Assembly (NCBI GenBank): GCA_037576215.1
Contig: JBANDB010000016.1
Span: forward strand, 496,001-560,000
Source of the DNA: Armillaria gallica
Lineage: Eukaryota > Basidiomycota > Agaricomycetes > Agaricales > Physalacriaceae
Reading direction: 5' to 3'
Length of the DNA: 64,000 bases
The position numbers and the translations under genes are program-made. The notes under the pieces were generated by a model, which saw only the letters and a program-made list of their open reading frames with translations, was not told the DNA's origin and made no database searches. This document shows, piece after piece, positions 1 to 64,000 of this stretch. Position 1 is the first letter of the stretch. Each line of letters opens with the position of its first letter.

Positions 1-25
1 AGCACGGACTCCCGACTCGCCGCCC

Positions 26-2110
26 ATGGCAGGAGATTCAACGTGGGCCGCAACACTCGACCCGTCGCCCCAACCACCGATTATGACCCTTGGGCTGACA
101 GGCACCCTACTCCACCACCCGCAGCTGGTGTTACTTCCAAGGAGTTCTGGGATAACCTCGACATCCCCTACAGCGCCTACTTCCCTGCTCTGGACCCCAA
201 GCAGGCATTCGAGCCTGTACAGGTTGAGGAACCCGTCGCTGGACCCTCAAACCTCCAGGTCCCAGGACGCACCCTTAGATCCACATGAAGATCTACAAAC
301 TGCCCCCCTCGAGCAGATGCGTGGGAGCGGCTCGCTCAGCGACTCCGACAGCAGCAACAGTCTGAGATCCACGAGGAGCCAAGAACCTACCAGCCACCCC
401 GCCCCCCTACTCCCTTCCCCGACACCTCGCTCCGATCCATTGAGAGCATCGACCAAACTGCTGCTAGGTATGCAGTCGATGAGCGAGGGGAGACGATCAA
501 CCTCGAGAGTAGTGACACCACTACTGAGGGACTCCCCAAGCAGGAACACATCGACGGGATCCACGGAATATCTCCTGATCCACTCTCGTTCTCCACCGAG
601 TGATCCCCTGAGCCGACAATCTAGGATGCCAACTCCAATTCAGATGACGCTAGCCGACGCCATTCATTTTTATAACAAAACAGATGATGACCCCATGATT
701 CCAATTCCCAATTTGTTAAGGCAAGCAACATTCATGAATATTTATAATTACTTCGCCTATGAATTACCCTTTTCCTTGGTTTGGGGAGCTTCCCAAGCCA
801 GGAACGATTATTTTATGAAAAAAAATAGAGGTCTCCCAGCAGATGAGATCCTGCAGTATGAGGCGGAATGGAACGCTCGCTTCCTGTGGAACAGTATACA
901 CCCGGATGACGTATTCAAGGAATTTCCCCCTTATGAAGAAGCCACCCCAGAGATCGAGGTACAGGAACTAATGCCGGATGAACCACCGGTACTACCCCCT
1001 CGGATCATGAACACCTTCGCCTACACCACTAGGCAAGCAGCACCAGGAACGTACCAACGCAGGTACCTACCTTTTGCCGGGGGTGGCCACGGAGCCGGCA
1101 GAGGCGGTGGAGGTGGCGGACAACCAGCACAGCCACCTCCCACCCCCCCGGTACGGGTAATGCTCCCATGCTTCCCGGCACCTCCAGCAATGCCAGACCC
1201 GCCTATACCTTGGGAACTACAAGCTGGAGCGATAGCCCCCTACAACGACTTCAAACCAAAAATCTTGAAAGAAGTTGATGACTTCGCAGGGGACTCTGAC
1301 GACATCGCTCGCTTCTTTCTAAAGTGCGAGCTGCATTTCGACATCTTTAACCAGCATTTCCGCCAACACCTGCATAAGGTTGTCTTTTGCGTTTCCCGAC
1401 TCGCAGGAGACACCAAGAGGTGGTGGCAGCTGTGTGCCAAAATCATAGGAAAGACGGCGGACGGGGAGCAGCAGTACCCGACTTACGAAGACTTCCAGTT
1501 GGAACTCAATAGTAGGTTCTGGAAGGATGCCAACTCACAGATAAAGTATGCGCAGTGGGAAAAGTTAAAGCAGTCAGAGCACAAGGATGGCGACAAGTTC
1601 TTCCAGCTCTTTGAAGAACTAGCCTACCATGCTGGAGTACGCAATAATGATCAAGTTATGCTCCACCAGATCAAAAAGGCTGCCCGCCAGACGAGCAAAA
1701 ACACTATATACTCGTCAGACAGGGACGTACCAACCAATTATCCAGCGTGGAAGGCTCGCCTACTCCAAATCGATCTCAATTGGCGCCTCAAACAGGCAGA
1801 AGGAATGACAGGGCCACCAGCCCAATCACAGAAGACAACCATGCCTGTACAGGGTGGTCAAATCAAGGTCCCTGTGCCGACAACAATGACAGCTACAGGG
1901 ACGACTTATGGAGGATGCGGACAGCCGATGAATATCGACGAAGCCAGGGCAGCATCAATATGCTTTAGATGTGGCAAGAAAGGCCATTTCAAGTGCAACT
2001 GCCCTACCACGCCCAAAACCCGAGCTGAGGCTTTGCGATGCGCAAATACCTACTGGGATTCACAGGATAACCTCTCAGCGATTGAGGAGGTAAAAGAAAC
2101 CGCTGTTTAG
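26..2110 (+). pseudogene. gag: Ty3 gag polyprotein, probably frame-broken at its N terminus
   Basis: Structural capsid protein that packages retrotransposon RNA. The frame from 26 is open to a TAG at 2108-2110. The body, from about 626, contains a capsid-like region (about residues 390-600) with WELQAG and FFLKCELHFD stretches, then a CX2CX4HX4C knuckle (CFRCGKKGHFKCNC, about residue 646) for RNA binding. The first 600 bases read more like gag in another frame: 43-288 has DYDPWADRHPTPPP and EFWDNLDIPYSAYFP, then after a TGA at 286 the same frame continues (WERLAQRLRQQQQSEIHEE) to a TGA at 601. An indel near 600-625 therefore probably separates N-terminal and C-terminal gag. The ATG at 26 may not be the native start. 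Confidence 0.8.
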
Positions 2111-5100
2111 ATAATGATTCAATCTACTCGGCGGATCAGGGTTTAGTTTTGGCTGGTACGCCCATCGCATCACATCATTGTACTTATATATTGCCTGTAG
2201 TATCTACCGTGCATTCAAATATACCCGCGACTTCACAACCAGACCAGCAACTAAACAACCAGAATCAACATATGGAAAACCAAGGAACGGGCGCAGTAGT
2301 CATTGAGCTATCGGCTCGACGTTTGGCAAGTAACCTATTGCAGGCGAAAGCGGATGGTAAGTCACCTACCATAGTGACACCCATCATAACGGCGGAGCAC
2401 CAGTCAAGGCCCTTCCCTTGGGGAACCGCTGCAGTGACAAATGTCTGACCGGATGGGGCAGGAGAACGACCCTGGGTCGTTCTACCTGACCAAGCGGCTC
2501 TACAGAGTCCCTGCCACGCAGGGAGATTTGAGGGAATAGCTTCAGCGAAACCTCCTCTGGTAAAAGAGAATACCGCAAGGCTAGCAGAGTCTAAATCCCA
2601 CGATGGGGCTCTGGCAGCAGCCACGGACAACAGCACCCACAACACTGGATTACAGAAGACGAGGGACACGGCGAGGGACTATTTGCCCTCGGTCCTGAAG
2701 AATATAGAGGACGAACTGGAGTCGGGTAAGTGCCCCCGATCAGTTGCCAATGCCTATCGCGACAAAGGGCGACCCGACGATGGGGGAACACTGAACGAAA
2801 CGAGGGACCTGCCTAAGAACCCAGGCCTGGAGGAACCAGGTGAAGGCGACCATTCGTCGACAGTGAGAAGCATAGGCAATCATCGTCCAGCGGTGTCAGC
2901 CCAACCTGCTGTCTCTTCACGAGACGGCACCTTCGCGGAAAGCACCTCCCATTCCACGACCAACCAGAAAGCCGCAGGATCGGAAGCTGCTAGTGTCCAG
3001 GCAGTGCAAAGGGGGCATCAGGTAGCTACTTTGGAAGAAGTACCTGATCACAAGGACATAACCAGTTTCATGATGAACAAGAACACTAAATTAACCCCTG
3101 TAGACTTAGAAGCAATGGTGACCTCACCGACGGTAGTCGAGCCCGTATGGGTTGATGCAAAGGTTGAAGAGGTCCTGCAACTGTCACACACTTATACAAG
3201 CAGACAGACCTATAATGAATGGCTCAAACCATTTGGAGTGGAGTGGACTCTACGTGGCGTAGTACAAGCACGGACGGAGTCGGAGGCAAAGGCAATCCTC
3301 AAGAACTGGATTCACAAGACACGCACGGAGGAGGTCGTTGACTCAATGATCAAAGCAATGAGGGGGATGAAGTGAATCAATGCACTCTGGTGGCTTCATG
3401 AGCTACGGGAGCCAAAGCGACTTATCAGCGCACTAAGTGATAAAGGGAAAGACCTGGTTATCCCCGTCATTCTTGGGGCACCAGGAATGCTTCCCAATAT
3501 CTCTACAACCGTGTTGGTAGACAGCGGATGCACCAGCAGCGCCATCAATCAAAAATTTGTTGAACAACACCACATCCCGACTCGACCAACAGCCGCCCCA
3601 ATCCCAGTCTATAATGCTGACGGAACCAAGAACTCAGGGGGGTCAATTACTGAATACGCCGAGATTGAGCTCAAAATCAGGGATCATTCTGAACGAATAG
3701 ATCTAGCCGTAACAGATCTCGGTGATAAGGAAATCTTCCTCGGTCACGATTGGTTAGCCTGGCATAATCCAATCATCAATTGGAAGACAGGAGGATTAAT
3801 ATTTGCACGGTGCAAATGCCACAAAAACCCATTTGTACTACCCGATGCAGATCCCGACGACAAGTGGGACAAAGAGCTGGAGGAGGGAGACACTATCCTT
3901 GCAATAGATTTCACACGGGCTATTCTCATACGCGCGCATCATGCCAATGACTTAGCTGCCATGGCCAATGCAGACAAAGAAACCAGGACATTCGAAGAGA
4001 TGGTCCCAGAATGGTGTCGAGATTTCAACGATTTGTTTGCTAAAGACAACTTCGATGAACTCCCTGAGCCAAAGACATGGGACCATGCCATCGAACTTAC
4101 TCCAAACGCAAGCACCAATCTAGATTGCAAGGTCTACCCTCTCAACTGGAATGAACAAGCTGAGCTCGACAAGTTCTTAGATGAGAACCTCTTGAGTGGA
4201 CGAATACGCCCCTCCAAGTCACCCATGGCTTCACCTTTCTTCTTTGTCAAGAAAAAAGATGGCAAGCTGCGACCAGTCCAGGATTATAGGAAGCTTAATG
4301 AGATGACGATTAAAAACCGTTATCCACTTCCTCTAATCTCGGAACTAATGGACAAGTTGCGGGGTGCCAAATATTTTTCCAAGCTCGACGTTCGATGGGG
4401 ATACAACAATGTGCGCATCAAAAGTGGTGACGAATGGAAGGTGGCATTCAGAACTAATTGAGGGTTGTTTGAACCCACGGTTATGTTCTTCGGGCTTACC
4501 AATTTGCCCACCACCTTCCAGTGGATGATGAATGACATTTTCAAGAACCTCATTGCATCAGGCACCATCACCGTTTATCTCAATGACATCCTCATCATGT
4601 CCAAGACCAAGGAGGAGCACCGTTGCATCACACGCAAGGTCCTAAGACTCCTCTGCAAGAACAAGCTATTCCTTAAAGTGGAGAAATGCGAGTTTGAAAC
4701 CTTGGAAACAGAGTACCTCAGAGTCATCATCAGTGAAGGGAACATATGCATGGACCCAGTCAAGATCGCAGGGATCGTGGAATGGCCTATACCAACAAAA
4801 AAAGTACAGCTCCAGTTGTTCTTAGGTTTTACCAATTTCTACAGACGTTTCATCAAAGGATACAGCAAGGTCATCAAACCGATGACCCAGCTGACAGGAA
4901 ACGATCCATGGAAATGGGGAAAAGCGCAACAGGACGCCTTCGAAGAGTTAAAGAGGCTGCTAGCTGAAGAAGTAGTACTGGCAATACCCACAGAGGAGGG
5001 AAAGTTCCGCATAGAGGCAGATGCAAGTGAAGGAGCGATAGGTGCAGTACTATCGCAGGAACAGGATGGGAAGTGGCGCCCAGTCGCATTCCTGTCCAAA

Positions 5101-7074
5101 TCCCTCACTGTCACGGAACAAAATTACGAAATTTACGACAAAGAACTGCTCGCAATAATGCTTGCACTCGATGAATGGAGGCACTACCTGATGGGAGCGG
5201 CACAGGATTTCAAAATCTGGACAGATCATCAAAATCTTCAGTATTTCTGAAAACCCCAGAAGCTAAACCGATGCCAAGCATGCTGGGTAACTGAACTTGC
5301 CGAATACCATTTTACACTACACCACAAGTCAGGAACCGCAAACAAAAAAGCCGACTTACTCAGTCACAGAGCAGATCACAAGCAGGGGAAGGAGGACAAC
5401 GATGAGGTTATTGTCCTCAAACCCGAGCACTTCCGGGCCCTAGTCATGCCCACTATCAAGGAGACCCATTCCAAGATAAAGCAAGCCACGCTCGACCACC
5501 ACCGATGGGACAAGAACATTGCGACTTCCCTTAACCATGACTGAGGACTGAAAATGGATGACGGGCTGATCTATTATGACTCCTGCATTTACATTCCTTC
5601 CGACCACGTGTTATGAGGCGAAATAATCGCACAAGTTCATGACCACATCACGGCGGGACACCCCGGCATAGAAAAGACTAAAGAACTCGTCTTATGAGAA
5701 TATTGGTGGCCCAAGATGAAAAAAGACATAGAGGACTATGTCCATGGCTGCAAGACGTGCCAACGAACCAAATCTAGCACTCAAGCAAAAGCAGCGCCAC
5801 TTCACCCAAATGCAATACCCTCCCGACCATGGACCCATATCTCCGTCGACATGGTGACTGGTTTACCCAAGAGTAACGGTTTTGACGCAATCCTAATGAT
5901 TGTTGACCGTTTCTCCAAGGAAATCATACCTGTCACATGTACAACAGAGATGTCATCGGAAGGGTGGGCCAAGATCCTACGAGACAAAGTCTACGCAAAA
6001 CATGGGATGCCGCAAGTCGTTATCAGTGACTGAGGCACCGTGTTTGTGTCCAAGTTCATGAAAGACCTTTATGACTTGCTCCAAATCAAGGCAAATGTAT
6101 CCACCACCTATCACCCACAAACTGACAGTCAGACTGAACGAGTCAATCAGGAGGTTGAAAAATACCTCCAGATTTTCATCAATCACCGCCAGAACGACTG
6201 GGTCGAATGGCTCTCTCTCGTGGCCTTCGCTCACAATAACTGCACCCACTCCGCAACGGGCAAGAGTCCCTTCGAGATTAACTACAGCTATAACGCTGAC
6301 CTTCTCCCTGGCGCAAAACCCCGAGCACCCTTCAGAACACTGGCCTCTACCACATTCGTTTCACAGATGCAGAAAATACATGCCGAGGCAAAGCAAGCAC
6401 TCAAAAAAGCCGCTGACCAGATGAAAGCCCAATACAACAAAAAGAAAAGACCTGCAGTTGATTACTCGGTGGGAGACAAAGTTTGGCTCAACACGAGCAA
6501 TCTGGTGCTCCCACGTCTGAAGAAAAAACTCGCAGACAAAAGAACGGGCCCTTTCCCTATCATCGCCAAGATCAGAGCTTCAGTGTATAAATTAAAACTC
6601 CTGCCAGGCTGGCGCATCCATCCAGTATTCAACGAATCACTCCTAACACCCTACACGCCACCCGCATTCCCTAACCAGGAACAGCCGCCTCCGCCACCAC
6701 CTGACCTTATCGACAGGGAGGAGCACTACGAAATTGAGCAAGTACTCGACAGTAGAGACCGAAGGGTCCGAGGAAAGGCTGGCGAACCATGGCACTGGGT
6801 TACCGACTACTTCGTCAAATGGAAGGGATACGGACCCGAATCGAACAGCTGGGTAGAGGAAGACGACATGGACGCCGATGAACTTGTCAACAAATACCTC
6901 GCAGAAAAAGTGAATCGCACCGAACAAGAGACAGGAGATTGGCAGTCCTACATGGACCCATTCACTGGGCGAAAAGTTTGGTACAACCAACAACTCAACT
7001 GGGATTGGCTTGGTGGCAACGACGACCCTTCAACATATTCGAAATCGCCGTACGAAGCAACAGAAATCCCATAA
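2071..7074 (+). pseudogene. pol: Ty3 pol polyprotein (PR-RT-RNaseH-IN-chromodomain) with eight TGA stops
   Basis: One reading frame, minus one relative to gag and open from 2071, runs to TAA at 7072-7074. Domains: aspartic protease (VLVDSGCTSSAIN, about 3514), RT (FFVKKKDGKLRPVQDYRKLN, about 4234; SKLDVRWGYNN), RNase H (FRIEADASEGAIGAVLSQ, about 5008), integrase zinc domain (HITAGHPG ... CKTCQRTK), D,D,E core (SVDMVTG, VISD, QTERVNQ) and a chromodomain (YFVKWKGYGPESNSWVEE, about 6810). In-frame stops at 2446, 3373, 4459, 5248, 5542, 5614, 5695 and 6031 are all TGA, mostly where the family has arginine. The RT catalytic motif reads YLND (about 4579) instead of YxDD, so the first catalytic aspartate is lost. 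The element cannot be autonomous. Confidence 0.93.
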
Positions 7075-7420
7075 ACAAACAGCAATCGAGACGTGCCCTA
7101 TAACAGGGGATAGCTATGGACCCTCACTCACGACCATATGCGACAAACATGTTTTCCTCATTCACGACTTCTTACGACAATACTTTACAACAAACGTGCA
7201 ATAATCGGGCCTGCCCAGCGGGGCATACGGGTCTAGTTTACCACTCGCATCACCACCATATGAAAAGTCCCCGTTCCTGGAAGGCGAATTTTATAAGGGC
7301 CCCTGGGACAAGCTGCAGTGCATATGGCATTTCTCCGAAACACACAGAGGTCTCTGGGGATGGCATGACGATGAAGTAGACAGTACGCCGATGTACTGGC
7401 AGTTGGGACACCTGCCTTAA
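7010..7420 (+). pseudogene. Small third ORF of the Ty3 element, one stop
   Basis: A frame distinct from pol overlaps the pol end and continues past its stop to TAA at 7418-7420, interrupted by one TAA at 7202-7204. The second half reads as convincing protein (SPFLEGEFYKGPWDKLQCIW, then THRGLWGWHDDE). It lies between the chromodomain and the polypurine tract, where some fungal chromoviruses keep an additional reading frame. I do not recognise a function; it is not envelope-like (no signal peptide or membrane segment). Confidence 0.5.
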
Positions 7421-7431
7421 GGGGGGGGTAA

Positions 7432-7793
7432 TGTTATGATTTATTCATTTCATTCATTATCTCACCCATTATCTTATCTTATCTGAGATAAGATAAGATA
7501 AACCTTCAGATCCGCGACTCCATGGAGTCTTCACCTCGCTATCATGTCACACTCGGTTGACGTGTACGCGACACGTACTGGATACGTGTTATTCTTGGCT
7601 ACCGTGTACTTGGCTTATTCACTTTCTAACACAGTACCCTCATCTTTATACCCATTACAGACCTTTACTTTAGTATATAAGTAGTGTACTCAAAGCTGTA
7701 TATTCCCTAGCTTTGAGCTAAAGTTTATTCATACCGAAACCCACTCCTTCTTGCTAAGCGCTACTAAAGTTCGTCTTGGGCAGCAATCATCCA
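7432..7793 (+). repeat. 3' LTR of the Ty3 element
   Basis: Starts with TG immediately after the purine run AAGGGGGGGG. A TATA-like TATATAAG lies near 7675. The expected complement of the 5' end (AATCAT...) is found at 7785-7790, so the LTR probably ends around 7793. The last bases do not complete a perfect inverted end and the right edge is uncertain by a few bases. Confidence 0.75.
7469..7501. promoter_or_regulatory. Near-perfect 16-bp-arm palindrome of AGATAA/TTATCT in the LTR
   Basis: Arms TTATCTTATCTTATCT and AGATAAGATAAGATAA flank one G. Each arm holds three GATA-factor cores in a head-to-tail row. It lies about 40 bases into the LTR, in the presumed U3 promoter region, and could be a GATA-factor binding array or a hairpin in the RNA. 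The sequence is seen; the role is inferred. Confidence 0.6.
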
Positions 7794-7797
7794 AGGA

Positions 7798-10069
7798 CTA
7801 GTTGGTGACTGTACGAACACGATACAGCTGACTCATTACCTTTGATTGCAGTTCAGGTCTTACATGAAGGAACAATGCACGTTCCATCATTAAATGAGTT
7901 GATGACCAGCGAGTATCAGTGTCAAGGATTATTTGAAGCTCCTTATTGATTAAAGTCTTGACAGCATTTGCAAAATGCTCACGGCGGAGAGATGATGAAC
8001 GGATCTGCAAGACATCGGCCTAATCAGATCTATGTCATTATATAAATAGACATAATCCATACCACACAAATCAGGTGTTGTAAACAGGAGACCAAACCAT
8101 CAGCCATATCCTCCAATTCGGCGATGGTAGCCTGGCAGGCCAGATTAATGACATGTGCGAAGCATCTGAACAGTGTAATCCACAGGGGTCTTATACTACA
8201 TTGGAATATCTCGTACCTGATTCTCATATTAATCCCATTGATCGCTAGCTTGGGATAGCGGTGTTTGAGTTCTCGGACTAATGCTGCAACCAGAGTGTCA
8301 TTGTTTGATGCATTGTCTGCTGTCAGCCAACCCATTTGCAGAATTTTGTAAGCCTGAATAGTCATCGGAGGAAAGAAATAGCTGACCTTGCTAGCAATAC
8401 CAAGCCTATCCAAGGCATAGATGAAAGCCTGAGCGAGATGTTCACTGGTGTGTCATCCAGGCAACTGGTGGAATCCAATGAGATCAGCATGATAGACTAG
8501 GTGCTTCTGCAGGCCATGCAGTGTATTGACAAGCTGAGGTTGTATCCAATGTGCCGTTATGGCCATGAATGATCGCTGGTTCTGGTCAGTCCATAGATCT
8601 GTCGTAAATGAGATTTTTCCTTCAGAAGACTGGAATTTAATGAGTATACGTATTTAGTAGGGGAAGCTATACACACCTTCATTTCCTCGCTAAGCATTTC
8701 AAGATGCTCGTCAAGTGATTCAAGTATACGTGCATGGAGGCTATCAATATGAGGAATGTCTTCGTCCTTGAAATCATGCCTTAATAACAAACAAGTAACA
8801 TATATTTATACCAGAAAAAGTCAGGCCGAAATATGAGAATACCTTAACAGTAAAATAAGATCACAAAAATGACGGTTCTCTATAACATTCAGTGACTAAT
8901 TGAAATATATTGTCAGCTGAACAACTCAAAGACATACGAGTGATAGGAAGCTCACCTGGTCATCTCCGACTACAAAGGTCATTATTGCATCAAGAAATGT
9001 TTCCCTAGAAAACTCTCGATTGCGATTATCCGTGCTCGATGTATCCTCTGGGACACCTGTGCTGGGGTTCTTCTCACGATAGGCCCACACTGCTTCTCTG
9101 GCATTCTTCACTGAAATCTTGATTTTGAGTTCATCGCACCCCGCAATCCATGCAACACGGTGATGATTGATGAGATGACTACAAAGAGAATCTGTACCTT
9201 TCCCAGCATACTCATGGAATGGCACAGACTTCCCTTCTTCCTTTTGATGTCTAACAGAAACTGAGATATCAAAAAATGGATGGGAAAAATACTCACAGGC
9301 AAAACCGACAACAATGATGATTATCCTTTGTTTCAAAAAATGTCCAGATATCCTCCGCTTGATGCCCTCTTTTTGAACCAGCTCGTCTGCTAGAACGTCA
9401 TCCAAAAAATGCTTGACGGGGTGTTGATGCAGGGTGTTCAACACCTGACTGTTGGCGAGGTGTGGCCTGAGATCTTGTAGGACTGGAGGTTGTGTGTGGT
9501 GCAGTGTTTTGTGATCGAGATTGAGATCGAGGTGTAGGTGTTGAGGGGGGACTTTCAGGGGGACTTTCTGGTGGTATTCCAGAGAAGTCAAAGTGTTCAC
9601 CTTCGTCATCGGAATCATTGTCAAAGTGTACATGGACGTGTGGCACCGCTACTTGAATGGGATTGATTGGAGATGTCCAATGTGGAACCAGCACTGCAAA
9701 TATATACTAAGCAATTTGAGTATTGAATGATAATGATGCACATACCATTATCACTTCTTGTAGGCAGAGCATCGCCTGCATGGAGAGTCGACCTCGGTGG
9801 CAGCTGGTCTTGTTGGTGTGACAGTGAAGGCTGTCCTAATCCTTGTGCAGCTATAGCATAACATTAAATAGTACAGAAAGCAAGTAAGAACACCTACATG
9901 TTGTTGGAGCCTGCTCTAAAGACGGCACTGGCAGTTGTGGAGGTTGTTGCCTATGGCTGCGTCCTCTGCGTGGGGCTGGTGGCTCTGGATTTGGAGGGTG
10001 TTGATAATTTGGAACACCTTTATTGTCTAGATCAGCATTGGACAGTAATGCAAAAAGTGGAGTGCACAA
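7798..10069 (-). pseudogene. hAT-family transposase relic with BED zinc finger, C terminus missing
   Basis: Minus-strand exons separated by short GT...AG introns. N-terminal proline-rich exons (about 9400-10069) precede a BED finger split by an intron: DIWTFFETKDNHHCC (about 9300-9355), then LCSHLINHHRVAWIAGCDE (about 9125-9190). Then come the hAT catalytic region, TTDLWTDQNQRSFMAITAHW (about 8560-8620, first acidic residue in DLWTD), WLTADNASNND (about 8310), FRCFAHVINLACQA (about 8130-8170) and DTDTRWSSTHLMMERAL (about 7880-7925). The usual C-terminal dimerisation domain is absent because the sequence ends at the Ty3 LTR. A T-run slip near 9400 and a stop near 8450 show decay. DNA-transposon family is secure; exon edges are approximate. 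Confidence 0.85.
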
Positions 10070-10605
10070 AATGTGACATTAAGACCTCCACCAGGCTGCT
10101 GATTTACTGTATTGGCTGCTATGGTTTGTCGGGGTGCCATAAGCTAAGAGAAGACTATGCTGAAGAGCAGATGAGATGGCCAATAGCTGAAAATGTCCTA
10201 GTATTTAAGTCGTCGCACCATATGCCCATGTTCATCCAACAAAACAAATTCTAGGATTCTTAGACCAAAGATTTGGGGCCACAATGGACACATATTCACA
10301 ACACGAAGCTTGGGATGCTTGAATCGGCCCACAGGAAACATAAAAAGTCTTCATTAAGGCCAGCAGGCAACTTCAAATCAAGTTTGAGGGTGTAGCAACC
10401 ACTGGGATCACAATGAGGCTGCACAAAATCGAGTAAAATGAAGAGCACAATGCCAAAATTTGCATTAGAAGTGGTGGTAGAACAGCCCATATGTACCAAA
10501 ACTGAGGGTAATGCAAGTGAAGACGTTGAGTGGCAATGAAACACGATGGGGAGAGAGACGACGCTAATTCCCCAAAATGTTGATGGAAGTTGTGACTTGG
10601 GTGAC

Positions 10606-11063
10606 TCAGGGTCACGTCAAGTCATGCCGTGTGGACAATTCCGGGTGACTTGGTTCAAGTCGGATGCCATCCATGGCTTGACTTAAAATGGCGTGACTCG
10701 CGTGGCGTGCGGCTTGAAGCCGAGTCATCGAAACACTACTGCCATCATGCCAAAGCCAGCCGCTGAAGCCATGACTTCATGCATTTCCTTCAAATGGCAA
10801 GTCATTTGTTGTTTAAGCAACGTGATATTCGAGAACTTGTTGGAGAAATAGCGGGGACTATCGGGCCGGGTTAAAATTGACCTAAAATAGTATTTCAGTA
10901 TTTTTCAATCAAGTCGAAGCTCAGGAAACTTCAGGTCACGTCAAGCCAAGCTGAGCCGATACCGTAGTGTGACTTTGCCAAAGCCACTCGGCAATACCGG
11001 CATGACTTAGTTTGGCTTGACTGGTGTGGTGCGCAGCTTTAAGCCGAGTCATCGAAACACTAC
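10606..11063 (+). repeat. Pair of degenerate direct repeats of about 135 bp
   Basis: Segments 10606-10739 and 10930-11063 both begin with GGTCACGTCAAG-like sequence and end with the same 23 bases (10717-10739 and 11041-11063), starting AAGCCGAGTCATCG. The interiors are diverged but share GACTTG/CAAGTC words. They look like two copies of a short non-autonomous repeat. The second abuts the 4HB-1 fragment. Confidence 0.6.
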
Positions 11064-11066
11064 ATA

Positions 11067-11185
11067 CAGATGAAGTGCCTGTTGAAAAATGTGATGGCTC
11101 AGGTTGTAGTGCGTCACTCGGAGGAAGATGTCGTGATCCGGATTCCAAAAACAACCGCTGCAATCAGTGCCTTTTTTTTTAACCC
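11067..11185 (+). pseudogene. 4HB-1: fragment of the 4HB family, last exon only
   Basis: The stretch matches the last exon of 4HB-4 (23490-23600) almost codon for codon: KCLLKN, VVVRHSEE, then a basic IP(K) motif, ending in the family-typical T tract (nine T at 11172-11180). Exons 1-3 are absent; upstream lies a short dispersed repeat instead. A detached 3' end therefore seeds the array about 5 kb before the first recognisable full-length copy. Confidence 0.75.
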
Positions 11186-11189
11186 CCTG

Positions 11190-12430
11190 AGGCATGGCAC
11201 AAGTGCATCACTTGATGCTGTGACATATTAGATTTGCATGGCATGAAGTTCCTACCTATCACCACATTATAATTAAAGAACCACCCTTGGTCTATGTCGA
11301 TAATTCAGTCATCATCCTTGTTCGCTTGTCGTCTAGCAGCCATGCCAACAATATTGTGTAGACATCTACAAGTAGCTGCATCCTAGGTAGGGCGAGAAGT
11401 GGTATAATATAGTTATCAATCCAGAGACAAACATCCTGGCCTATGCAGTGCGTGCAGTCCTGAAAGAACAATTCTGAATACGTTCAAGGTTTGTATAGGG
11501 AGTTGCGACCGTTCAAATCGTCGTACAGTTGGGTATATGCACCAGTTATCAGACGTCGTTGCACTTCTCTAACAGCCCAGCATGTTGCTGCTACCTTGAG
11601 ATGATCTAGTTGTGTACCATCATATGTGCGACGATGCTTGCACTGTTCCATCAGGATGATGTGTCCTCATTGGCGTGCGGTAACGCACAGGTTCCACTTC
11701 CTGTCGACATGTAGTCAGTCAAGGGAAGACTCAGAGCTGCAGACATTCATCTTGAAGAGAAAGAGTCCATGATAATCAAGAGAAAAGAATCAAGGCAAAC
11801 ATATATCAGATGCGCCCACGCAGCCTACACAGCATCAGAGAAACAATGTAGATAGTAGGGCCTGGATGCCTCAATGGCTAGACCACTTTGCCTGATCGGC
11901 ACTTTTTCTACAGAAGTACAGTGTATATGATGCCAACTTCAGATGCATAATTGGAAGCTAGTCCATTTATTCTCTGTTTTGTCCATCTGCACCGCTTGTC
12001 TGTTCACTCATTACAAAAAAGAAATGGTGTGTTGTAGGCATCTGGAGACTGATGTTATATGTATGTGAAGTCAGTGATAATGAAAGCGGAGCATAATTGA
12101 TGCGATACAGGCTTGGCAGAACAGAAAGCACAGGTTAACAGCCAAAAGTTCATGCGCTTGACTGTCACGTTCTTTAAAAAAGAAAGCACATTCCCGAAAA
12201 CTCGTTCATTCGATTTTCCTCCTCCCGGCTTTGTCCAAATGACGATTGTATCATTCATTGCTTGGTAAATCATAATCATGGACAACAGCAAAGTACACTT
12301 GGACTGGGACAGGATGAATGAGGAATGTTGATCATGACAAGAACTGCGAGATATGGAGCTGCTAAAGTTGCTTCAATCAAAACCAATGAGGTTCTGAAGG
12401 CATCTTGTGGTACTCATGCATAAGATTTGC
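11190..12430. other. Stretch with no supported gene
   Basis: No long open frame and no motif I recognise. The minus strand between about 11370 and 11760 has short coding-like runs (for example AVREVQRRLITGAYTQLYDD) that may be a decayed mobile-element protein, but no family can be named. Confidence 0.3.
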
Positions 12431-15400
12431 ATCAGAGAATTTGGAATGTATCATTGCCATAATGACTTCCCCCAGCAACTCGACTTTTTTCTGTCTGACG
12501 AGAATGCGTGCTCATTGTTACAAATAATGCCTGAACGAGATATACCCATCTTGCTATCGCTCCCTCAGTCAATAGTTGTTTAAATGATGGGCTACCAATA
12601 GGTGGGTTACCGATATCTCTTGATACAGAACATTCTACGTGCCAGGCCACAGCAATGCACTTCTCACCAATCATCTGGGTACGCGATATTGGGGAGTGGC
12701 TCTACAACAGCGACTAGCCAACAAGATGAAGACATGTCTTATGGTCAGGAAGTAATACATAGAAACACCAACCGATATGGGGTTGTGTGCTATCTCGTGT
12801 CTGCTCTGTTTTTGAGAAACTGTCGGGAATTCAATAGGTAACTTTGAACTCTGGAGCTAATGCTTCCAGTGCATATCAGCAGTGTTGAAACAAGTCAGAC
12901 AAATGGCTACTTCTAGATATGCCTCGACATCCCTAAAAACCCTTCTGTTTGACAGAAGAAAGGAATTGGTGGTGACCACTGACATGAACCAGAAAAAGCT
13001 CGCTGGTCTGTAACCTTAGGAAATGTAGGGTTAGGTTCACATCCAAGCCTTGGGGATGAAAACATATCACACAGAAGACGCCTCTGTTCTGTTTCCTGGT
13101 CATACAACTCTTCATCATCCAATCACGCTCCAGAGTGTTTTCAAACGTAGCTGACACTGAATTCGCCTGGTCATTGGCTTGAGTAAAACACATCCTATGT
13201 GTCCTGCACTCAGAAGACCACCATCACTGCCATAGACCATCGACCATTTCTATCGCTGAGAAAGACAATGACAGAAGCATTTCAGTATACGATCTAGCAG
13301 AGAGATACTGCCCGACCTAAGCTCCCTGATGCAACGAGCGTAGATTGCAGAACGTTGCTGCAACATGACTGATGCTGACATGACCAACAATGTAGTGTGA
13401 GGTTGGTCAAGGAAGGTATTGTTACCGCTGTTGAGCGCAGTGAGCCTTGTCAGCAGGGATAACCCATTGCCCTAGTAGACGTTGGACTGATATTCTGATC
13501 GTTGTCAGCAGTAGTCATATGGTTTGTTGGAAATGGTCCTGGGTATACGAGCACATCCATTAGTTTGAGATCTCCGAATCAAAAGAAGAAACGTACCGAT
13601 TTGAACTGGTATGAAAATCCCCCCAGCCTCTGTTTCCCCAATATATGCGGCTTCCAGAGCCTCGCTCAAGCCTTTCTGCGTTCCATATGCCAACCTCTTG
13701 AGTTGGAACACCTAACTATAACTTGTACCACTGTCATAAGCAGCTGGGCCACAGGATGTTGAAGAAATCTCCAGCAAGAGACATAGTGGCCTATTCATTG
13801 GGAAGAGTCTCGGTGGCGACATGCATCCATGTCGACGCCATGACACACTACATAAAGGAAGGGAATCATTAGCATAGAAGATAGAGTACTTTTTATTCAA
13901 CTCACCCACAACTAACACCACCCAATGACGGATGTCCTTCATATCACAGGTGAAACACACATTGTGCCATCTTCATGTACAATGATCGCTCTGTGCCTGC
14001 AATGTATATCCTTGCAGGCTTTGCATTGATCTGATAGCGTTGGGAGTTTTCTGGTGTCAGATTAAGATTAAGATCGGCAGGATGAATGGATGTGTCGGAG
14101 TAACATCTGGGAGAGAGAATAGAGCAGGTCAGCTGTCGAAATGAAGGAATGTCTATAGAAAGGCTTATGCAATACAACATCACATGGTATGCTTCCACCT
14201 CGCCTCAATTACAGAAATCCTTCCTCTGTCATTACTAATCCTTCCTCACCACACTAGGAAACTGACGTGGACTATTTAGGGTGAATGCGGCACAGATACA
14301 CCATACTGAGACACCATGGAAGCAAGGGACAAGCCAGCTTGCTGCATACATCCACCTTCCCATGGTCCACGCAGTGTGTTTCATCTGAAGCAACATTTCT
14401 GAGTGTGATGGGCGGCCCTTATATAAGACTGCTTGTAAGATCAGTATAATGAAGCAAACTTGAAATGAACACAAAAACATACTTGATGCTGTCAGAGAAC
14501 CATGACATTGGGCTAATAAGCTACACGAAGGAAATGCTGCCTCAAAAAGGGAGCTTGGAAGAGCACCAAAGTCAGATCGTAGGAAGGCAAGAATGTCAAC
14601 GATGGAGGGGAAAAAAGAAGTGTTGTTTTGCAAATTAGTCCTGATTTGGAACGCAACTCTTTTCCCGGTCAATCATATCTGCATGCAATAATTTGTCTGA
14701 CAACTGCAAAGAGCACCGTATGAATAATTGTGGAAATATTAGACCTCTAGTTACACCTGCATATGGGAGTTACATGGTCTTGGTGAGACTCTGGAAGCGA
14801 GCCCACGGCCTGGGTGGTATTTTGGCAAGAAATCCTAAATATACGATGACATTAATAAGAATAAAAATGTGCCAGGGATCGGAAAAGCAGAGAGCAGGAC
14901 CATCAGACCAAACTTGTTGAGAACAGGAACAACAGCCAGTCTGACCCAACGAAGAAACGTGTCCATGGCATGGGAACTTTCTGCACCTCCTCCTCCCTCC
15001 TCCATTGATAATCCGACTATTCTACCAACACCCTGTTGTGTGCCCATGGTCTATCTACCTTGTAGCTTCCATGCTATAACTACCATCGAGACGAAACTGC
15101 AAGAGTGACATCTTGGTCCAAAGGCCACTGCGTTCCCTGCAAATTCCTTTATAGAATTGCAATCTGAGCCAGGAGGTAGACACAAGCAGCATGAGCAGAC
15201 TTGGTTTATGATCAACTCAAGAAACCAAATTCAAAGATCGAACATGCGTTCACCAGTCTCTGCTAAATTATCATATTGTTGACTTCTTTGCATAACAGGA
15301 GGCTGAGCGCAGGCTTGAATTCATGTGTACTTTGTGGTTTTATATCTTCTTCCCATTGACATTGAGAGCTAGCCTTCAAGGTTATACGTTCCCACTACTC

Positions 15401-15694
15401 CCAGTAAATGCTGCTTTTCAAATCACCAGCCATGTACTAGACATGGCGGACACCTGCACCCTTCGAATCTTGTTTAGTCTGCATGCTTCCACCGGCATCC
15501 GGCATTGTTTGATGGACATTGGGTTGAGCGAGCTTTGTAATCCGGCTGGGTGAATCCAAATATCCACATGGACGATATGCACATGGATAAGTCGAGCATG
15601 ATATACCACCTGGAATACCATTCACCAATTGAGATCCGGCTAACATATGAAATAAGAGTAGCTGGTACATTGTGGGGATGCTGAACATTACCAT
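12430..15694 (-). pseudogene. Unidentified decaying multi-exon gene
   Basis: Several minus-strand segments look coding and could be exons of one gene: 15437-15694 (start-like end with a hydrophobic stretch), 14850-14970 (MDTFLRWVRLAVVPVLNKFG), 14550-14660 (IVDILAFLRSDFGALPSSLF), 13970-14100, 13550-13680 (GLSEALEAAYIGETEAGG), 13300-13420 (MLQQRSAIYARCIRELRSG), 13060-13160 and 12450-12620 (SFKQLLTEGAIARWVYLVQA). The residue composition suggests a helical protein, but I do not recognise a family. A frame change near 13120 and interspersed stops suggest decay or undetected introns. It is a hypothesis that these pieces belong together. Confidence 0.3.
14943..14976 (+). promoter_or_regulatory. Upstream 34-bp motif, degenerate copy (before 4HB-2)
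   Basis: Reads GACCC, nine bases, then ACGTGTCCATGGCATGGGAA. It aligns without gaps to the nine-member motif described at 21134, with CpG sites decayed to TG or CA. It lies 1.1 kb before 4HB-2 in the same orientation. Confidence 0.5.
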
Positions 15695-16087
15695 TCTATG
15701 ACACTTTAGATGTCATCAAGTAAGTCTCGCTCTGGTCTTCTCCTCGGATTTCTCCCAACTGTCTCTGTTTCTAGACATACACTATTTACGATCATGGTCA
15801 GTACTATCTTTGGTATCAAGCCATTTCAATAGTATGGCAATGGCCTCGAGGAAGTACAAAGCAATTATAGCTCCAGGTGTAGTAAATGGCCGTTCACCTT
15901 TCGGACATCTCTAAGTTTCTATCTGCTTGTTGCAGGATATCGCTCTCGGTCAGTATCCGTAATTATTCACTCTTCGGTTATCTTATCAGATTCTACAGCA
16001 CCGTTCCTTGGCACCATCACACTGCGAGTTTGACGCTGGCTCCTGCATCTCTCTCTACAGCACACTTCTCTTTTACCACCACCCACC

Positions 16088-16850
16088 ATGCCTGCCCTCA
16101 ATGCCTGTCTCCAAGTCACACATCTCGCTGAAGCTGCAGGCGACAGTGTTCCATACCTCGAAAGCATGGCCAAGGTCACCATACTCGTCTTCAAGCTCCT
16201 TGATGTTTGTCTTACTATACTTCGCCGTACGGATGTTGTCACTGATTCTGTGTTCTACAGCAAAAGGCGAAGAACAAGGAAAGTGCCAAGGAGCTCTGTG
16301 AGAGCATCGCCAACACGATCCTCGTCATCAATGACCTCGTTCATATGCAAGAAGGAACTTCATGTTATATCAAGATTTGCAGGGAGATGGAAACATGAGC
16401 TGCTGTTCCTATTTGCTCTCTTTCTTCAACAGCTACTTAATGGTCTGGTTATAAGTATCTTGAAAGGATGGCACAAGATATGAAGGATATTAAGCTCAAA
16501 CACCGTGGCTTTAAGGGTGTCTTCTGCATCGACGATTTCAGAGACACCATCCAGGCTTACAGGAGGCACGTAGATGATCTGAAGATGGACTTTGTGGTAA
16601 TATTTCCACTCAGATTTTTCGTGCCGCATCTCACGTTCTGCTGTAGATTCATTCAGTGGGTGACTGCAATTCAAAAGTCATGCAGATGCACCGCTTGTTG
16701 ATGAATGCAATGCCACAGGCTGCTGTTTGTCACTCTGAGGACTTGGAGGAGTTCATTTTCCGGATCCCAAAAAAGCCTGTTGCAATCACCACCCTTTTTT
16801 TTTTATACCCTGATCTGAAATGCGAGCCGGTTTGCATCATAAGTACCTGA
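16088..16850 (+). pseudogene. 4HB-2: HeLo/MLKL-NTD-like gene with broken intron 2
   Basis: Exon 1 (16088-16204) encodes the helix with HLAEAAGDSVPYLESMAKV. Intron 1 is 16205-16260 and exon 2 begins QKAKNKESAKELCESIA. Intron 2 has lost both splice sites compared with paralogues: donor GTGAGC is ATGAGC at 16395 and acceptor CAG-G is TAA-G near 16450. Exon 3 (YRRHVDDLKMDF near 16570) and exon 4 (IFRIPKKPVAIT, then a ten-base T tract) remain open to TGA at 16850. Changes at both sites fit G-to-A or C-to-T transitions. Unless a cryptic site is used, the product is truncated. Family assignment as for 4HB-4. Confidence 0.8.
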
Positions 16851-17009
16851 TCGATTGATCGGCCCCAGACTTTCTATTAATAGTTTCACTGTTCCAGTAT
16901 AGACTGAATTCATTCTCACGCCTACATCTAAAGTTCAATACACTTCGTTTTGAAGCTCCCATGAATTGCTGTTTTCATGATATAAGACAGGATTATTCCT
17001 CTGGGGCCT

Positions 17010-17975
17010 GGAGAATTTTGCGAGCAATCCTTGCGAGCTTGCATTTATTGGCATTTTACTTGTGATTACTTGTGTTCCTATCAATGCATTTATGATCTCA
17101 TCAATGCGTGTTATTACTTATGAATGCGAGCTAAATTTACTGACCAGACTACCTCAAAACTTCCTTGATCCTTACGAGGCTTAAACACTGTTCTGGATAG
17201 ATAATAACATCAAGTAAATAGTTTAAGACTTGCTAGACAGTAAATTACATACACACGAGGTCCCCAAGGATGGTCCAGTGGTTTGTTGACAGCATACTAC
17301 CATCACAATATTAGTGAAAGTCTGAACGCAAGCTTTCTAACATGGCTCGCAAGCATTCTATCATTGCTCGCTAACATTCTAACAAGTCTCGCTAGCATTC
17401 TAGCATTGCTCGCAAGCGTTACAGCCTTGCTCGCAAGTGTGACATGTTTGTCACATTTGCTTTATCCAAGCTTTACCTCTGGTTTACATCTAAGTAACTG
17501 CATCGTCGCTGGTTTCTTCACTTGTTGTGGTCTTCTCTCCAAGATCTGTGTCTGTATTTTGCTGTAGTATTACTAAATGCTAGCATATATACTCAAGTTC
17601 TCTGAACACGAGAACTTAGCAATTCTATAGGGCCTAAAAGTGTACTGATATGTTCTATCATTTACTAGTGGCAATTACCCTCCCTTAATTTGCAACGGCT
17701 ATGCTTGGCTTCTGGAAGACATTCCTTACTAGGATCAGCAGTCCTTAAATCACCTGACTCTGCATCGATCTCAGACACAGCCTGACACTTCAAGTTTGGC
17801 ATACCCTTTGACAGCATTGTAGGTCTTGGGCGTGTTGCTCTTTGCACTCATTCCCTAAGTTGAACTTAGGCTCAATCTCGAAGGATCATGTCACGCTCGC
17901 AAATGATGTCACACTCGCAAACGCGAATGCAAATGTGGGCTCGCAATGGAATGCAAGCTCGCAAGGGTCGCTCAC
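17010..17975. repeat. Cluster of GCTCGCAA-type words, partly tandem
   Basis: At least eleven copies of GCTCGC or its complement GCGAGC with flanking AA/AGCATT lie in under 1 kb: around 17017, 17030, 17124, 17343, 17366, 17386, 17407, 17429, 17898, 17938 and 17957. Between 17330 and 17440 they form a degenerate 18-22-bp tandem array. The early copies are in the opposite orientation to the later ones. No gene is supported here; a short leucine-rich frame over the array is a by-product of the repeat. Confidence 0.6.
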
Positions 17976-18739
17976 AAAATTCTATGTGCCTATTCCTCTG
18001 GCAGCGATTAATTTGAGCCAGGTGCTAACAATTATGTTCTAAGCATTTGTATGATTGTTTGTCAGTAAACTGGGTCAGCAGAGAGAGAGTGTGTCGTCTC
18101 CACCTATTCGGTTAGTAGGGTGTTTCAACTTTGCTATGTTAATTGACGTCTCTTTCCGCAGCATATTTGGCCATACCTCACATGGACAGAAAATCTCGAT
18201 TTTAATTCTGGCTTAATACTCGTCACATCCTCTTACAATACTTATTCATGTTGGAAGTCGAACTCACTATATACCCTGGCCGGATACTTACTATATTTAG
18301 GTAGATTACTATTTACATATTTGTGTTTTCATACGACAATTAACTTACCTTTTACCACTATGATGTCCGTTCACTATGCTTTGCCTATGCCCATATCCCT
18401 GAATTCCAACAATTCACTCCTTGACTGACACCAGCAAATCAAGTCAGGATGTCAGAGTAGTGAATATGCCCTTCGATAGAACCAAAATGTGGAGAGAAAT
18501 ATTTCCTACATGGCGACCAAAGTCAGCCATGAAGGTATTGTTTACTTTTCAAGGAGTCCTAGACTATCCCTGTTTGTCACTGAATGCTCTGGAGCTGAGG
18601 CCTATGACTCATAATTATTTGCGGATTATCGGTTCACTTGTGATAGTTACAGATACAAGTTCCATGAGTAAGTAATAGAGATGGTTTGTTGTTACTATGT
18701 ATCACATGCTATCCTTTCTGTAAGTCCAAGTGGGGATAC

Positions 18740-19215
18740 CTAGATCCAGAATCTACTGATCCTTCTTTTGATCCTGTTTCTTTCATGTCTCACATCTTAG
18801 TGAGGATGCGGTGGATCTCAATGAGCACCAACATGCTGTTACCCATTAAACAGGTCTACAGCATGCAAAGGGGTTAGATCATCACCTGCACAAAGTGGAA
18901 AGTATGCATACAAAGAAGTCCATCTTCAAGTCATCAACGCATTTATTGTAATCTTGGATGCCGTCTTGGAACTTGTTGACAATAATAAAGCCCTGCCGTG
19001 TATGGGTTGTGCATCTTTCAGATCGTGGGCTATGCCAGTGAGGTGACCATCAGCTGTGGAGTGAATACATCATGCAAGAACAGTGACCGTCCCTTCCATC
19101 TCTGTGCCAATGTCCCGGAAAGAGGTTGCTTCTCACTCCCCATGCATATGGTCATGGGTTGGGCTAACTGAGGACTGTATCCATAATGCTGTGCCACAGC
19201 TCCATCACCTCCATC
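18740..19215 (-). pseudogene. 4HB-3: heavily decayed copy, exons 2-4 only
   Basis: Minus-strand traces of exon 2 (FRDIGTEMEG near 19115), exon 3 (LTGIAHDLKDAQ near 19035; VDDLKMDFF near 18925) and exon 4 (LVLIEIHRIL-like near 18815). Stops and several indels interrupt it, and exon 1 is not found. It resembles the subfamily of 4HB-9 and 4HB-16 more than its neighbours. Confidence 0.65.
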
Positions 19216-20090
19216 GTCTTATTTGTTCTTTGATTTGTTCTATTGACACCGCAGTCAGGGACAAGAATTACACCCGTCGGCAAAAGCAGTGTGCATACCG
19301 CGAGTAGCCCTATGACAGCCATGGGGACCTTGGCGAGCCTCTTGACCTACAGTATACCGGAAGCCTCAACAAAACGGATGACTTGAAGAAAGGCATTGAG
19401 AGTGTGCAGGTGGCGTGTGCTTGGAAAGGTATGTGCTGTAGAGGCTGGGCATCTATCATCATGGTGATAGGAGAATGTGCTGTATGATGCTCTAAGATCT
19501 TTCTAGACCTGCATCATGTGAAGGAATACTGAATTCAGTGTTACACAGAACACAAGGAGGAATAATCCATGTTAAGGAAAGCAGAAAAGCACACCCTTTC
19601 ATGGACAAAGACGAGAGACGATAACAACGCTCAAATGAGGGCATTCTGAACATGGAGAGGCTGCCATTCAGGCGTAAACAAGGGCTAGCAATGGCAAATT
19701 AACAATATAGGGACAACAGCTGGAAGGAGCACATTAATATTCTCTACATAATGGTAGATCTGCTGGACTCAAATGCCAATACAAGTGGTTTATGCGATCG
19801 AAGTGAGAATGAAGAAGAACGGCATCGACTTCATGGTCTGGACTGGGAATTATTGATTCGAATCTCTCAGGAAGCAAGATTCTCCTCTTTGGGTTACCTC
19901 AGATACATGGTTATCTGATGATAAATGAACCAGGCCCACCTTCGAACAGCACAAGCAGTCTAGCAGTGTTAAGAATCAGAGTATTTAGAGTAATACAAGA
20001 AGTAATGAATACTCGAGTAAAACCCAATTTGTGAGCAAAGATGTCCGAGAGCGAGTTCCAACCACCAAGAGGGATTCGATATGGGTGCTA
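19216..20090. other. Stretch with no supported gene
   Basis: Short frames only. A possible solo-LTR start (TGTTAAGAATC at about 19969) was considered, but no matching end or target duplication could be found. Confidence 0.3.
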
Positions 20091-20091
20091 A

Positions 20092-20210
20092 CAAGTGCTA
20101 GGCATAGTTAACGGGTTTGTCAGCAAGCGCTAGGCATAACTGACGGGGTTTCCAACAAGCGCTAGGCATAGTCAGAATGCAAATGGAACGGCAAGCGCTA
20201 GGCGTAACCG
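20092..20210 (+). repeat. Four-copy degenerate tandem repeat, period 31-37 bp
   Basis: The core CAAGCGCTAGGCATAACTGA or close variants begins at 20092, 20124, 20155 and 20192. Spacers diverge more than the cores. Role unknown; it could be an internal repeat of a decayed LTR or DNA element. Confidence 0.7.
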
Positions 20211-21133
20211 ATCAGAAATGCTTAGATCACACAGTTAAGTGGACGTCGAAGAGTAGTGAAATTAGACTAAGAGATCCCTGATACAATTGATCTACAAGTT
20301 TATATACTAAGCGAAGATTCAAGTCATTATTATTCTACAATGTTCCATAATATTCTAGTATTAGTACGAAGAATAGAGAAAGTAACAGAAAGTAATAGAA
20401 AATACCGGCGAGTCACTGTTAAGACCAAGAAGGCCGAGTATGGGCATGTGTTGACTCATGCACCGAGTCAATGGATGGGTGAAATCCATAACAAGCAGAG
20501 GCATATAGAGCGAGGGCTGAGGCTGAGGAAGAAAATCTGGAAGCGAACAATCATGAAAACATGGGCAGAATTGCAATGTGAGAGTGAAAATAAGCCAGCA
20601 GATAATGGAAGGCCATTATGTTGATGGGTACTCACCGACAACTACTGACCAATTTGAGAACAATAAAGCAATGAGTTTGGGTCTTGGCACAGCTGGCAGC
20701 ACCATTGCATGCGGCAATGATAGCAATCCTTAGTTGGGAGGACCACGATCACCGAGCTTATTGTTAATGGCCGGCAGGATGCTTTATGGTTTGTGTATGG
20801 GAATCAGATCGCCCTGATCACCATTTGAAGGGCAAGATCATCGCAAGTCAATGTCAGTGAATAAGACTTGAGGACTAACGTGATGACGTAGATTCGTGTG
20901 CAACAGTAGAGTCCGATGAGTTCCAGGAGACTAGTTCGCTCTAGTTGCCCGATTTGTGAAAATGAGCAGAAGTCGGTCTTTTGTTTCTTTGTTATGTGAT
21001 GTACCGAGTCAGTTCGGCAGGGAGGATCATATCTACTAGAATAGAGGCATATCTAGTGTCGAAAAAGATCACGCAGAAAGTAATTGTCATACGAGACCAA
21101 GTGGTGGAGGCAGGATCAACCGCTTGCTTATCT

Positions 21134-21167
21134 GGCCCAATGAGAAATCGCGTCGATGGCGTGGGAA
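21134..21167 (+). promoter_or_regulatory. Upstream 34-bp motif (before 4HB-4)
   Basis: Pattern GGCCCR, a 6-9-base A-rich spacer, then CGCGTYRATGGCGTGGGAA. Nine copies lie in this window, and six sit 0.6-1.8 kb upstream of a 4HB gene (4HB-4, -6, -9, -11, -13 and -16) on that gene's strand; a decayed one precedes 4HB-2. This copy is 1.7 kb upstream of the 4HB-4 start. The core contains an ATG followed by Ala-Trp-Glu codons, but what follows is not conserved as protein, so conservation is at DNA level. Candidate regulatory site or upstream-ORF start. Confidence 0.7.
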
Positions 21168-21451
21168 CCTTCGGAGCTTTAATCCTGGTGCCTTTCTTTC
21201 TTCCACTTTCCCCACGTCGATAATCAAGCCATCCCACTGGCAGGCCATGCACCCAGGCCACCACACTGATTCTATTGTCTAGAAGTCAATGAAGGTTCAG
21301 TCACTTACTCCAACATTTTCCCTGCTTCTTTCAAGCAGACGACTCCATGGACCTGCGAAGAGGAAATGCTTGACCTGAAGCTGAAGGAGCGTGTGAGGGC
21401 TGTTTCATTTTGATCGTCCGTTTAGCCACGCGCGCTGTCTATCACACATCC

Positions 21452-22082
21452 TAGACTGGTTACTATCTCTCTGACCCTTGACGTTGCAAGCAAGAAAGGG
21501 TTATCAGAGAGACTGGTAAATCTGACTTTGAAATCCCAATGCTGCGCGGGTGGCTGAAAAGAGGTCATGTGAATATCATGTGTAGGTTTCGGACCGAGAC
21601 ACGTCCGCCGTGAATACCGCCGTTTACACGTCTCCATCCAGTATTAATACTATGAATGCCTCGCATAGCTCCCTAAATATTCCAGACACCTATAACTTGT
21701 TCCCCGAACTCGTAAAGCAGACCCCAAGCAGCCCAGGAGGGTCAGAATTGCCCTTGAGGGCAATTTACGAAGGTTGATGTATCAAAGCGAAAAGATTTTG
21801 GCGGTAAAAATAGGTTCAGCAGTGGAAACAGGTCAATAGAGACAGACATGGTCAAAATAACAGCGTTATATTGGAGGGGCGTTCGCGTTACATTAAAGTA
21901 AGAAGCAAGTAAAAATAATCGGCAGCCGGTTGGAGTCAGTCCGAAGTCTACACGTGATATTCACATGACCTCTTTTCAGCCACCTGCGCAGCATTGGGAT
22001 TTCAAAGTCAGATTTACCAGTCTCTCTGATCACACTTTCTTGCTTGCAACGTCAAGTGTCCAGAGAGACGGTTACAAGTCTA
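21452..22082. mobile_element. 631-bp non-autonomous DNA transposon with long TIRs, Mutator-like
   Basis: Left arm 21452-21592 and right arm 21941-22082 are inverted copies of each other (about 141 bp, sharing ACTTTGAAATCCCAATGCTG and similar tracts), with termini TAGACTGGTTAC and TAGACTTGTAAC. A perfect 9-bp direct repeat CACACATCC flanks the element (21443-21451 and 22083-22091). Long TIRs plus a 9-bp target duplication are typical of Mutator-like elements. The interior has no transposase frame. The paralogous block at about 39190-39215 lacks the element, which supports a recent insertion. Confidence 0.85.
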
Positions 22083-22714
22083 CACACATCCAAGGTGCAT
22101 TGACTTGTGACATGGAATTGTGTTGATTTTGATGTTGTCGACAGAAGAACTGCGTGCTTCTACACTGCTTTTCCTTGGGTCAGCTTATTCGTCTACCATA
22201 GATTGATAACGCCTGGTTCGCTATCATACCTTTTGCGGATCGTCCGTGACCATCAGCGGGTAACGTCGTTACGTGCGATCGGCGCGCTTAGCAGTGGTAC
22301 CTGCGGATATCTCAATGGTTAGATACGATGTGAGGCTGTCGAGCAGTTCCGTCGACTGACGTTGTGACATTGTTCAACCTCATCCTGAAACGATGCCTTG
22401 CCATCTAGAGAGAGAGGCTTCAAAGCCATGCATGGGCGGGGTGGCGTCGAGTGCGAGCGTTGACTGGGGTGCTCGGATGTGCATCCAGTAAGCCTCACCA
22501 CGTTCTTATCCTCCGATATCTACGAAACAACCCTTTGTTCTCCCTCGCCAGGCCTACATTCGCGTCCAGTGACCCTTTCCAACACTGCAGCGAAAGCCTT
22601 CAACAAAGGGATGCGAGTATGAAGCACCCATAGCTGGTCCACTACATTTCAAAGACCTCATGTACCGATCGGAAAGACGTCGTAAGTCCTTGTTCGCCTT
22701 GAGACATCTATGAT

Positions 22715-22880
22715 CCCTCGTTCACCTGTCGCAGGATATCACTCTCGGTGAGTCGATCGTTATGACGATATTCAGTCATCTTATCAGATCTTACAGTACC
22801 TTTCCCTCATGGCACGAGTTTGACGTGCGCTTCTGCATCGCCCTCCACAGCACAAGTCTTCCATCTTACCACTAACCACG
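22715..22880 (+). promoter_or_regulatory. Conserved leader with probable 5'-UTR intron of 4HB-4
   Basis: GGATATCACTCTCG is followed by GTGAGT (donor, about 22749) and by TCTTATCAGATCTTACAG (acceptor, ending about 22796). Equivalent pairs precede 4HB-2, -6, -11 and -13 at the same distance. Closer to the ATG all copies share a CTACAGCACA-type stretch 25-40 bases upstream. This suggests a spliced 5' UTR retained through the duplications. Confidence 0.6.
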
Positions 22881-23610
22881 ATGTCCGCCCTCAACGCCTG
22901 TCTCCAAGTCGCACGTCTCACCGAAGCCACAGCCGATAGTGTTCCATACCTCGAGAGCATGGCCAAGGTCGCCGTACTCGTGTTCAGGCTCCTTGACGTT
23001 CGGTTTACTATCCTTCGCCGTACGGATGTTGTCGCTGATTCTGCGTTCTACAGCAAAAGGCGAAGAACAAGGAAAGTGCCAAGGAGCTCTGTGAAAGTAT
23101 CGCAAACACGATCCTCGTCATAAACGACCTCGTTCATATGCAAGGAGAACGGGAATGTTCTGGTTATATCAATATTTGCGGGAAGATGGAAGGGTGGGTT
23201 GCCGTTTTCCTTTCCTTTCCTTCCTGAACAGCTACTCAACCGTCTTGGTTGCAGGTATCTTCAGGGCATGGATCAAGATTTGAAGGATATTAAACGGAAG
23301 TACCGTGACATCAAGGGTATCTTCAGTGTCGACGACTACCGAGACGCCATTCAGGGTTACAGGAGGCGCATAGATGATTTGAAGACGGACTTTTTGGTAA
23401 TATTACCGCTTCCAGATTTTCCGTGCCGTAACTCACATTCCTGTGTAGATCCATTCAGTGGGTGACTGCCGTTTGGAGGTCACGCAGATGCACTGCCTGT
23501 TGAAGAATGCGATGGCTCCAGCTGTTGTGCGTCACTCAGAGGAGTTCGTTTTCTGGATCCCGAAGAAGCCTGTTGTAATCACTGCCTTTTTTTTTCAACC
23601 CCGCCCATAG
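22881..23610 (+). CDS. 4HB-4: intact HeLo/MLKL-NTD-like four-helix-bundle protein, 186 aa
   Basis: Model: exons 22881-22997, 23054-23193, 23255-23396 and 23449-23610; introns of 56, 61 and 52 bp with GT...AG ends and phases 0, 2, 0. The frame is open throughout and ends in TAG. Helix regions: LNACLQVARLTEATADSV (exon 1), KAKNKESAKELCESIANT and a following amphipathic run (exon 2), YRRRIDDLKTDFL (exon 3), then an exon with RHSEEFVFWIPKK and a hydrophobic ITAFFF tail written by a nine-T tract. The KNKE..KEL..I / C..ME..L..I..DL / YR.R.DDL...F pattern matches the MLKL N-terminal-like domain of Agaricomycete proteins, which in characterised relatives targets membranes. No kinase, NB-ARC or repeat domain follows. 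Cell-death or allorecognition function is inferred only. Confidence 0.85.
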
Positions 23611-23639
23611 GAGCGAAGTTCCCGGACTTGTGAGCGTCA

Positions 23640-24480
23640 TCAACATGATGTAACAGCCTTACAGCTGCACCCAGATTTCAATACACTTACGGAATGTTCT
23701 TGGATCCCAATAAATGTAAAGGCTAGGATGCCTCCATATCTAGCAGTGTACTTGCTATATGCTATCAAGATCTTGTCCAGGCCCCAGTCTGATACGGCTG
23801 AAGATCAGAGGCGGATACTCTTTGCTTCCTTTCGCAACTCTCATGGCAAATGTGAAATTGCCGCTACAGCGGTGTACTTTAAGATTCATTATTCTACCAT
23901 ATGGCCTTGCAGCGAAGACATTGAGCTGACGGCTACAGATTATGTTCTAAGATCGATACGGTTGTTTGTCAGTGAACCGGGAAACTTGGCTGAAGTAAAT
24001 GGAGAGAGAATATTTAAGGACTGTTGTTTCCACCCGTTAGGTCAGTCTGGTATATCAGCTTATCCATATCAATGTACATTTTCTTTCACTACGTACACAG
24101 AAAACCTCGATTTTGTTTCTGGCATATTTCTATTTTGGTAGCAGAGTCGAGTACATCACTCTTGCACCTGCTACTCACTCCAATTGTGGTCGAAAGCCTA
24201 CACGTTTGCAATAACACAGAACCTGGGCCAGTCACGTTCAAGTAATAATAGTCAATGGTAGGATATATCCCTCTACTCCTGATGCAATTCGTATTCGAAG
24301 AAAGTAATAAATGATGGAACGAGAAAGGAGAATGATGGCTGATAAGAGACGTCTTGACTAGCGGTTTACTTGTAGTTGTGTAATATTCTTACAGAATTGT
24401 GTACAGCTACGTGTTATAAATAGCTACAGATACGGGTAGGCGGTATCAACATTTGAAACCTAGTATCACTGCCCTCGGGT
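23640..24480. other. Stretch with no supported gene
   Basis: Plus-strand open stretch 23728-24141 has no recognisable motif and no paralogue preserving it in the other blocks. Otherwise nothing seen. Confidence 0.3.
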
Positions 24481-24481
24481 T

Positions 24482-24850
24482 TAAAAAAAAAAGCCGCGCA
24501 TGTAATTGTGATTCGAATGATCACTGACCTTCTTTCGATGCTGTTTCCTTCGCGTTTCTAATATTGGCCAGCATGCTGTGGATCTCAATGAGCGCCAACA
24601 TGCTGTCCCCCATCATGTGTATCTACAGCACGCAAGGACGTCATACCATCGCCTTCGCAAAGTGGAAAGTATGCGTACCAAGAAGTCCATCTTCAAGTCA
24701 TCGACGCGCTTCTTGTAACCTTGAATGGTGTCTTAGAACTTGTTGACATCAAGAAAGCCTTTGAATCCGCGGTGTTTGCCCTGCATGTCATTCAGGTCCC
24801 TGGCTATGCTCGTGAGATATCTGCCGATTCTCGAAAACGCTGCTACCAGT
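24482..24850 (-). pseudogene. 4HB-5: truncated copy, exons 3-4 only
   Basis: Minus-strand exon 3 encodes LNDMQGKHRGFKGFL and KKRVDDLKMDFL, with a TAA in place of the family glutamine at the KFQDTIQG position (about 24729). Intron 3 keeps GTACGC and TGTAG ends. Exon 4 encodes MLALIEIHSMLANI and then shifts frame before the T tract (ten bases at 24483-24492). Homology stops at about 24850, so exons 1-2 are lost. Related to the 4HB-9/16 subfamily. Confidence 0.75.
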
Positions 24851-25547
24851 CAAGCCATTATTTCTGTGTAATATTGTTGATGCAGTGGCTGTGCGAGCTG
24901 GCGCGATGTCCAGTGAGCCTGAGCTTTGCCGAGTAAAGGTTTACTAAGAGAAAGAAAGTACTACAATATACAGAAAGGTATTTAAGTAGCTAGATTTCGT
25001 AGTATTCTGTACTCGTTTTGCCTTCAAGCAAACACGGAATACCCTTTCCTAACTCGCGAGGCAAACGTGCCTGAACAGTGAACACACGGTGCACGTGTTA
25101 TCCAACAGCTTCTCAATCACCTAGACGGTATTTCGTGATTGGCTGCGAAAGCCCTAGTGGCTAGTTTTAGAAATCTGCTTCGCCAGAGTCAAAGCCTAAA
25201 GTGAGAACGTTTGCCCAAAAAAGGACGTGCGGTTCGAGACAGTCTGTTGGTAAGGTCTTATGTCGGATATATCTATGAGATTTACATTGCAAAGACCTTC
25301 CAAGAGTTTGACAAAATAGATTGGCAGTTACCAGCCACATTGTAATCAGGTTGAAAGGTGAAAGTCATTTAATGGAATCTTAATGCGCAGCAAAAAAACC
25401 GATCGAGACGCGTCGCGAGGCTATTATCGTTTTGATGGCATCGGAATGCGCATCCAGATCTATCGCACAAACTATCTAAGATACATGGTAGATCTGAGCA
25501 TGTGAAACTGCACTACAGGGACTGATCAGTCACTGTGAGAGAAAACT
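24850..25547. other. Stretch with no supported gene
   Basis: Contains a segment at about 25130-25200 (ACCTAGACGGTATTTCGTGA, then GCTTCGCCAGAGTCAAA) also found near 27765-27835, 48126-48150 and 49990-50070. It is a leader-like sequence associated with the two plus-strand 4HB relics and with the truncation point of 4HB-13. No gene seen. Confidence 0.4.
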
Positions 25548-26269
25548 TCAAATCAGGGGTAAAAAAAAAAAGGCTGTGATTGCAGCGGGCTTCTTAGGGA
25601 TCCGGAAAATGAACTCCTCCGAGTGACGCACAACAGCCTGAGCCGTTGTATTCTTCAAGAGGCTGTGCATCTGCGTGACCTCCAAGTGGCAGTCGCCAAC
25701 TGAATGGATCTACACGGAATGTCAGAGACGGCATGGAAAACCTGGAAGCGATAGTATCACCACAAAGTCCATCTTCAGATCATCTACACGCCTCCTGTAA
25801 GCCTGAATGGTGTCTCTGAAATTGTCGACACAGAAGACGCCTTTAAGGCCACGATGCTTGAGTGTAACATCCTTGATATCTTGCGCCATGCTTTCAAGAT
25901 ACCTGTAACCAGACCATTGCTAAGCTGTTGAAGAAAGACAGCAAGTGCAAACGGCAACTCACCTTTCCATCTCCCCGCAAATATCAGTATAACATGAAGT
26001 TCCCCGTTCTCCTTGCATACGGACGAGAGTGTCGATGACGACAATCGTGTCTGCAATACTCTCACAGAGTTCCTCGGCACTCTTCTTGTTCTTTCCCTTT
26101 TGCTATAAGGCACAGAATCAGCGATAACATTCATACCGGATACTATGGCTAAACGAACCTCGAGGAGCTTAAAGACAACTACGGCGACCTTGGCCACATT
26201 CTCGACGTACGGTACGCCCGAAGCTTCAGCGATGTTGGCGACTTTGAGACAGGCGGTGAGTGCAGACAT
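25548..26269 (-). CDS. 4HB-6: intact HeLo/MLKL-NTD-like protein, 184 aa
   Basis: Minus-strand exons 26159-26269, 25963-26102, 25761-25902 and 25548-25709; introns of 56, 60 and 51 bp, GT...AG, phases 0, 2, 0. Open to TGA at 25548-25550. Exon 1: CLKVANIAEASGVPYVENV; exon 2: KGKNKKSAEELCESIADT; exon 3: YRRRVDDLKMDFV; exon 4: RHSEEFIFRIPKKP, then phenylalanines from an eleven-T tract. Exon lengths 111/140/142/162 match the family. The upstream leader keeps the conserved CATTTGTCGCGGGATAT-like block and 5'-UTR intron sites, and the 34-bp motif lies 1.0 kb upstream on the same strand. Its duplicate in the second block, 4HB-13, is broken. Role inferred as for 4HB-4. Confidence 0.85.
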
Positions 26270-26299
26270 GGTGGTTGGTGATAAGACTTGGGCTGTAGA

Positions 26300-27270
26300 G
26301 CGTGATGCAGAAGCCGGCGTCAAACTCGCAGTGCTGTGGTGTCAATGCATAGTGCTGTCAGTGCCGTAAGATCTCATAAGATAACTGGAGAATGCAACCA
26401 AGGAAACTCACCGAGATTGATATCCCGCGACAAGTGGATGGGAACTAGGACGTGTCTACAAGTCGATCGACAGTTTACCACATCCTGAGATATGGTTGCT
26501 CTGGACTTCCTCGAGACCGTCGACATACTGCCGAAAGGGCCCGATGCGCAAAATGGCATGAAACACCGTTAGTCGACCACAATCATGAATTGCATACGCC
26601 TGGCAGAGGAGAAGCGAAGAAAAACAAGAGGCAGTAAATAGAGGTCCGAAGACAAGAACAGAGCAGGACTTACTCGACGTATACCTATGCCATCTAAAGC
26701 GTCATAAAATGATAACGTCCAGCACCCTTGCGACCCTCCCTGACTACTTTGATGCACCACATGAATCAGCCAAACGGTATTCCAGGCAGTGTATCTTACT
26801 CGGCTTTTCAATGTCTGCGTTAGATCACGAAGTGCACTCATTCCCATATCCGTCGAACGGTTCCGTATTCCGATGGTAGCGCCCGGACAACACAAGGATT
26901 GAAAGATGGAAGCATCGTTGAGCGCGGCATATTTCTGGTACGTGGCCTGTCACTAATGCCAAAGTAGGGGTAGTAGAGCGAATGTATATGGGTCTAGTGG
27001 GAAGATACGAGGCTGCGAAGTGCGGATGGATTTGAGTCCAGGATATATGCGCGCCTGTTAAAGAGGTTTAATTATGATGATTTGACGGTGACTAGTCAAC
27101 GCACGTTTGTATGCCGCCTTCAAGGGAACTATGGACCAAGTTGTCGCTCGTGCTGTTGCGTCTCGATGATGATTCTAGCGACGCAGATAGAACACTGGCG
27201 CATGACAGGGTGTCGATATTGGTGTTTCAGATTATTGACGAGGAGGGAGTAGGTGACAGAAGTGGCAGCC
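26300..27270. other. Upstream region of 4HB-6, no separate gene supported
   Basis: Minus-strand segment 26400-26560 encodes a short frame with RHVLVPIHLSRDI ending at the 5'-UTR intron donor. A homologous frame precedes 4HB-13 (48634-48831; RHLLVPIHLSRDIALGE). It may be a conserved upstream ORF or the trace of an ancestral upstream exon. Nothing else recognised. Confidence 0.4.
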
Positions 27271-27275
27271 AAACG

Positions 27276-27309
27276 TTCCCACGCCATCAACGCGAATTTT
27301 GGTCGGGCC
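27276..27309 (-). promoter_or_regulatory. Upstream 34-bp motif (before 4HB-6)
   Basis: Minus-strand copy of the motif: GGCCCG, spacer, CGCGTTGATGGCGTGGGAA. It lies about 1.0 kb upstream of 4HB-6 on the same strand. The equivalent copy at 49582 precedes 4HB-13. Confidence 0.7.
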
Positions 27310-27319
27310 GGATCAGCCG

Positions 27320-28080
27320 TTGTTCCTCGTCTCGACTCCGACCTTATAACTTGGCCCAACGTTCTACCGTCTCACTCCCTGTGACTTTCCTGTGTTATAT
27401 TGTCGGACCCTTGGTATGCTTTATTCTCACGAGCGTGCGCCTTCTCTTCGATTGACTCTGTACAGCGATACACACCGCTATTATGATAGTCCTGTATTTG
27501 GATTCGCTCTTTGTTCGCTCTTTGTCTTACCTCCGTCTGGCACATCAGAATTCGATCACGTCGATTAGCTTTAAGTTTATGGTGACACTTTACCATTACT
27601 TAAGTACGTGTGTGTTTGTTTTTAAAAACATAGTCGTCAATCCGTCCGAGAAGTGCTCATTTTAGACTCGCTATTTGATAGTAAGCTGTAGTCCGTGGAC
27701 TATCATTCAATAAAGATCGCGATTCAGGTCCTCCTTCTCTTAAAAAAGTTTTTACTCCTTCATCGTAAGCGGTATTTCATGATTAGCTGCTAAAGGACCC
27801 ATCACACACTAGAAATTTGCTTCGCCAGAGTCAAAAAAACCTGTGACGGCAAATGTCATTCGCGTCGTTTGCCCACAGATATTCCCGATATTTCTTCTCT
27901 CTCTATCATGGTATCTGCCTGCCGAAGTCCAATCATTTAATACTGTATTCGGTACGCTTTCAAAGCTTCACTGCAGAAGGTTCTGTCGTTGTCTTACCTC
28001 GTTTGACAGAACCTCTACTGGTCGCTCTGATACTAAACGTTCTCCCTCTACAGTACATAGTTTTTTAAGCACCGACTACT
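27320..28080. other. Stretch with no supported gene
   Basis: Contains the leader-like sequence shared with 49640-50300 (GGTATTTCATGATTAGCTGC at about 27770). No coding potential recognised. Confidence 0.3.
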
Positions 28081-28170
28081 ATGCCCGCCTTTCTCCAGCT
28101 CGCCGGCATCATCAAAGCTTCCAATATACTTTGCGCAAAGGTTGCCGTAGCCGTCATTGAGCTGCACAAG
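28081..28170 (+). pseudogene. 4HB-7: relic, exon 1 only
   Basis: ATG is followed by 30 codons (LQLAGIIKAS, AKVAVAVIELHK) and a GTATCC donor. It matches exon 1 of 4HB-9 with several codons deleted in the SIPYVEKL region. Exons 2-4 are absent downstream. Its duplicate is 4HB-14. Confidence 0.7.
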
Positions 28171-28199
28171 GTATCCGTACAGAAGTCATCGGGTGTACA

Positions 28200-28638
28200 A
28201 TGTTCCTGGGAAAGAACAGTATCGAAGACTCGTAGATAAGTAATTTAAGCAGTCAATGTGGCATTAAATTGATGTATAAACATGTAGGTATGTTATACCG
28301 TGAACGTGTCGATAAATAATACATAGAATAGATCTGTGCGAGCAATGGTGAACAGACCTTCCAAAGAGTATAGCTAGGGGTTTGATGCAATAGATTGACG
28401 GTCAGATAAGAGTAGAAAATGAAACGGCACGAGTATACAATGTATCGGGAGAATTGAACGGTGAATAAGAAAAGTCATACATGGAATTCTCCCTACACCA
28501 GATGATTGAGCGTACAAATGAATGAAGAGAAAAGACACACTTACCGTGTTACTGTAAAGCCCCGAAGACATAGCGAGACAATACTAAAATTCCGCGAACT
28601 GTGAGCAGTCTAAGATCTCGCAAAGCAGCGAAACATGC
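28200..28638. other. Stretch with no supported gene
   Basis: Downstream flank of HMG gene 1. It is conserved with 50400-50884 in the second block but has no open frame of note. Confidence 0.3.
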
Positions 28639-29604
28639 TCACGTTAATCTCACTGAGCGGACTTTGGTTATCAAAATACCCGTTAGTGGGGATCTCGAAA
28701 TGAACTTGAAGTCAACGCTAAGTAAAAGGTACTCGGAGCAAGAAATATAGAGACTCACCATATATTCCGTTTCGAAGGAAGCCGCGGCAGAAAAGAAATG
28801 GCCCTCACCACGAGAGTTCATAGGCAGAGTACTGGAATTGAACTGATGTTCTGCCGCCTCTGTCTTACACATGTACGGCTTGGGAACAGTATGCTGAGTA
28901 TGTATAGGAGAGCGTGCTTGTTGTTGAGAGACACGCTTCTTCGTAGGCTGGACCTGGGGTGTCTTCGGTATCGGAGGCATATTCCTCACCGCGTCCTCTA
29001 AATCCGACCCAGTCATCCCAGCCGACATCAAATGGGCAATGTCTTTGGCCCTATTGATGTGATCCTTCGATTTACGCTGCACGTTCCTCTTCTTGATCTC
29101 CGTGACACGTCTCTGGGGTTGGTAAACGTAGTCAGGGTAGAGCTCCTCGTGTCTCTTCCTTTCTTCAAGGGCGCGACGATAATACTGTGCCTTTTCGTCC
29201 TCCGAGAGGTTCTTCCACAGCTGTCCGATGATCCTGGAGAGGTGGCGACTATCGCGCTCGGCGCCCTTGGGAATCATCTTCTTGTCGACAACGTCTTTGC
29301 GGAAGATAAAGTAGCAATTGAGTGGTCGGGGGATACGGTTCTTCTTACGAGGAGAATCGTTGGTCGAAGTGGATTCCTCGGAGTGGGAAGAAGAGGACGG
29401 AGATGGAGTGTCGATGAACTCGGGTGTCGGAGGCTCGGTATCTGGGTATGGAGACGTGACGACCTTGAATACATATTGCTGAGATTGGCTAGCATCGACG
29501 TAGGCTGGGAACAGAGCGTCAGTACAGAGTCGGACGCGTAGTAACCAAGTCCATGTACCATAGTGTTCGTTAGAGTACTGGTGGGAGTGAACGAAGCCGG
29601 ACAT
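28639..29604 (-). CDS. HMG-box transcription factor, copy 1
   Basis: Start chosen at the ATG ending 29604; exon 1 is 29559-29604 and intron 29505-29558 (54 bp, GT...AG) joins it to the main exon. The box, about residues 55-125, reads RIPRPLNCYFIFRKDVV, HLSRIIGQLWKNLSEDEKA and ELYPDYVYQP. The SRI...W..L...EK and YP.Y.Y.P pattern is typical of fungal MATA/STE11-type sequence-specific HMG proteins, nuclear regulators of mating or development. A serine-rich stretch precedes the box and a basic stretch (KKRNVQRKSKDH) follows. The open frame reaches TGA near 28639, but a GTGAGT at 28758 may start a C-terminal intron. An upstream in-frame ATG at 29649 is less likely. No pheromone, receptor or homeodomain neighbour is present. 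Confidence 0.85.
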   Translation of the reverse strand: MSGFVHSHQYSNEHYGTWTWLLRVRLCTDALFPAYVDASQSQQYVFKVVTSPYPDTEPPTPEFIDTPSPSSSSHSEESTSTNDSPRKKNRIPRPLNCYFIFRKDVVDKKMIPKGAERDSRHLSRIIGQLWKNLSEDEKAQYYRRALEERKRHEELYPDYVYQPQRRVTEIKKRNVQRKSKDHINRAKDIAHLMSAGMTGSDLEDAVRNMPPIPKTPQVQPTKKRVSQQQARSPIHTQHTVPKPYMCKTEAAEHQFNSSTLPMNSRGEGHFFSAAASFETEYMVSLYISCSEYLLLSVDFKFISRSPLTGILITKVRSVRLT

Positions 29605-29664
29605 GATGAAGAGGATGAGCACGATGAAAGGAGACAAAGAAAAGAGCAATCGGGTCCGCCCATT

Positions 29665-31930
29665 TTATATTTGCGGACACAGGCATTCTCGACATGACGA
29701 TCACAAAGAGAGGTTGAATGCGATCAAAAACTCATTCACGTCTGACAGCTCGCCGTCCAGAAAGGAAATTGTGTGACGTTCCTAGAGGGTACCCTTTCAC
29801 ATGTTCGTTAACTGAGTGGTAAAGTTGTTATAGAGGTGACAAAGTGAAGGGGCTGGACGAAAACAGCTGAATGCAAATCAAATGTAGAACGTGATCTTTT
29901 CACTCCCAAATCCAGTGCTCGTCGCGTCGAGATTCCAAGGATATCATCTGGATTTGGACAGAATGCCATGGTGGAATCAGCGGTCTGAAAAGATGGGGTT
30001 CTGGTTGCTGCCTGGCTCAAATGGGAGACAGTTCGCAGTAGATACTTTGGTTTAGTGGACACTCAATGGACACTCGGGAGTCGGAAGACGGAAGATGGTA
30101 GAAGGCACCCTGGAGAAAAAGAAGATGGAATCACCCAAGATACTTAAGTTAGATACGCGGCTGCGAACCATCGTGGGCACAGTAAACAAATGAATGAAGG
30201 CCTGAAGACCATAGAATCGGCGCGCACAAGATGTCTGCTTCGCCACTGCATTGAAACAGCTGAGGGAATGGGAGGAATATATGCTTATAAGAACGAAGAA
30301 TATTTATTGTGACCCACTCTGTGCTGATCACCCTTTGCTACCGAAAAGGAACTGGTCATTTTTGAGCCAAGAACTGACCATGAATTGGTGTTAATATAGA
30401 TACGCCCTGCTATAGCCGCTCCGAACTGGCTCACGGCGCCGTTATGGATATTGATTCGACGTTCTGGCAGTCATAAGCGGTCGCCGGCACAACCTGCACG
30501 GTATTATTTGCGCACACATTCAGGAGCGACACCCGTCGGTTACAGGGTGCTTTCCATGTGACGGAGGACCATATGAGGATGGGTTTTTGGATTCCCGTTG
30601 CACTGAACAACCACAGTTACAGTTTCGATTTTCGCGACAGTCGCTATTTGTTTCAAAGATTAGATCATGCCCGACCAACATCAAAGGAGGTGAAAACTTG
30701 TGTCAATGTTGGCGTCGAGTGCGACTCTGTTCATAGGACGGAGTCGCGATTACGAGCAAAGGCCTCCCATACAGAAATGATATGGACAAAAAATGCATGC
30801 CGTAAACGCGGACCCTAAGGAATGTAAGGTCAGCTTTACAGTAGAAATTTGGTGCAAAGACATACTATATATAACGCAGGATCTATCAAGGTCCTCAGGC
30901 CTCACCCAAACCAACACACTCTACCAATCGTATGCAGTCCCTTCCACCATATTGACACCCAAATAAAGTCTCTTGATTCATCTGTAAGCCTTTATTCCGC
31001 TATCAGTGTGTTGATTAACGGTTACACGACGACGACGCGCTTCTGCCGAAAAAAAGCAATGGCGATGATAACTCGGGGTAGAGAGCTATTGGAATTACAT
31101 TCGGCACTAGCAACGGTTTTACACCCTGTTCGAGGGCGACTCCCGTTACTCTACGCCAATGGTGATGCGCAGCTGACCACAGTAGTCTCAGTTCACCGCC
31201 GTCATGCATCCATCCCCGGCGCGTCATATACTGGATCCGTACGCGAATATATCGCGTAATCCTCGCCTGCCGGCCCTTGCTAAATCGCACATTCTGCTAC
31301 CGTCCCAAAGAAAAGGCGATACCCCAACAATGGTACTTCCAATGTTACGGCCGAGCCATAGACGGCGATATTTCCTCTGTCTAGCGGGCGTACGCGTTCT
31401 TAGTTTGGGTTGGGTGAAGAAGACAGCGACCGATCCATTCCTTTGTTATTGGCTGTCATCTACGTCTGTGGCCAGTGGTCATTAAGAGGTTGGGCATTTT
31501 ACTGTTGTCGACACGTTATGGCATGATGGCGATCCCGCAATAAGCTTGATAGCTGTTCCTCCTCCAGGCTCATAGTTAGGAGCCTGTTACCAGTCAAGAA
31601 GTGAATCGGCAGTCAAAGCGGGCGGTGTATAAGAATTATGACGCCTTTGTGTACTGTAAATATGTATCAGCTAGGCTTGACCGTGAAAGACGGTTGACTA
31701 CCTTTAAGCCGACGCGACTAATGAGAAATTAGCGTATCAGAGGGCGTGATCTGTCGATGTCGAGAACAGCCGGTTGCTGCTCGCTAAATTGTCACCCTAG
31801 TAATGTTACTGTAATCCTGAAGTATGCGCATAACGAGTCTGGACCTGCTTAATACCCGGGATGCGACTTCTCCGGCAGTCACATAGGGCCAATGGGGTTT
31901 GTACAGCCTATGTGGTAGCGGCGGTTAGCC
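29665..31930. other. Conserved intergenic stretch of block I, no supported gene
   Basis: Highly similar to 51900-54200 over its whole length, including promoter-like sequence upstream of the HMG gene. Short minus-strand frames (29808-30062) are frame-broken in the duplicate, which argues against coding. Confidence 0.4.
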
Positions 31931-31934
31931 TATT

Positions 31935-32694
31935 ATGAAGAAGGAGAGACATGGAACATTTACGCAACACCATCCACCGATACCGGATAATCCTGAGGTT
32001 ATCGCTGATAACCCGACCCATCTGTACAGCGTTCCCCTTGGAGCAGGAATAAGACTGACCATCCACAAGCACATAACAAAGACATTTGCTTGCTGTCAGT
32101 CCTCGTCTTTGGAACCGTTGCTAAAGTAACGAACACTGATGAAGAGAGAACCGTTCGCCTAAAGCCTGATGCTGATCTTCGAGTTGACCGGACTAAGGTA
32201 TGACGACATTGATCGCACCCATTGTCATGGTAAAACGGAGCCTGGTGTCAGTTTTGGCAGCTGGTAGACGCCAGATATTGAATGCGCACAACAATCTCAG
32301 AGCACGTCGATTGGAAAGGCTAGAAAATGCGAACATCAGGACACAGGAACTTTATAAAAGCATAGTACTCCACATACCAAAACAGACATTGGTTTTGTCA
32401 CAATTCCGAGAGAGAAAGCCACTGGTGTTGTATTGCTGTCCAAATCCAGCACATGCGCAGTGCTACAACCCCACCGCGCGTAGCCCTTCTCCCGTAGTAA
32501 TCACTGATGTTTTAACGCTACTGCCTAGGATCCAGATTCCAAAGCTGAAGGCGGATGCGGCTCTGGGAATGGACCACAATTTACTGCTCGGAATATCTAG
32601 TGATGCGTTTGTGGATGTGAATGACGAGACAGCGCAGTTTGATGATGTGGAGAGGGACAAGAGGGCGGCGGGAGAGGCCAGAGCTGTCGGTTGA
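31935..32694 (+). other. Unidentified coding-like stretch, copy 1
   Basis: Segment 32096-32197 encodes 34 codons (SVLVFGTVAKVTNTDEERTV, then a KPDADLRVDRTK end) up to a GTATGA donor. The duplicate at about 54364-54465 keeps the frame with conservative changes, which suggests past or present coding. A second segment (32520-32694; RIQIPKLKADAALGMDHNLL) is also conserved. Between them the block I copy has a frame break near 32480 that block II lacks. Not recognised. Confidence 0.35.
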
Positions 32695-32699
32695 ATATG

Positions 32700-33357
32700 A
32701 AGGAAACCATTGTTGGGGAATGTAACAGATATCAGTAATACAAGGCTGTGGAACATATGAGCAGGACCTTCTGACAGCGCCAACCTTGAAAGTTACGCAC
32801 GTGGTACTAGGCGAAACGCCCTCATTCATTGCTCATTCATATCTCCGCCCTGCATGGCGAATGGTTTGGAAGCTGCGTTGCTCTGAAATGAGAATGACTT
32901 CATTCCTGTCGTCTGCTTAAATATTCATTCAGCACCATGACGGCATAGTTCCCAGAAGGAAGGTGCGATTGATGAGTGTCCAATGAGGGATGGGAAGTGC
33001 CGAGACCTACCTTCGGACATCGAAATAGTTCGCTGGCACAATTGGTCTCCTTACTATGTTCGAGCCTCGGAATCTCGGGCTAGTACAGAGGGCTTATCTT
33101 CTTGCCTTGTCCCCACCAAGCCATCTCTTAACTATGGGCGACGTCTTCTGTGCACGTTAGTATTGTCGTGTAATATCTGTAATTATACTGCAATCTAAAA
33201 GAAACCCCGCGAAAACTGTGGAAATTGAATATCCGATATGTCCGAAATGCTCATCGCTCATCGTGATAAAACCGTGATAAAATCATGATGTCATGCTTAG
33301 AAATCTTGAAATGATCTCCTCCAGTATGAGGTGAACTGCTTCAAGGTATTCGGTTTT
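32700..33357. other. Stretch with no supported gene
   Basis: Shared with 55150-55740. No frame or motif recognised; it is the downstream flank of 4HB-8. Confidence 0.3.
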
Positions 33358-34086
33358 TCATGAAGCTAAAAAAAAAAAAAGGCTAGACTTTGTGATCCGG
33401 ATCATGATCTCTTCGGGTGTCGGTTCCACCAAATCCGCGGACCGCCCCTCAGCGCCATCCTTCAAATCCTGCACCACGGTGTGAACCTGGATGACCTCCG
33501 AAAAGCAGTCACCAATTAAGTGGATCTACAGCAAACATAGGTCAGCCTATCGCCCTCCCAAATCAAAAAATGAAAGTACCATGAAATCCATTTTCAAGCC
33601 ATCCACACGCTTCCTATAAACCTTGATAGCATCTCTGAACTCATCGACATTGAAAATGCTCTTGAAGCCACGGTGCTTCCGCTGTTCATCTTTCAGATCT
33701 TGGGCTATATCATCGAGGTATCTGCCGCATCATCGTTAGCTGTTGATGTCATACAGCAATCAAACAGCGACTCACTCTGCCATTGCACCGCAAATGTCCT
33801 CGAAATATCGACCCGCACGCTCTCTATGCATGCAGACGAGGGTATCGACAACGAGGATTGTGTTCGCAATGCTCTCGGAGAGCTCTTTTGCATCTTTCTT
33901 GTTTTTTCCCTTTTTCTATAGGCAGTCCAAGGTAAGAGATAGAAATTGTACGGCGGAGACGGGATACGAACGAACCTCAAGCAGTTCAAAGACAGCAACG
34001 GCGACTTTGGCCAGCTTTTCGACGTATGGTACACCGGAAGTTTCGGCAATGTTGGCGACTTGGAGACAGACGTTGAGAGCGGGCAT
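33358..34086 (-). CDS. 4HB-8: intact HeLo/MLKL-NTD-like protein, 186 aa
   Basis: Minus-strand exons 33976-34086, 33776-33915, 33580-33721 and 33358-33525; introns of 60, 54 and 54 bp, GT...AG, phases 0, 2, 0. Open to TGA at 33358-33360. Exon 1: LQVANIAETSGVPYVEKLAK; exon 2: KGKNKKDAKELSESIANT, then RYFEDICGAM; exon 3: KHRGFKSIFNVDEFRDAI and YRKRVDGLKMDFM; exon 4: a longer acidic linker, EEIMIRIT and a tail from a thirteen-T tract. It is divergently arranged with 4HB-9, starts about 1.7 kb apart. The duplicate 4HB-15 carries a 1-bp insertion in exon 2. Function inferred as for 4HB-4. Confidence 0.85.
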
Positions 34087-34514
34087 AGTGGTTTGATAAT
34101 GGTGGTTTCTGAGAAAGAAAGTTGTGCTGTAACTTGCTGTACAGAACCGTGCGCTTAATCGCTACAGCACGGCGGGGAGGTTCTTAGATGCTGTAGAATG
34201 CGATAAGATAATTGAAACATCTATCCCCATGAAGCTTGCTGACAACGACACGACACCGTAGGTTGGAGGAGAGGTGAGCTATCCGTTACTCGTCTTTTCG
34301 TTCTAAAAAAGAAAGACGTGGCATTATTGAGGCAGAATTGGACACCATGGACGGCATATAAATATGCATTCTTCCGGACCTTGACCTGACCGTGAGGTAT
34401 TAGTCGCGAAGAAATAAAGTGAACGATAGTTGTAATACCATCGGGACGTATCATGAATATAGCCATCAGCCCATTCGGAGGTTTGCTTCTCCAGTATTAA
34501 CCGCGCCTCGGATT

Positions 34515-34545
34515 GATGTTCATCGACTTCGCTGCCGCAAACAGC
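34515..34545 (-). promoter_or_regulatory. CAGCTGTTTGC box shared by minus-strand 4HB and HMG genes
   Basis: CAGCTGTTTGCGGCAGCGAAG on the minus strand lies about 450 bp upstream of 4HB-8. Related sequences, some extended by CAGACATCTTGTG, occur at about 42499-42527 (450 bp upstream of 4HB-12), 30238-30266 and 52500-52530 (about 650 bp upstream of each HMG gene) and 62084-62110 (upstream flank of 4HB-15, displaced by copia). CAGCTG is an E-box. Regulatory role inferred. Confidence 0.4.
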
Positions 34546-35105
34546 TGATACCATTGATATCCCATTTCAATGACAGAATTCCATCATAACGTCGACTCAC
34601 CTGCAAATTGAAAGCACCTCTTTCCTCGACTCGGATGGTGAAACATACATGCAGCTAACGCAATATGCGTTATCTGGTGCCTGTCCACGAAATCATGGCA
34701 GACTTTCCAATCGCCACCAACGTTCTTGTACGACTTCGGTTGCCAGCATCGACGGCGACCATAGCACGTTCTCCAGAACCTGAACCTGACGAGCTAGACT
34801 GCCTCTGGACCGCCAGGTTCGTTATGAAGGATTGACTATAGTTGTGGGTGATGGCGGACGATGGTAGAGCTTAAGAGAGGCTGATTCCCTGGTATTTTCC
34901 TGTGCACTGTATATCGAAGAAGTCTGTTCAAATTACTGACGCTTTCTCCACAAAATGGTAACGCGCCATTACCATGCATCCTCTGAGTATGCTGAGCTAA
35001 ACCCGTGTCAGATGATTTCATTAATAGCTTGCACTGAGCGGAGAAGATCTTTTTGGATTTTAGACGATGCATATTGGTTGAGTTCAAGTGAAGCTAAGGA
35101 ATACC

Positions 35106-35137
35106 GGCCCGGGGAAACCGCGTCAATGGCGTGGGAA
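35106..35137 (+). promoter_or_regulatory. Upstream 34-bp motif (before 4HB-9)
   Basis: GGCCCG, short spacer, CGCGTCAATGGCGTGGGAA. It lies 0.67 kb upstream of 4HB-9 on the same strand. The duplicated block has the same motif at 62657 before 4HB-16. Confidence 0.7.
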
Positions 35138-35806
35138 TCGGCGGCTTTTCTCTTTGCGCGTTCATGTCACTGAGCTATTCCGATTGTCTACGTTATTCCT
35201 TGATCTCATCCTCCATTTCTGCCGTGTTGTGTCTAGGCATTTTGACCACAAACCCAACGACTTTACTAGCTGCTAGCCACGAGTCAACGTCACGAGAGTC
35301 AGAGTTCCGAAGGCGAACCTTAGCTTCTGTACCTGGCGACGGACGGCTAAGGAGAAGATCCTATTCTTCTCAATGCTCAAAGATTTCAGAGCTTGAATCA
35401 AGTGTCTTGAGGACGTGGTCTTTCCAATAGATTTGGTGTTGCTCTCTGACCGGCGACTAGTGCGTCCATTTCAGTCTGTTATCATCCTGACGTTGCTAAT
35501 GTACTCCGGAAATTAGCTCTGTTTATGGCTTTCCAGCTAGCTTGGCCAATATCAAACCCCATATGTCGCCTGGCATCGTTGTCTTATACCTTTGGTTCCC
35601 AACACGCGCACTGCTCTCCGTAGCCTGCCCTCTTTGGACGCATCTTGTTCACCATCACATCCCCCTATAACGCTCTTTGGTACGTCATTAAGTACAGGAG
35701 AAGGATCTGTAATTATCTTACATCTCATTCTATAGCACCTCCACACGCCGCTCTGACGCTAGGCGCCCGCCTCCTACAGCACGTACCTTTCTAATCACCC
35801 ACCACC

Positions 35807-36581
35807 ATGCCCGCTCTCAACGCAACTCTCCAAGTCGCCAGCCTTGTCGAAGCTTCCAGTATACCATACGTTGAGAAGCTCGCCAAGGTCGCCGTAGCCG
35901 TCATAGAGCTACTCGAGGTACGCATACCGCCGTTTCTCGTCACAATTCTTGCCGCTGACTGTGCAGCATCAATAGAAAAAAGCAAAGAACAAGGAAGATG
36001 TGAAGGAACTCCGCGAGAACATCAACAATACAATTGTCGTTATCCAAACCCTTGTCAGTATGCATGGGGAACGAGGAGCTGCATATTTCAAGGATACTTG
36101 CGTAGAGATGGAAGGGTCAGTCACCATTCTTGAAGTCTGTATTTCATCAACAGCTAATGGTCGAGTGTCAGTTATCTCGCCGGCATAGCCCAAGACCTGG
36201 AAGGCGCACACCGGAAGTACCGCGGCTTTAAGGGCTTCTTTAATGTCAACGAGTTTCGGGACGCCATCCTAGGTTACAGGAAGCGCGTAGACGATTTGAA
36301 GATGGACTTCTTGGTACGTGTACTATCTTCTTTGCAAAGGCGATGATCTGACCCATGGCATGCTATAGATCCACATAACAGGCGACAGCATGTTGGCGCT
36401 CATCGAGATCCACCGCATCCTGGCCGATATGCAAAATGTGAAGAAAACAGCCTTGCAAGAAGAATCAGTGATCATTCGTATCACACTTACGCATGCGGAA
36501 CTTTTTTTTTTTCTAATAACAGCTAGTCGCACATATCCAAGTGCCACGTCCATTTTCGGCTATGCCCTGAACTTCGAATGA
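35807..36581 (+). CDS. 4HB-9: intact HeLo/MLKL-NTD-like protein, 201 aa
   Basis: Exons 35807-35917, 35976-36115, 36172-36313 and 36369-36581; introns of 58, 56 and 55 bp, GT...AG, phases 0, 2, 0; intron 2 has a CTAAT branch-like site. Open to TGA at 36581. Exon 1: LQVASLVEASSIPYVEKLAK; exon 2: KAKNKEDVKELRENINNT and YFKDTCVEMEG; exon 3: YRGFKGFFNVNEFRDAI and YRKRVDDLKMDFL; exon 4: GDSMLALIEIHRILADMQN and VIIRIT, then an eleven-T tract read as phenylalanines. The exon-4 helix SMLALIEIHRIL matches the closing helix of MLKL-N-terminal-like bundles better than in other subfamilies. Role in membrane-associated cell death is inference. Confidence 0.87.
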
Positions 36582-36599
36582 TGTCATGCACGATACCTA

Positions 36600-37510
36600 T
36601 TTATAACACATAGCTATGTACACATCCTTAAAGGCGATAGAACAGCGATAATGTACTTGAATAATTATGAATTTTACAGGCCCCGGAAAAGTCGAGAGCG
36701 TTCATTGTCCAGTCGAGTTTGTGTGGGGCTTTTTCTAAAGTGACCAACGCTTTTGCCATCAGAATTTTCCACCCCCTTATTCAGAATTCTTCGCGCATTG
36801 TTTCCTCGAGCAGCACATTCACTCAGTACTCTGACCCCTGGCGTGGGCTGCAACTCAAGATTCGAGATGTGACGTCTCTGGTAAGCTGTCGTTTTCCTGT
36901 GGTGAGTGTTTGTAGTATGTATTTGGAGTATCCTTTCATATATTTCTCCATCAGAACATGATGTTATTGCTGCGAAAATGTGCGGTATATAACTTATTAT
37001 TGACACTGATTTGGCTGATTTTTACGTTCATAGTGATGGGCGTGTAAAAGTTCGGAGAGCCATCAAAGTGGATGATGATACGCTCACGCTCGATGACCGA
37101 TGGCAAGCAAGAGGTTATTAGGTGATGGTCCAATAGGTGCCGGTGAGATACCCATTATTCTAATATATGATATTTGGCCGAAATGTCAGCAAGTGACGAC
37201 CTGACACCCACAAAAATGCAAGGGAAACCATGAGAAAAGAGCCGACACTTTGACATAGTCTTCTGGTCACAATGACATTAATCGACTTTACCATAAAGGG
37301 AATGTCAACCTACTGTGCCATGGTCAAAAGGCTAGGTCAAATTCTTCATGTATTACTCACCCATTTCACTGTGGTCTGAAATAGCTGCTTACTAGGAGCG
37401 TAGGTGCAAGCAACTCGTACGCCCCGATCCGTTGTCTCACAGAGCAAATGCAACTGTGCATAGGCAATGAGGTGATAAAGAACAGTCAGGATCGTGTCTA
37501 GTACGTTATA
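36600..37510. other. Stretch with no supported gene
   Basis: Downstream flank of 4HB-9 and start of the unique region between the large blocks. Only short frames; no motif recognised. Confidence 0.3.
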
Positions 37511-37544
37511 TCAACCGATAAGGTCCGTTCTGCCATAGCGGAAA

Positions 37545-38130
37545 AGAAATAAGGTATTGATCGCAGCGGTTCTTTGGGAATCTGGATCAATGTTCCTCTG
37601 AGCGACACAGTCGAGGCTTTTAATGCCCAACAGGCAGACACCATCTACAGCGCAACAATGTGAACTAATGCACGAAAACGCCGGAAATAGAAGTGTTACC
37701 ACAAAGTCCATTCTCAAGTCGTCGTCTCCTTTCTTGCGCGGCGCGCCATTCCTTGAAGGTACTGAGATTAGACCGTTAGCTGTGGAGACATGATAGCCAA
37801 AGAAAAACATAACCCGTCCTTCCATCTCCTCACACATTTTCATAAAACATGAGGTTCCACGTTCCCCGTAGATACTAACGAGGATGTTTCCGATAACGAC
37901 GACTGTAGTGTAGACTGCAGCGCAGAGGTTTTGCACGTCCACTTTGTTCTTCCCCTTCTTATATTGATAGGATAGAGTTAGAGACAATAATTACAAGGAC
38001 AAGGCAGTACACGAACCTCGAACGGCTACTTGGCGCGCTTCTCCATTTTGAAGCTTTTAACAGGGGTAATGATATACACCAGCAATGTACGGGTAACAGG
38101 TTTGAAGGAACGCACTAGTAATCTCGACAT
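37545..38130 (-). pseudogene. 4HB-10: decayed copy with internal deletion of exon 3
   Basis: Minus-strand exon 2 is readable: KKGKNKVDVQNLCAAVYTT, then SIYGERGTSCFMKMCEEMEG. Most of exon 3 is deleted, leaving only the DDLRMDFVV end joined to a short remnant. Exon 1 survives as a scrambled stretch ending in GAG and a GTTCGT donor near 38015. Exon 4 is diverged and lacks the T tract. Confidence 0.7.
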
Positions 38131-38874
38131 AATGATAAATTTGCTGGTTTCGACGACTAAAGATGCGGCTTGGGGTTGGCTCACATACGATGACTAGGTA
38201 ATTAATCAGGTTCACTCTCGAATGGCGCAGGCGAGAGGATTAGAGGAGGCTGAGCACTAAAGGCTGGCAACTGTAGGAGCAATCATAAGTACAGGGATGA
38301 AATGGACATGCAAGAAGAAAACACCTCTGGTAGATGACTAACGGCCACGATCATGATTCGTCACGGATACCACGGAGAATAGCTGAAGAATCCGAGAACA
38401 ATACAGCAGGTATAGGTCGTAGCGCTTCTGACTGCGCCAACACTTGCCGTAGTGATGCCGATCATTTGTTGAAGGGGCCACGATCATCGAGCTGATTGTT
38501 AATGGTGGTGGGGCAGTTTTTGGCTCGCATCGGAGCATTACGGGAACAAGATTGCGCTGATAATACTTTGAAGGGAAAGACCACTGCGCAGACAGCGAAA
38601 AGGATTGAGGAATGTTGCGAGAGTGGCGATTAGTATTTTGCGCAGGAGCTGCCGAAGATATTTTACAAACAATTAGCTTGCTCCAGTTAGGCAATTTGCG
38701 GTTGTATGATGAGCAACGTTGACTCTCGGACACCGCCGGTCTCTGTCGATGTACAGAGCCAGTTCGACGGGGAAGAGCATATTCTTCTGGGTAAAAACCC
38801 ATCATGAGTAGAAGAAAGTAGTCGTTGTACAAGACCAAGTCATGGTGGAGGCGGGATCGACGGCATAATTATCC

Positions 38875-38908
38875 GGCCCGATGAGAAATCGCGCCGATGG
38901 CGTGGGAA
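38875..38908 (+). promoter_or_regulatory. Upstream 34-bp motif (before 4HB-11)
   Basis: GGCCCGATGAGAAAT followed by CGCGCCGATGGCGTGGGAA. It lies 1.07 kb upstream of 4HB-11 on the same strand and is the closest match to the copy at 21134. Confidence 0.7.
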
Positions 38909-39977
38909 CTTTCTGAGTTCGCTTCCTTCCACTTTCCCAAGTCAAGTCATCCTACATTGTCCGCCTGCGCCGCCATCCTGACGCTATCGTCGAGAGGACA
39001 TTGAGATTTCAAATCGTTTCTATCACACTTCCTACGATTCCTTCCCGCAGCCGGATCGATGAGCCGGAGAGGAAGGACTTGAGCTGGAGCTTGGCTGGAG
39101 CTGAGGCTGAAGGTGCGGGCGAAGGGCATTTCTTTTTAGTCGTGGCGCCTAGATTCGTTGTTCGACTGGGTATATCCATAAGCTATTGTCTAAGGTACAT
39201 CGACTAGTGACCATGGACTTGCCTTGATTCTAATTTCGTCGACACCGAAGAACTGTTTACTTCTCTACGTTGCACTTGACCAGCTCATTCGTCTACTACA
39301 GGTTGGCGCCTTGATTGGTTCATACGTCGCGTCACCATCGACGGGCTAACGTGCGCGGATAGATACGTCATGGGACCATCGCACAACAGACGCCCAAAGT
39401 TTCCGTTAGCTAATACCCTGACTTTTCTCCACTTCGCCTTGAAGCGAATCTTTGTCATTGAAAGAGAGGGAAGCCTTAGCCATGGATGGAAGGGTGAGTA
39501 CGGGCAGGGTTTAAACGTTGAACGTTTCAACTGGGTGCTCGGCATTACCGCTTTACGGTGCTTTTCAGTGCCACGACACGGATGTGCATTTAGTAAGTCT
39601 TGTGTGTTCTTATCTTTGGATATTTCCTAACTGTCTCCTTGTTCTCTCTTGCCAGCATACATCCACATCCACCGACATTTTCTAACACTTTAGCGACAGC
39701 CCGCAGCAAAGAGAGGTGAGTATGGAACTGCCATAGCTAGGCCCACATTCCAAAAATCGATCCACAAGCCCAATCACAGGATAATCGTTGTTCGCCTGTG
39801 GGACATCTGTGAGTCCTCATTCACTTGTCGCAGGATATTGCTCTCTGCGAGTCCATCATTATTACGATCTTCAGTTATCTTATCAGATCTTACAGCACCT
39901 TTCCCTCAGCGCTCTGGGTTCGACGCGTGCTTCTGCATCGCCCTCTACAGCACGACTCTCTCTTAGCAGCAACGACC

Positions 39978-40772
39978 ATGACCTCACTCAACGCATGTCT
40001 CCAAGTCGCACGTCTCGCTGAAGCCGCAGGCGACAGTGTTCCGCACCTCGAGAGCGTGGCCAAGGTCGCCGTACTTGTCTTCAAGCTTCTTGATGCTCGG
40101 CTTATTCTGCTTCACTGTACGGATGTTGTCGCTGATTCTGTGTTGTACAGCAAAAGGCAGCGAACAAAGAAAGTGCCAAGGAGCTCTGTGAGAGCATCGC
40201 AAACACGATCATGGTCATCGACACGCTCGTTCGCATGCAAGGAGAAGGGGAAAGTTCGTGTTATATCGATATTTGTGAAGAGATGGAAAAGTAAGCTGCG
40301 GCTTCTATTTAGTGTCTTTCTTCAACAGGTACTCAACGGTCTGATTACAGGTATCTTCAAGGGACGGCGCAAGATATGACGGATATTAGGCTCAAGCACC
40401 GTGGCATCGAAGGCGTCTTCTGCGTTGACGATTTCAGAGACACCATACAAGCTTACAGGAGGCGCGTGGATGATATGAAGACGGACGCTTTGGTAACACT
40501 ATGGCTTCTAAATTTTGCGTGCTGTATCTCACACTCCGCTTTAGATCCATTCGTTGGGTGATTGCCGTTTGGAGGTCATGAGGGTGCACTGCCCGGTGAA
40601 GGAATCGGACGAGTTCCTTTTCCGGATCTCGAAACGGCCTTTTGCAATCACTGCCCTGGTTTTTTTTTTTTTCCTCTTTTTTTCTCAGATGATGATTAAA
40701 TATGACAGAAGCGCACCTAACCGAAGTCCTACAGCCCTTCAGTTCTGCTATAGATTTAACTCGTTCTCGTGA
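39978..40772 (+). CDS. 4HB-11: HeLo/MLKL-NTD-like protein, 208 aa, GC donor in intron 1
   Basis: Exons 39978-40094, 40151-40290, 40351-40492 and 40545-40772. Introns 2 and 3 are canonical; intron 1 (40095-40150) begins GCTCGG where all paralogues have GT, so it needs GC-AG splicing. The 56-bp intron is not a multiple of three, so retention would shift the frame. Exon 1: CLQVARLAEAAGDSVPHLES; exon 2: KAANKESAKELCESIANT; exon 3: KHRGIEGVFCVDDFRDTI; exon 4: ESDEFLFRISKRP, then a thirteen-T tract and a basic tail ending in TGA. The presumed 5'-UTR intron donor in this gene is also GC (GCGAGT, about 39856). Closest relative is 4HB-4. Possibly a recent pseudogene if GC sites fail. Confidence 0.75.
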
Positions 40773-40799
40773 CTTCATCCAAATATCAATACACTTGTT

Positions 40800-41320
40800 G
40801 AATATCCTTGGTTCCTAGTAGACGGAAAGGCGCGGAAGCCTCTAAATATAGTCAGCTTGCTTGCTTATCTACTATTACCTATATTCCATCAAGATCTGGC
40901 CAAGACCACAGCCTTGCTGTACCGCTGAACGTCTTGACTGTAGCTGAGGATACTCGTCACGCCCTTCCGTCGTTCTCATGGCAAGTTCAGCTGCCGCCAA
41001 CTAGTATACGTTCAATTCTCGAACCACTGCGACTAACTGCTACTTTCGGAATATCAGTACGGTAATTTGTCAATGAACTAGGAGAATTGGTTGAAGCTGA
41101 GGGCTCCACTTGTGTCCAACAGTTCCGCCAGTACGGTATGTCGATTTTGCAATAGTGAGAATTCATGTTCGCAAAAGATGTAGATTTTAATCCGGATTTG
41201 GTGTACCTCAGCGCCTGCGATGCCTCTAAGTGGCCCACTATTAATGCAGCAGGAATCATGCACAGCTATGTAATGTACATGGCTGTGTTACATCGCCCTT
41301 CTTCATGAAGAACAAGCGCT
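40800..41320. other. Stretch with no supported gene
   Basis: Between the tail-to-tail genes 4HB-11 and 4HB-12. Nothing recognised. Confidence 0.3.
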
Positions 41321-41325
41321 CGTAT

Positions 41326-42040
41326 AAAAAAAAAAAGCCGCACGTGTAATTATGACCCTGATGATCTCAGATCCTTCTTTCGATCATGTTTCTTTGCTAT
41401 TGCTCATCTCGGCCAGCATACGGTGGATCTCAACGAGAGCCAACCTGCTGCCTAGTTATGTGGATCTATAGCACGCAAGGACGTCATACCATCGCCTTTG
41501 CAAAGTAGAAAATACGCGTATTAAGAAGTCTATCGTCAAGCTGTCGACACGCTTCCTAGTTTGATTTTGTATGGCATTTCGAAAGTCGCTGGCTTTGATT
41601 CTTGACGATGCCCTTGGTTCCACGCTGTTTCCGCTTCGCCTCTTTCAGATCGTCGGCTATGCGAGTTAGATATCTGCCGGTTAACTCTTAGCTGCGAAGG
41701 AAATACAGCACGCGAGAAAGACAACTGACCTTTCCATCTCAGCAGAAATTTCCTTGAAATACACTGTTTCTCGCTCTCCGTGTATACCAACAAAGGTTTC
41801 GATGGCGGTGACTGTATCGTTAATGCTCTGGCAGAGCTCCTTCACGTCTTCTGTGTTATTTGCTTTTTTCTACTGACGAAACTAGGTTAGAGACAGAAGT
41901 TGTAAGGCAAAGGGCAGTACACATGCCTCCAATAGCTCTATAATGGCTACGGCGACTTTGGCGAGCTCATCGACAAATGGTTCACCGGAAGCTTCTACGA
42001 GGCTGGCGATTTGGAGAGAGCGAGCGAGGTGGCGGCTGCT
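41326..42040 (-). pseudogene. 4HB-12: decayed copy, start codon lost and exon 3 frameshifted
   Basis: Minus strand. Exon 1 keeps LQIASLVEASGEPFVDELAK, but its beginning is deleted or rearranged, so the family ATG is missing. Intron 1 ends GTCAGTAG; exon 2 is open (KANNTEDVKELCQSINDT; YFKEISAEMER); intron 2 is GTCAGT...CAG; exon 3 starts YLTRIADDLKEAKRKQRG and then shifts frame and meets a stop. Exon 4 is diverged with an eleven-base T tract (41327-41337 region). It belongs to the 4HB-9/16 subfamily. Confidence 0.8.
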
Positions 42041-42059
42041 TAGAAGGGTGTATGTACTG

Positions 42060-42887
42060 TAGAGCGTGGGCACCTAGAATCACGACGACAAAGAGAGGTG
42101 AGGTAAGATACGTCTATAGACTTATAACCAATCAAAGCATACCTATGCAGTGTTACGCGGTAGGCCACGGAAAACAAGTCGTGTTCAAGAAAGCAGACTA
42201 TAGTCTATCGAGAATTGCGCGTATGTTGGTAGCCAAACAGGCAAGACGATGATATCAGCCGACAGAGCATATGCAGACTTCGGCGAAAATAATTAGTACA
42301 CTCCAACGAGAGCCGGGATAAGAAGGCCGATAAGGAGAATCAAAGGACCGGTATTATTGCAATAACAGCGGAAGGATGCGGATATTTTGGCGTCAAGAGT
42401 TTGGAAGGATCACAACACTGACACAGGTCCCGCAGGATCCCAAGGGTGTCTTGACAACCAACCCAAAGAAGGGTGAATAGCGCGCTAACACAAGATGTCT
42501 GCTTCGCCACTGCAAACAGCTGATAGCATGGCATGCGAGGCGTTATCCAATAAATGATATTCCAATTACGCAAAGGAACTTACGGTCGGCTGATTCAAAC
42601 CACTACGATGCATGACTTCTGCGCAGTGAGGTGGCAAATCACTCTCGACCAAGACCAACGACTGCTCTCGGATTTACTTGCATCCCACTTGTACGATCAC
42701 TGGGGTACAGCTATCTAGGTATACCTCGCGCTCTACTGGCAAGGTCAAGTCCTTATCCCGCTCCCTTTGACGGTCCCACATGGAAAGGTCCATTTCGCAG
42801 TAACCGTCCTCGGCAAGAAAAGCATAATAGTCGTCGTCATTGTTGTCATCATCATCATCAAATTCGCTAGGAACGTCGAGCAGAGGT
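42060..42887. other. Stretch with no supported gene
   Basis: Holds the CAGCTGTTTGC box at about 42499-42527 on the minus strand. A GAT/ATC-rich microsatellite-like run lies at about 42832-42862 next to the kinase pseudogene end. No gene seen. Confidence 0.35.
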
Positions 42888-43968
42888 TCACCTAAGATGC
42901 ATTGAAGTGGTTTGCGGTTCACAAGGCGTCCAATCGAGTGGTCCATCACTTGTCCCCTTAGCCAAAGCCGCAAATAAGCGCCTGAACATCCCGTAATCAG
43001 GAAGCTGATCGAAATTGAGAGACCGGCTGTAGTCGAGCAGATCATCGAATTCAACGGGAAAATCTGAAGACAAATCTTTTCCTGAACAGTTCGATTTCAT
43101 GAGCCGGACGATCTCTTGTGAGCGCAGCCCGAACTCTTCGCATGGACGAGGTTTCCAAGCCAAGTGGCCGCGGAAGAGGAGGAGGGCGATGTATGCTAAA
43201 GACTCGAGATCATCGCGCAGAGCAAGACCTACGACACAAAAATGAATGACGTTACTGCTAGAAAGGGTAACGTGCACTGACCTACTTTGTGAGAATTCAG
43301 ACTTGCCCAGTAAAGAGGTAAAGAGACCCGATGACGGTCTTGCAATCCTTCAACGGGTCGTACTTGCCAGGGGGACCACGGGAAATTGGCTTAGAGATTC
43401 CAAAGTCGATGATTTGATCGTCGAATTGTCAAGCCCACAGAGAAGATTTTCAGGCTTGATGTCGCGATGCATAATCCCGAGCGAGTGGATATGCTCTTGT
43501 CCTGCTAGCTACGCGTCCAGGTCAGTCATTTGAAGCCTGAATTTGTGTTTTACCCACCACTTAATCGATAATTCAGATGACGGTCTTCAACATCAGGCCA
43601 GTCCCTGGATCGTTCTTCTTCTGCTGCTCCGCAATGCTCGGCCCCAGAATCTCAATAGCCATGTACTCAAAATGCTCCAAATGGCCGTATGCATGTACAA
43701 CCGGAACAGAGTCGTGACCTTTCAAAAGTTGGAGGATGCGAGCCTCGTGTTGGAGAATGGGTCGCTTTACTCTCGTCGAGACATGCGGTATCTTGAGAGT
43801 CACTATTTTTCAGGATTCTAGTTCGGTCGCCTCGAACACGTCGGTCTGTTGTTCAATTTGAGTAAGGGGACAAACGGGAGGATTGAATGTTGAGCTCACA
43901 CAAGCGCCCTGTCCGAACGAGGGTTTACCACAGGGTGAACGCTTGCAGGTCAGCGCAGCAGGGCTCAT
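42888..43968 (-). pseudogene. Casein-kinase-1-like protein kinase pseudogene
   Basis: Minus-strand exon 1 (43900-43968) ends in the glycine loop GKPSFGQGAC; intron 43846-43899; exon 2 gives DVFEATELES, a stop, then KIVTLKIPHV (lysine of strand 3), LQHEARILQLLKGH and LEHFEYMAIEILGPS. After an intron (43509-43557) comes the catalytic loop IMHRDIKPENLL. The C-lobe follows with LRDDLESLAYIALLLFRGHL and LRSQEIVRLMKSNCSG, ending at TGA 42888-42890. These are hallmarks of the CK1 family. Disruptions: TGA at 43810, TGA at 43573, TAA at 43561, a 1-bp deletion just before the DFG motif (about 43410) and an 8-bp tandem duplication (CTCTTTAC twice, about 43311-43323). It cannot encode an active kinase. 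Confidence 0.88.
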
Positions 43969-44109
43969 GATACCGGTCGCTAATAGCGATACCCTGTAAA
44001 AATAGTTAACGTGAGAGCTGGTCCATTCTTTGAACGAGCTACTAGTCACTCGCAGTGCATCGAGCGGTTTTGAGGGAGACTGTCCGTGTCGTAAGGCAGA
44101 GGCTGCCAT

Positions 44110-44142
44110 TTCCCACGCCACTGACGCGATTTTCCGGACCGG
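44110..44142 (-). promoter_or_regulatory. Upstream 34-bp motif (before the kinase pseudogene)
   Basis: Minus-strand copy: CCGGTCCGGAAAAT, then CGCGTCAGTGGCGTGGGAA. Unlike the others it is immediately upstream (about 140 bp) of the casein-kinase-like pseudogene; the next 4HB locus on that strand, 4HB-12, is 2.1 kb away. Confidence 0.6.
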
Positions 44143-46215
44143 TGTTTCTTGGACTTAGCGATCATGCAGTCTTTTCCTTTCGATATCCCAAGGCTGTTTC
44201 TGTTCATCCTAAACTCTATGCCGTCGTAAATGGGACAAAATGTTCTGAATTTTCGACCCCGGGACAACAGGAACTCCCGCCTTATGCCGTAAGTTCGCAT
44301 CAGAGTCTCAGATCTTGGGTGTATCTGACTCGATGTTTCTTGGGGTCTGTTGAATGGGCGCAATGTAGTGCCGACACCGACAGTCCCTACCCCATGATTA
44401 TGGTGTCTCAGCGGACAAAAATTGTTGTATGTTAAGTTGACGGCTGCGCAGATTCTTAACTGCAACTCACGTAATCCGAGTTTGCACATACAGAAATGGA
44501 CTAGACTACGGGATTATCAAGAATCAATTTGTTGGGGCAGTTGTAAGTCTGATCAGTCTCCGCGCACTTCAAGATAGGAGCCGCCTTTTTTCCTGCCCAA
44601 ACGACAGCACTATCTTCCCGTCCTCTACGGTGCATTCATCAGCAGAAGAGCTGCAACGCTTGGCGGGTGACACGTAGACCCTCCTGGATATCCCAGAGAT
44701 TGGAGATGATCGCTCTTCTATATTTCTTTCAGTTACCAATATAGACCGAAGAATTCTCTCTCCTGTTAAGAGATAGCGCTGCCAGGGTGACCCATAGGGC
44801 GACTACGAGTCCATTGCTCAATATTAATACGCCGATCCAGCCTGGACATAGTGGGAGTTAGGGGAACATGAGACTGGGACTCGGAGTGCAGGGACGGCGT
44901 CACGACGTGGATATGTATGCGTCGAACCTCGTATGTTTATATATATTTTTCTAGAGCTAATCTAACGCGTTGCCGTTCTCTCCTTAATCTTCGTGTGCTC
45001 AAACCTACCAGGGGTGTGAACTTTGTTCTGTGCGCCTGTGTTGCTGCTTGAATTGTGCTATAAAGAGACGGAGGACAATAATATCTTTGCAGGTCTCCGG
45101 GAATAGGAGGAAGACCCGAAAGACCTGCCTCTACTCGGTGAGGTCGTTCCGGAACCCGACAGAACTGGAGTGTAGATTTAACCTAATGCTTCTAGAGTTC
45201 ATGTTCTGCGTTCTGCAAGCCCGTATCGCATTATTCTCCTGCTAATATCGATGATCTATCACGACTCTCCGAAGGTGTTTCATTGTTTCATTGTTTGATG
45301 TCGCCGACCCATGTTCGCAGTACATACCACAGTTATCCCCCTTTTCTTTGAAGTAGCCGTGAATTGTACGATGACCTATCGTTCCGCTGCGCAGAAACAC
45401 GTGGACCATCCTTTCCTTCGAACACTATTCAGTACGTTTCAACTCCTCGTACCTCACCTTCGTGAGTGATGAGGGCAATGTCCGCAGTATTGTTCACACG
45501 CATGCGACGTTCCTGAGCGTTTGAGCTTCGAAGTCGGCGTGAGTTGCCCGTCCTCTGAATCGACCGTGAGAGCTTTCAATGTTAATCATCTTCTCAGTAG
45601 GATCGCTTTCACTACGACGAAGATGCATGCTCATCAAACATCGTCTCCGCAGTGATGCATCACTGCTGGGATTGATTCCTGTAGCGAGATTCGTTCAAGA
45701 TAAGTTGCTCCGCTCCCAAACGAGGTCGAATATGACGACTGGCTACACCGTGGCGATGAACATGTATATGCTGCAGACAAGGATCAAGTAGCTCAGAGCC
45801 TGACGCGTCGTCGGCTAAGGATCATGCTTCGAGGTAACGATCAGTATAGTGAATATGAACTTAGCTTGTATTCTGTCGGTTACGACCCTGATCAGCTTGG
45901 CAGTGATGGGCTGTCCATTCTGGAAGCCGCTTACCACCCACTGTTAACTCTCCGTAACAACGAGATTGAGCCCAACATGTAGCTACACCTTCAATCTCTA
46001 CCGGACGTGGGTTGGAGAGGAAGGGCGATGCCTGGAAACATTTCAAGTTACAAATAGGAACGTATTGAGCCGAGGTGTATTTTGTCATTTGACGATCTGC
46101 GTCGGCGAGGGGAGAAACACTGTTCGGGCCGGACTGCCGTGCTGCGCTGTGAAGGCTGTGTGGCACTCGCGTTTAAATCTGTTATATGCTGATTGTCAAC
46201 ATACATTCGTACAAC
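44143..46215. other. Unique stretch with no supported gene
   Basis: Upstream region of the Zn2Cys6 gene. Several short frames (for example 45579-45791 plus) but no motif, paralogue or convincing exon chain. Confidence 0.3.
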
Positions 46216-47436
46216 ATGGCACCAATGCGCCCACACCAAAAGACAAGAACCGGTTGCAAAACATGCAAGCAACGCAAAGTCAAGGTACGTAGACATCAGT
46301 AAACTTTTTCAGCTGAGGTTGAGGTTGACATGACTTGCTAGTGCGACGAAAGTCTTCCTTTTTGCAACAACTGCACCAAACGAGATATAGAATGTGTCTG
46401 GGGAAATACTTCGCCAAGACCAGAATCAACTACCCCGGAACAGAGTACGATCATCGCCCAGTCAAGCTCCACCGAAAGCTCTCTCTCGTTATGGACTCGA
46501 GACGAAGGTTCATCTGAACTGTTAACTCTACACTTAATGCACCATTACACCACCTCCACTTCTTACTCCTTCTTCCCGGATCCCGACGCGTCGGCAGTCT
46601 GGAGAACTGTCATTCCCCAAATGGCATTTGACCCTCGAAATCGGTGTCTCCTCCAAGCCATCCTCGCGTTCTCCGCTCTCCATATTCACCGCCAGAACTC
46701 GACGTCCTCTCGATACGCCGAAATCGCTGCTGATTATTACAATCAGGCGAAAATCAGCTTACGCATGGCAGACGCGGACGAGGCAGCGGACATAAACTCG
46801 GTCCTCGTCGCGCTGACTCTCGTCTCACAATATGAATTCGCTATATCGCCGACAGTATTCTCACACCCCCGCGATTGGTACAACACTATGTGCGAAGTTC
46901 GCCGTAACAGTCTGAAGAACCGGACAGAGATCCAGTACAGTGTCATGCAATCGCTCATGGCTGCCATCGCACCACCACTTCTACCCCCGTCTCTAAATGA
47001 ACAGTTTCCGTCAACCTTGTCCTCCATCTTGAGCTCGGCCCCAGACGTTGAAGAGCTACACGACGCGTTAGTGCGCAAAGCCTATGAGGAGTCGATATAT
47101 TTCCTGGAGCGGGCATGGGGAGCTCCGTTTAATAAATGCGTGGGTTTGTGGTGGTATATGATGTCGAACACGTTCCTTCGTCTATTGGAAGAGGCGAGGC
47201 CCCGCGCGCTCATCATATTGGCGCACTACTGTGTCATGATGAAGCACGCCTCCGAGGATGGTCCGTGGTGGGTGAAGAAGAAATGGGGCGATGAGGCTGC
47301 GAAGATCGTCTTTACGCTTGACGCGCAATGGACTCCGTGTTTAGGATGGCTGTTGAGTCAGTTGGATCTAGGGCTTGGTAGCCAGGTTTTTGATCTCGCA
47401 GCCTGGGTTCATGTAGGAGACGGTGATCATTTCTAA
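46216..47436 (+). CDS. Zn2Cys6 fungal transcription factor, 387 aa, intact
   Basis: Exon 1 is 46216-46284; the intron 46285-46341 (57 bp, GTACGT...CTAG) falls inside the zinc cluster; exon 2 runs to TAA at 47434-47436. The N terminus carries the binuclear cluster CKTCKQRKVKC plus CNNC and C (CX2CX6CX6CX2CX6C), which binds DNA as in Gal4-type regulators. The following LTLHLMHHYTTSTSYSFF, a tryptophan, and AILAFSALHIHR match the Upc2/sterol-uptake-control-like group of fungal C6 proteins. The C-terminal region (ALIILAHYCVMMKH, WW, WGDEAAKIV, LGWLLSQLDL) is the usual helical regulatory domain. The start is the ATG closest to the cluster, preceded by no closer in-frame one. It is the only single-copy, clearly intact ordinary gene in the window and lies between the duplicated blocks. 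Targets unknown. Confidence 0.9.
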
Positions 47437-47439
47437 TGT

Positions 47440-48010
47440 GCACCACGCTGCAGAGAGATAGAATTTTGTAAATCACACCTGTCTAACTTTAGTAGATGAA
47501 AGGATTGTAACAATCTGGCGTTATCACTGCGTACACTTCGCCACCACTGTCCGTGTTCTCCGATTTTGTACGTAGTCCTAACCCGTAATATTTGGTTCAT
47601 GGAACGCGATGCCGGATTAGAATGCCAAGGAACACTTTATGCGTGTGCGTCCTGCTGCGGATATTGCTCTCATCAGTCTTCGAAAGCGAGGGCAGTGCTG
47701 AAGATTGCCACACTGTCAGGTTCGAGAAGTGGCTGAAACCTACGAAATGATATGTTTGAGGGAAGGTCGCGAACGTAGGTCCTTCTGAATACGAAAGGAA
47801 CAGGTCGCGGGATAGATTTATATGCAATATGGAAAAGGGAATGGGCTACCTTTGGAAAGGCAAAGGCGTTGGACGACAGGCGCCACCAATTTGTCCAACG
47901 TCACAGCATATTCGTCTTTGAATCGGGCAATGTTCGCCTGTTTGAACAAGGCTGTCATTCGACATTGATAATGGAAGACCGACGGAAGAAGGGTTCGAAC
48001 TCGGCGAGAA
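47440..48010. other. Stretch with no supported gene
   Basis: Downstream of the transcription factor. Nothing recognised before the motif at 48018. Confidence 0.3.
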
Positions 48011-48017
48011 CGAGTCC

Positions 48018-48049
48018 GGCCCGGGAAAATCGCGTCGATGGCGTGAGAA
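48018..48049 (+). promoter_or_regulatory. Upstream 34-bp motif, orphan copy
   Basis: GGCCCGGGAAAAT, then CGCGTCGATGGCGTGAGAA (one G-to-A change in the core). No plus-strand 4HB gene follows for 2.2 kb, where only relic 4HB-14 remains, so it may mark a deleted copy at the left edge of block II. Confidence 0.6.
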
Positions 48050-48149
48050 CCGACATTTCAAATGGCGACTTCTGGATTCTCGCATCCTGAAACGTTGCTA
48101 CCAATCAAGGTATTGGATTTCTTCACCTAGACGGTATTTCACGATTGGC

Positions 48150-48583
48150 CGAGAAGAACCCTCTGAAGCCACGGGGCTTGCGCCTAAAATCCTTGTTATC
48201 TTGCGTCATGCTTTGAAGATAGCTGAAACCGGACGGTTGAGTACCTGTTGAAGAAAAACATATAATAGAAGGCAGCTCACTCATCCATCTCTCTATAAAT
48301 ATCGCTATCACACGATGTTTCCTGTTCCCCTTGCATACGAACAAGGGTGTCGATGACAACAATTGTGTCTGCGATACTGTCACAGAGCTCCTTGGCACTT
48401 CTTATTCTTTCGTTTTGGCTATAAGACATAGAGTTAGCGACAACATTTGTACCGCATACGATGGCTAAACGAACCTCCAGGAGCTTGAAGACAACTACGG
48501 CGACCTTGGCCACATTCTCGATGTACGGTATGCCCGAAGCTTCAGCGAGGTTGGCGACTGAGACATGCGTTGAATGCGGACAT
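48150..48583 (-). pseudogene. 4HB-13: broken duplicate of 4HB-6
   Basis: The minus-strand ATG (48581-48583) is followed by a 2-bp deletion within the first ten codons compared with 4HB-6, shifting exon 1; the rest of exon 1 reads NLAEASGIPYIENVAKV in the shifted frame. Exon 2 has further small indels at its start. Exon 3 stops halfway (GF(R)GFFS) at a junction with the leader-like CGTGAAATACCGTCTAGGTG sequence near 48150, and exon 4 is gone. Confidence 0.82.
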
Positions 48584-48639
48584 GGTGGCTAGTGGTAAAA
48601 CTTGTGCTGTAGAAGGTGATGAAGAAGTCGTCGTCAAAC

Positions 48640-49580
48640 TCGCAGCGCTGTGACGTCGATGAATCGAGCTGTACGATATGATAAGATTAACACAGAACGT
48701 AAACATGGGCACTCACCGAGAGCAATATCCCGTGACAAATGAATGGGAACTAGCAGATGTCTCGAAGGCGAACGATTATTTACCACGTCCGGAGCTATGG
48801 TTGCTTTGTACTTCCTCAACGCCGTCACCATACTCTTGAAAGACTAGGTGCCCAATGTGGCATCAAATACCGTTCATCGACCACAATAATGAATAGCATA
48901 CGCTGGCGAAGGAGAATCTAAGAAAAATAAACGTAGTTAGTAGAAATTCGAGAATACGAACTGAGAAGAACTCACTCTATGTATACGTATGCCATCTAAG
49001 GCGTTGTAACATGATAACGTCCTGCATCCTCGCGACCCTCCCTGACTTAGTGAGTACTTGATGCACAACATCAATCAGCTAGACGGTATTCCAGGCGGTG
49101 CATCTTGCTCGGCTTCTCAATGTCCGTGAAATGCAATCATCCCCATATCCGTCATACGATGCCGGATTTCGATGGTAGCGCACGGACCAAACAACACCCG
49201 AAAGATGGAAGCGTCGTTGAGCGCAGCATACTTCTGGTACGTGACGGTGGCCTGTCACTCTGTTGCACTTAGGAGTCATGGAATGAATGTATATGGGACA
49301 AATGTGATGACAAGGGGCGACAACCTGCGCATCAATTTGAGTCCAAGATATATGCGCGCCTGTCAAAGATGTCAAATCATGATAATTCGACAGTAGCTAG
49401 TCGACGCCCGTTTTGTTTGCCACCTTCAAGAAAACTTTGGACCAAGTTGTCACCCCTGAGCTTGCTGTTCCGTTGCGATGACGGTTTCAGCGTTGACAAC
49501 GTTGAAGATAGAACACGGGCGCATGACAGGGTGTCGATATTGGTGCTTCGGATTATCGACGAGGTGAGTAAAAGCCGAAT
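48640..49580. other. Upstream region of 4HB-13, no separate gene supported
   Basis: Parallels 26300-27270. Includes the short conserved minus-strand frame 48634-48831 (RHLLVPIHLSRDIALGE) ending at a GTGAGT donor. Nothing else recognised. Confidence 0.4.
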
Positions 49581-49581
49581 A

Positions 49582-49615
49582 TTCCCACGCCATCAACGCG
49601 CATTTAGGTCGGGCC
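49582..49615 (-). promoter_or_regulatory. Upstream 34-bp motif (before 4HB-13)
   Basis: Minus-strand copy: GGCCCG, spacer, CGCGTTGATGGCGTGGGAA. It lies 1.0 kb upstream of 4HB-13 on the same strand, paralogous to 27276. Confidence 0.7.
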
Positions 49616-49619
49616 GGAT

Positions 49620-50300
49620 TAGCCGTTGCTCTCGACTCCGACCTCATAACTTCGTCCGACGGCACTCTCTTTAATGATTAACTTTCTGCGTTATATTTTC
49701 GGACCCTTAGTACGCTCTATTCTTACGAGCACGCGCCTCGCTTATAACTGACTCCATCCAGCGACGCTTTCCCGCAACCACCGCAGTCCTGTGGATTCGC
49801 TCTTTGTCTTACTTCCCTCTTGTGCATGGGATTTCGATCAGGCCGATTAGCATACCGTAATACTTTGCAACCAAGCACTTGTTACATGATGTTTGATAGT
49901 AAGCTGTAATCCATGGACTATCATCCGATGGAGATCACGATTAATATCCTGCTTCCCTTGCAATTGTATCTTCACTTATCACTCATTCCCTTTGTTGCAA
50001 ACAGCATTTCATGACTAGCTGCCAAAGGCCCTGTCACTCGCTAAAATTTTGCTTCGTTGAAGTCAAAGGAACCTGTGACGGCCAATGTCATTCACGCCGT
50101 TTGACACAAGATATTCCTGATATTCTGCTTTCTTGGACACCGTTTGTTCCCACCGAAGTCCATCATTTAACACTTCATTTGGTATGCCTTCAAGCGCTTC
50201 ACTGGAGATATTGTCTCACCTCATTTTACAGCACCTCTATGAATCGTCGCTCTGATACTAAACGATCTCCCTCTATAGTACATACCTTTCTAAGCACCCA
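49620..50300. other. Stretch with no supported gene
   Basis: Paralogous to 27320-28080; leader of the 4HB-14 relic. Confidence 0.3.
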
Positions 50301-50305
50301 TTCCT

Positions 50306-50397
50306 ATACCCGCCTTTAGCCAGCTTACTGGGCCTCATCAAAGCTTCCAATATACCATGCATCAAGGTCGCCGTAGCCCGTCATAGAGCTGCTCAAG
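50306..50397 (+). pseudogene. 4HB-14: relic, exon 1 only, start codon ATA
   Basis: Paralogue of 4HB-7. The ATG position reads ATA (50306-50308), and an extra base and a deletion break the frame before the AAG-GTA donor. Exons 2-4 are absent. Confidence 0.65.
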
Positions 50398-50399
50398 GT

Positions 50400-50884
50400 A
50401 ACAATACGGAAGTTGTCGCGTGTACAATGTTCCTCACAAAGGAGAGTATCATAGCCTTCAGGATACTCTCGAGGGAATAAATGTGGTAGCAAGTCGGTGT
50501 GTATGCATGCGTCTCAAACTAATATAGATTGTGTGTATGGTAGGAATACAAGGCGTTGAATAAATTGGTGCGATCTATGCTGAAAAGGCCTTCCAAGGCC
50601 ATGGCTGCAGCTTCATACAATGAATGGGAGTTCAGATAAGATTTGAAAAAAAGGACGGCTACATCTCTACAATATCAAAACGCATCAAAAGAATTAAATG
50701 TCAATAAGAAGGGCCATATGTTGACTTGAATTCCCTCTACACCAAAAAATGATTGAGCACAAGCCAACGACGGCAGAAAGAGGTGCTTACCGTGTTATCG
50801 TACAGGCCTGAAGACATAGCCAAACAATACTAAAATCCCGGAAGCGGTGAGCATGCGAAGAACTAGCAAAGAAGAGAAACATGC
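50400..50884. other. Stretch with no supported gene
   Basis: Downstream flank of HMG gene 2, conserved with 28200-28638. Confidence 0.3.
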
Positions 50885-51857
50885 TCACATTAATCTCACT
50901 GAGCAGGCTTCGGTTATCAAAATACTCATTAGTGGGGATCTCGAAATGGACCTGAAGTTAATTTTGAGTAAAAGGCACTCGGAGCAACAAATGCAAAGAC
51001 TCACCATATATTCCGTTTCGAAGGAAGCCACGGCGGAAAAGAAGTGGCTCTCATCATGAGAGTTCATATACAGAGTACTGGAATTGAACTGATGTTCTGT
51101 CGCCTCTGTCATACACACGTACGGCTTGGGAACAGTAGGCTGAGCATGTATAGGAGAGCGTGTTTGTTGTTGAGAGACGCGCTTCTTCGGGGGCTGGACC
51201 GGGGGTGTCCTCGGTATCGGGGGCATATTCCTCATCGCATCCTCTAAATCCGAGCCACTCATCCCAGACGACATCAAATGAGCAATGTCCTTGGCCCTAT
51301 TGATGTGATCCTTCGATTTACGCCGCACGTTCCTCTTTTTGATCTCCGTGGCACGCCTCCGGGGTTGGTAATCGTAGTCAGGGTAGAGCTTCTGGTGTCT
51401 CTTCCTGTCCTCTCGAGCACGACGATAGTAGTGAGCCTTTTCGTCCTCCGAGAGGTTCTTCCACAGCTGTCCGATGATCCTGGAGAGGTGGTGACTATCG
51501 TGCTCGGCGCCTTTGGGAATCAAGTTCTTGTCGACGACGTCTTTGCGGAAGATGAAGTAGCAGTTCAAAGGTCGGGGGATACGATTCTTCTTATGAGAAG
51601 AATCATTGGTGGAGGAGAATTCGTCGGAGTGAGAAGAAGAGGAGGATGGAGATGGAGATGGAGTGTCGATGAACTCGGGTATCGAAGGGCGGTATCTGGG
51701 TATGGAGACATGACAACTTTGAAGACATACTGCTGAGGTTGGCTAGCATGGACATAGGCTGGAACAGAGCGTCAGCACAGAGTCGGACGCGTAGTAACCA
51801 AGTCCACGTACCATAGTGCTCGTTAGAGTGCTGGTGAGAGTGAACAAAGCTGGACAT
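50885..51857 (-). pseudogene. HMG-box transcription factor, copy 2, frameshifted before the box
   Basis: Start ATG 51855-51857; first exon and a 53-bp GT...AG intron as in copy 1. Near 51680-51700 the sequence encoding the PYPDTEPPTPEF region is one base shorter than in copy 1, so the N-terminal frame leaves the box frame. The box itself is open and conserved (PLNCYFIFRKDVVDKNLIP, HLSRIIGQLWKNLSEDEKA, LYPDYDYQPRRR), as is the basic C-terminal region. If an internal start were used, a box-containing protein of about 227 residues is possible. I call it a pseudogene, with that alternative open. Confidence 0.75.
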
Positions 51858-51899
51858 GATGAGGAGGATGAGCGCGACAAAAGGAGACAAAGAAGTAAG

Positions 51900-54200
51900 C
51901 AGTCGAGTCCCCCCATTTTATATTTGCGGACACAGGCATTCTCGACATGACGATCACAGGGAGAGGTTGAATGCGATCAAAAACCCGTTCACTTTTGACA
52001 GCTCGTCGTCTGAGAAAGGAAATTGTGTGACATTCCTAGAGGGTACCCTTTCACATGTTCGTTAACTGAGTGGTAAAGTTCCCACGATTGTTATAAAAGT
52101 GACAAAGTGAAGGGGCTGGCCGAAAACAGGTGAATGCAAAACCAAATGTAGAACGTGATCTTTTCACTCCCAAATCCAGTGCTCGTCGCGTCGAGGTTTC
52201 AAGGATATCATCTGAATTTGGTCATAGAATGCCATGGTGGAATCAGCGGTCTGAAAAGATGAGGTTGTGTTTGCTGCCTGGCTCAAATGCGTGAGAGTTC
52301 GCAGCGAATACTTTGGTTTAGTGGACACTCAATGGACACTCGGGAGTCAGAAGACGGGAGATGGTAGAAGGCACCCTGAAGAAAATGAATATGGAGTCAC
52401 CCGAGATACTTAAGTTAGATATGCGGCTGCGAACCATCGTGGGCACAGTAAACAAATGAATGAAAGCCTAAAGACCATAGAATCGGTGCGCACAAGATGT
52501 CTGCTTCGCCACTGCATTGAAACAGCTGAGGGAATGGGAGGAATATATGCTTACAAGAACGGAGAACATTTATTGTGCCCTACCCTGTACTGATCACCCT
52601 TTGTTACAGAAAAGGAACTGGTCATTTTTGATCTAAGAACTGACCGTAAGTCGGCGTTTATATAGGCGCGTGCTGCTGTAACTGCTCCGAACTGGCTCAC
52701 AGCGCCGTTATGGCTATTGATTCGACATTCTGGCAGTCGTAAGCCATCGCCGGCACGCCCTGCACGGTATTAGTTATGCGCGCGTTCAGGAGCGACACCA
52801 GTGAGCTACGGTGGACTTTCCAGGCGATGGAGGACCATATGACAATGGATATTGGGATCCGCGGTGCGCCGAACAACCACATCTTCGATTTTGACGAGTC
52901 ACGACAGTCGCTATTTGTTTCAAAGATTAGATCATGTCCGATAAGCATCGAAGGAGGTGAAAACTTGTGTCAATGTTGGCGTCGAGTGCGACTCTGTTCA
53001 TAGGACGGAGTCGCGATTACGAGCAAAGGCCTCTCATACAGAAATGATATGGACAAAAAATGCATGCCCTAAACGCGGACCCTAGGGAATGTAAGGTCAG
53101 CTTTACAGTAGAAATTTGTGCAAAGACATACTATATATAAAGCAGGATCTATCGAGGTCCTCAGGCCTCACCCAAACCAACACACTCTACCAGTCGTACG
53201 CAGGCCCTTCCACCATATTGTCACCCAAATAAAGTCTCTTGATTCATCTGTAAGCCTTTCTTCCGCTATCAGTGTGTTGATTAACGGTTACACGAAGACA
53301 ACGCGTCTCTGACGAGAAAAAGCGATGGCGATGATAACTCGACGGGGTAGAGAGCTATTGGAATTGCATTCGGCACTAGCAACGGTCTTACACCCTGTTC
53401 GAGGGCGACTCCCGTTACTCTGTGCCAATGGTGATGCGCAGCTGACCACAGTAATCTCAGTTCACCACCGTCATGCATCCATCCCCGGCGCGTCATATAC
53501 GGGATCCGTACACGAATATATCGTGTAGTCCTCACCAGCCGGCCCTTGCTAAATCGCACATTCTGCTACCGTCCCAAAGATAAAGCGATACCCCAACAAT
53601 GATACTTCCAATGTTACGGCCGAGCCATAGACGGCGATTTTCCTCTGTCTAGCGGGCGTACGCGTTCTTAGTTTGGGTTCCGTGAACAAGACAGCGACCA
53701 ATCCATTCCTCTGCTATTGGCTGTCATCTGCGTCTGTGGCCAGTGGTCATTCAGAGGTTGGGCACTTTAGTGTTGTCGACACGCTATGGCATGATAGCGA
53801 TCCCGCAATAAGCTTGATAGCTGTTCCTCCTCCAGGCTCGTAGTTAGGAGCCTGTTACCAGTCAAGAAGTGAATCGGCAGTCAAAGCGGGCGTATTGGAG
53901 AGGAAAGACACGGTTTATGACGCCTTTGTGTACTGTAAATATGTATCAGCTAGGCTTGACCGTGAAAGACGGTTGACTACCTTTCAGCCGACGCGACTAA
54001 TGAGAAATTAGCCTATCAGAGGGCATGATCCGTCGATGTCAAGAACAGCCAGTTGCTGCTCGCTAAACCGACACCCTAGTAATCCTGATGTATGCGCATA
54101 ACGAGTCTGGACCTGCTGAATACCCAGGATATAACTTCTCCATTATTCACATAGGGCCAATGGGGTTTGTACAGCATCTGCGGTGGCGGCGGTTAGTCTA
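51900..54200. other. Conserved intergenic stretch of block II, no supported gene
   Basis: Parallels 29665-31930. Contains the CAGCTG box copy at 52500-52530. Confidence 0.4.
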
Positions 54201-54202
54201 TT

Positions 54203-55143
54203 ATGAAGAAGGAGAGACATGAAGCACTTACGCAACGCCGTCCACCGATACCGGATAATCCTGAGGTTATCGATGATAACTCGATCCATCTATACAGTGT
54301 TCCGCTTGGAGCAGGAATAATCCTGACCATCCCCAAGCACACAACGAAGAATTTTGCTCGCTGTCAGTCCTCGTCTTCGGAACCGTTGTTAAAGTAATGA
54401 ACACAGACGAAGAGAGAGCCATTCGCCTAAAGCCTGATGCTGATCTTCGAGTTGACCGAACCAAGGTATGACGACATTCATCGCACCCATTGTCGTGGTA
54501 AAGAGGAACCTGGCGTCAGTTTTGGCAGCTGGTAGATGCCAGATATTGAATGCGCATGGCAATTTCAGAGCGCACCGATTGGAAAGGCTAGAAAATGCCA
54601 ACATCAAGACACAAAAACTCCATATATAGAAGCAAAGTACTTAGATACCGAAACAGACAGTGCATCCCTCGAGCATTCGTTTCGTCCCAATGCCGAGAAC
54701 GACTGCCATTGGTGTCGCATTGCCATGGATTCATCCAAACCCAGCACATGTGCAGTACTACGACCCCACCGCGCCTTACACAGGAACTATATGAAAGCAT
54801 AGTACTCTACATACCTATTACCGAAACAGACATTCGTTTTGTCACAATACCGAGAGCGAAAGCCATTGGTGTCGTATTGACGTCCAAATCCAGCACATGC
54901 ACAGTGCTACAACCCCACCGTGCGCAGCCTTCTGCCGTAGCAGTCACTGATCTTGTATCGCTACCGTCTAGGATCCAGATTCCAAAGCTGAAGGCAGATG
55001 CGGCTGTGGGAATGGACCACAATTTACTGCTCAGAATATCTAGTGATGCGTCTGTGGGTGTGAAAGACGAGACAGCGCAGGTTGATGATGTGGAGAGGGA
55101 CAAGAGGGCGGCGGGAGAGGCCAGAGCTGTCGGTCGAAAATGA
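54203..55143 (+). other. Unidentified coding-like stretch, copy 2
   Basis: Paralogue of 31935-32694. The segment ending in a GTATGA donor near 54466 keeps the frame (GTVVKVMNTDEERAIRLKP), and the 3' part (54780-55143) has one open frame through VTIPRAKAIGVVLTSKSS and RIQIPKLKADAAVGMDHNLL to TGA. The middle carries a local tandem duplication. Family unknown. Confidence 0.35.
54607..54925 (+). repeat. Local tandem duplication inside block II
   Basis: Units at about 54607-54776 and 54780-54925 share ACCGAAACAGACA, CCATTGGTGTCG and ATCCAAA(T/C)CCAGCACATG in the same order. Block I has a single unit (about 32340-32470). It therefore arose after the block duplication, or was lost once. Confidence 0.7.
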
Positions 55144-55149
55144 CGGAAA

Positions 55150-55744
55150 CCCATTGTTGGGGAATGTAACAGATATCAGTAATACAAGGCTGTGGAACAT
55201 ATGAGCAGGACCTTCTGACAGCGCCAACCTTGAAAGTTACGCACGTAGTACTAGGTGAAACACCCTCATTCATTGCTCATTCACATCTCCGCCCTGCATG
55301 GCGAATGGTTTGGAAGCTGCGTCGCTCTGAAACGAGAATGACTTCATTCCTGTCGTCAGCTTAAATATTCGTTCAGCACCATGACGGCACAGTTCCCAGA
55401 AGGAAGGTGCGATTGATGAGAGTGTCCAATGAGGGATGGAAAGTGCCGAGACCTACCTTCGGACATCAAAATAGTTCGCCGGCACAATTGGTCTCCTGAT
55501 GTTCGAGCCTCAGAATCTCGGGCTAGTATAGAGGGCTTATCTTCTTGCCTTGTCCCCACCGAGCCATCTCTTGGCGAACAATATCTTCTGTGCACGTTAG
55601 TATTGTCATGTAACATCTGTAACTATACTGCAATGTAAAAGAAACCCCACGAAAACTTTGGAGATTGACTATCCGATATGTCCGATATGCTCGTTGCTGA
55701 CGTGATTAAATTATCATGTCATGTCATGAGGCCGAGGACCAACA
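55150..55744. other. Stretch with no supported gene
   Basis: Parallels 32700-33357; downstream flank of 4HB-15. Confidence 0.3.
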
Positions 55745-56486
55745 AATGAAGGTATTCGGTTTTTCATCAAGCTAAAAAAAAAAGGGTAGACTTTGTGATT
55801 CGGATCATGATCTCGTCTGATGTCGGTTCCACCAAATCCGTGAACCGCCCCACAGCGCCATCCTTCAAATCCTGTACCACGATGTGAACTTGGATGACTT
55901 CCGAAAAGCAGTCACCCATTAAATGGATCTACCAGCACAATAGGTCAGCCTATCGCCCTCGTAAGTTGGAAAGTGAACGTACCAGGAAATCTATTTTCAA
56001 GTCGTCCACACATTTCCTGTAAACCTGAATGGCATCTCTGAACTCATCGACATTAAAGATGCCTTTGATGCCACGGTGCTTCCACTGCGCATCTGTCAGA
56101 TCTTGGGCTATTCTCCCGAGGTCTCTGCCATTTCATCATGGGCTGTTGGGGATATACAGCAACAAAATAGCGACTCACTCTGCCATTGCGCCACCAAAGG
56201 TCCTCGAAATATGGAGCCGCACATTCCCCGTGCATACCGACAAGGGTATCGATAACGATAATTGTGTTCCCAATGCTCTCGGAGAGCTCCTTTGCATCTT
56301 TCTTGTTTTTTCCCTTTTTCTACAGGCAACCCAAGGTAAGAGGAAGATATGGTACGGCAGAGACGGGATACGAACCTCAAGCAGTTCAAAGACAGCTACG
56401 GCGACTTTGGCTAGCTTTTCGACATAGGGTACACCGGAAGCTTTGGCAATGTTGGCGACTTGGAGACAGACGCTAAGAGCGGGCAT
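55745..56486 (-). pseudogene. 4HB-15: duplicate of 4HB-8 with a 1-bp insertion
   Basis: The minus-strand ATG is 56484-56486. Exon 1 is open (CLQVANIAKASGVPYVEKLA) and introns 1-3 keep GT...AG. Exon 2 has one extra base relative to 4HB-8 in the FEDICGAM region (about 56190), which shifts exon 3 out of frame to an early stop. Exon 3 and 4 sequence is otherwise well conserved, including the ten-base T tract, so the lesion is young. Confidence 0.83.
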
Positions 56487-56738
56487 GGTGGTGGTTTCTG
56501 AGAAAGAAAGTTGTGCTGTAAATTGCTGTACAGAACCGTGCGCTTAATCGCTACAGTACGGCAGGGAGGTTATTGGATGCTGTAGAACACGATAAGATAG
56601 CCGAAACATCTATCCCCATGATGCTTGCCGAGAACGACACTACATCGTAGGTCGGAGGAGAGGCAAGCTATCCTTTTCGTTCTAAAAAAGAAAGACGTCG
56701 CATTATCTACATAGGATTGGACACCAAGGACGGCATAT

Positions 56739-56959
56739 TGTTGAGGTATATGGTAATTACCGATACAACTACGCACCTGTAGATAGACATATTTGTATAT
56801 ATTATTTTCCAAAGCTCCCGCAGCCGGCAGCCACATAGCGCCACCCGCTCTTTCTTGTTTCCTCAGTTCGTCATCATTACGACTGAGGTATGTTTCGTAT
56901 TTACTCATTTAATCTACTATTACTTACTCCTGATGTAGCATCTCATTTAGACTTCATCA
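56739..56959 (+). repeat. 5' LTR of the copia element
   Basis: 221 bp, TG...CA. Contains TATATATT near 56809 and, at 56888-56938, a 51-bp segment GTATGT...GATGTAG that looks like an intron. Confidence 0.95.
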
Positions 56960-57042
56960 GGTAATATATTGAGTTTGTCATCATTACGACTGAGCATCTC
57001 ATTTAGACTTCATCAGGTTATGGGCCCCGCGCTCTAACCGAC
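56960..57042 (+). other. Copia leader: spliced LTR-tail copy and primer-binding site
   Basis: After 12 bases the leader repeats the LTR end (56972-57015), precisely lacking the 51-bp GT...AG segment: AGTTTGTCATCATTACGACT, GAG, then CATCTCATTTAGACTTCATC, A. Next comes GGTTATGGGCCCC (57016-57028), the complement of GGGCCCAUAACC, the anticodon loop of initiator tRNA-Met, with complementarity continuing into D-arm-like sequence (GCTCTAACCGAC). Internal tRNA priming of this kind is known for Copia. Confidence 0.7.
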
Positions 57043-57286
57043 CTCGATCTCGTGCTCAGACTGTTCCGGACGTCCTCGCCCCTTCGTGCCTCTCTTGTGA
57101 CCACCATATCAAGGTTTCACTTTGATTCGTGCTTCTTTTTCCCATCCCGGAGTTACACTCTGGTTCCTTTTTGATCCCGGTCTTTTTCTGCTGGCACTGC
57201 CACGTCATAGGGGATCACGTGATCAAATCGCCACGTCGTAGCACGTCATGTGACTTCCGTCCGATCCGAATTCCACTTATTCCTTA

Positions 57287-60200
57287 ATGACCAAACCTGC
57301 GGCTGAAACTCCCAGTACTCCTGTTCAGCCTACTCCTCCCACTATGTCATGGGAAATTCCCAATGCTGCTTCTACCTCTTTCTTTCCCAGTAAGAAGGAT
57401 AGCAAGCTTGTAGGAGAGAGTAATTATATGGTTTGGGCAGCACGAATGCAAACTGCATATCGTATCACAGAATTGTGGGATATTGCTTCCAAGGACTGTC
57501 GACCATCGAAGGACAACACATCGGAAACTGCTATCTGGGAGAAGAAGAATCTTGTCGCACTAGGGTTATTACAGAGCTCTCTCAACGACGATCTTGTCGC
57601 GTTGACAACTCATGAGACTCATGTCTTTCGTATTTGGCAAATGCTCGAATCGCAGATGAGTCAGAAAGGCTCAGGATCTATTCTACTATGGTTCCGTCAG
57701 CTCACCCGCCCGATGAACCTTGGATCTGACATCTCTGAACACATCACGCACTTCCAGGAAGCCCTCCGACACCTCACAGTTGCTGGATGGGACATCCCTG
57801 AGCATATTGCTGCCTGCATCCTCCTCTCCACACTTCCGCATGATCCCAATGAAGCTGATTCATGGGATGGAACGGTGAAGCAGATCAAAATTGACAAGGA
57901 CAGCACCACCTCCTCCACTATCAATGTTCTCCTTGATGAGAAACGTCGCCGTGCTGCTGCCAACATCAACAACCAACAAAAGCAGGAATCTGCCATGGCT
58001 GCACTAGATCGCAATGCCAAGTCCCGTGGCAAGCTTTATTGTCATAACTGCCGCAAGGAGACCAATCACATTGCTGCTGACTGTTGGGCACCTGGTGGTG
58101 GAAAGGAAGGTCAAGGTCCAAAGAAAAAGTCTAATAGGGGCACTACTAGTAAGCATAAGGGCAAGGAAAGAGCCCGACATGCTATTGATGATGTATCCTC
58201 TGCGGAGGAAGATTCCAATGTAATTATGTTTGAGAAAGCTTTCAATACATCTTCTTCCAACTATGATGCGTCTGAGAACATTGAGAATCAAGCGACAAAG
58301 GACCAAGCATACAATGCATGTACTGCTGGCCAGTCAGCCATCATCATTGACTCTGGAACATCCTCACATATTCACTCCAATCGATCCGATTTCAAATCTC
58401 TCTCATCCTCGTCTGGCAACATCAATGGTTTTGGCGATGGAAAGAGGAAAATTGAGGGGAGAGGCGAATTTCAAGTTACCGCCAAGCTACCAAAGAAGGG
58501 TTGTGCTCGTCTGAAGCTGAAGGATACCTGCTTTGTGCCGGATTCTCATCCAAGTCTGATCTCTGTATCAAGACTTGATGATGCCAAATGCTATACTCTC
58601 TTTGGAAATGGTAAGTATGTCACCTTTGAAAAGGACGACCATGGTAAACTCATGCGAGACACTTTGGCAAAGGAGAATGTCATGTTCACTGCCACTAAGC
58701 AGTCTGACCGCCTCTACCACCTTGATGTTCCAGGATCATTTACGGATACCTCATATAATACGACAACCTCTCCAAAGCCAACAAAACTGCAATCCCTCCA
58801 TGAAATGTTGGGACATCTTGGCCATCGCAATATCAAAGGCATGGTTAAGAAAGGAAATGTTTTGGGAATACGCCTTTCTACAAAGGAGTTGTCTGAGGAT
58901 CCAGGCATTTGCGCAGCATGCGCACAAGGCAAGAGCAAGCACGCTTCATTCCCACCCAGGGGGAGTGACTTAGCTAAAGATATTCTTGACCTTGTTCATT
59001 CGGATCTATGGGGACCTGCCCCGGTCCAGTCGTTCCATGGATACTGCTATCTATACACCTTTACTGATGATGCTAAACGTTGGGTCTGGGTTTATTTCTT
59101 ATGGAGAAAGAGTGAAGCCTTTGAAGTCTTCAAGGACTGGCTTGTCGAACAGGAGAGAGCGACTGGTAGAAAGCTTAAAAAGTACCAAGTCGACAATGGT
59201 GGAGAGTTTATCACCAACGAGTGGAAGAAATTCATGCGAGAGCATGGAATTCATTTCCAAACCTCTTCTCCAAATACTCCTGAGCAAAATGGCGTAGCTG
59301 AAAGCTTGAACCGTGTTATCTTTGACCGAGTTCGTGCCATTCTCATTGATTCTGGTCTTCCGATGTTCCTATGGCCTCATGCTGTACTCTATATCATCTG
59401 GAACAAGAACCGGAACCCCTCCTCTGCTCTCCATGGTATTACCCCCTACCAGGCTCGCTATGGCAAGCCACCCGACCTTAAAAATGTACATCGTTTTGGT
59501 GCTAGAGCGTTCCTTCATATTGATAAGTCTCAAAGGAACAACAAGCTCGCCCCGAGAGCCACAGAATGCATATTTGTAGGCTACTCTGAGACTCAAAAAG
59601 CCTTCAAGGTTTATCTGCCTGAGAGACGTAAATTCCAAAACTCAGTGCATGTCAAGGTGGACGATACAATTATTGAGTTCAGTCATAAGACTGAGGGGGA
59701 GAACACTACTCCAACCGATTATTCTGCTTTCAAACCTCAAACAGATGAAGATGAAGATGAAGACAGTCTTACACCTTCTCCTGAGTCTACCAACAAACCT
59801 TTAGAAGCACAACCTGTCTCTGAGATACCACTCAAGCGTCAACGGAAACCAAAAGAACGGCCCCCACCTCGCAATAAGTCAAAGCGCATACAGGGATTGC
59901 AGCCTGATGATTCAGCTACAACTGACCCTCCATTGGAGAAACCTGATGCTGCTCCAGGGGGAGTATCTATACCTGTTAATGAGCCTGAAGATGAGCTTAT
60001 CTCAGAGACCACTCAAATTGCAGTTGCCATGTCTGCTTTCGCAAATGAAATTGCAGAGTTAACAGATGAAGAGACAAAGAGGGAGCCTCACAACTATAAA
60101 GAAGCAATGAGCTCTCCTGACTGTGATCTCTGGGAGGACGCCATGTGGTCTGAATTCAGCAAGGTTACAGCTGCTGGAACTTACAATCTGGTTGACTTGC

Positions 60201-61684
60201 CTGCTGGGTTCAAAGCCCTTGGCAGCACGTGGGCATTCAGAATCAAGCAAGATGAGACACATGCTATCACTGAGTATAAGGCTCGTATCTGTGTCCAGGG
60301 GTTCACCCAAGTACCTGGGATTGATTTCTCTGACACATATGCTCCTACCTCCAAGATTGAAGTTGTGCGCCTACTCCTTTCTATGGCTGCCATTCATGAT
60401 TGGGAATTCCATACTGTTGATGTCAATTCTGCTTTCCTGAACAGTGAGCTACCACGTGACCAGCCTGCTGTGTACATGAAACAGCCTGAAGGTTTTGTCG
60501 TTGAAGGCCAAGAGAATAAAGTCTGGGAACTGCTGAAAGCCCTCTATGGTCTGAAGCAAGCTGCCCGCCTCTGGTATGACAAACTTAAGAAAATCATGAT
60601 CAAATTAGGGTTCAAAATCTGCATCTGTGACCCTTGTGTCTTCATCCGTGTACAGTCTGGACAACTTTCCATTGTTTCCTGTCATGTCGATGATTTTGGT
60701 CTTTTCTGCAATTCTGTAGCTGAAGTCAGCCTGCTCAAATCAGAAATACGTGAACATGTCAAAATCAAGGATGGTGGTGAAGGACATTTCCTTCTTGGCA
60801 TTGAAATCATTCGTGACCGGAAAGCTCGTACCATCTCTCTCTCCCACCGCCATTATATTGAGGATCTAGCTGAGCGCTTCCGCCTTAATACTGGTAGAGA
60901 CATTTGGACTCCAATGAATCCCTCCATCAAATTGTCCAAGAATGACTGTCCAGAGACTAAGGAGGACATTGAGTACATGAAGACTGTTCCCTATCAATCT
61001 GCTGTTGGTGGTTTGATGCATGCTGCTATCATGACCCGTCCTGATCTGGCTTTCCCAACACACAAGGTTGCACAGTTCATGCAAAACCCTGGTAAAGCTC
61101 ATTGGCATGCAGTTCAGCGCATCATTCGTTATGCATACACCACTCGCAATAATGTCCTTACTCTAGGGGGAGCTTCTCCAAAGCCAGGAGTCTCTCCACT
61201 CTATGCATATTGCGATGCAGATTTTGCCAATGAAAAAGATCACGCTCGTTCAGTGTCTGGCTATGCCCTGTTCTATGGAAATCAAGGTGCATTTGCCTGG
61301 TCAGCTAAGAAACAGACTGCTACTGCCCTCTCTACTGGTGAGGCTGAGTACTACTCAGGCACTCATGGTGGACGTGAAGTTCTTTGGATCCGCCAATTCC
61401 TTCATGAGATTGGGTTCAAAGAATCAGCACCAACTCCTCTCAAAATTGACAGTACTTCTGCCATTCGTACCATTGAAACTCCAGATCAAGTCAGTAATTG
61501 CACCAAGCATATCAATGTTGCATACCACTGGATTCGTGAAGCAGTGAAGGCGAAGATCATGCAACCAGAGTATGTGCCAACAGAGGATAATGTTGCTGAC
61601 ATTTGCACCAAGTCTTTGATGAGACCAAAGCATGAAAAATTCTCTCAAATGCTGGGCATGCATCCTCGCCAGGATGCGAGTTGA
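57287..61684 (+). CDS. Copia Gag-Pol polyprotein, 1465 aa, intact
   Basis: Single frame from ATG 57287 to TGA 61682-61684. Order is typical of Ty1/copia: gag (UBN2-like, residues about 25-240), zinc knuckle CHNCRKETNHIAADC (about 252; CX2CX5HX4C, one residue longer than canonical), aspartic protease IIDSGTSSHI (about 355), pre-integrase H/C domain (HEMLGHLGHRN ... CAACAQGK), integrase D,D,E (HSDLWG about 571; VDNGGEF about 636; NGVAESLNR about 671), RT (VDVNSAFLNS about 1045; SCHVDDFG about 1134) and RNase H (YCDADFAN about 1308; STGEAEYYS). All catalytic acids are present. Integration, reverse transcription and particle formation therefore look possible. No frameshift signal is needed. Confidence 0.97.
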   Translation: MTKPAAETPSTPVQPTPPTMSWEIPNAASTSFFPSKKDSKLVGESNYMVWAARMQTAYRITELWDIASKDCRPSKDNTSETAIWEKKNLVALGLLQSSLNDDLVALTTHETHVFRIWQMLESQMSQKGSGSILLWFRQLTRPMNLGSDISEHITHFQEALRHLTVAGWDIPEHIAACILLSTLPHDPNEADSWDGTVKQIKIDKDSTTSSTINVLLDEKRRRAAANINNQQKQESAMAALDRNAKSRGKLYCHNCRKETNHIAADCWAPGGGKEGQGPKKKSNRGTTSKHKGKERARHAIDDVSSAEEDSNVIMFEKAFNTSSSNYDASENIENQATKDQAYNACTAGQSAIIIDSGTSSHIHSNRSDFKSLSSSSGNINGFGDGKRKIEGRGEFQVTAKLPKKGCARLKLKDTCFVPDSHPSLISVSRLDDAKCYTLFGNGKYVTFEKDDHGKLMRDTLAKENVMFTATKQSDRLYHLDVPGSFTDTSYNTTTSPKPTKLQSLHEMLGHLGHRNIKGMVKKGNVLGIRLSTKELSEDPGICAACAQGKSKHASFPPRGSDLAKDILDLVHSDLWGPAPVQSFHGYCYLYTFTDDAKRWVWVYFLWRKSEAFEVFKDWLVEQERATGRKLKKYQVDNGGEFITNEWKKFMREHGIHFQTSSPNTPEQNGVAESLNRVIFDRVRAILIDSGLPMFLWPHAVLYIIWNKNRNPSSALHGITPYQARYGKPPDLKNVHRFGARAFLHIDKSQRNNKLAPRATECIFVGYSETQKAFKVYLPERRKFQNSVHVKVDDTIIEFSHKTEGENTTPTDYSAFKPQTDEDEDEDSLTPSPESTNKPLEAQPVSEIPLKRQRKPKERPPPRNKSKRIQGLQPDDSATTDPPLEKPDAAPGGVSIPVNEPEDELISETTQIAVAMSAFANEIAELTDEETKREPHNYKEAMSSPDCDLWEDAMWSEFSKVTAAGTYNLVDLPAGFKALGSTWAFRIKQDETHAITEYKARICVQGFTQVPGIDFSDTYAPTSKIEVVRLLLSMAAIHDWEFHTVDVNSAFLNSELPRDQPAVYMKQPEGFVVEGQENKVWELLKALYGLKQAARLWYDKLKKIMIKLGFKICICDPCVFIRVQSGQLSIVSCHVDDFGLFCNSVAEVSLLKSEIREHVKIKDGGEGHFLLGIEIIRDRKARTISLSHRHYIEDLAERFRLNTGRDIWTPMNPSIKLSKNDCPETKEDIEYMKTVPYQSAVGGLMHAAIMTRPDLAFPTHKVAQFMQNPGKAHWHAVQRIIRYAYTTRNNVLTLGGASPKPGVSPLYAYCDADFANEKDHARSVSGYALFYGNQGAFAWSAKKQTATALSTGEAEYYSGTHGGREVLWIRQFLHEIGFKESAPTPLKIDSTSAIRTIETPDQVSNCTKHINVAYHWIREAVKAKIMQPEYVPTEDNVADICTKSLMRPKHEKFSQMLGMHPRQDAS

Positions 61685-61691
61685 GGGGGAG

Positions 61692-61912
61692 TGTTGAGGT
61701 ATATGGTAATTACCGATACAACTACGCACCTGTAGATAGACATATTTGTATATATTATTTTCCAAAGCTCCCGCAGCTGGCAGCCACATAGCGCCACCCG
61801 CTCTTTCTTGTTTCCTCAGTTCGTCATCATTACGACTGAGGTATGTTTCGTATTTACTCATTTAATCTACTATTACTTACTCCTGATGTAGCATCTCATT
61901 TAGACTTCATCA
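61692..61912 (+). repeat. 3' LTR of the copia element
   Basis: 221 bp; identical to the 5' LTR except for T at 61778. Confidence 0.95.
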
Positions 61913-61917
61913 CATAT

Positions 61918-62656
61918 AGATATGCATTCTTCCGGACCTTGACCTGACCGTGAGTTATTAGTCGCGAACAAAAAAAGCGAACGATAATTGTAATACCATC
62001 GGGATGTATCATGAATTTAGCCGTCAGCCCACTCCGTGGTTTGCCTCCACCCGATTGAACCGTGCTTCAGCTTCATGTTCGTCCATTTGGCTGCCGCAAA
62101 TAGCTGATACTATTGATATCCCATTTCAATGACAGAATTCCAATTTCCAATCACGACGTCGACTTCACCTGCGAATACAAAGGATCTCTTTCCTCGACTT
62201 TAATGGCGACACATGCGTTATCTGGTGCGTATCCACGAGATCACGGTCAGCTTGCCAATCGCCACCAGCGTTCTTGTACGACTTTGCCAGTAAGTATTCA
62301 CGGCAACCATAGCACGTTTTCCAGAACCTGAACCTGACGAGCTAGCCTGCCTCTGAACCGACAGCTTGGTTACGAAGGATTAACCGTAGTTTTCGGCGAT
62401 GGCGGACGATGGTAGAGCTTAAGAGAGGCTGACGAGCTGGTATTTTCCTGTGCATGGTATATCCGAGAAGAAGTCAGTTCAAATTACTGAAGCTTTCTCC
62501 ACAAAATCGTAACGCGCCATTATCATGCATCCTCTAGGCATGTCGAACGAAACCCGTGTCATAATACTTCATTAAAAACTTGCAGTGTGCGGAGGAGACC
62601 TTTTTGGGTGTTGGACAATGCACGTTGGTTGAGTTCAAGTGAAGCGAAGGAATATC
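61918..62656. other. Block II flank displaced by copia, no supported gene
   Basis: Continues the sequence interrupted at 56738 and parallels 34365-35100. Upstream region of 4HB-15 (to the left) and 4HB-16 (to the right). Confidence 0.4.
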
Positions 62657-62688
62657 GGCCTGGGAAAACCGCGTCAATGGCGTGGGAA
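62657..62688 (+). promoter_or_regulatory. Upstream 34-bp motif (before 4HB-16)
   Basis: GGCCTGGGAAAAC, then CGCGTCAATGGCGTGGGAA. It lies 0.63 kb upstream of 4HB-16, same strand, paralogous to 35106. Confidence 0.7.
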
Positions 62689-63316
62689 TCGGCGGCCTTC
62701 TCCTTGCGCGTTCATGTCCCTGAGCTTTTCCGATCCTCTGCATTACTCCTTGGTCTCATCCTCCATTTCTGCCACGTTGTGCCTAAGCCATTTGACCAAA
62801 ACCCAACGACTTTACTCGCCGCTAGCCATGAGCTAACCTCATGGGAGTCAGAGTTCCGAAGGCGAATCTTCAGTACCCTGGAGGGTACGGACGACTAAGG
62901 AGAAGATGCTATTCTTCTCGATTTTGATAGCCTGAATGACGCGTATTGACACTTTGGACGTGGTCTTTCCAATACATTTGGTGTTGCTCTCCGACCGTTG
63001 ACTGGTGCGTTCATTTCAGTCTGTTATTATCCTGACATAGCTAATATTCACCGGGAATTAGCTCCGTTCGTAGCTTGGCCAATATCAATCCCCATACGCC
63101 GGCTGATATCATTGTATTACCACCTTTAGCTACGAAAAGGCATGCCACTCTCGGTAACCTGCTCTCCTTAGGCGCATCTTGTACATCATCACATTGCCGT
63201 ATAACACCGCATTTGGTGTGCCCTTACGGGAGAGGGCTCTACAATCATCTCTACACACCGCTCTGATGCTAGACGCTCGCACTCTACAGCACATACCTTT
63301 CTCAGCACCCACCACC

Positions 63317-64000
63317 ATGCCCGCTCTCAACGCAACTCTCCAAGTAGCCAGCCTCGTCGAATCTTCCGGTATACCATACGTCAAGAAGCTCGCCAAGGTT
63401 GCCGTAGCTGTCATAGAGCTACTCAAGGTACGCATACTGCCGTTTCCCGTTACAATTCTTGCCTCTGACTCTGCAGCGTCAATAGAAGAAAGCAAAGAAC
63501 AAGGAAGATGTGAAGGAGCTCTGCGAGAGCATCACCAATACCGTCAATGTTATCAAAGCCCTTGTCAGTATGCATGGGGAGCAAGGAGCTGCATATTTCA
63601 AGGACATTTGTACAGAGATGGAAAGGTCGGTCGTCGTCCTCTCATGCTGTATTTCCTTCACAGCTAATAGTCAACTGGCAGATACCTCACGGGCATAGCC
63701 GACGATTTGAAGGACGCCCAGCGAAAGCACCGCGGACTCCGAGGCTTTTTTAACATCAACAAGCTTCAAGACACCATCCAAGGTTACAAGAAGCGCGTAG
63801 ACGATTTGAAGATGGACTTCTTGGTACGTGTACTTTCTGCTTTGCAAACACGATTATTTGACCCATGGCGTGCTATAGATCCACATAACGGGCGACAGCA
63901 AGTTGACGCTCGTTGAGATACGCCGCATGCTGGCCGATGTGAAAAACGTAAAGGAAGCAGCCTTGAAAACAGACTCGGTGATCATTCGAATCACAATTAC
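63317..64000 (+). CDS. 4HB-16: HeLo/MLKL-NTD-like protein, open to window edge
   Basis: Exons 63317-63427, 63486-63625, 63682-63823 and 63879 to beyond 64000; introns of 58, 56 and 55 bp, the same lengths as in 4HB-9. No stop or frameshift in the visible part. Exon 1: LQVASLVESSGIPYVKKLAK; exon 2: KAKNKEDVKELCESITNT and YFKDICTEMER; exon 3: KHRGLRGFFNINKLQDTI and YKKRVDDLKMDFL; exon 4: GDSKLTLVEIRRMLADVKN, then VIIRIT. The stop codon and T tract lie outside the window. It is the block II counterpart of 4HB-9 and probably functional if 4HB-9 is. Confidence 0.85.

Follow-up and report, generated by a model that had tools for sequence, protein, structure and literature searches.

Genes and relics in the window

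The window, a 64,000-nucleotide stretch of contig JBANDB010000016.1 of Armillaria gallica, contains 14 clear loci of a family of 4HB genes, distributed on both strands and belonging to several subfamilies (Table 1). Five copies are complete and open, one is open past the right edge with its stop codon 37 bases outside, and eight are broken or truncated. The sequence-only reading had given the same five open copies, the copy open to the edge, both strands and multiple subfamilies, but its totals of sixteen loci and ten broken copies were too high. Two further candidates are not counted: a weak fragment at 28081-28164 (E 0.008) is doubtful, and one at 19580-20036 appears to be spurious. The window also contains transposon remains.

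Table 1. 4HB genes and relics in the window
Locus	Position	Strand	Feature	Exons or remark
10971+	10971..11210	+	Truncated copy, exon-4/tail fragment	Conserved tail at 11067-11180
16088+	16088..16818	+	Broken 4HB copy, frame break and stop	CpG-to-TpG change raised
19400-	18709..19400	-	Broken 4HB copy, several frame breaks and stops	Without T-run
22881+	22881..23610	+	Open 4HB gene	22881-22997, 23054-23193, 23255-23396, 23449-23610
24822-	24450..24822	-	Truncated broken copy, only exons 3-4	
26269-	25548..26269	-	Open 4HB gene	26269-26159, 26102-25963, 25902-25761, 25709-25548
34086-	33358..34086	-	Open 4HB gene, subfamily of A. gallica P0001	34086-33976, 33915-33776, 33721-33580, 33525-33358
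35807+	35807..36581	+	Open 4HB gene, pairs with A. gallica P0022	35807-35917, 35976-36115, 36172-36313, 36369-36581
38184-	37511..38184	-	Diverged relic, exon-2-like part recognisable	
39978+	39978..40772	+	Open 4HB gene, altered exon-1 donor	39978-40116, 40161-40290, 40351-40492, 40545-40772
42028-	41168..42028	-	Broken 4HB copy	
48583-	48072..48583	-	4HB copy, broken and truncated	
56486-	55767..56486	-	Broken 4HB copy, one frame break	Inside duplicated segment
63317+	63317..64000	+	Open 4HB gene, stop at 64037 outside the window	63317-63427, 63486-63625, 63682-63823, 63879-(64037)

The copies share exon lengths of 111-117, 140, 142 and 159-228 nt (stop included), separated by GT-AG introns of 51-61 nt in phases 0-2-0. 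This confirms the pattern described earlier (111-117/about 140/142/162-228), apart from a slightly wider range of the last exon. A single conserved word in exon 2 was matched 7 times with at most 3 mismatches, whereas 100 shuffles averaged 0.00 matches. Gene 39978+ deviates from the pattern (first two exons 139/130 nt, first intron 44 nt): the usual exon-1 donor is missing and the model uses a GT 22 nt downstream; a similarly extended exon 1 is annotated in the relatives P0049 (A. ostoyae) and P0051 (A. mellea). The end of 35807+ was taken from the reading frame, and a program-predicted extra exon was set aside. The products are single-domain proteins of about 175-200 amino acids, in which a short conserved tail follows a bundle predicted to be helical. 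The open reading frames end after the tail and no C-terminal kinase-like domain is present in the open array genes, which bears out the earlier statement that the bundles stand alone.

The window is only the right end of the array. The cluster, which had been thought to start at position 11067, extends leftward to about C16:117 kb and spans C16:117-568 kb, that is about 450 kb of the 86-Mb genome; the approximately 8.5 kb beyond the right edge of the window contain two relics and an HMG-box copy. The array is thus real and larger than first described. We modelled 57 candidate loci in the C16 cluster and one at 1.25 Mb: 19 are open, 32 broken and 7 are fragments, so more than half of the 58 are broken or partial. 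The singleton at 1.25 Mb was counted as broken, but the break falls in its variable tail and is possibly artefactual. A search of an open-access library for locus tags found no papers.

The conserved tail

The C-terminal tail of about 19 residues is rich in beta-branched and aromatic residues and is conserved across subfamilies and species; in the AlphaFold models of two relatives it is predicted to be disordered (pLDDT under 50). When the tail protein was compared with the organism's own genome, all 29 matches were inside the array and none was found outside at E <= 10. A degenerate tail pattern had 12 matches in the same genome, 11 in the array and one elsewhere, against two for the reversed control, so tail carriers outside the array did not rise above control level. 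These searches of the own genome did not find a HET-S/HELLF-type C-terminal amyloid motif shared with an NLR N-terminus, although a diverged partner motif may exist.

A T-homopolymer is present at the end of the tail in 24 of 28 tail matches, two of which overlap (28 of the 29 matches were examined). The run comprises 10-13 T in all six copies selected from other subfamilies. One subfamily has at least five relics that lack it, namely the broken 19400 copy and four copies left of the window. RNA folding of one tail gave no signal (z 0.04).

Predicted fold and relatives

For two A. gallica relatives of the window proteins, AlphaFold predicts all-helical bundles, in support of the fold proposed from the sequence. 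The helices comprise residues 2-17, 20-39, 43-95 and 109-154; they were compared by layout with the published BaMLKL domain, which has a four-helix core and an extra N-terminal helix. From the match to the Rx CC domain and short indels near residue 70 we infer a turn within helix 43-95, which is drawn as one helix.

Within the genome, the 4HB-(pseudo)kinase proteins of a cluster on C1 begin with a domain homologous to the array bundle (profile match E 1.9e-28, 31% identity); these proteins have the MLKL layout, with the bundle ahead of the (pseudo)kinase. The MLKL_N profile matched the 1.25-Mb singleton and its ortholog P0113 with 13.6 and 13.0 bits, both below the cut-off of 27; it ranked second among the Pfam matches of P0113, on which the scan had been repeated because the start of the singleton query was approximate. 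For the array members themselves, Pfam scans (one of which gave the best 25 of 46 families) yielded no MLKL_N, HeLo-like or Goodbye profile, and Pfam, NCBIfam and PDB sequence scans no convincing family. TFA2_Winged_2 (4.8e-4) and SDH_protease (8.5e-4; 10 members at E <= 1), the best among the matches listed for 43 homologs, were judged to be helix-composition matches. The fold search listed no MLKL or HeLo chain among its matches, the natural ones being a Cbl bundle and plant CC domains. Some relatives carry the UniRef labels 'Fungal STAND N-terminal Goodbye', 'Fungal N-terminal domain' or 'NACHT-NTPase and P-loop NTPases N-terminal', which we take to be of the Goodbye/HeLo-like/SesA type. 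The MLKL kinship proposed earlier has indirect support from the strong profile match to 4HB-(pseudo)kinase proteins of the same genus, from a helix layout consistent with that of BaMLKL (PMC9815663) and from the sub-threshold MLKL_N similarity of the singleton and its ortholog, but there was no significant match to any MLKL or HeLo model or structure.

The named relatives (93 of 100 matches) are all from Armillaria or Desarmillaria, ten named species altogether. Several species have subfamilies in common, and species-specific clades also occur. One database protein comes from a 1,139-base contig from which all three introns have been removed, suggesting cDNA from a relative rather than from any copy in the window. 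The sequence-only reading had counted a lack of transcripts against itself; at the level of the family a spliced, cDNA-like relative exists.

Turnover and selection

The array is an old birth-and-death gene cluster. The segment containing the broken copy 55767-56486 is a duplicate of the surroundings of the gene at 33358-34086, or vice versa, and all eight copies analysed at C16:244-340 kb show CpG-type decay. The turnover claimed earlier is evident from breakage, segmental duplication and species-specific clades; the word "rapidly" needs qualification because subfamilies cross species and an excess of amino-acid changes was not found.

The median dN/dS was 0.28, and 0.23 in the youngest open pair (dS 0.07). 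dN/dS does not serve as a test for present function, because the control, 21 broken or decayed copies, gave 0.29 against 0.28 for 16 open ones; the low values thus show past constraint only. No close pair had dN/dS above 1. Site-wise counting by simple parsimony in 18 copies, a test of low power, identified no site with excess non-synonymous change and 46 with excess synonymous change (P < 0.1).

Discussion

The domain is consistent with the basidiomycete MLKL-like class described as BaMLKL (CDD MLKL_NTD; Wojciechowski et al. 2022, PMC9815663), which occurs alone or N-terminal to other domains. We tentatively favour, at slightly less than an even chance, that the domain is a member of this BaMLKL/MLKL_NTD-type class, that the array genes are its kinase-free forms, and that their products are most likely oligomerising bundles that act at membranes and serve immunity or regulated cell death. 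As executioners, they might be set free by an upstream trigger, perhaps the 4HB-kinase proteins; as competitors, they might tune the latter by co-assembly. Our best inference is that they function in regulated cell death, either as executioners or as decoys. The working set would have been reshaped between lineages by copy-number change, breakage and CpG-methylation-type decay.

It is also conceivable, if rather unlikely, that the lone bundles are regulators and not killers, i.e. decoys or inhibitors that restrain the 4HB-kinase proteins by co-assembly. Single-domain fragments of oligomerising proteins are often competitors, and here both forms, with homologous bundles, are encoded in the same genome; the identity of 31% between the two bundles argues against it. 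We regard it as improbable that the family is degenerating and non-functional, its duplicates having spread with transposons and persisting without a role. The many broken loci and fragments, the CpG-type decay, the equal dN/dS of open and broken copies and the transposon remains would all fit such decay, whereas a dN/dS far below 1 even in the youngest open pair, the exact intron structure kept by open copies, the occurrence in ten named species with common subfamilies and the spliced cDNA-like relative speak against it. Very unlikely, in our opinion, are HET-S/HELLF-like effectors in which an NLR would template the tail as an amyloid signalling motif. The composition and conservation of the tail, and amyloid-like C-termini published for a few BaMLKLs, would suit them, but the published scan of 500 reported such fragments for no more than a few (PMC9815663), the tail searches led back to the array or did not exceed the reversed control, and the tail has low pLDDT.

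Basidiomycete individuals, including the very large genets of honey mushrooms, are delimited by somatic incompatibility. Polymorphic open copies could determine it by killing fusion cells with differing repertoires. Ascomycete heterokaryon incompatibility uses 4HB executioners such as HET-S (PMC12881547), and the basidiomycete mechanisms, for which 3-5 loci were cited, were called completely unknown in 2021 (PMC8229728). The integrity of the clustered copies varies within the one genome examined and subfamilies cross species, although paralogs shared across species are not equivalent to cross-species alleles, and neither a site with excess amino-acid change nor a close pair with dN/dS above 1 was found. 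On balance we consider such an allorecognition repertoire unlikely. A more far-reaching and still less probable proposal is that honey mushrooms have a cell-death system for immunity or self/non-self recognition whose executioner side is encoded jointly by the C16 array and the C1 4HB-kinase cluster, with the kinase-free bundles as the variable, genet-specific part; if true, this would be the first candidate molecular locus for basidiomycete somatic incompatibility. Dozens of kinase-free MLKL-like bundles and a 4HB-kinase cluster make a concrete, mappable candidate for cell-death machinery, and even otherwise the array offers a large collection of natural single-domain 4HB proteins with which to probe how a lone bundle acts.

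It is interesting to compare the array with known systems. HET-S, HELLP and HELLF consist of a stand-alone bundle with a short C-terminal segment. The array proteins have the same layout as these HeLo/HELL executioners (PMC12881547), but differ in having no sequence match to them, no tail carrier outside the array and no known amyloid motif; the 28 NACHT matches of the genome are all elsewhere than on C16. With BaMLKL they share a predicted helical bundle, found alone or ahead of other domains, and the UniRef labels of some array relatives overlap in the way described in PMC9815663, whereas the cluster of about 450 kb and the common tail with its T-homopolymer are unlike BaMLKL as published; the words 'Armillaria' and 'tandem' are absent from the main text of that paper. 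Plant NLR coiled-coil domains (Rx CC, the RPW8-type CC-R of NRG1.1) are also among the closest known systems. Animal and plant MLKL (4HB plus pseudokinase) have a bundle-type domain in common with the array, and the C1 relatives carry it before a (pseudo)kinase; the array genes, in contrast, lack the kinase, and MLKL_N similarity, seen in the singleton relative and its ortholog, is sub-threshold. Genome-wide, MLKL_N had 10 sub-threshold matches, none in the array and all on C12 and C14. Of three C12 stretches retrieved, the two that were translated resemble, by eye, a further 4HB-type family.

Results

The 4HB genes of contig C16 encode a homologous bundle in stand-alone genes, belong to a family present in ten named species and were under constraint in the past. 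Within the host genome (86.0 Mb, 28 contigs) 58 candidate loci were modelled with a purpose-written spliced-alignment program: 40 in C16:356-620 kb, a range read as a whole, 17 in individual stretches to the left of it and a single locus at 1.25 Mb; at least six more C16 matches left of 356 kb stand outside these 58. By the program's rules 19 loci have open spliced frames, 32 are interrupted by frame breaks or stop codons and 7 count as fragments. Of the modelled loci, 515580 and 413353 are probably false positives, and most of exon 4 is gone from 462948. Three of the 19 "open" loci (244187, 256697 and 302197) show heavy CpG decay, the start ATG being missing from two of these three models. 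The window, C16:496001-560000, holds 14 clear 4HB loci. Its six open copies all have GT-AG introns, and their exons measure 111-117/140/142/159-213 except in 39978 (139/130/142/228). To the right, two relics and an HMG-box copy reach about C16:568.5 kb, and no further array match was found from there to 620 kb at E <= 1e-3.

Other elements in and around the array
Element	Location	Strand	Basis
HMG-box gene	window 28639-29664	-	Pfam HMG_box, E 6.1e-15
HMG-box gene	window 50885-51742	-	by similarity only
HMG-box copy	C16:377503-378333		by similarity only
HMG-box copy	genomic stretch L009, 7789-8538		by similarity only
Copia-type element	window 56739-61912		by eye; one open frame (1,476 aa) between direct repeats
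Ty3-type element	window 1-7100		by eye; gag-pol-like frames in pieces, chromodomain-like end
hAT transposase-like pieces	window 8030-9648	-	appearance; no Pfam match at E <= 0.01
Fungal transcription-factor gene inside the array	window 46342-47436	+	Fungal_trans_2, E 3.9e-10
MITE-like inverted repeat	window 21473-22060		125-base arms, 94% complementary, 338 bases between

HMG-box genes recur between the 4HB copies. In A. ostoyae the annotation of the 4HB model P0010 fuses it to the same HMG gene, thus the neighbourhood is conserved. The two 221-base repeats of the Copia-type element are reported as 100% alike, hence its insertion inside the array is very recent. The window also contains a duplicated segment, with copies at about 28.5-34.1 and 50.8-56.5 kb and 84-96% identity over the stretches that match; of its two 4HB genes one is open and one broken.

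Every array-protein homolog with a named source is from Armillaria or Desarmillaria, so the host is a honey mushroom. In the 76-row protein tree our 19 copies make 15 label changes against a shuffled mean of 17.1 (45 of 500 shuffles were as low), they are therefore scattered across the family. With A. gallica protein partners, three of our copies form starred pairs and one more a pair of support 89; the product of 34086 is 83% identical to the A. gallica protein P0001, the sole such pair measured. Starred clades join, for example, 35807 and 63317 each with A. gallica, and place 39978 beside A. solidipes, A. borealis and A. ostoyae and 256697 beside A. solidipes, A. nabsnona and Desarmillaria; 34086 sits in a starred 12-row clade with Desarmillaria among its members. 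A starred Desarmillaria-only clade (5 members) and an A. novae-zelandiae clade (3 members, support 93) point to local expansion. Taking equal-sized contigs as the same contig, all listed family members share one contig in gallica (13/13), solidipes (10/10), nabsnona (8/8) and mellea (5/5), most do in tabescens (9/11), borealis (7/10), ostoyae (7/9), luteobubalina (7/9) and fumosa (4/6), and 5 of 12 in novae-zelandiae; on this basis most of these species keep the cluster at a conserved locus.

The bundle dN/dS among 18 open copies had a median of 0.28 (quartiles 0.23-0.32, none above 1; 102 of 153 pairs with dS <1.2), and was 0.23 in the youngest open pair. Since 21 broken or decayed copies scored like 16 open ones (medians 0.29 vs 0.28, P 0.10), the constraint is historical, and we infer that most of the breakage is recent. 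At C16:244-340 kb (stretches L048-L055) CpG-to-TpG changes are abundant in all eight 4HB copies analysed, open frames included. Their rates, 0.21-0.42, recur in three of the other 30 copies examined, all broken, namely 16088 and 56486 in the window and one outside it; in the window's six open copies the rates were 0.04-0.13. Raised rates would be the mark expected from methylated CpG, and C16:244-340 kb is probably a methylated, silenced stretch.

Most members carry after the bundle a tail with the motif [E/D]xx(V/I)xRI(P/T)K..A(I)xAFFF, and genome searches, at the sensitivity applied, gave no occurrence of it outside the array beyond control level. In 24 of 28 tail matches its end is encoded by a run of 8-14 T (background: 0.46% of random 75-base windows), for example at the end of exon 4 in window 25561-25571 (-) and 36502-36512 (+). 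The run is also present in all six copies checked from other subfamilies, and missing in five or more relics that all belong to one subfamily. Phenylalanine is encoded by TTT 52 times and by TTC once in the last nine modelled codons, against 45 and 73 times in the remainder. Judged from these counts, the T-homopolymer looks maintained at the DNA or RNA level and not merely for phenylalanine.

Discussion

The protein entry P0028 (source "lgn", a 1,139-base contig), 83% identical to the 63317 product, is intron-free across all three exon joins. Other short calls, P0056 (ncbi/lgn), P0129 and P0132 (both ncbi), read into intron 1, thus prediction does not always remove introns in such entries, and P0028 is likely of cDNA origin, from a relative and not from a window copy. 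In P0128 exons 3 and 4 are also joined; its end is presumably translated sequencing adapter.

AlphaFold models of P0001 (43-sequence alignment, mean pLDDT 70) and of the second A. gallica protein P0022 (68 sequences, mean pLDDT 75) are all-helical, the tail beyond residue 156 falling below pLDDT 50. Foldseek with the bundle models gave no match at E <= 0.001. With VIA-align the best natural matches were the Cbl N-terminal four-helix bundle and plant NLR coiled-coil domains, at a score below the decisive level for bundles, and designed bundles and CAMP factors scored near them. Basidiomycete MLKL-likes, whose singular members number in hundreds, are described in PMC9815663 as having a core of four helices plus one additional helix at the N-terminus. 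The helix layout modelled for the two A. gallica proteins appears consistent with this form, as far as a DSSP assignment that makes a single helix of residues 43-95 can show.

MLKL_N is the top Pfam match of the 1.25-Mb singleton, the one modelled locus outside the cluster, and the second of its A. ostoyae ortholog P0113, both matches being sub-threshold and co-linear. At C1:5.37-5.64 Mb lies another group of genes, in which a kinase-like region follows the same bundle. Its 28 homologs compared with the array profile gave E 1.9e-28; 16 of them matched a kinase model at E <= 1, and the values for five of the 28 comprise one strong (3.5e-34) and four below the cut-off. We infer that the array products would be membrane-targeting oligomers in regulated cell death, acting alone or together with the 4HB-kinase proteins.

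The genome's best MLKL_N matches, sub-threshold as well, belong to a further group at C12:2.16-2.39 Mb (stretches L056-L058) and C14:2.52-2.53 Mb; in L056 kinase-like sequence apparently follows the bundle, as judged by eye.
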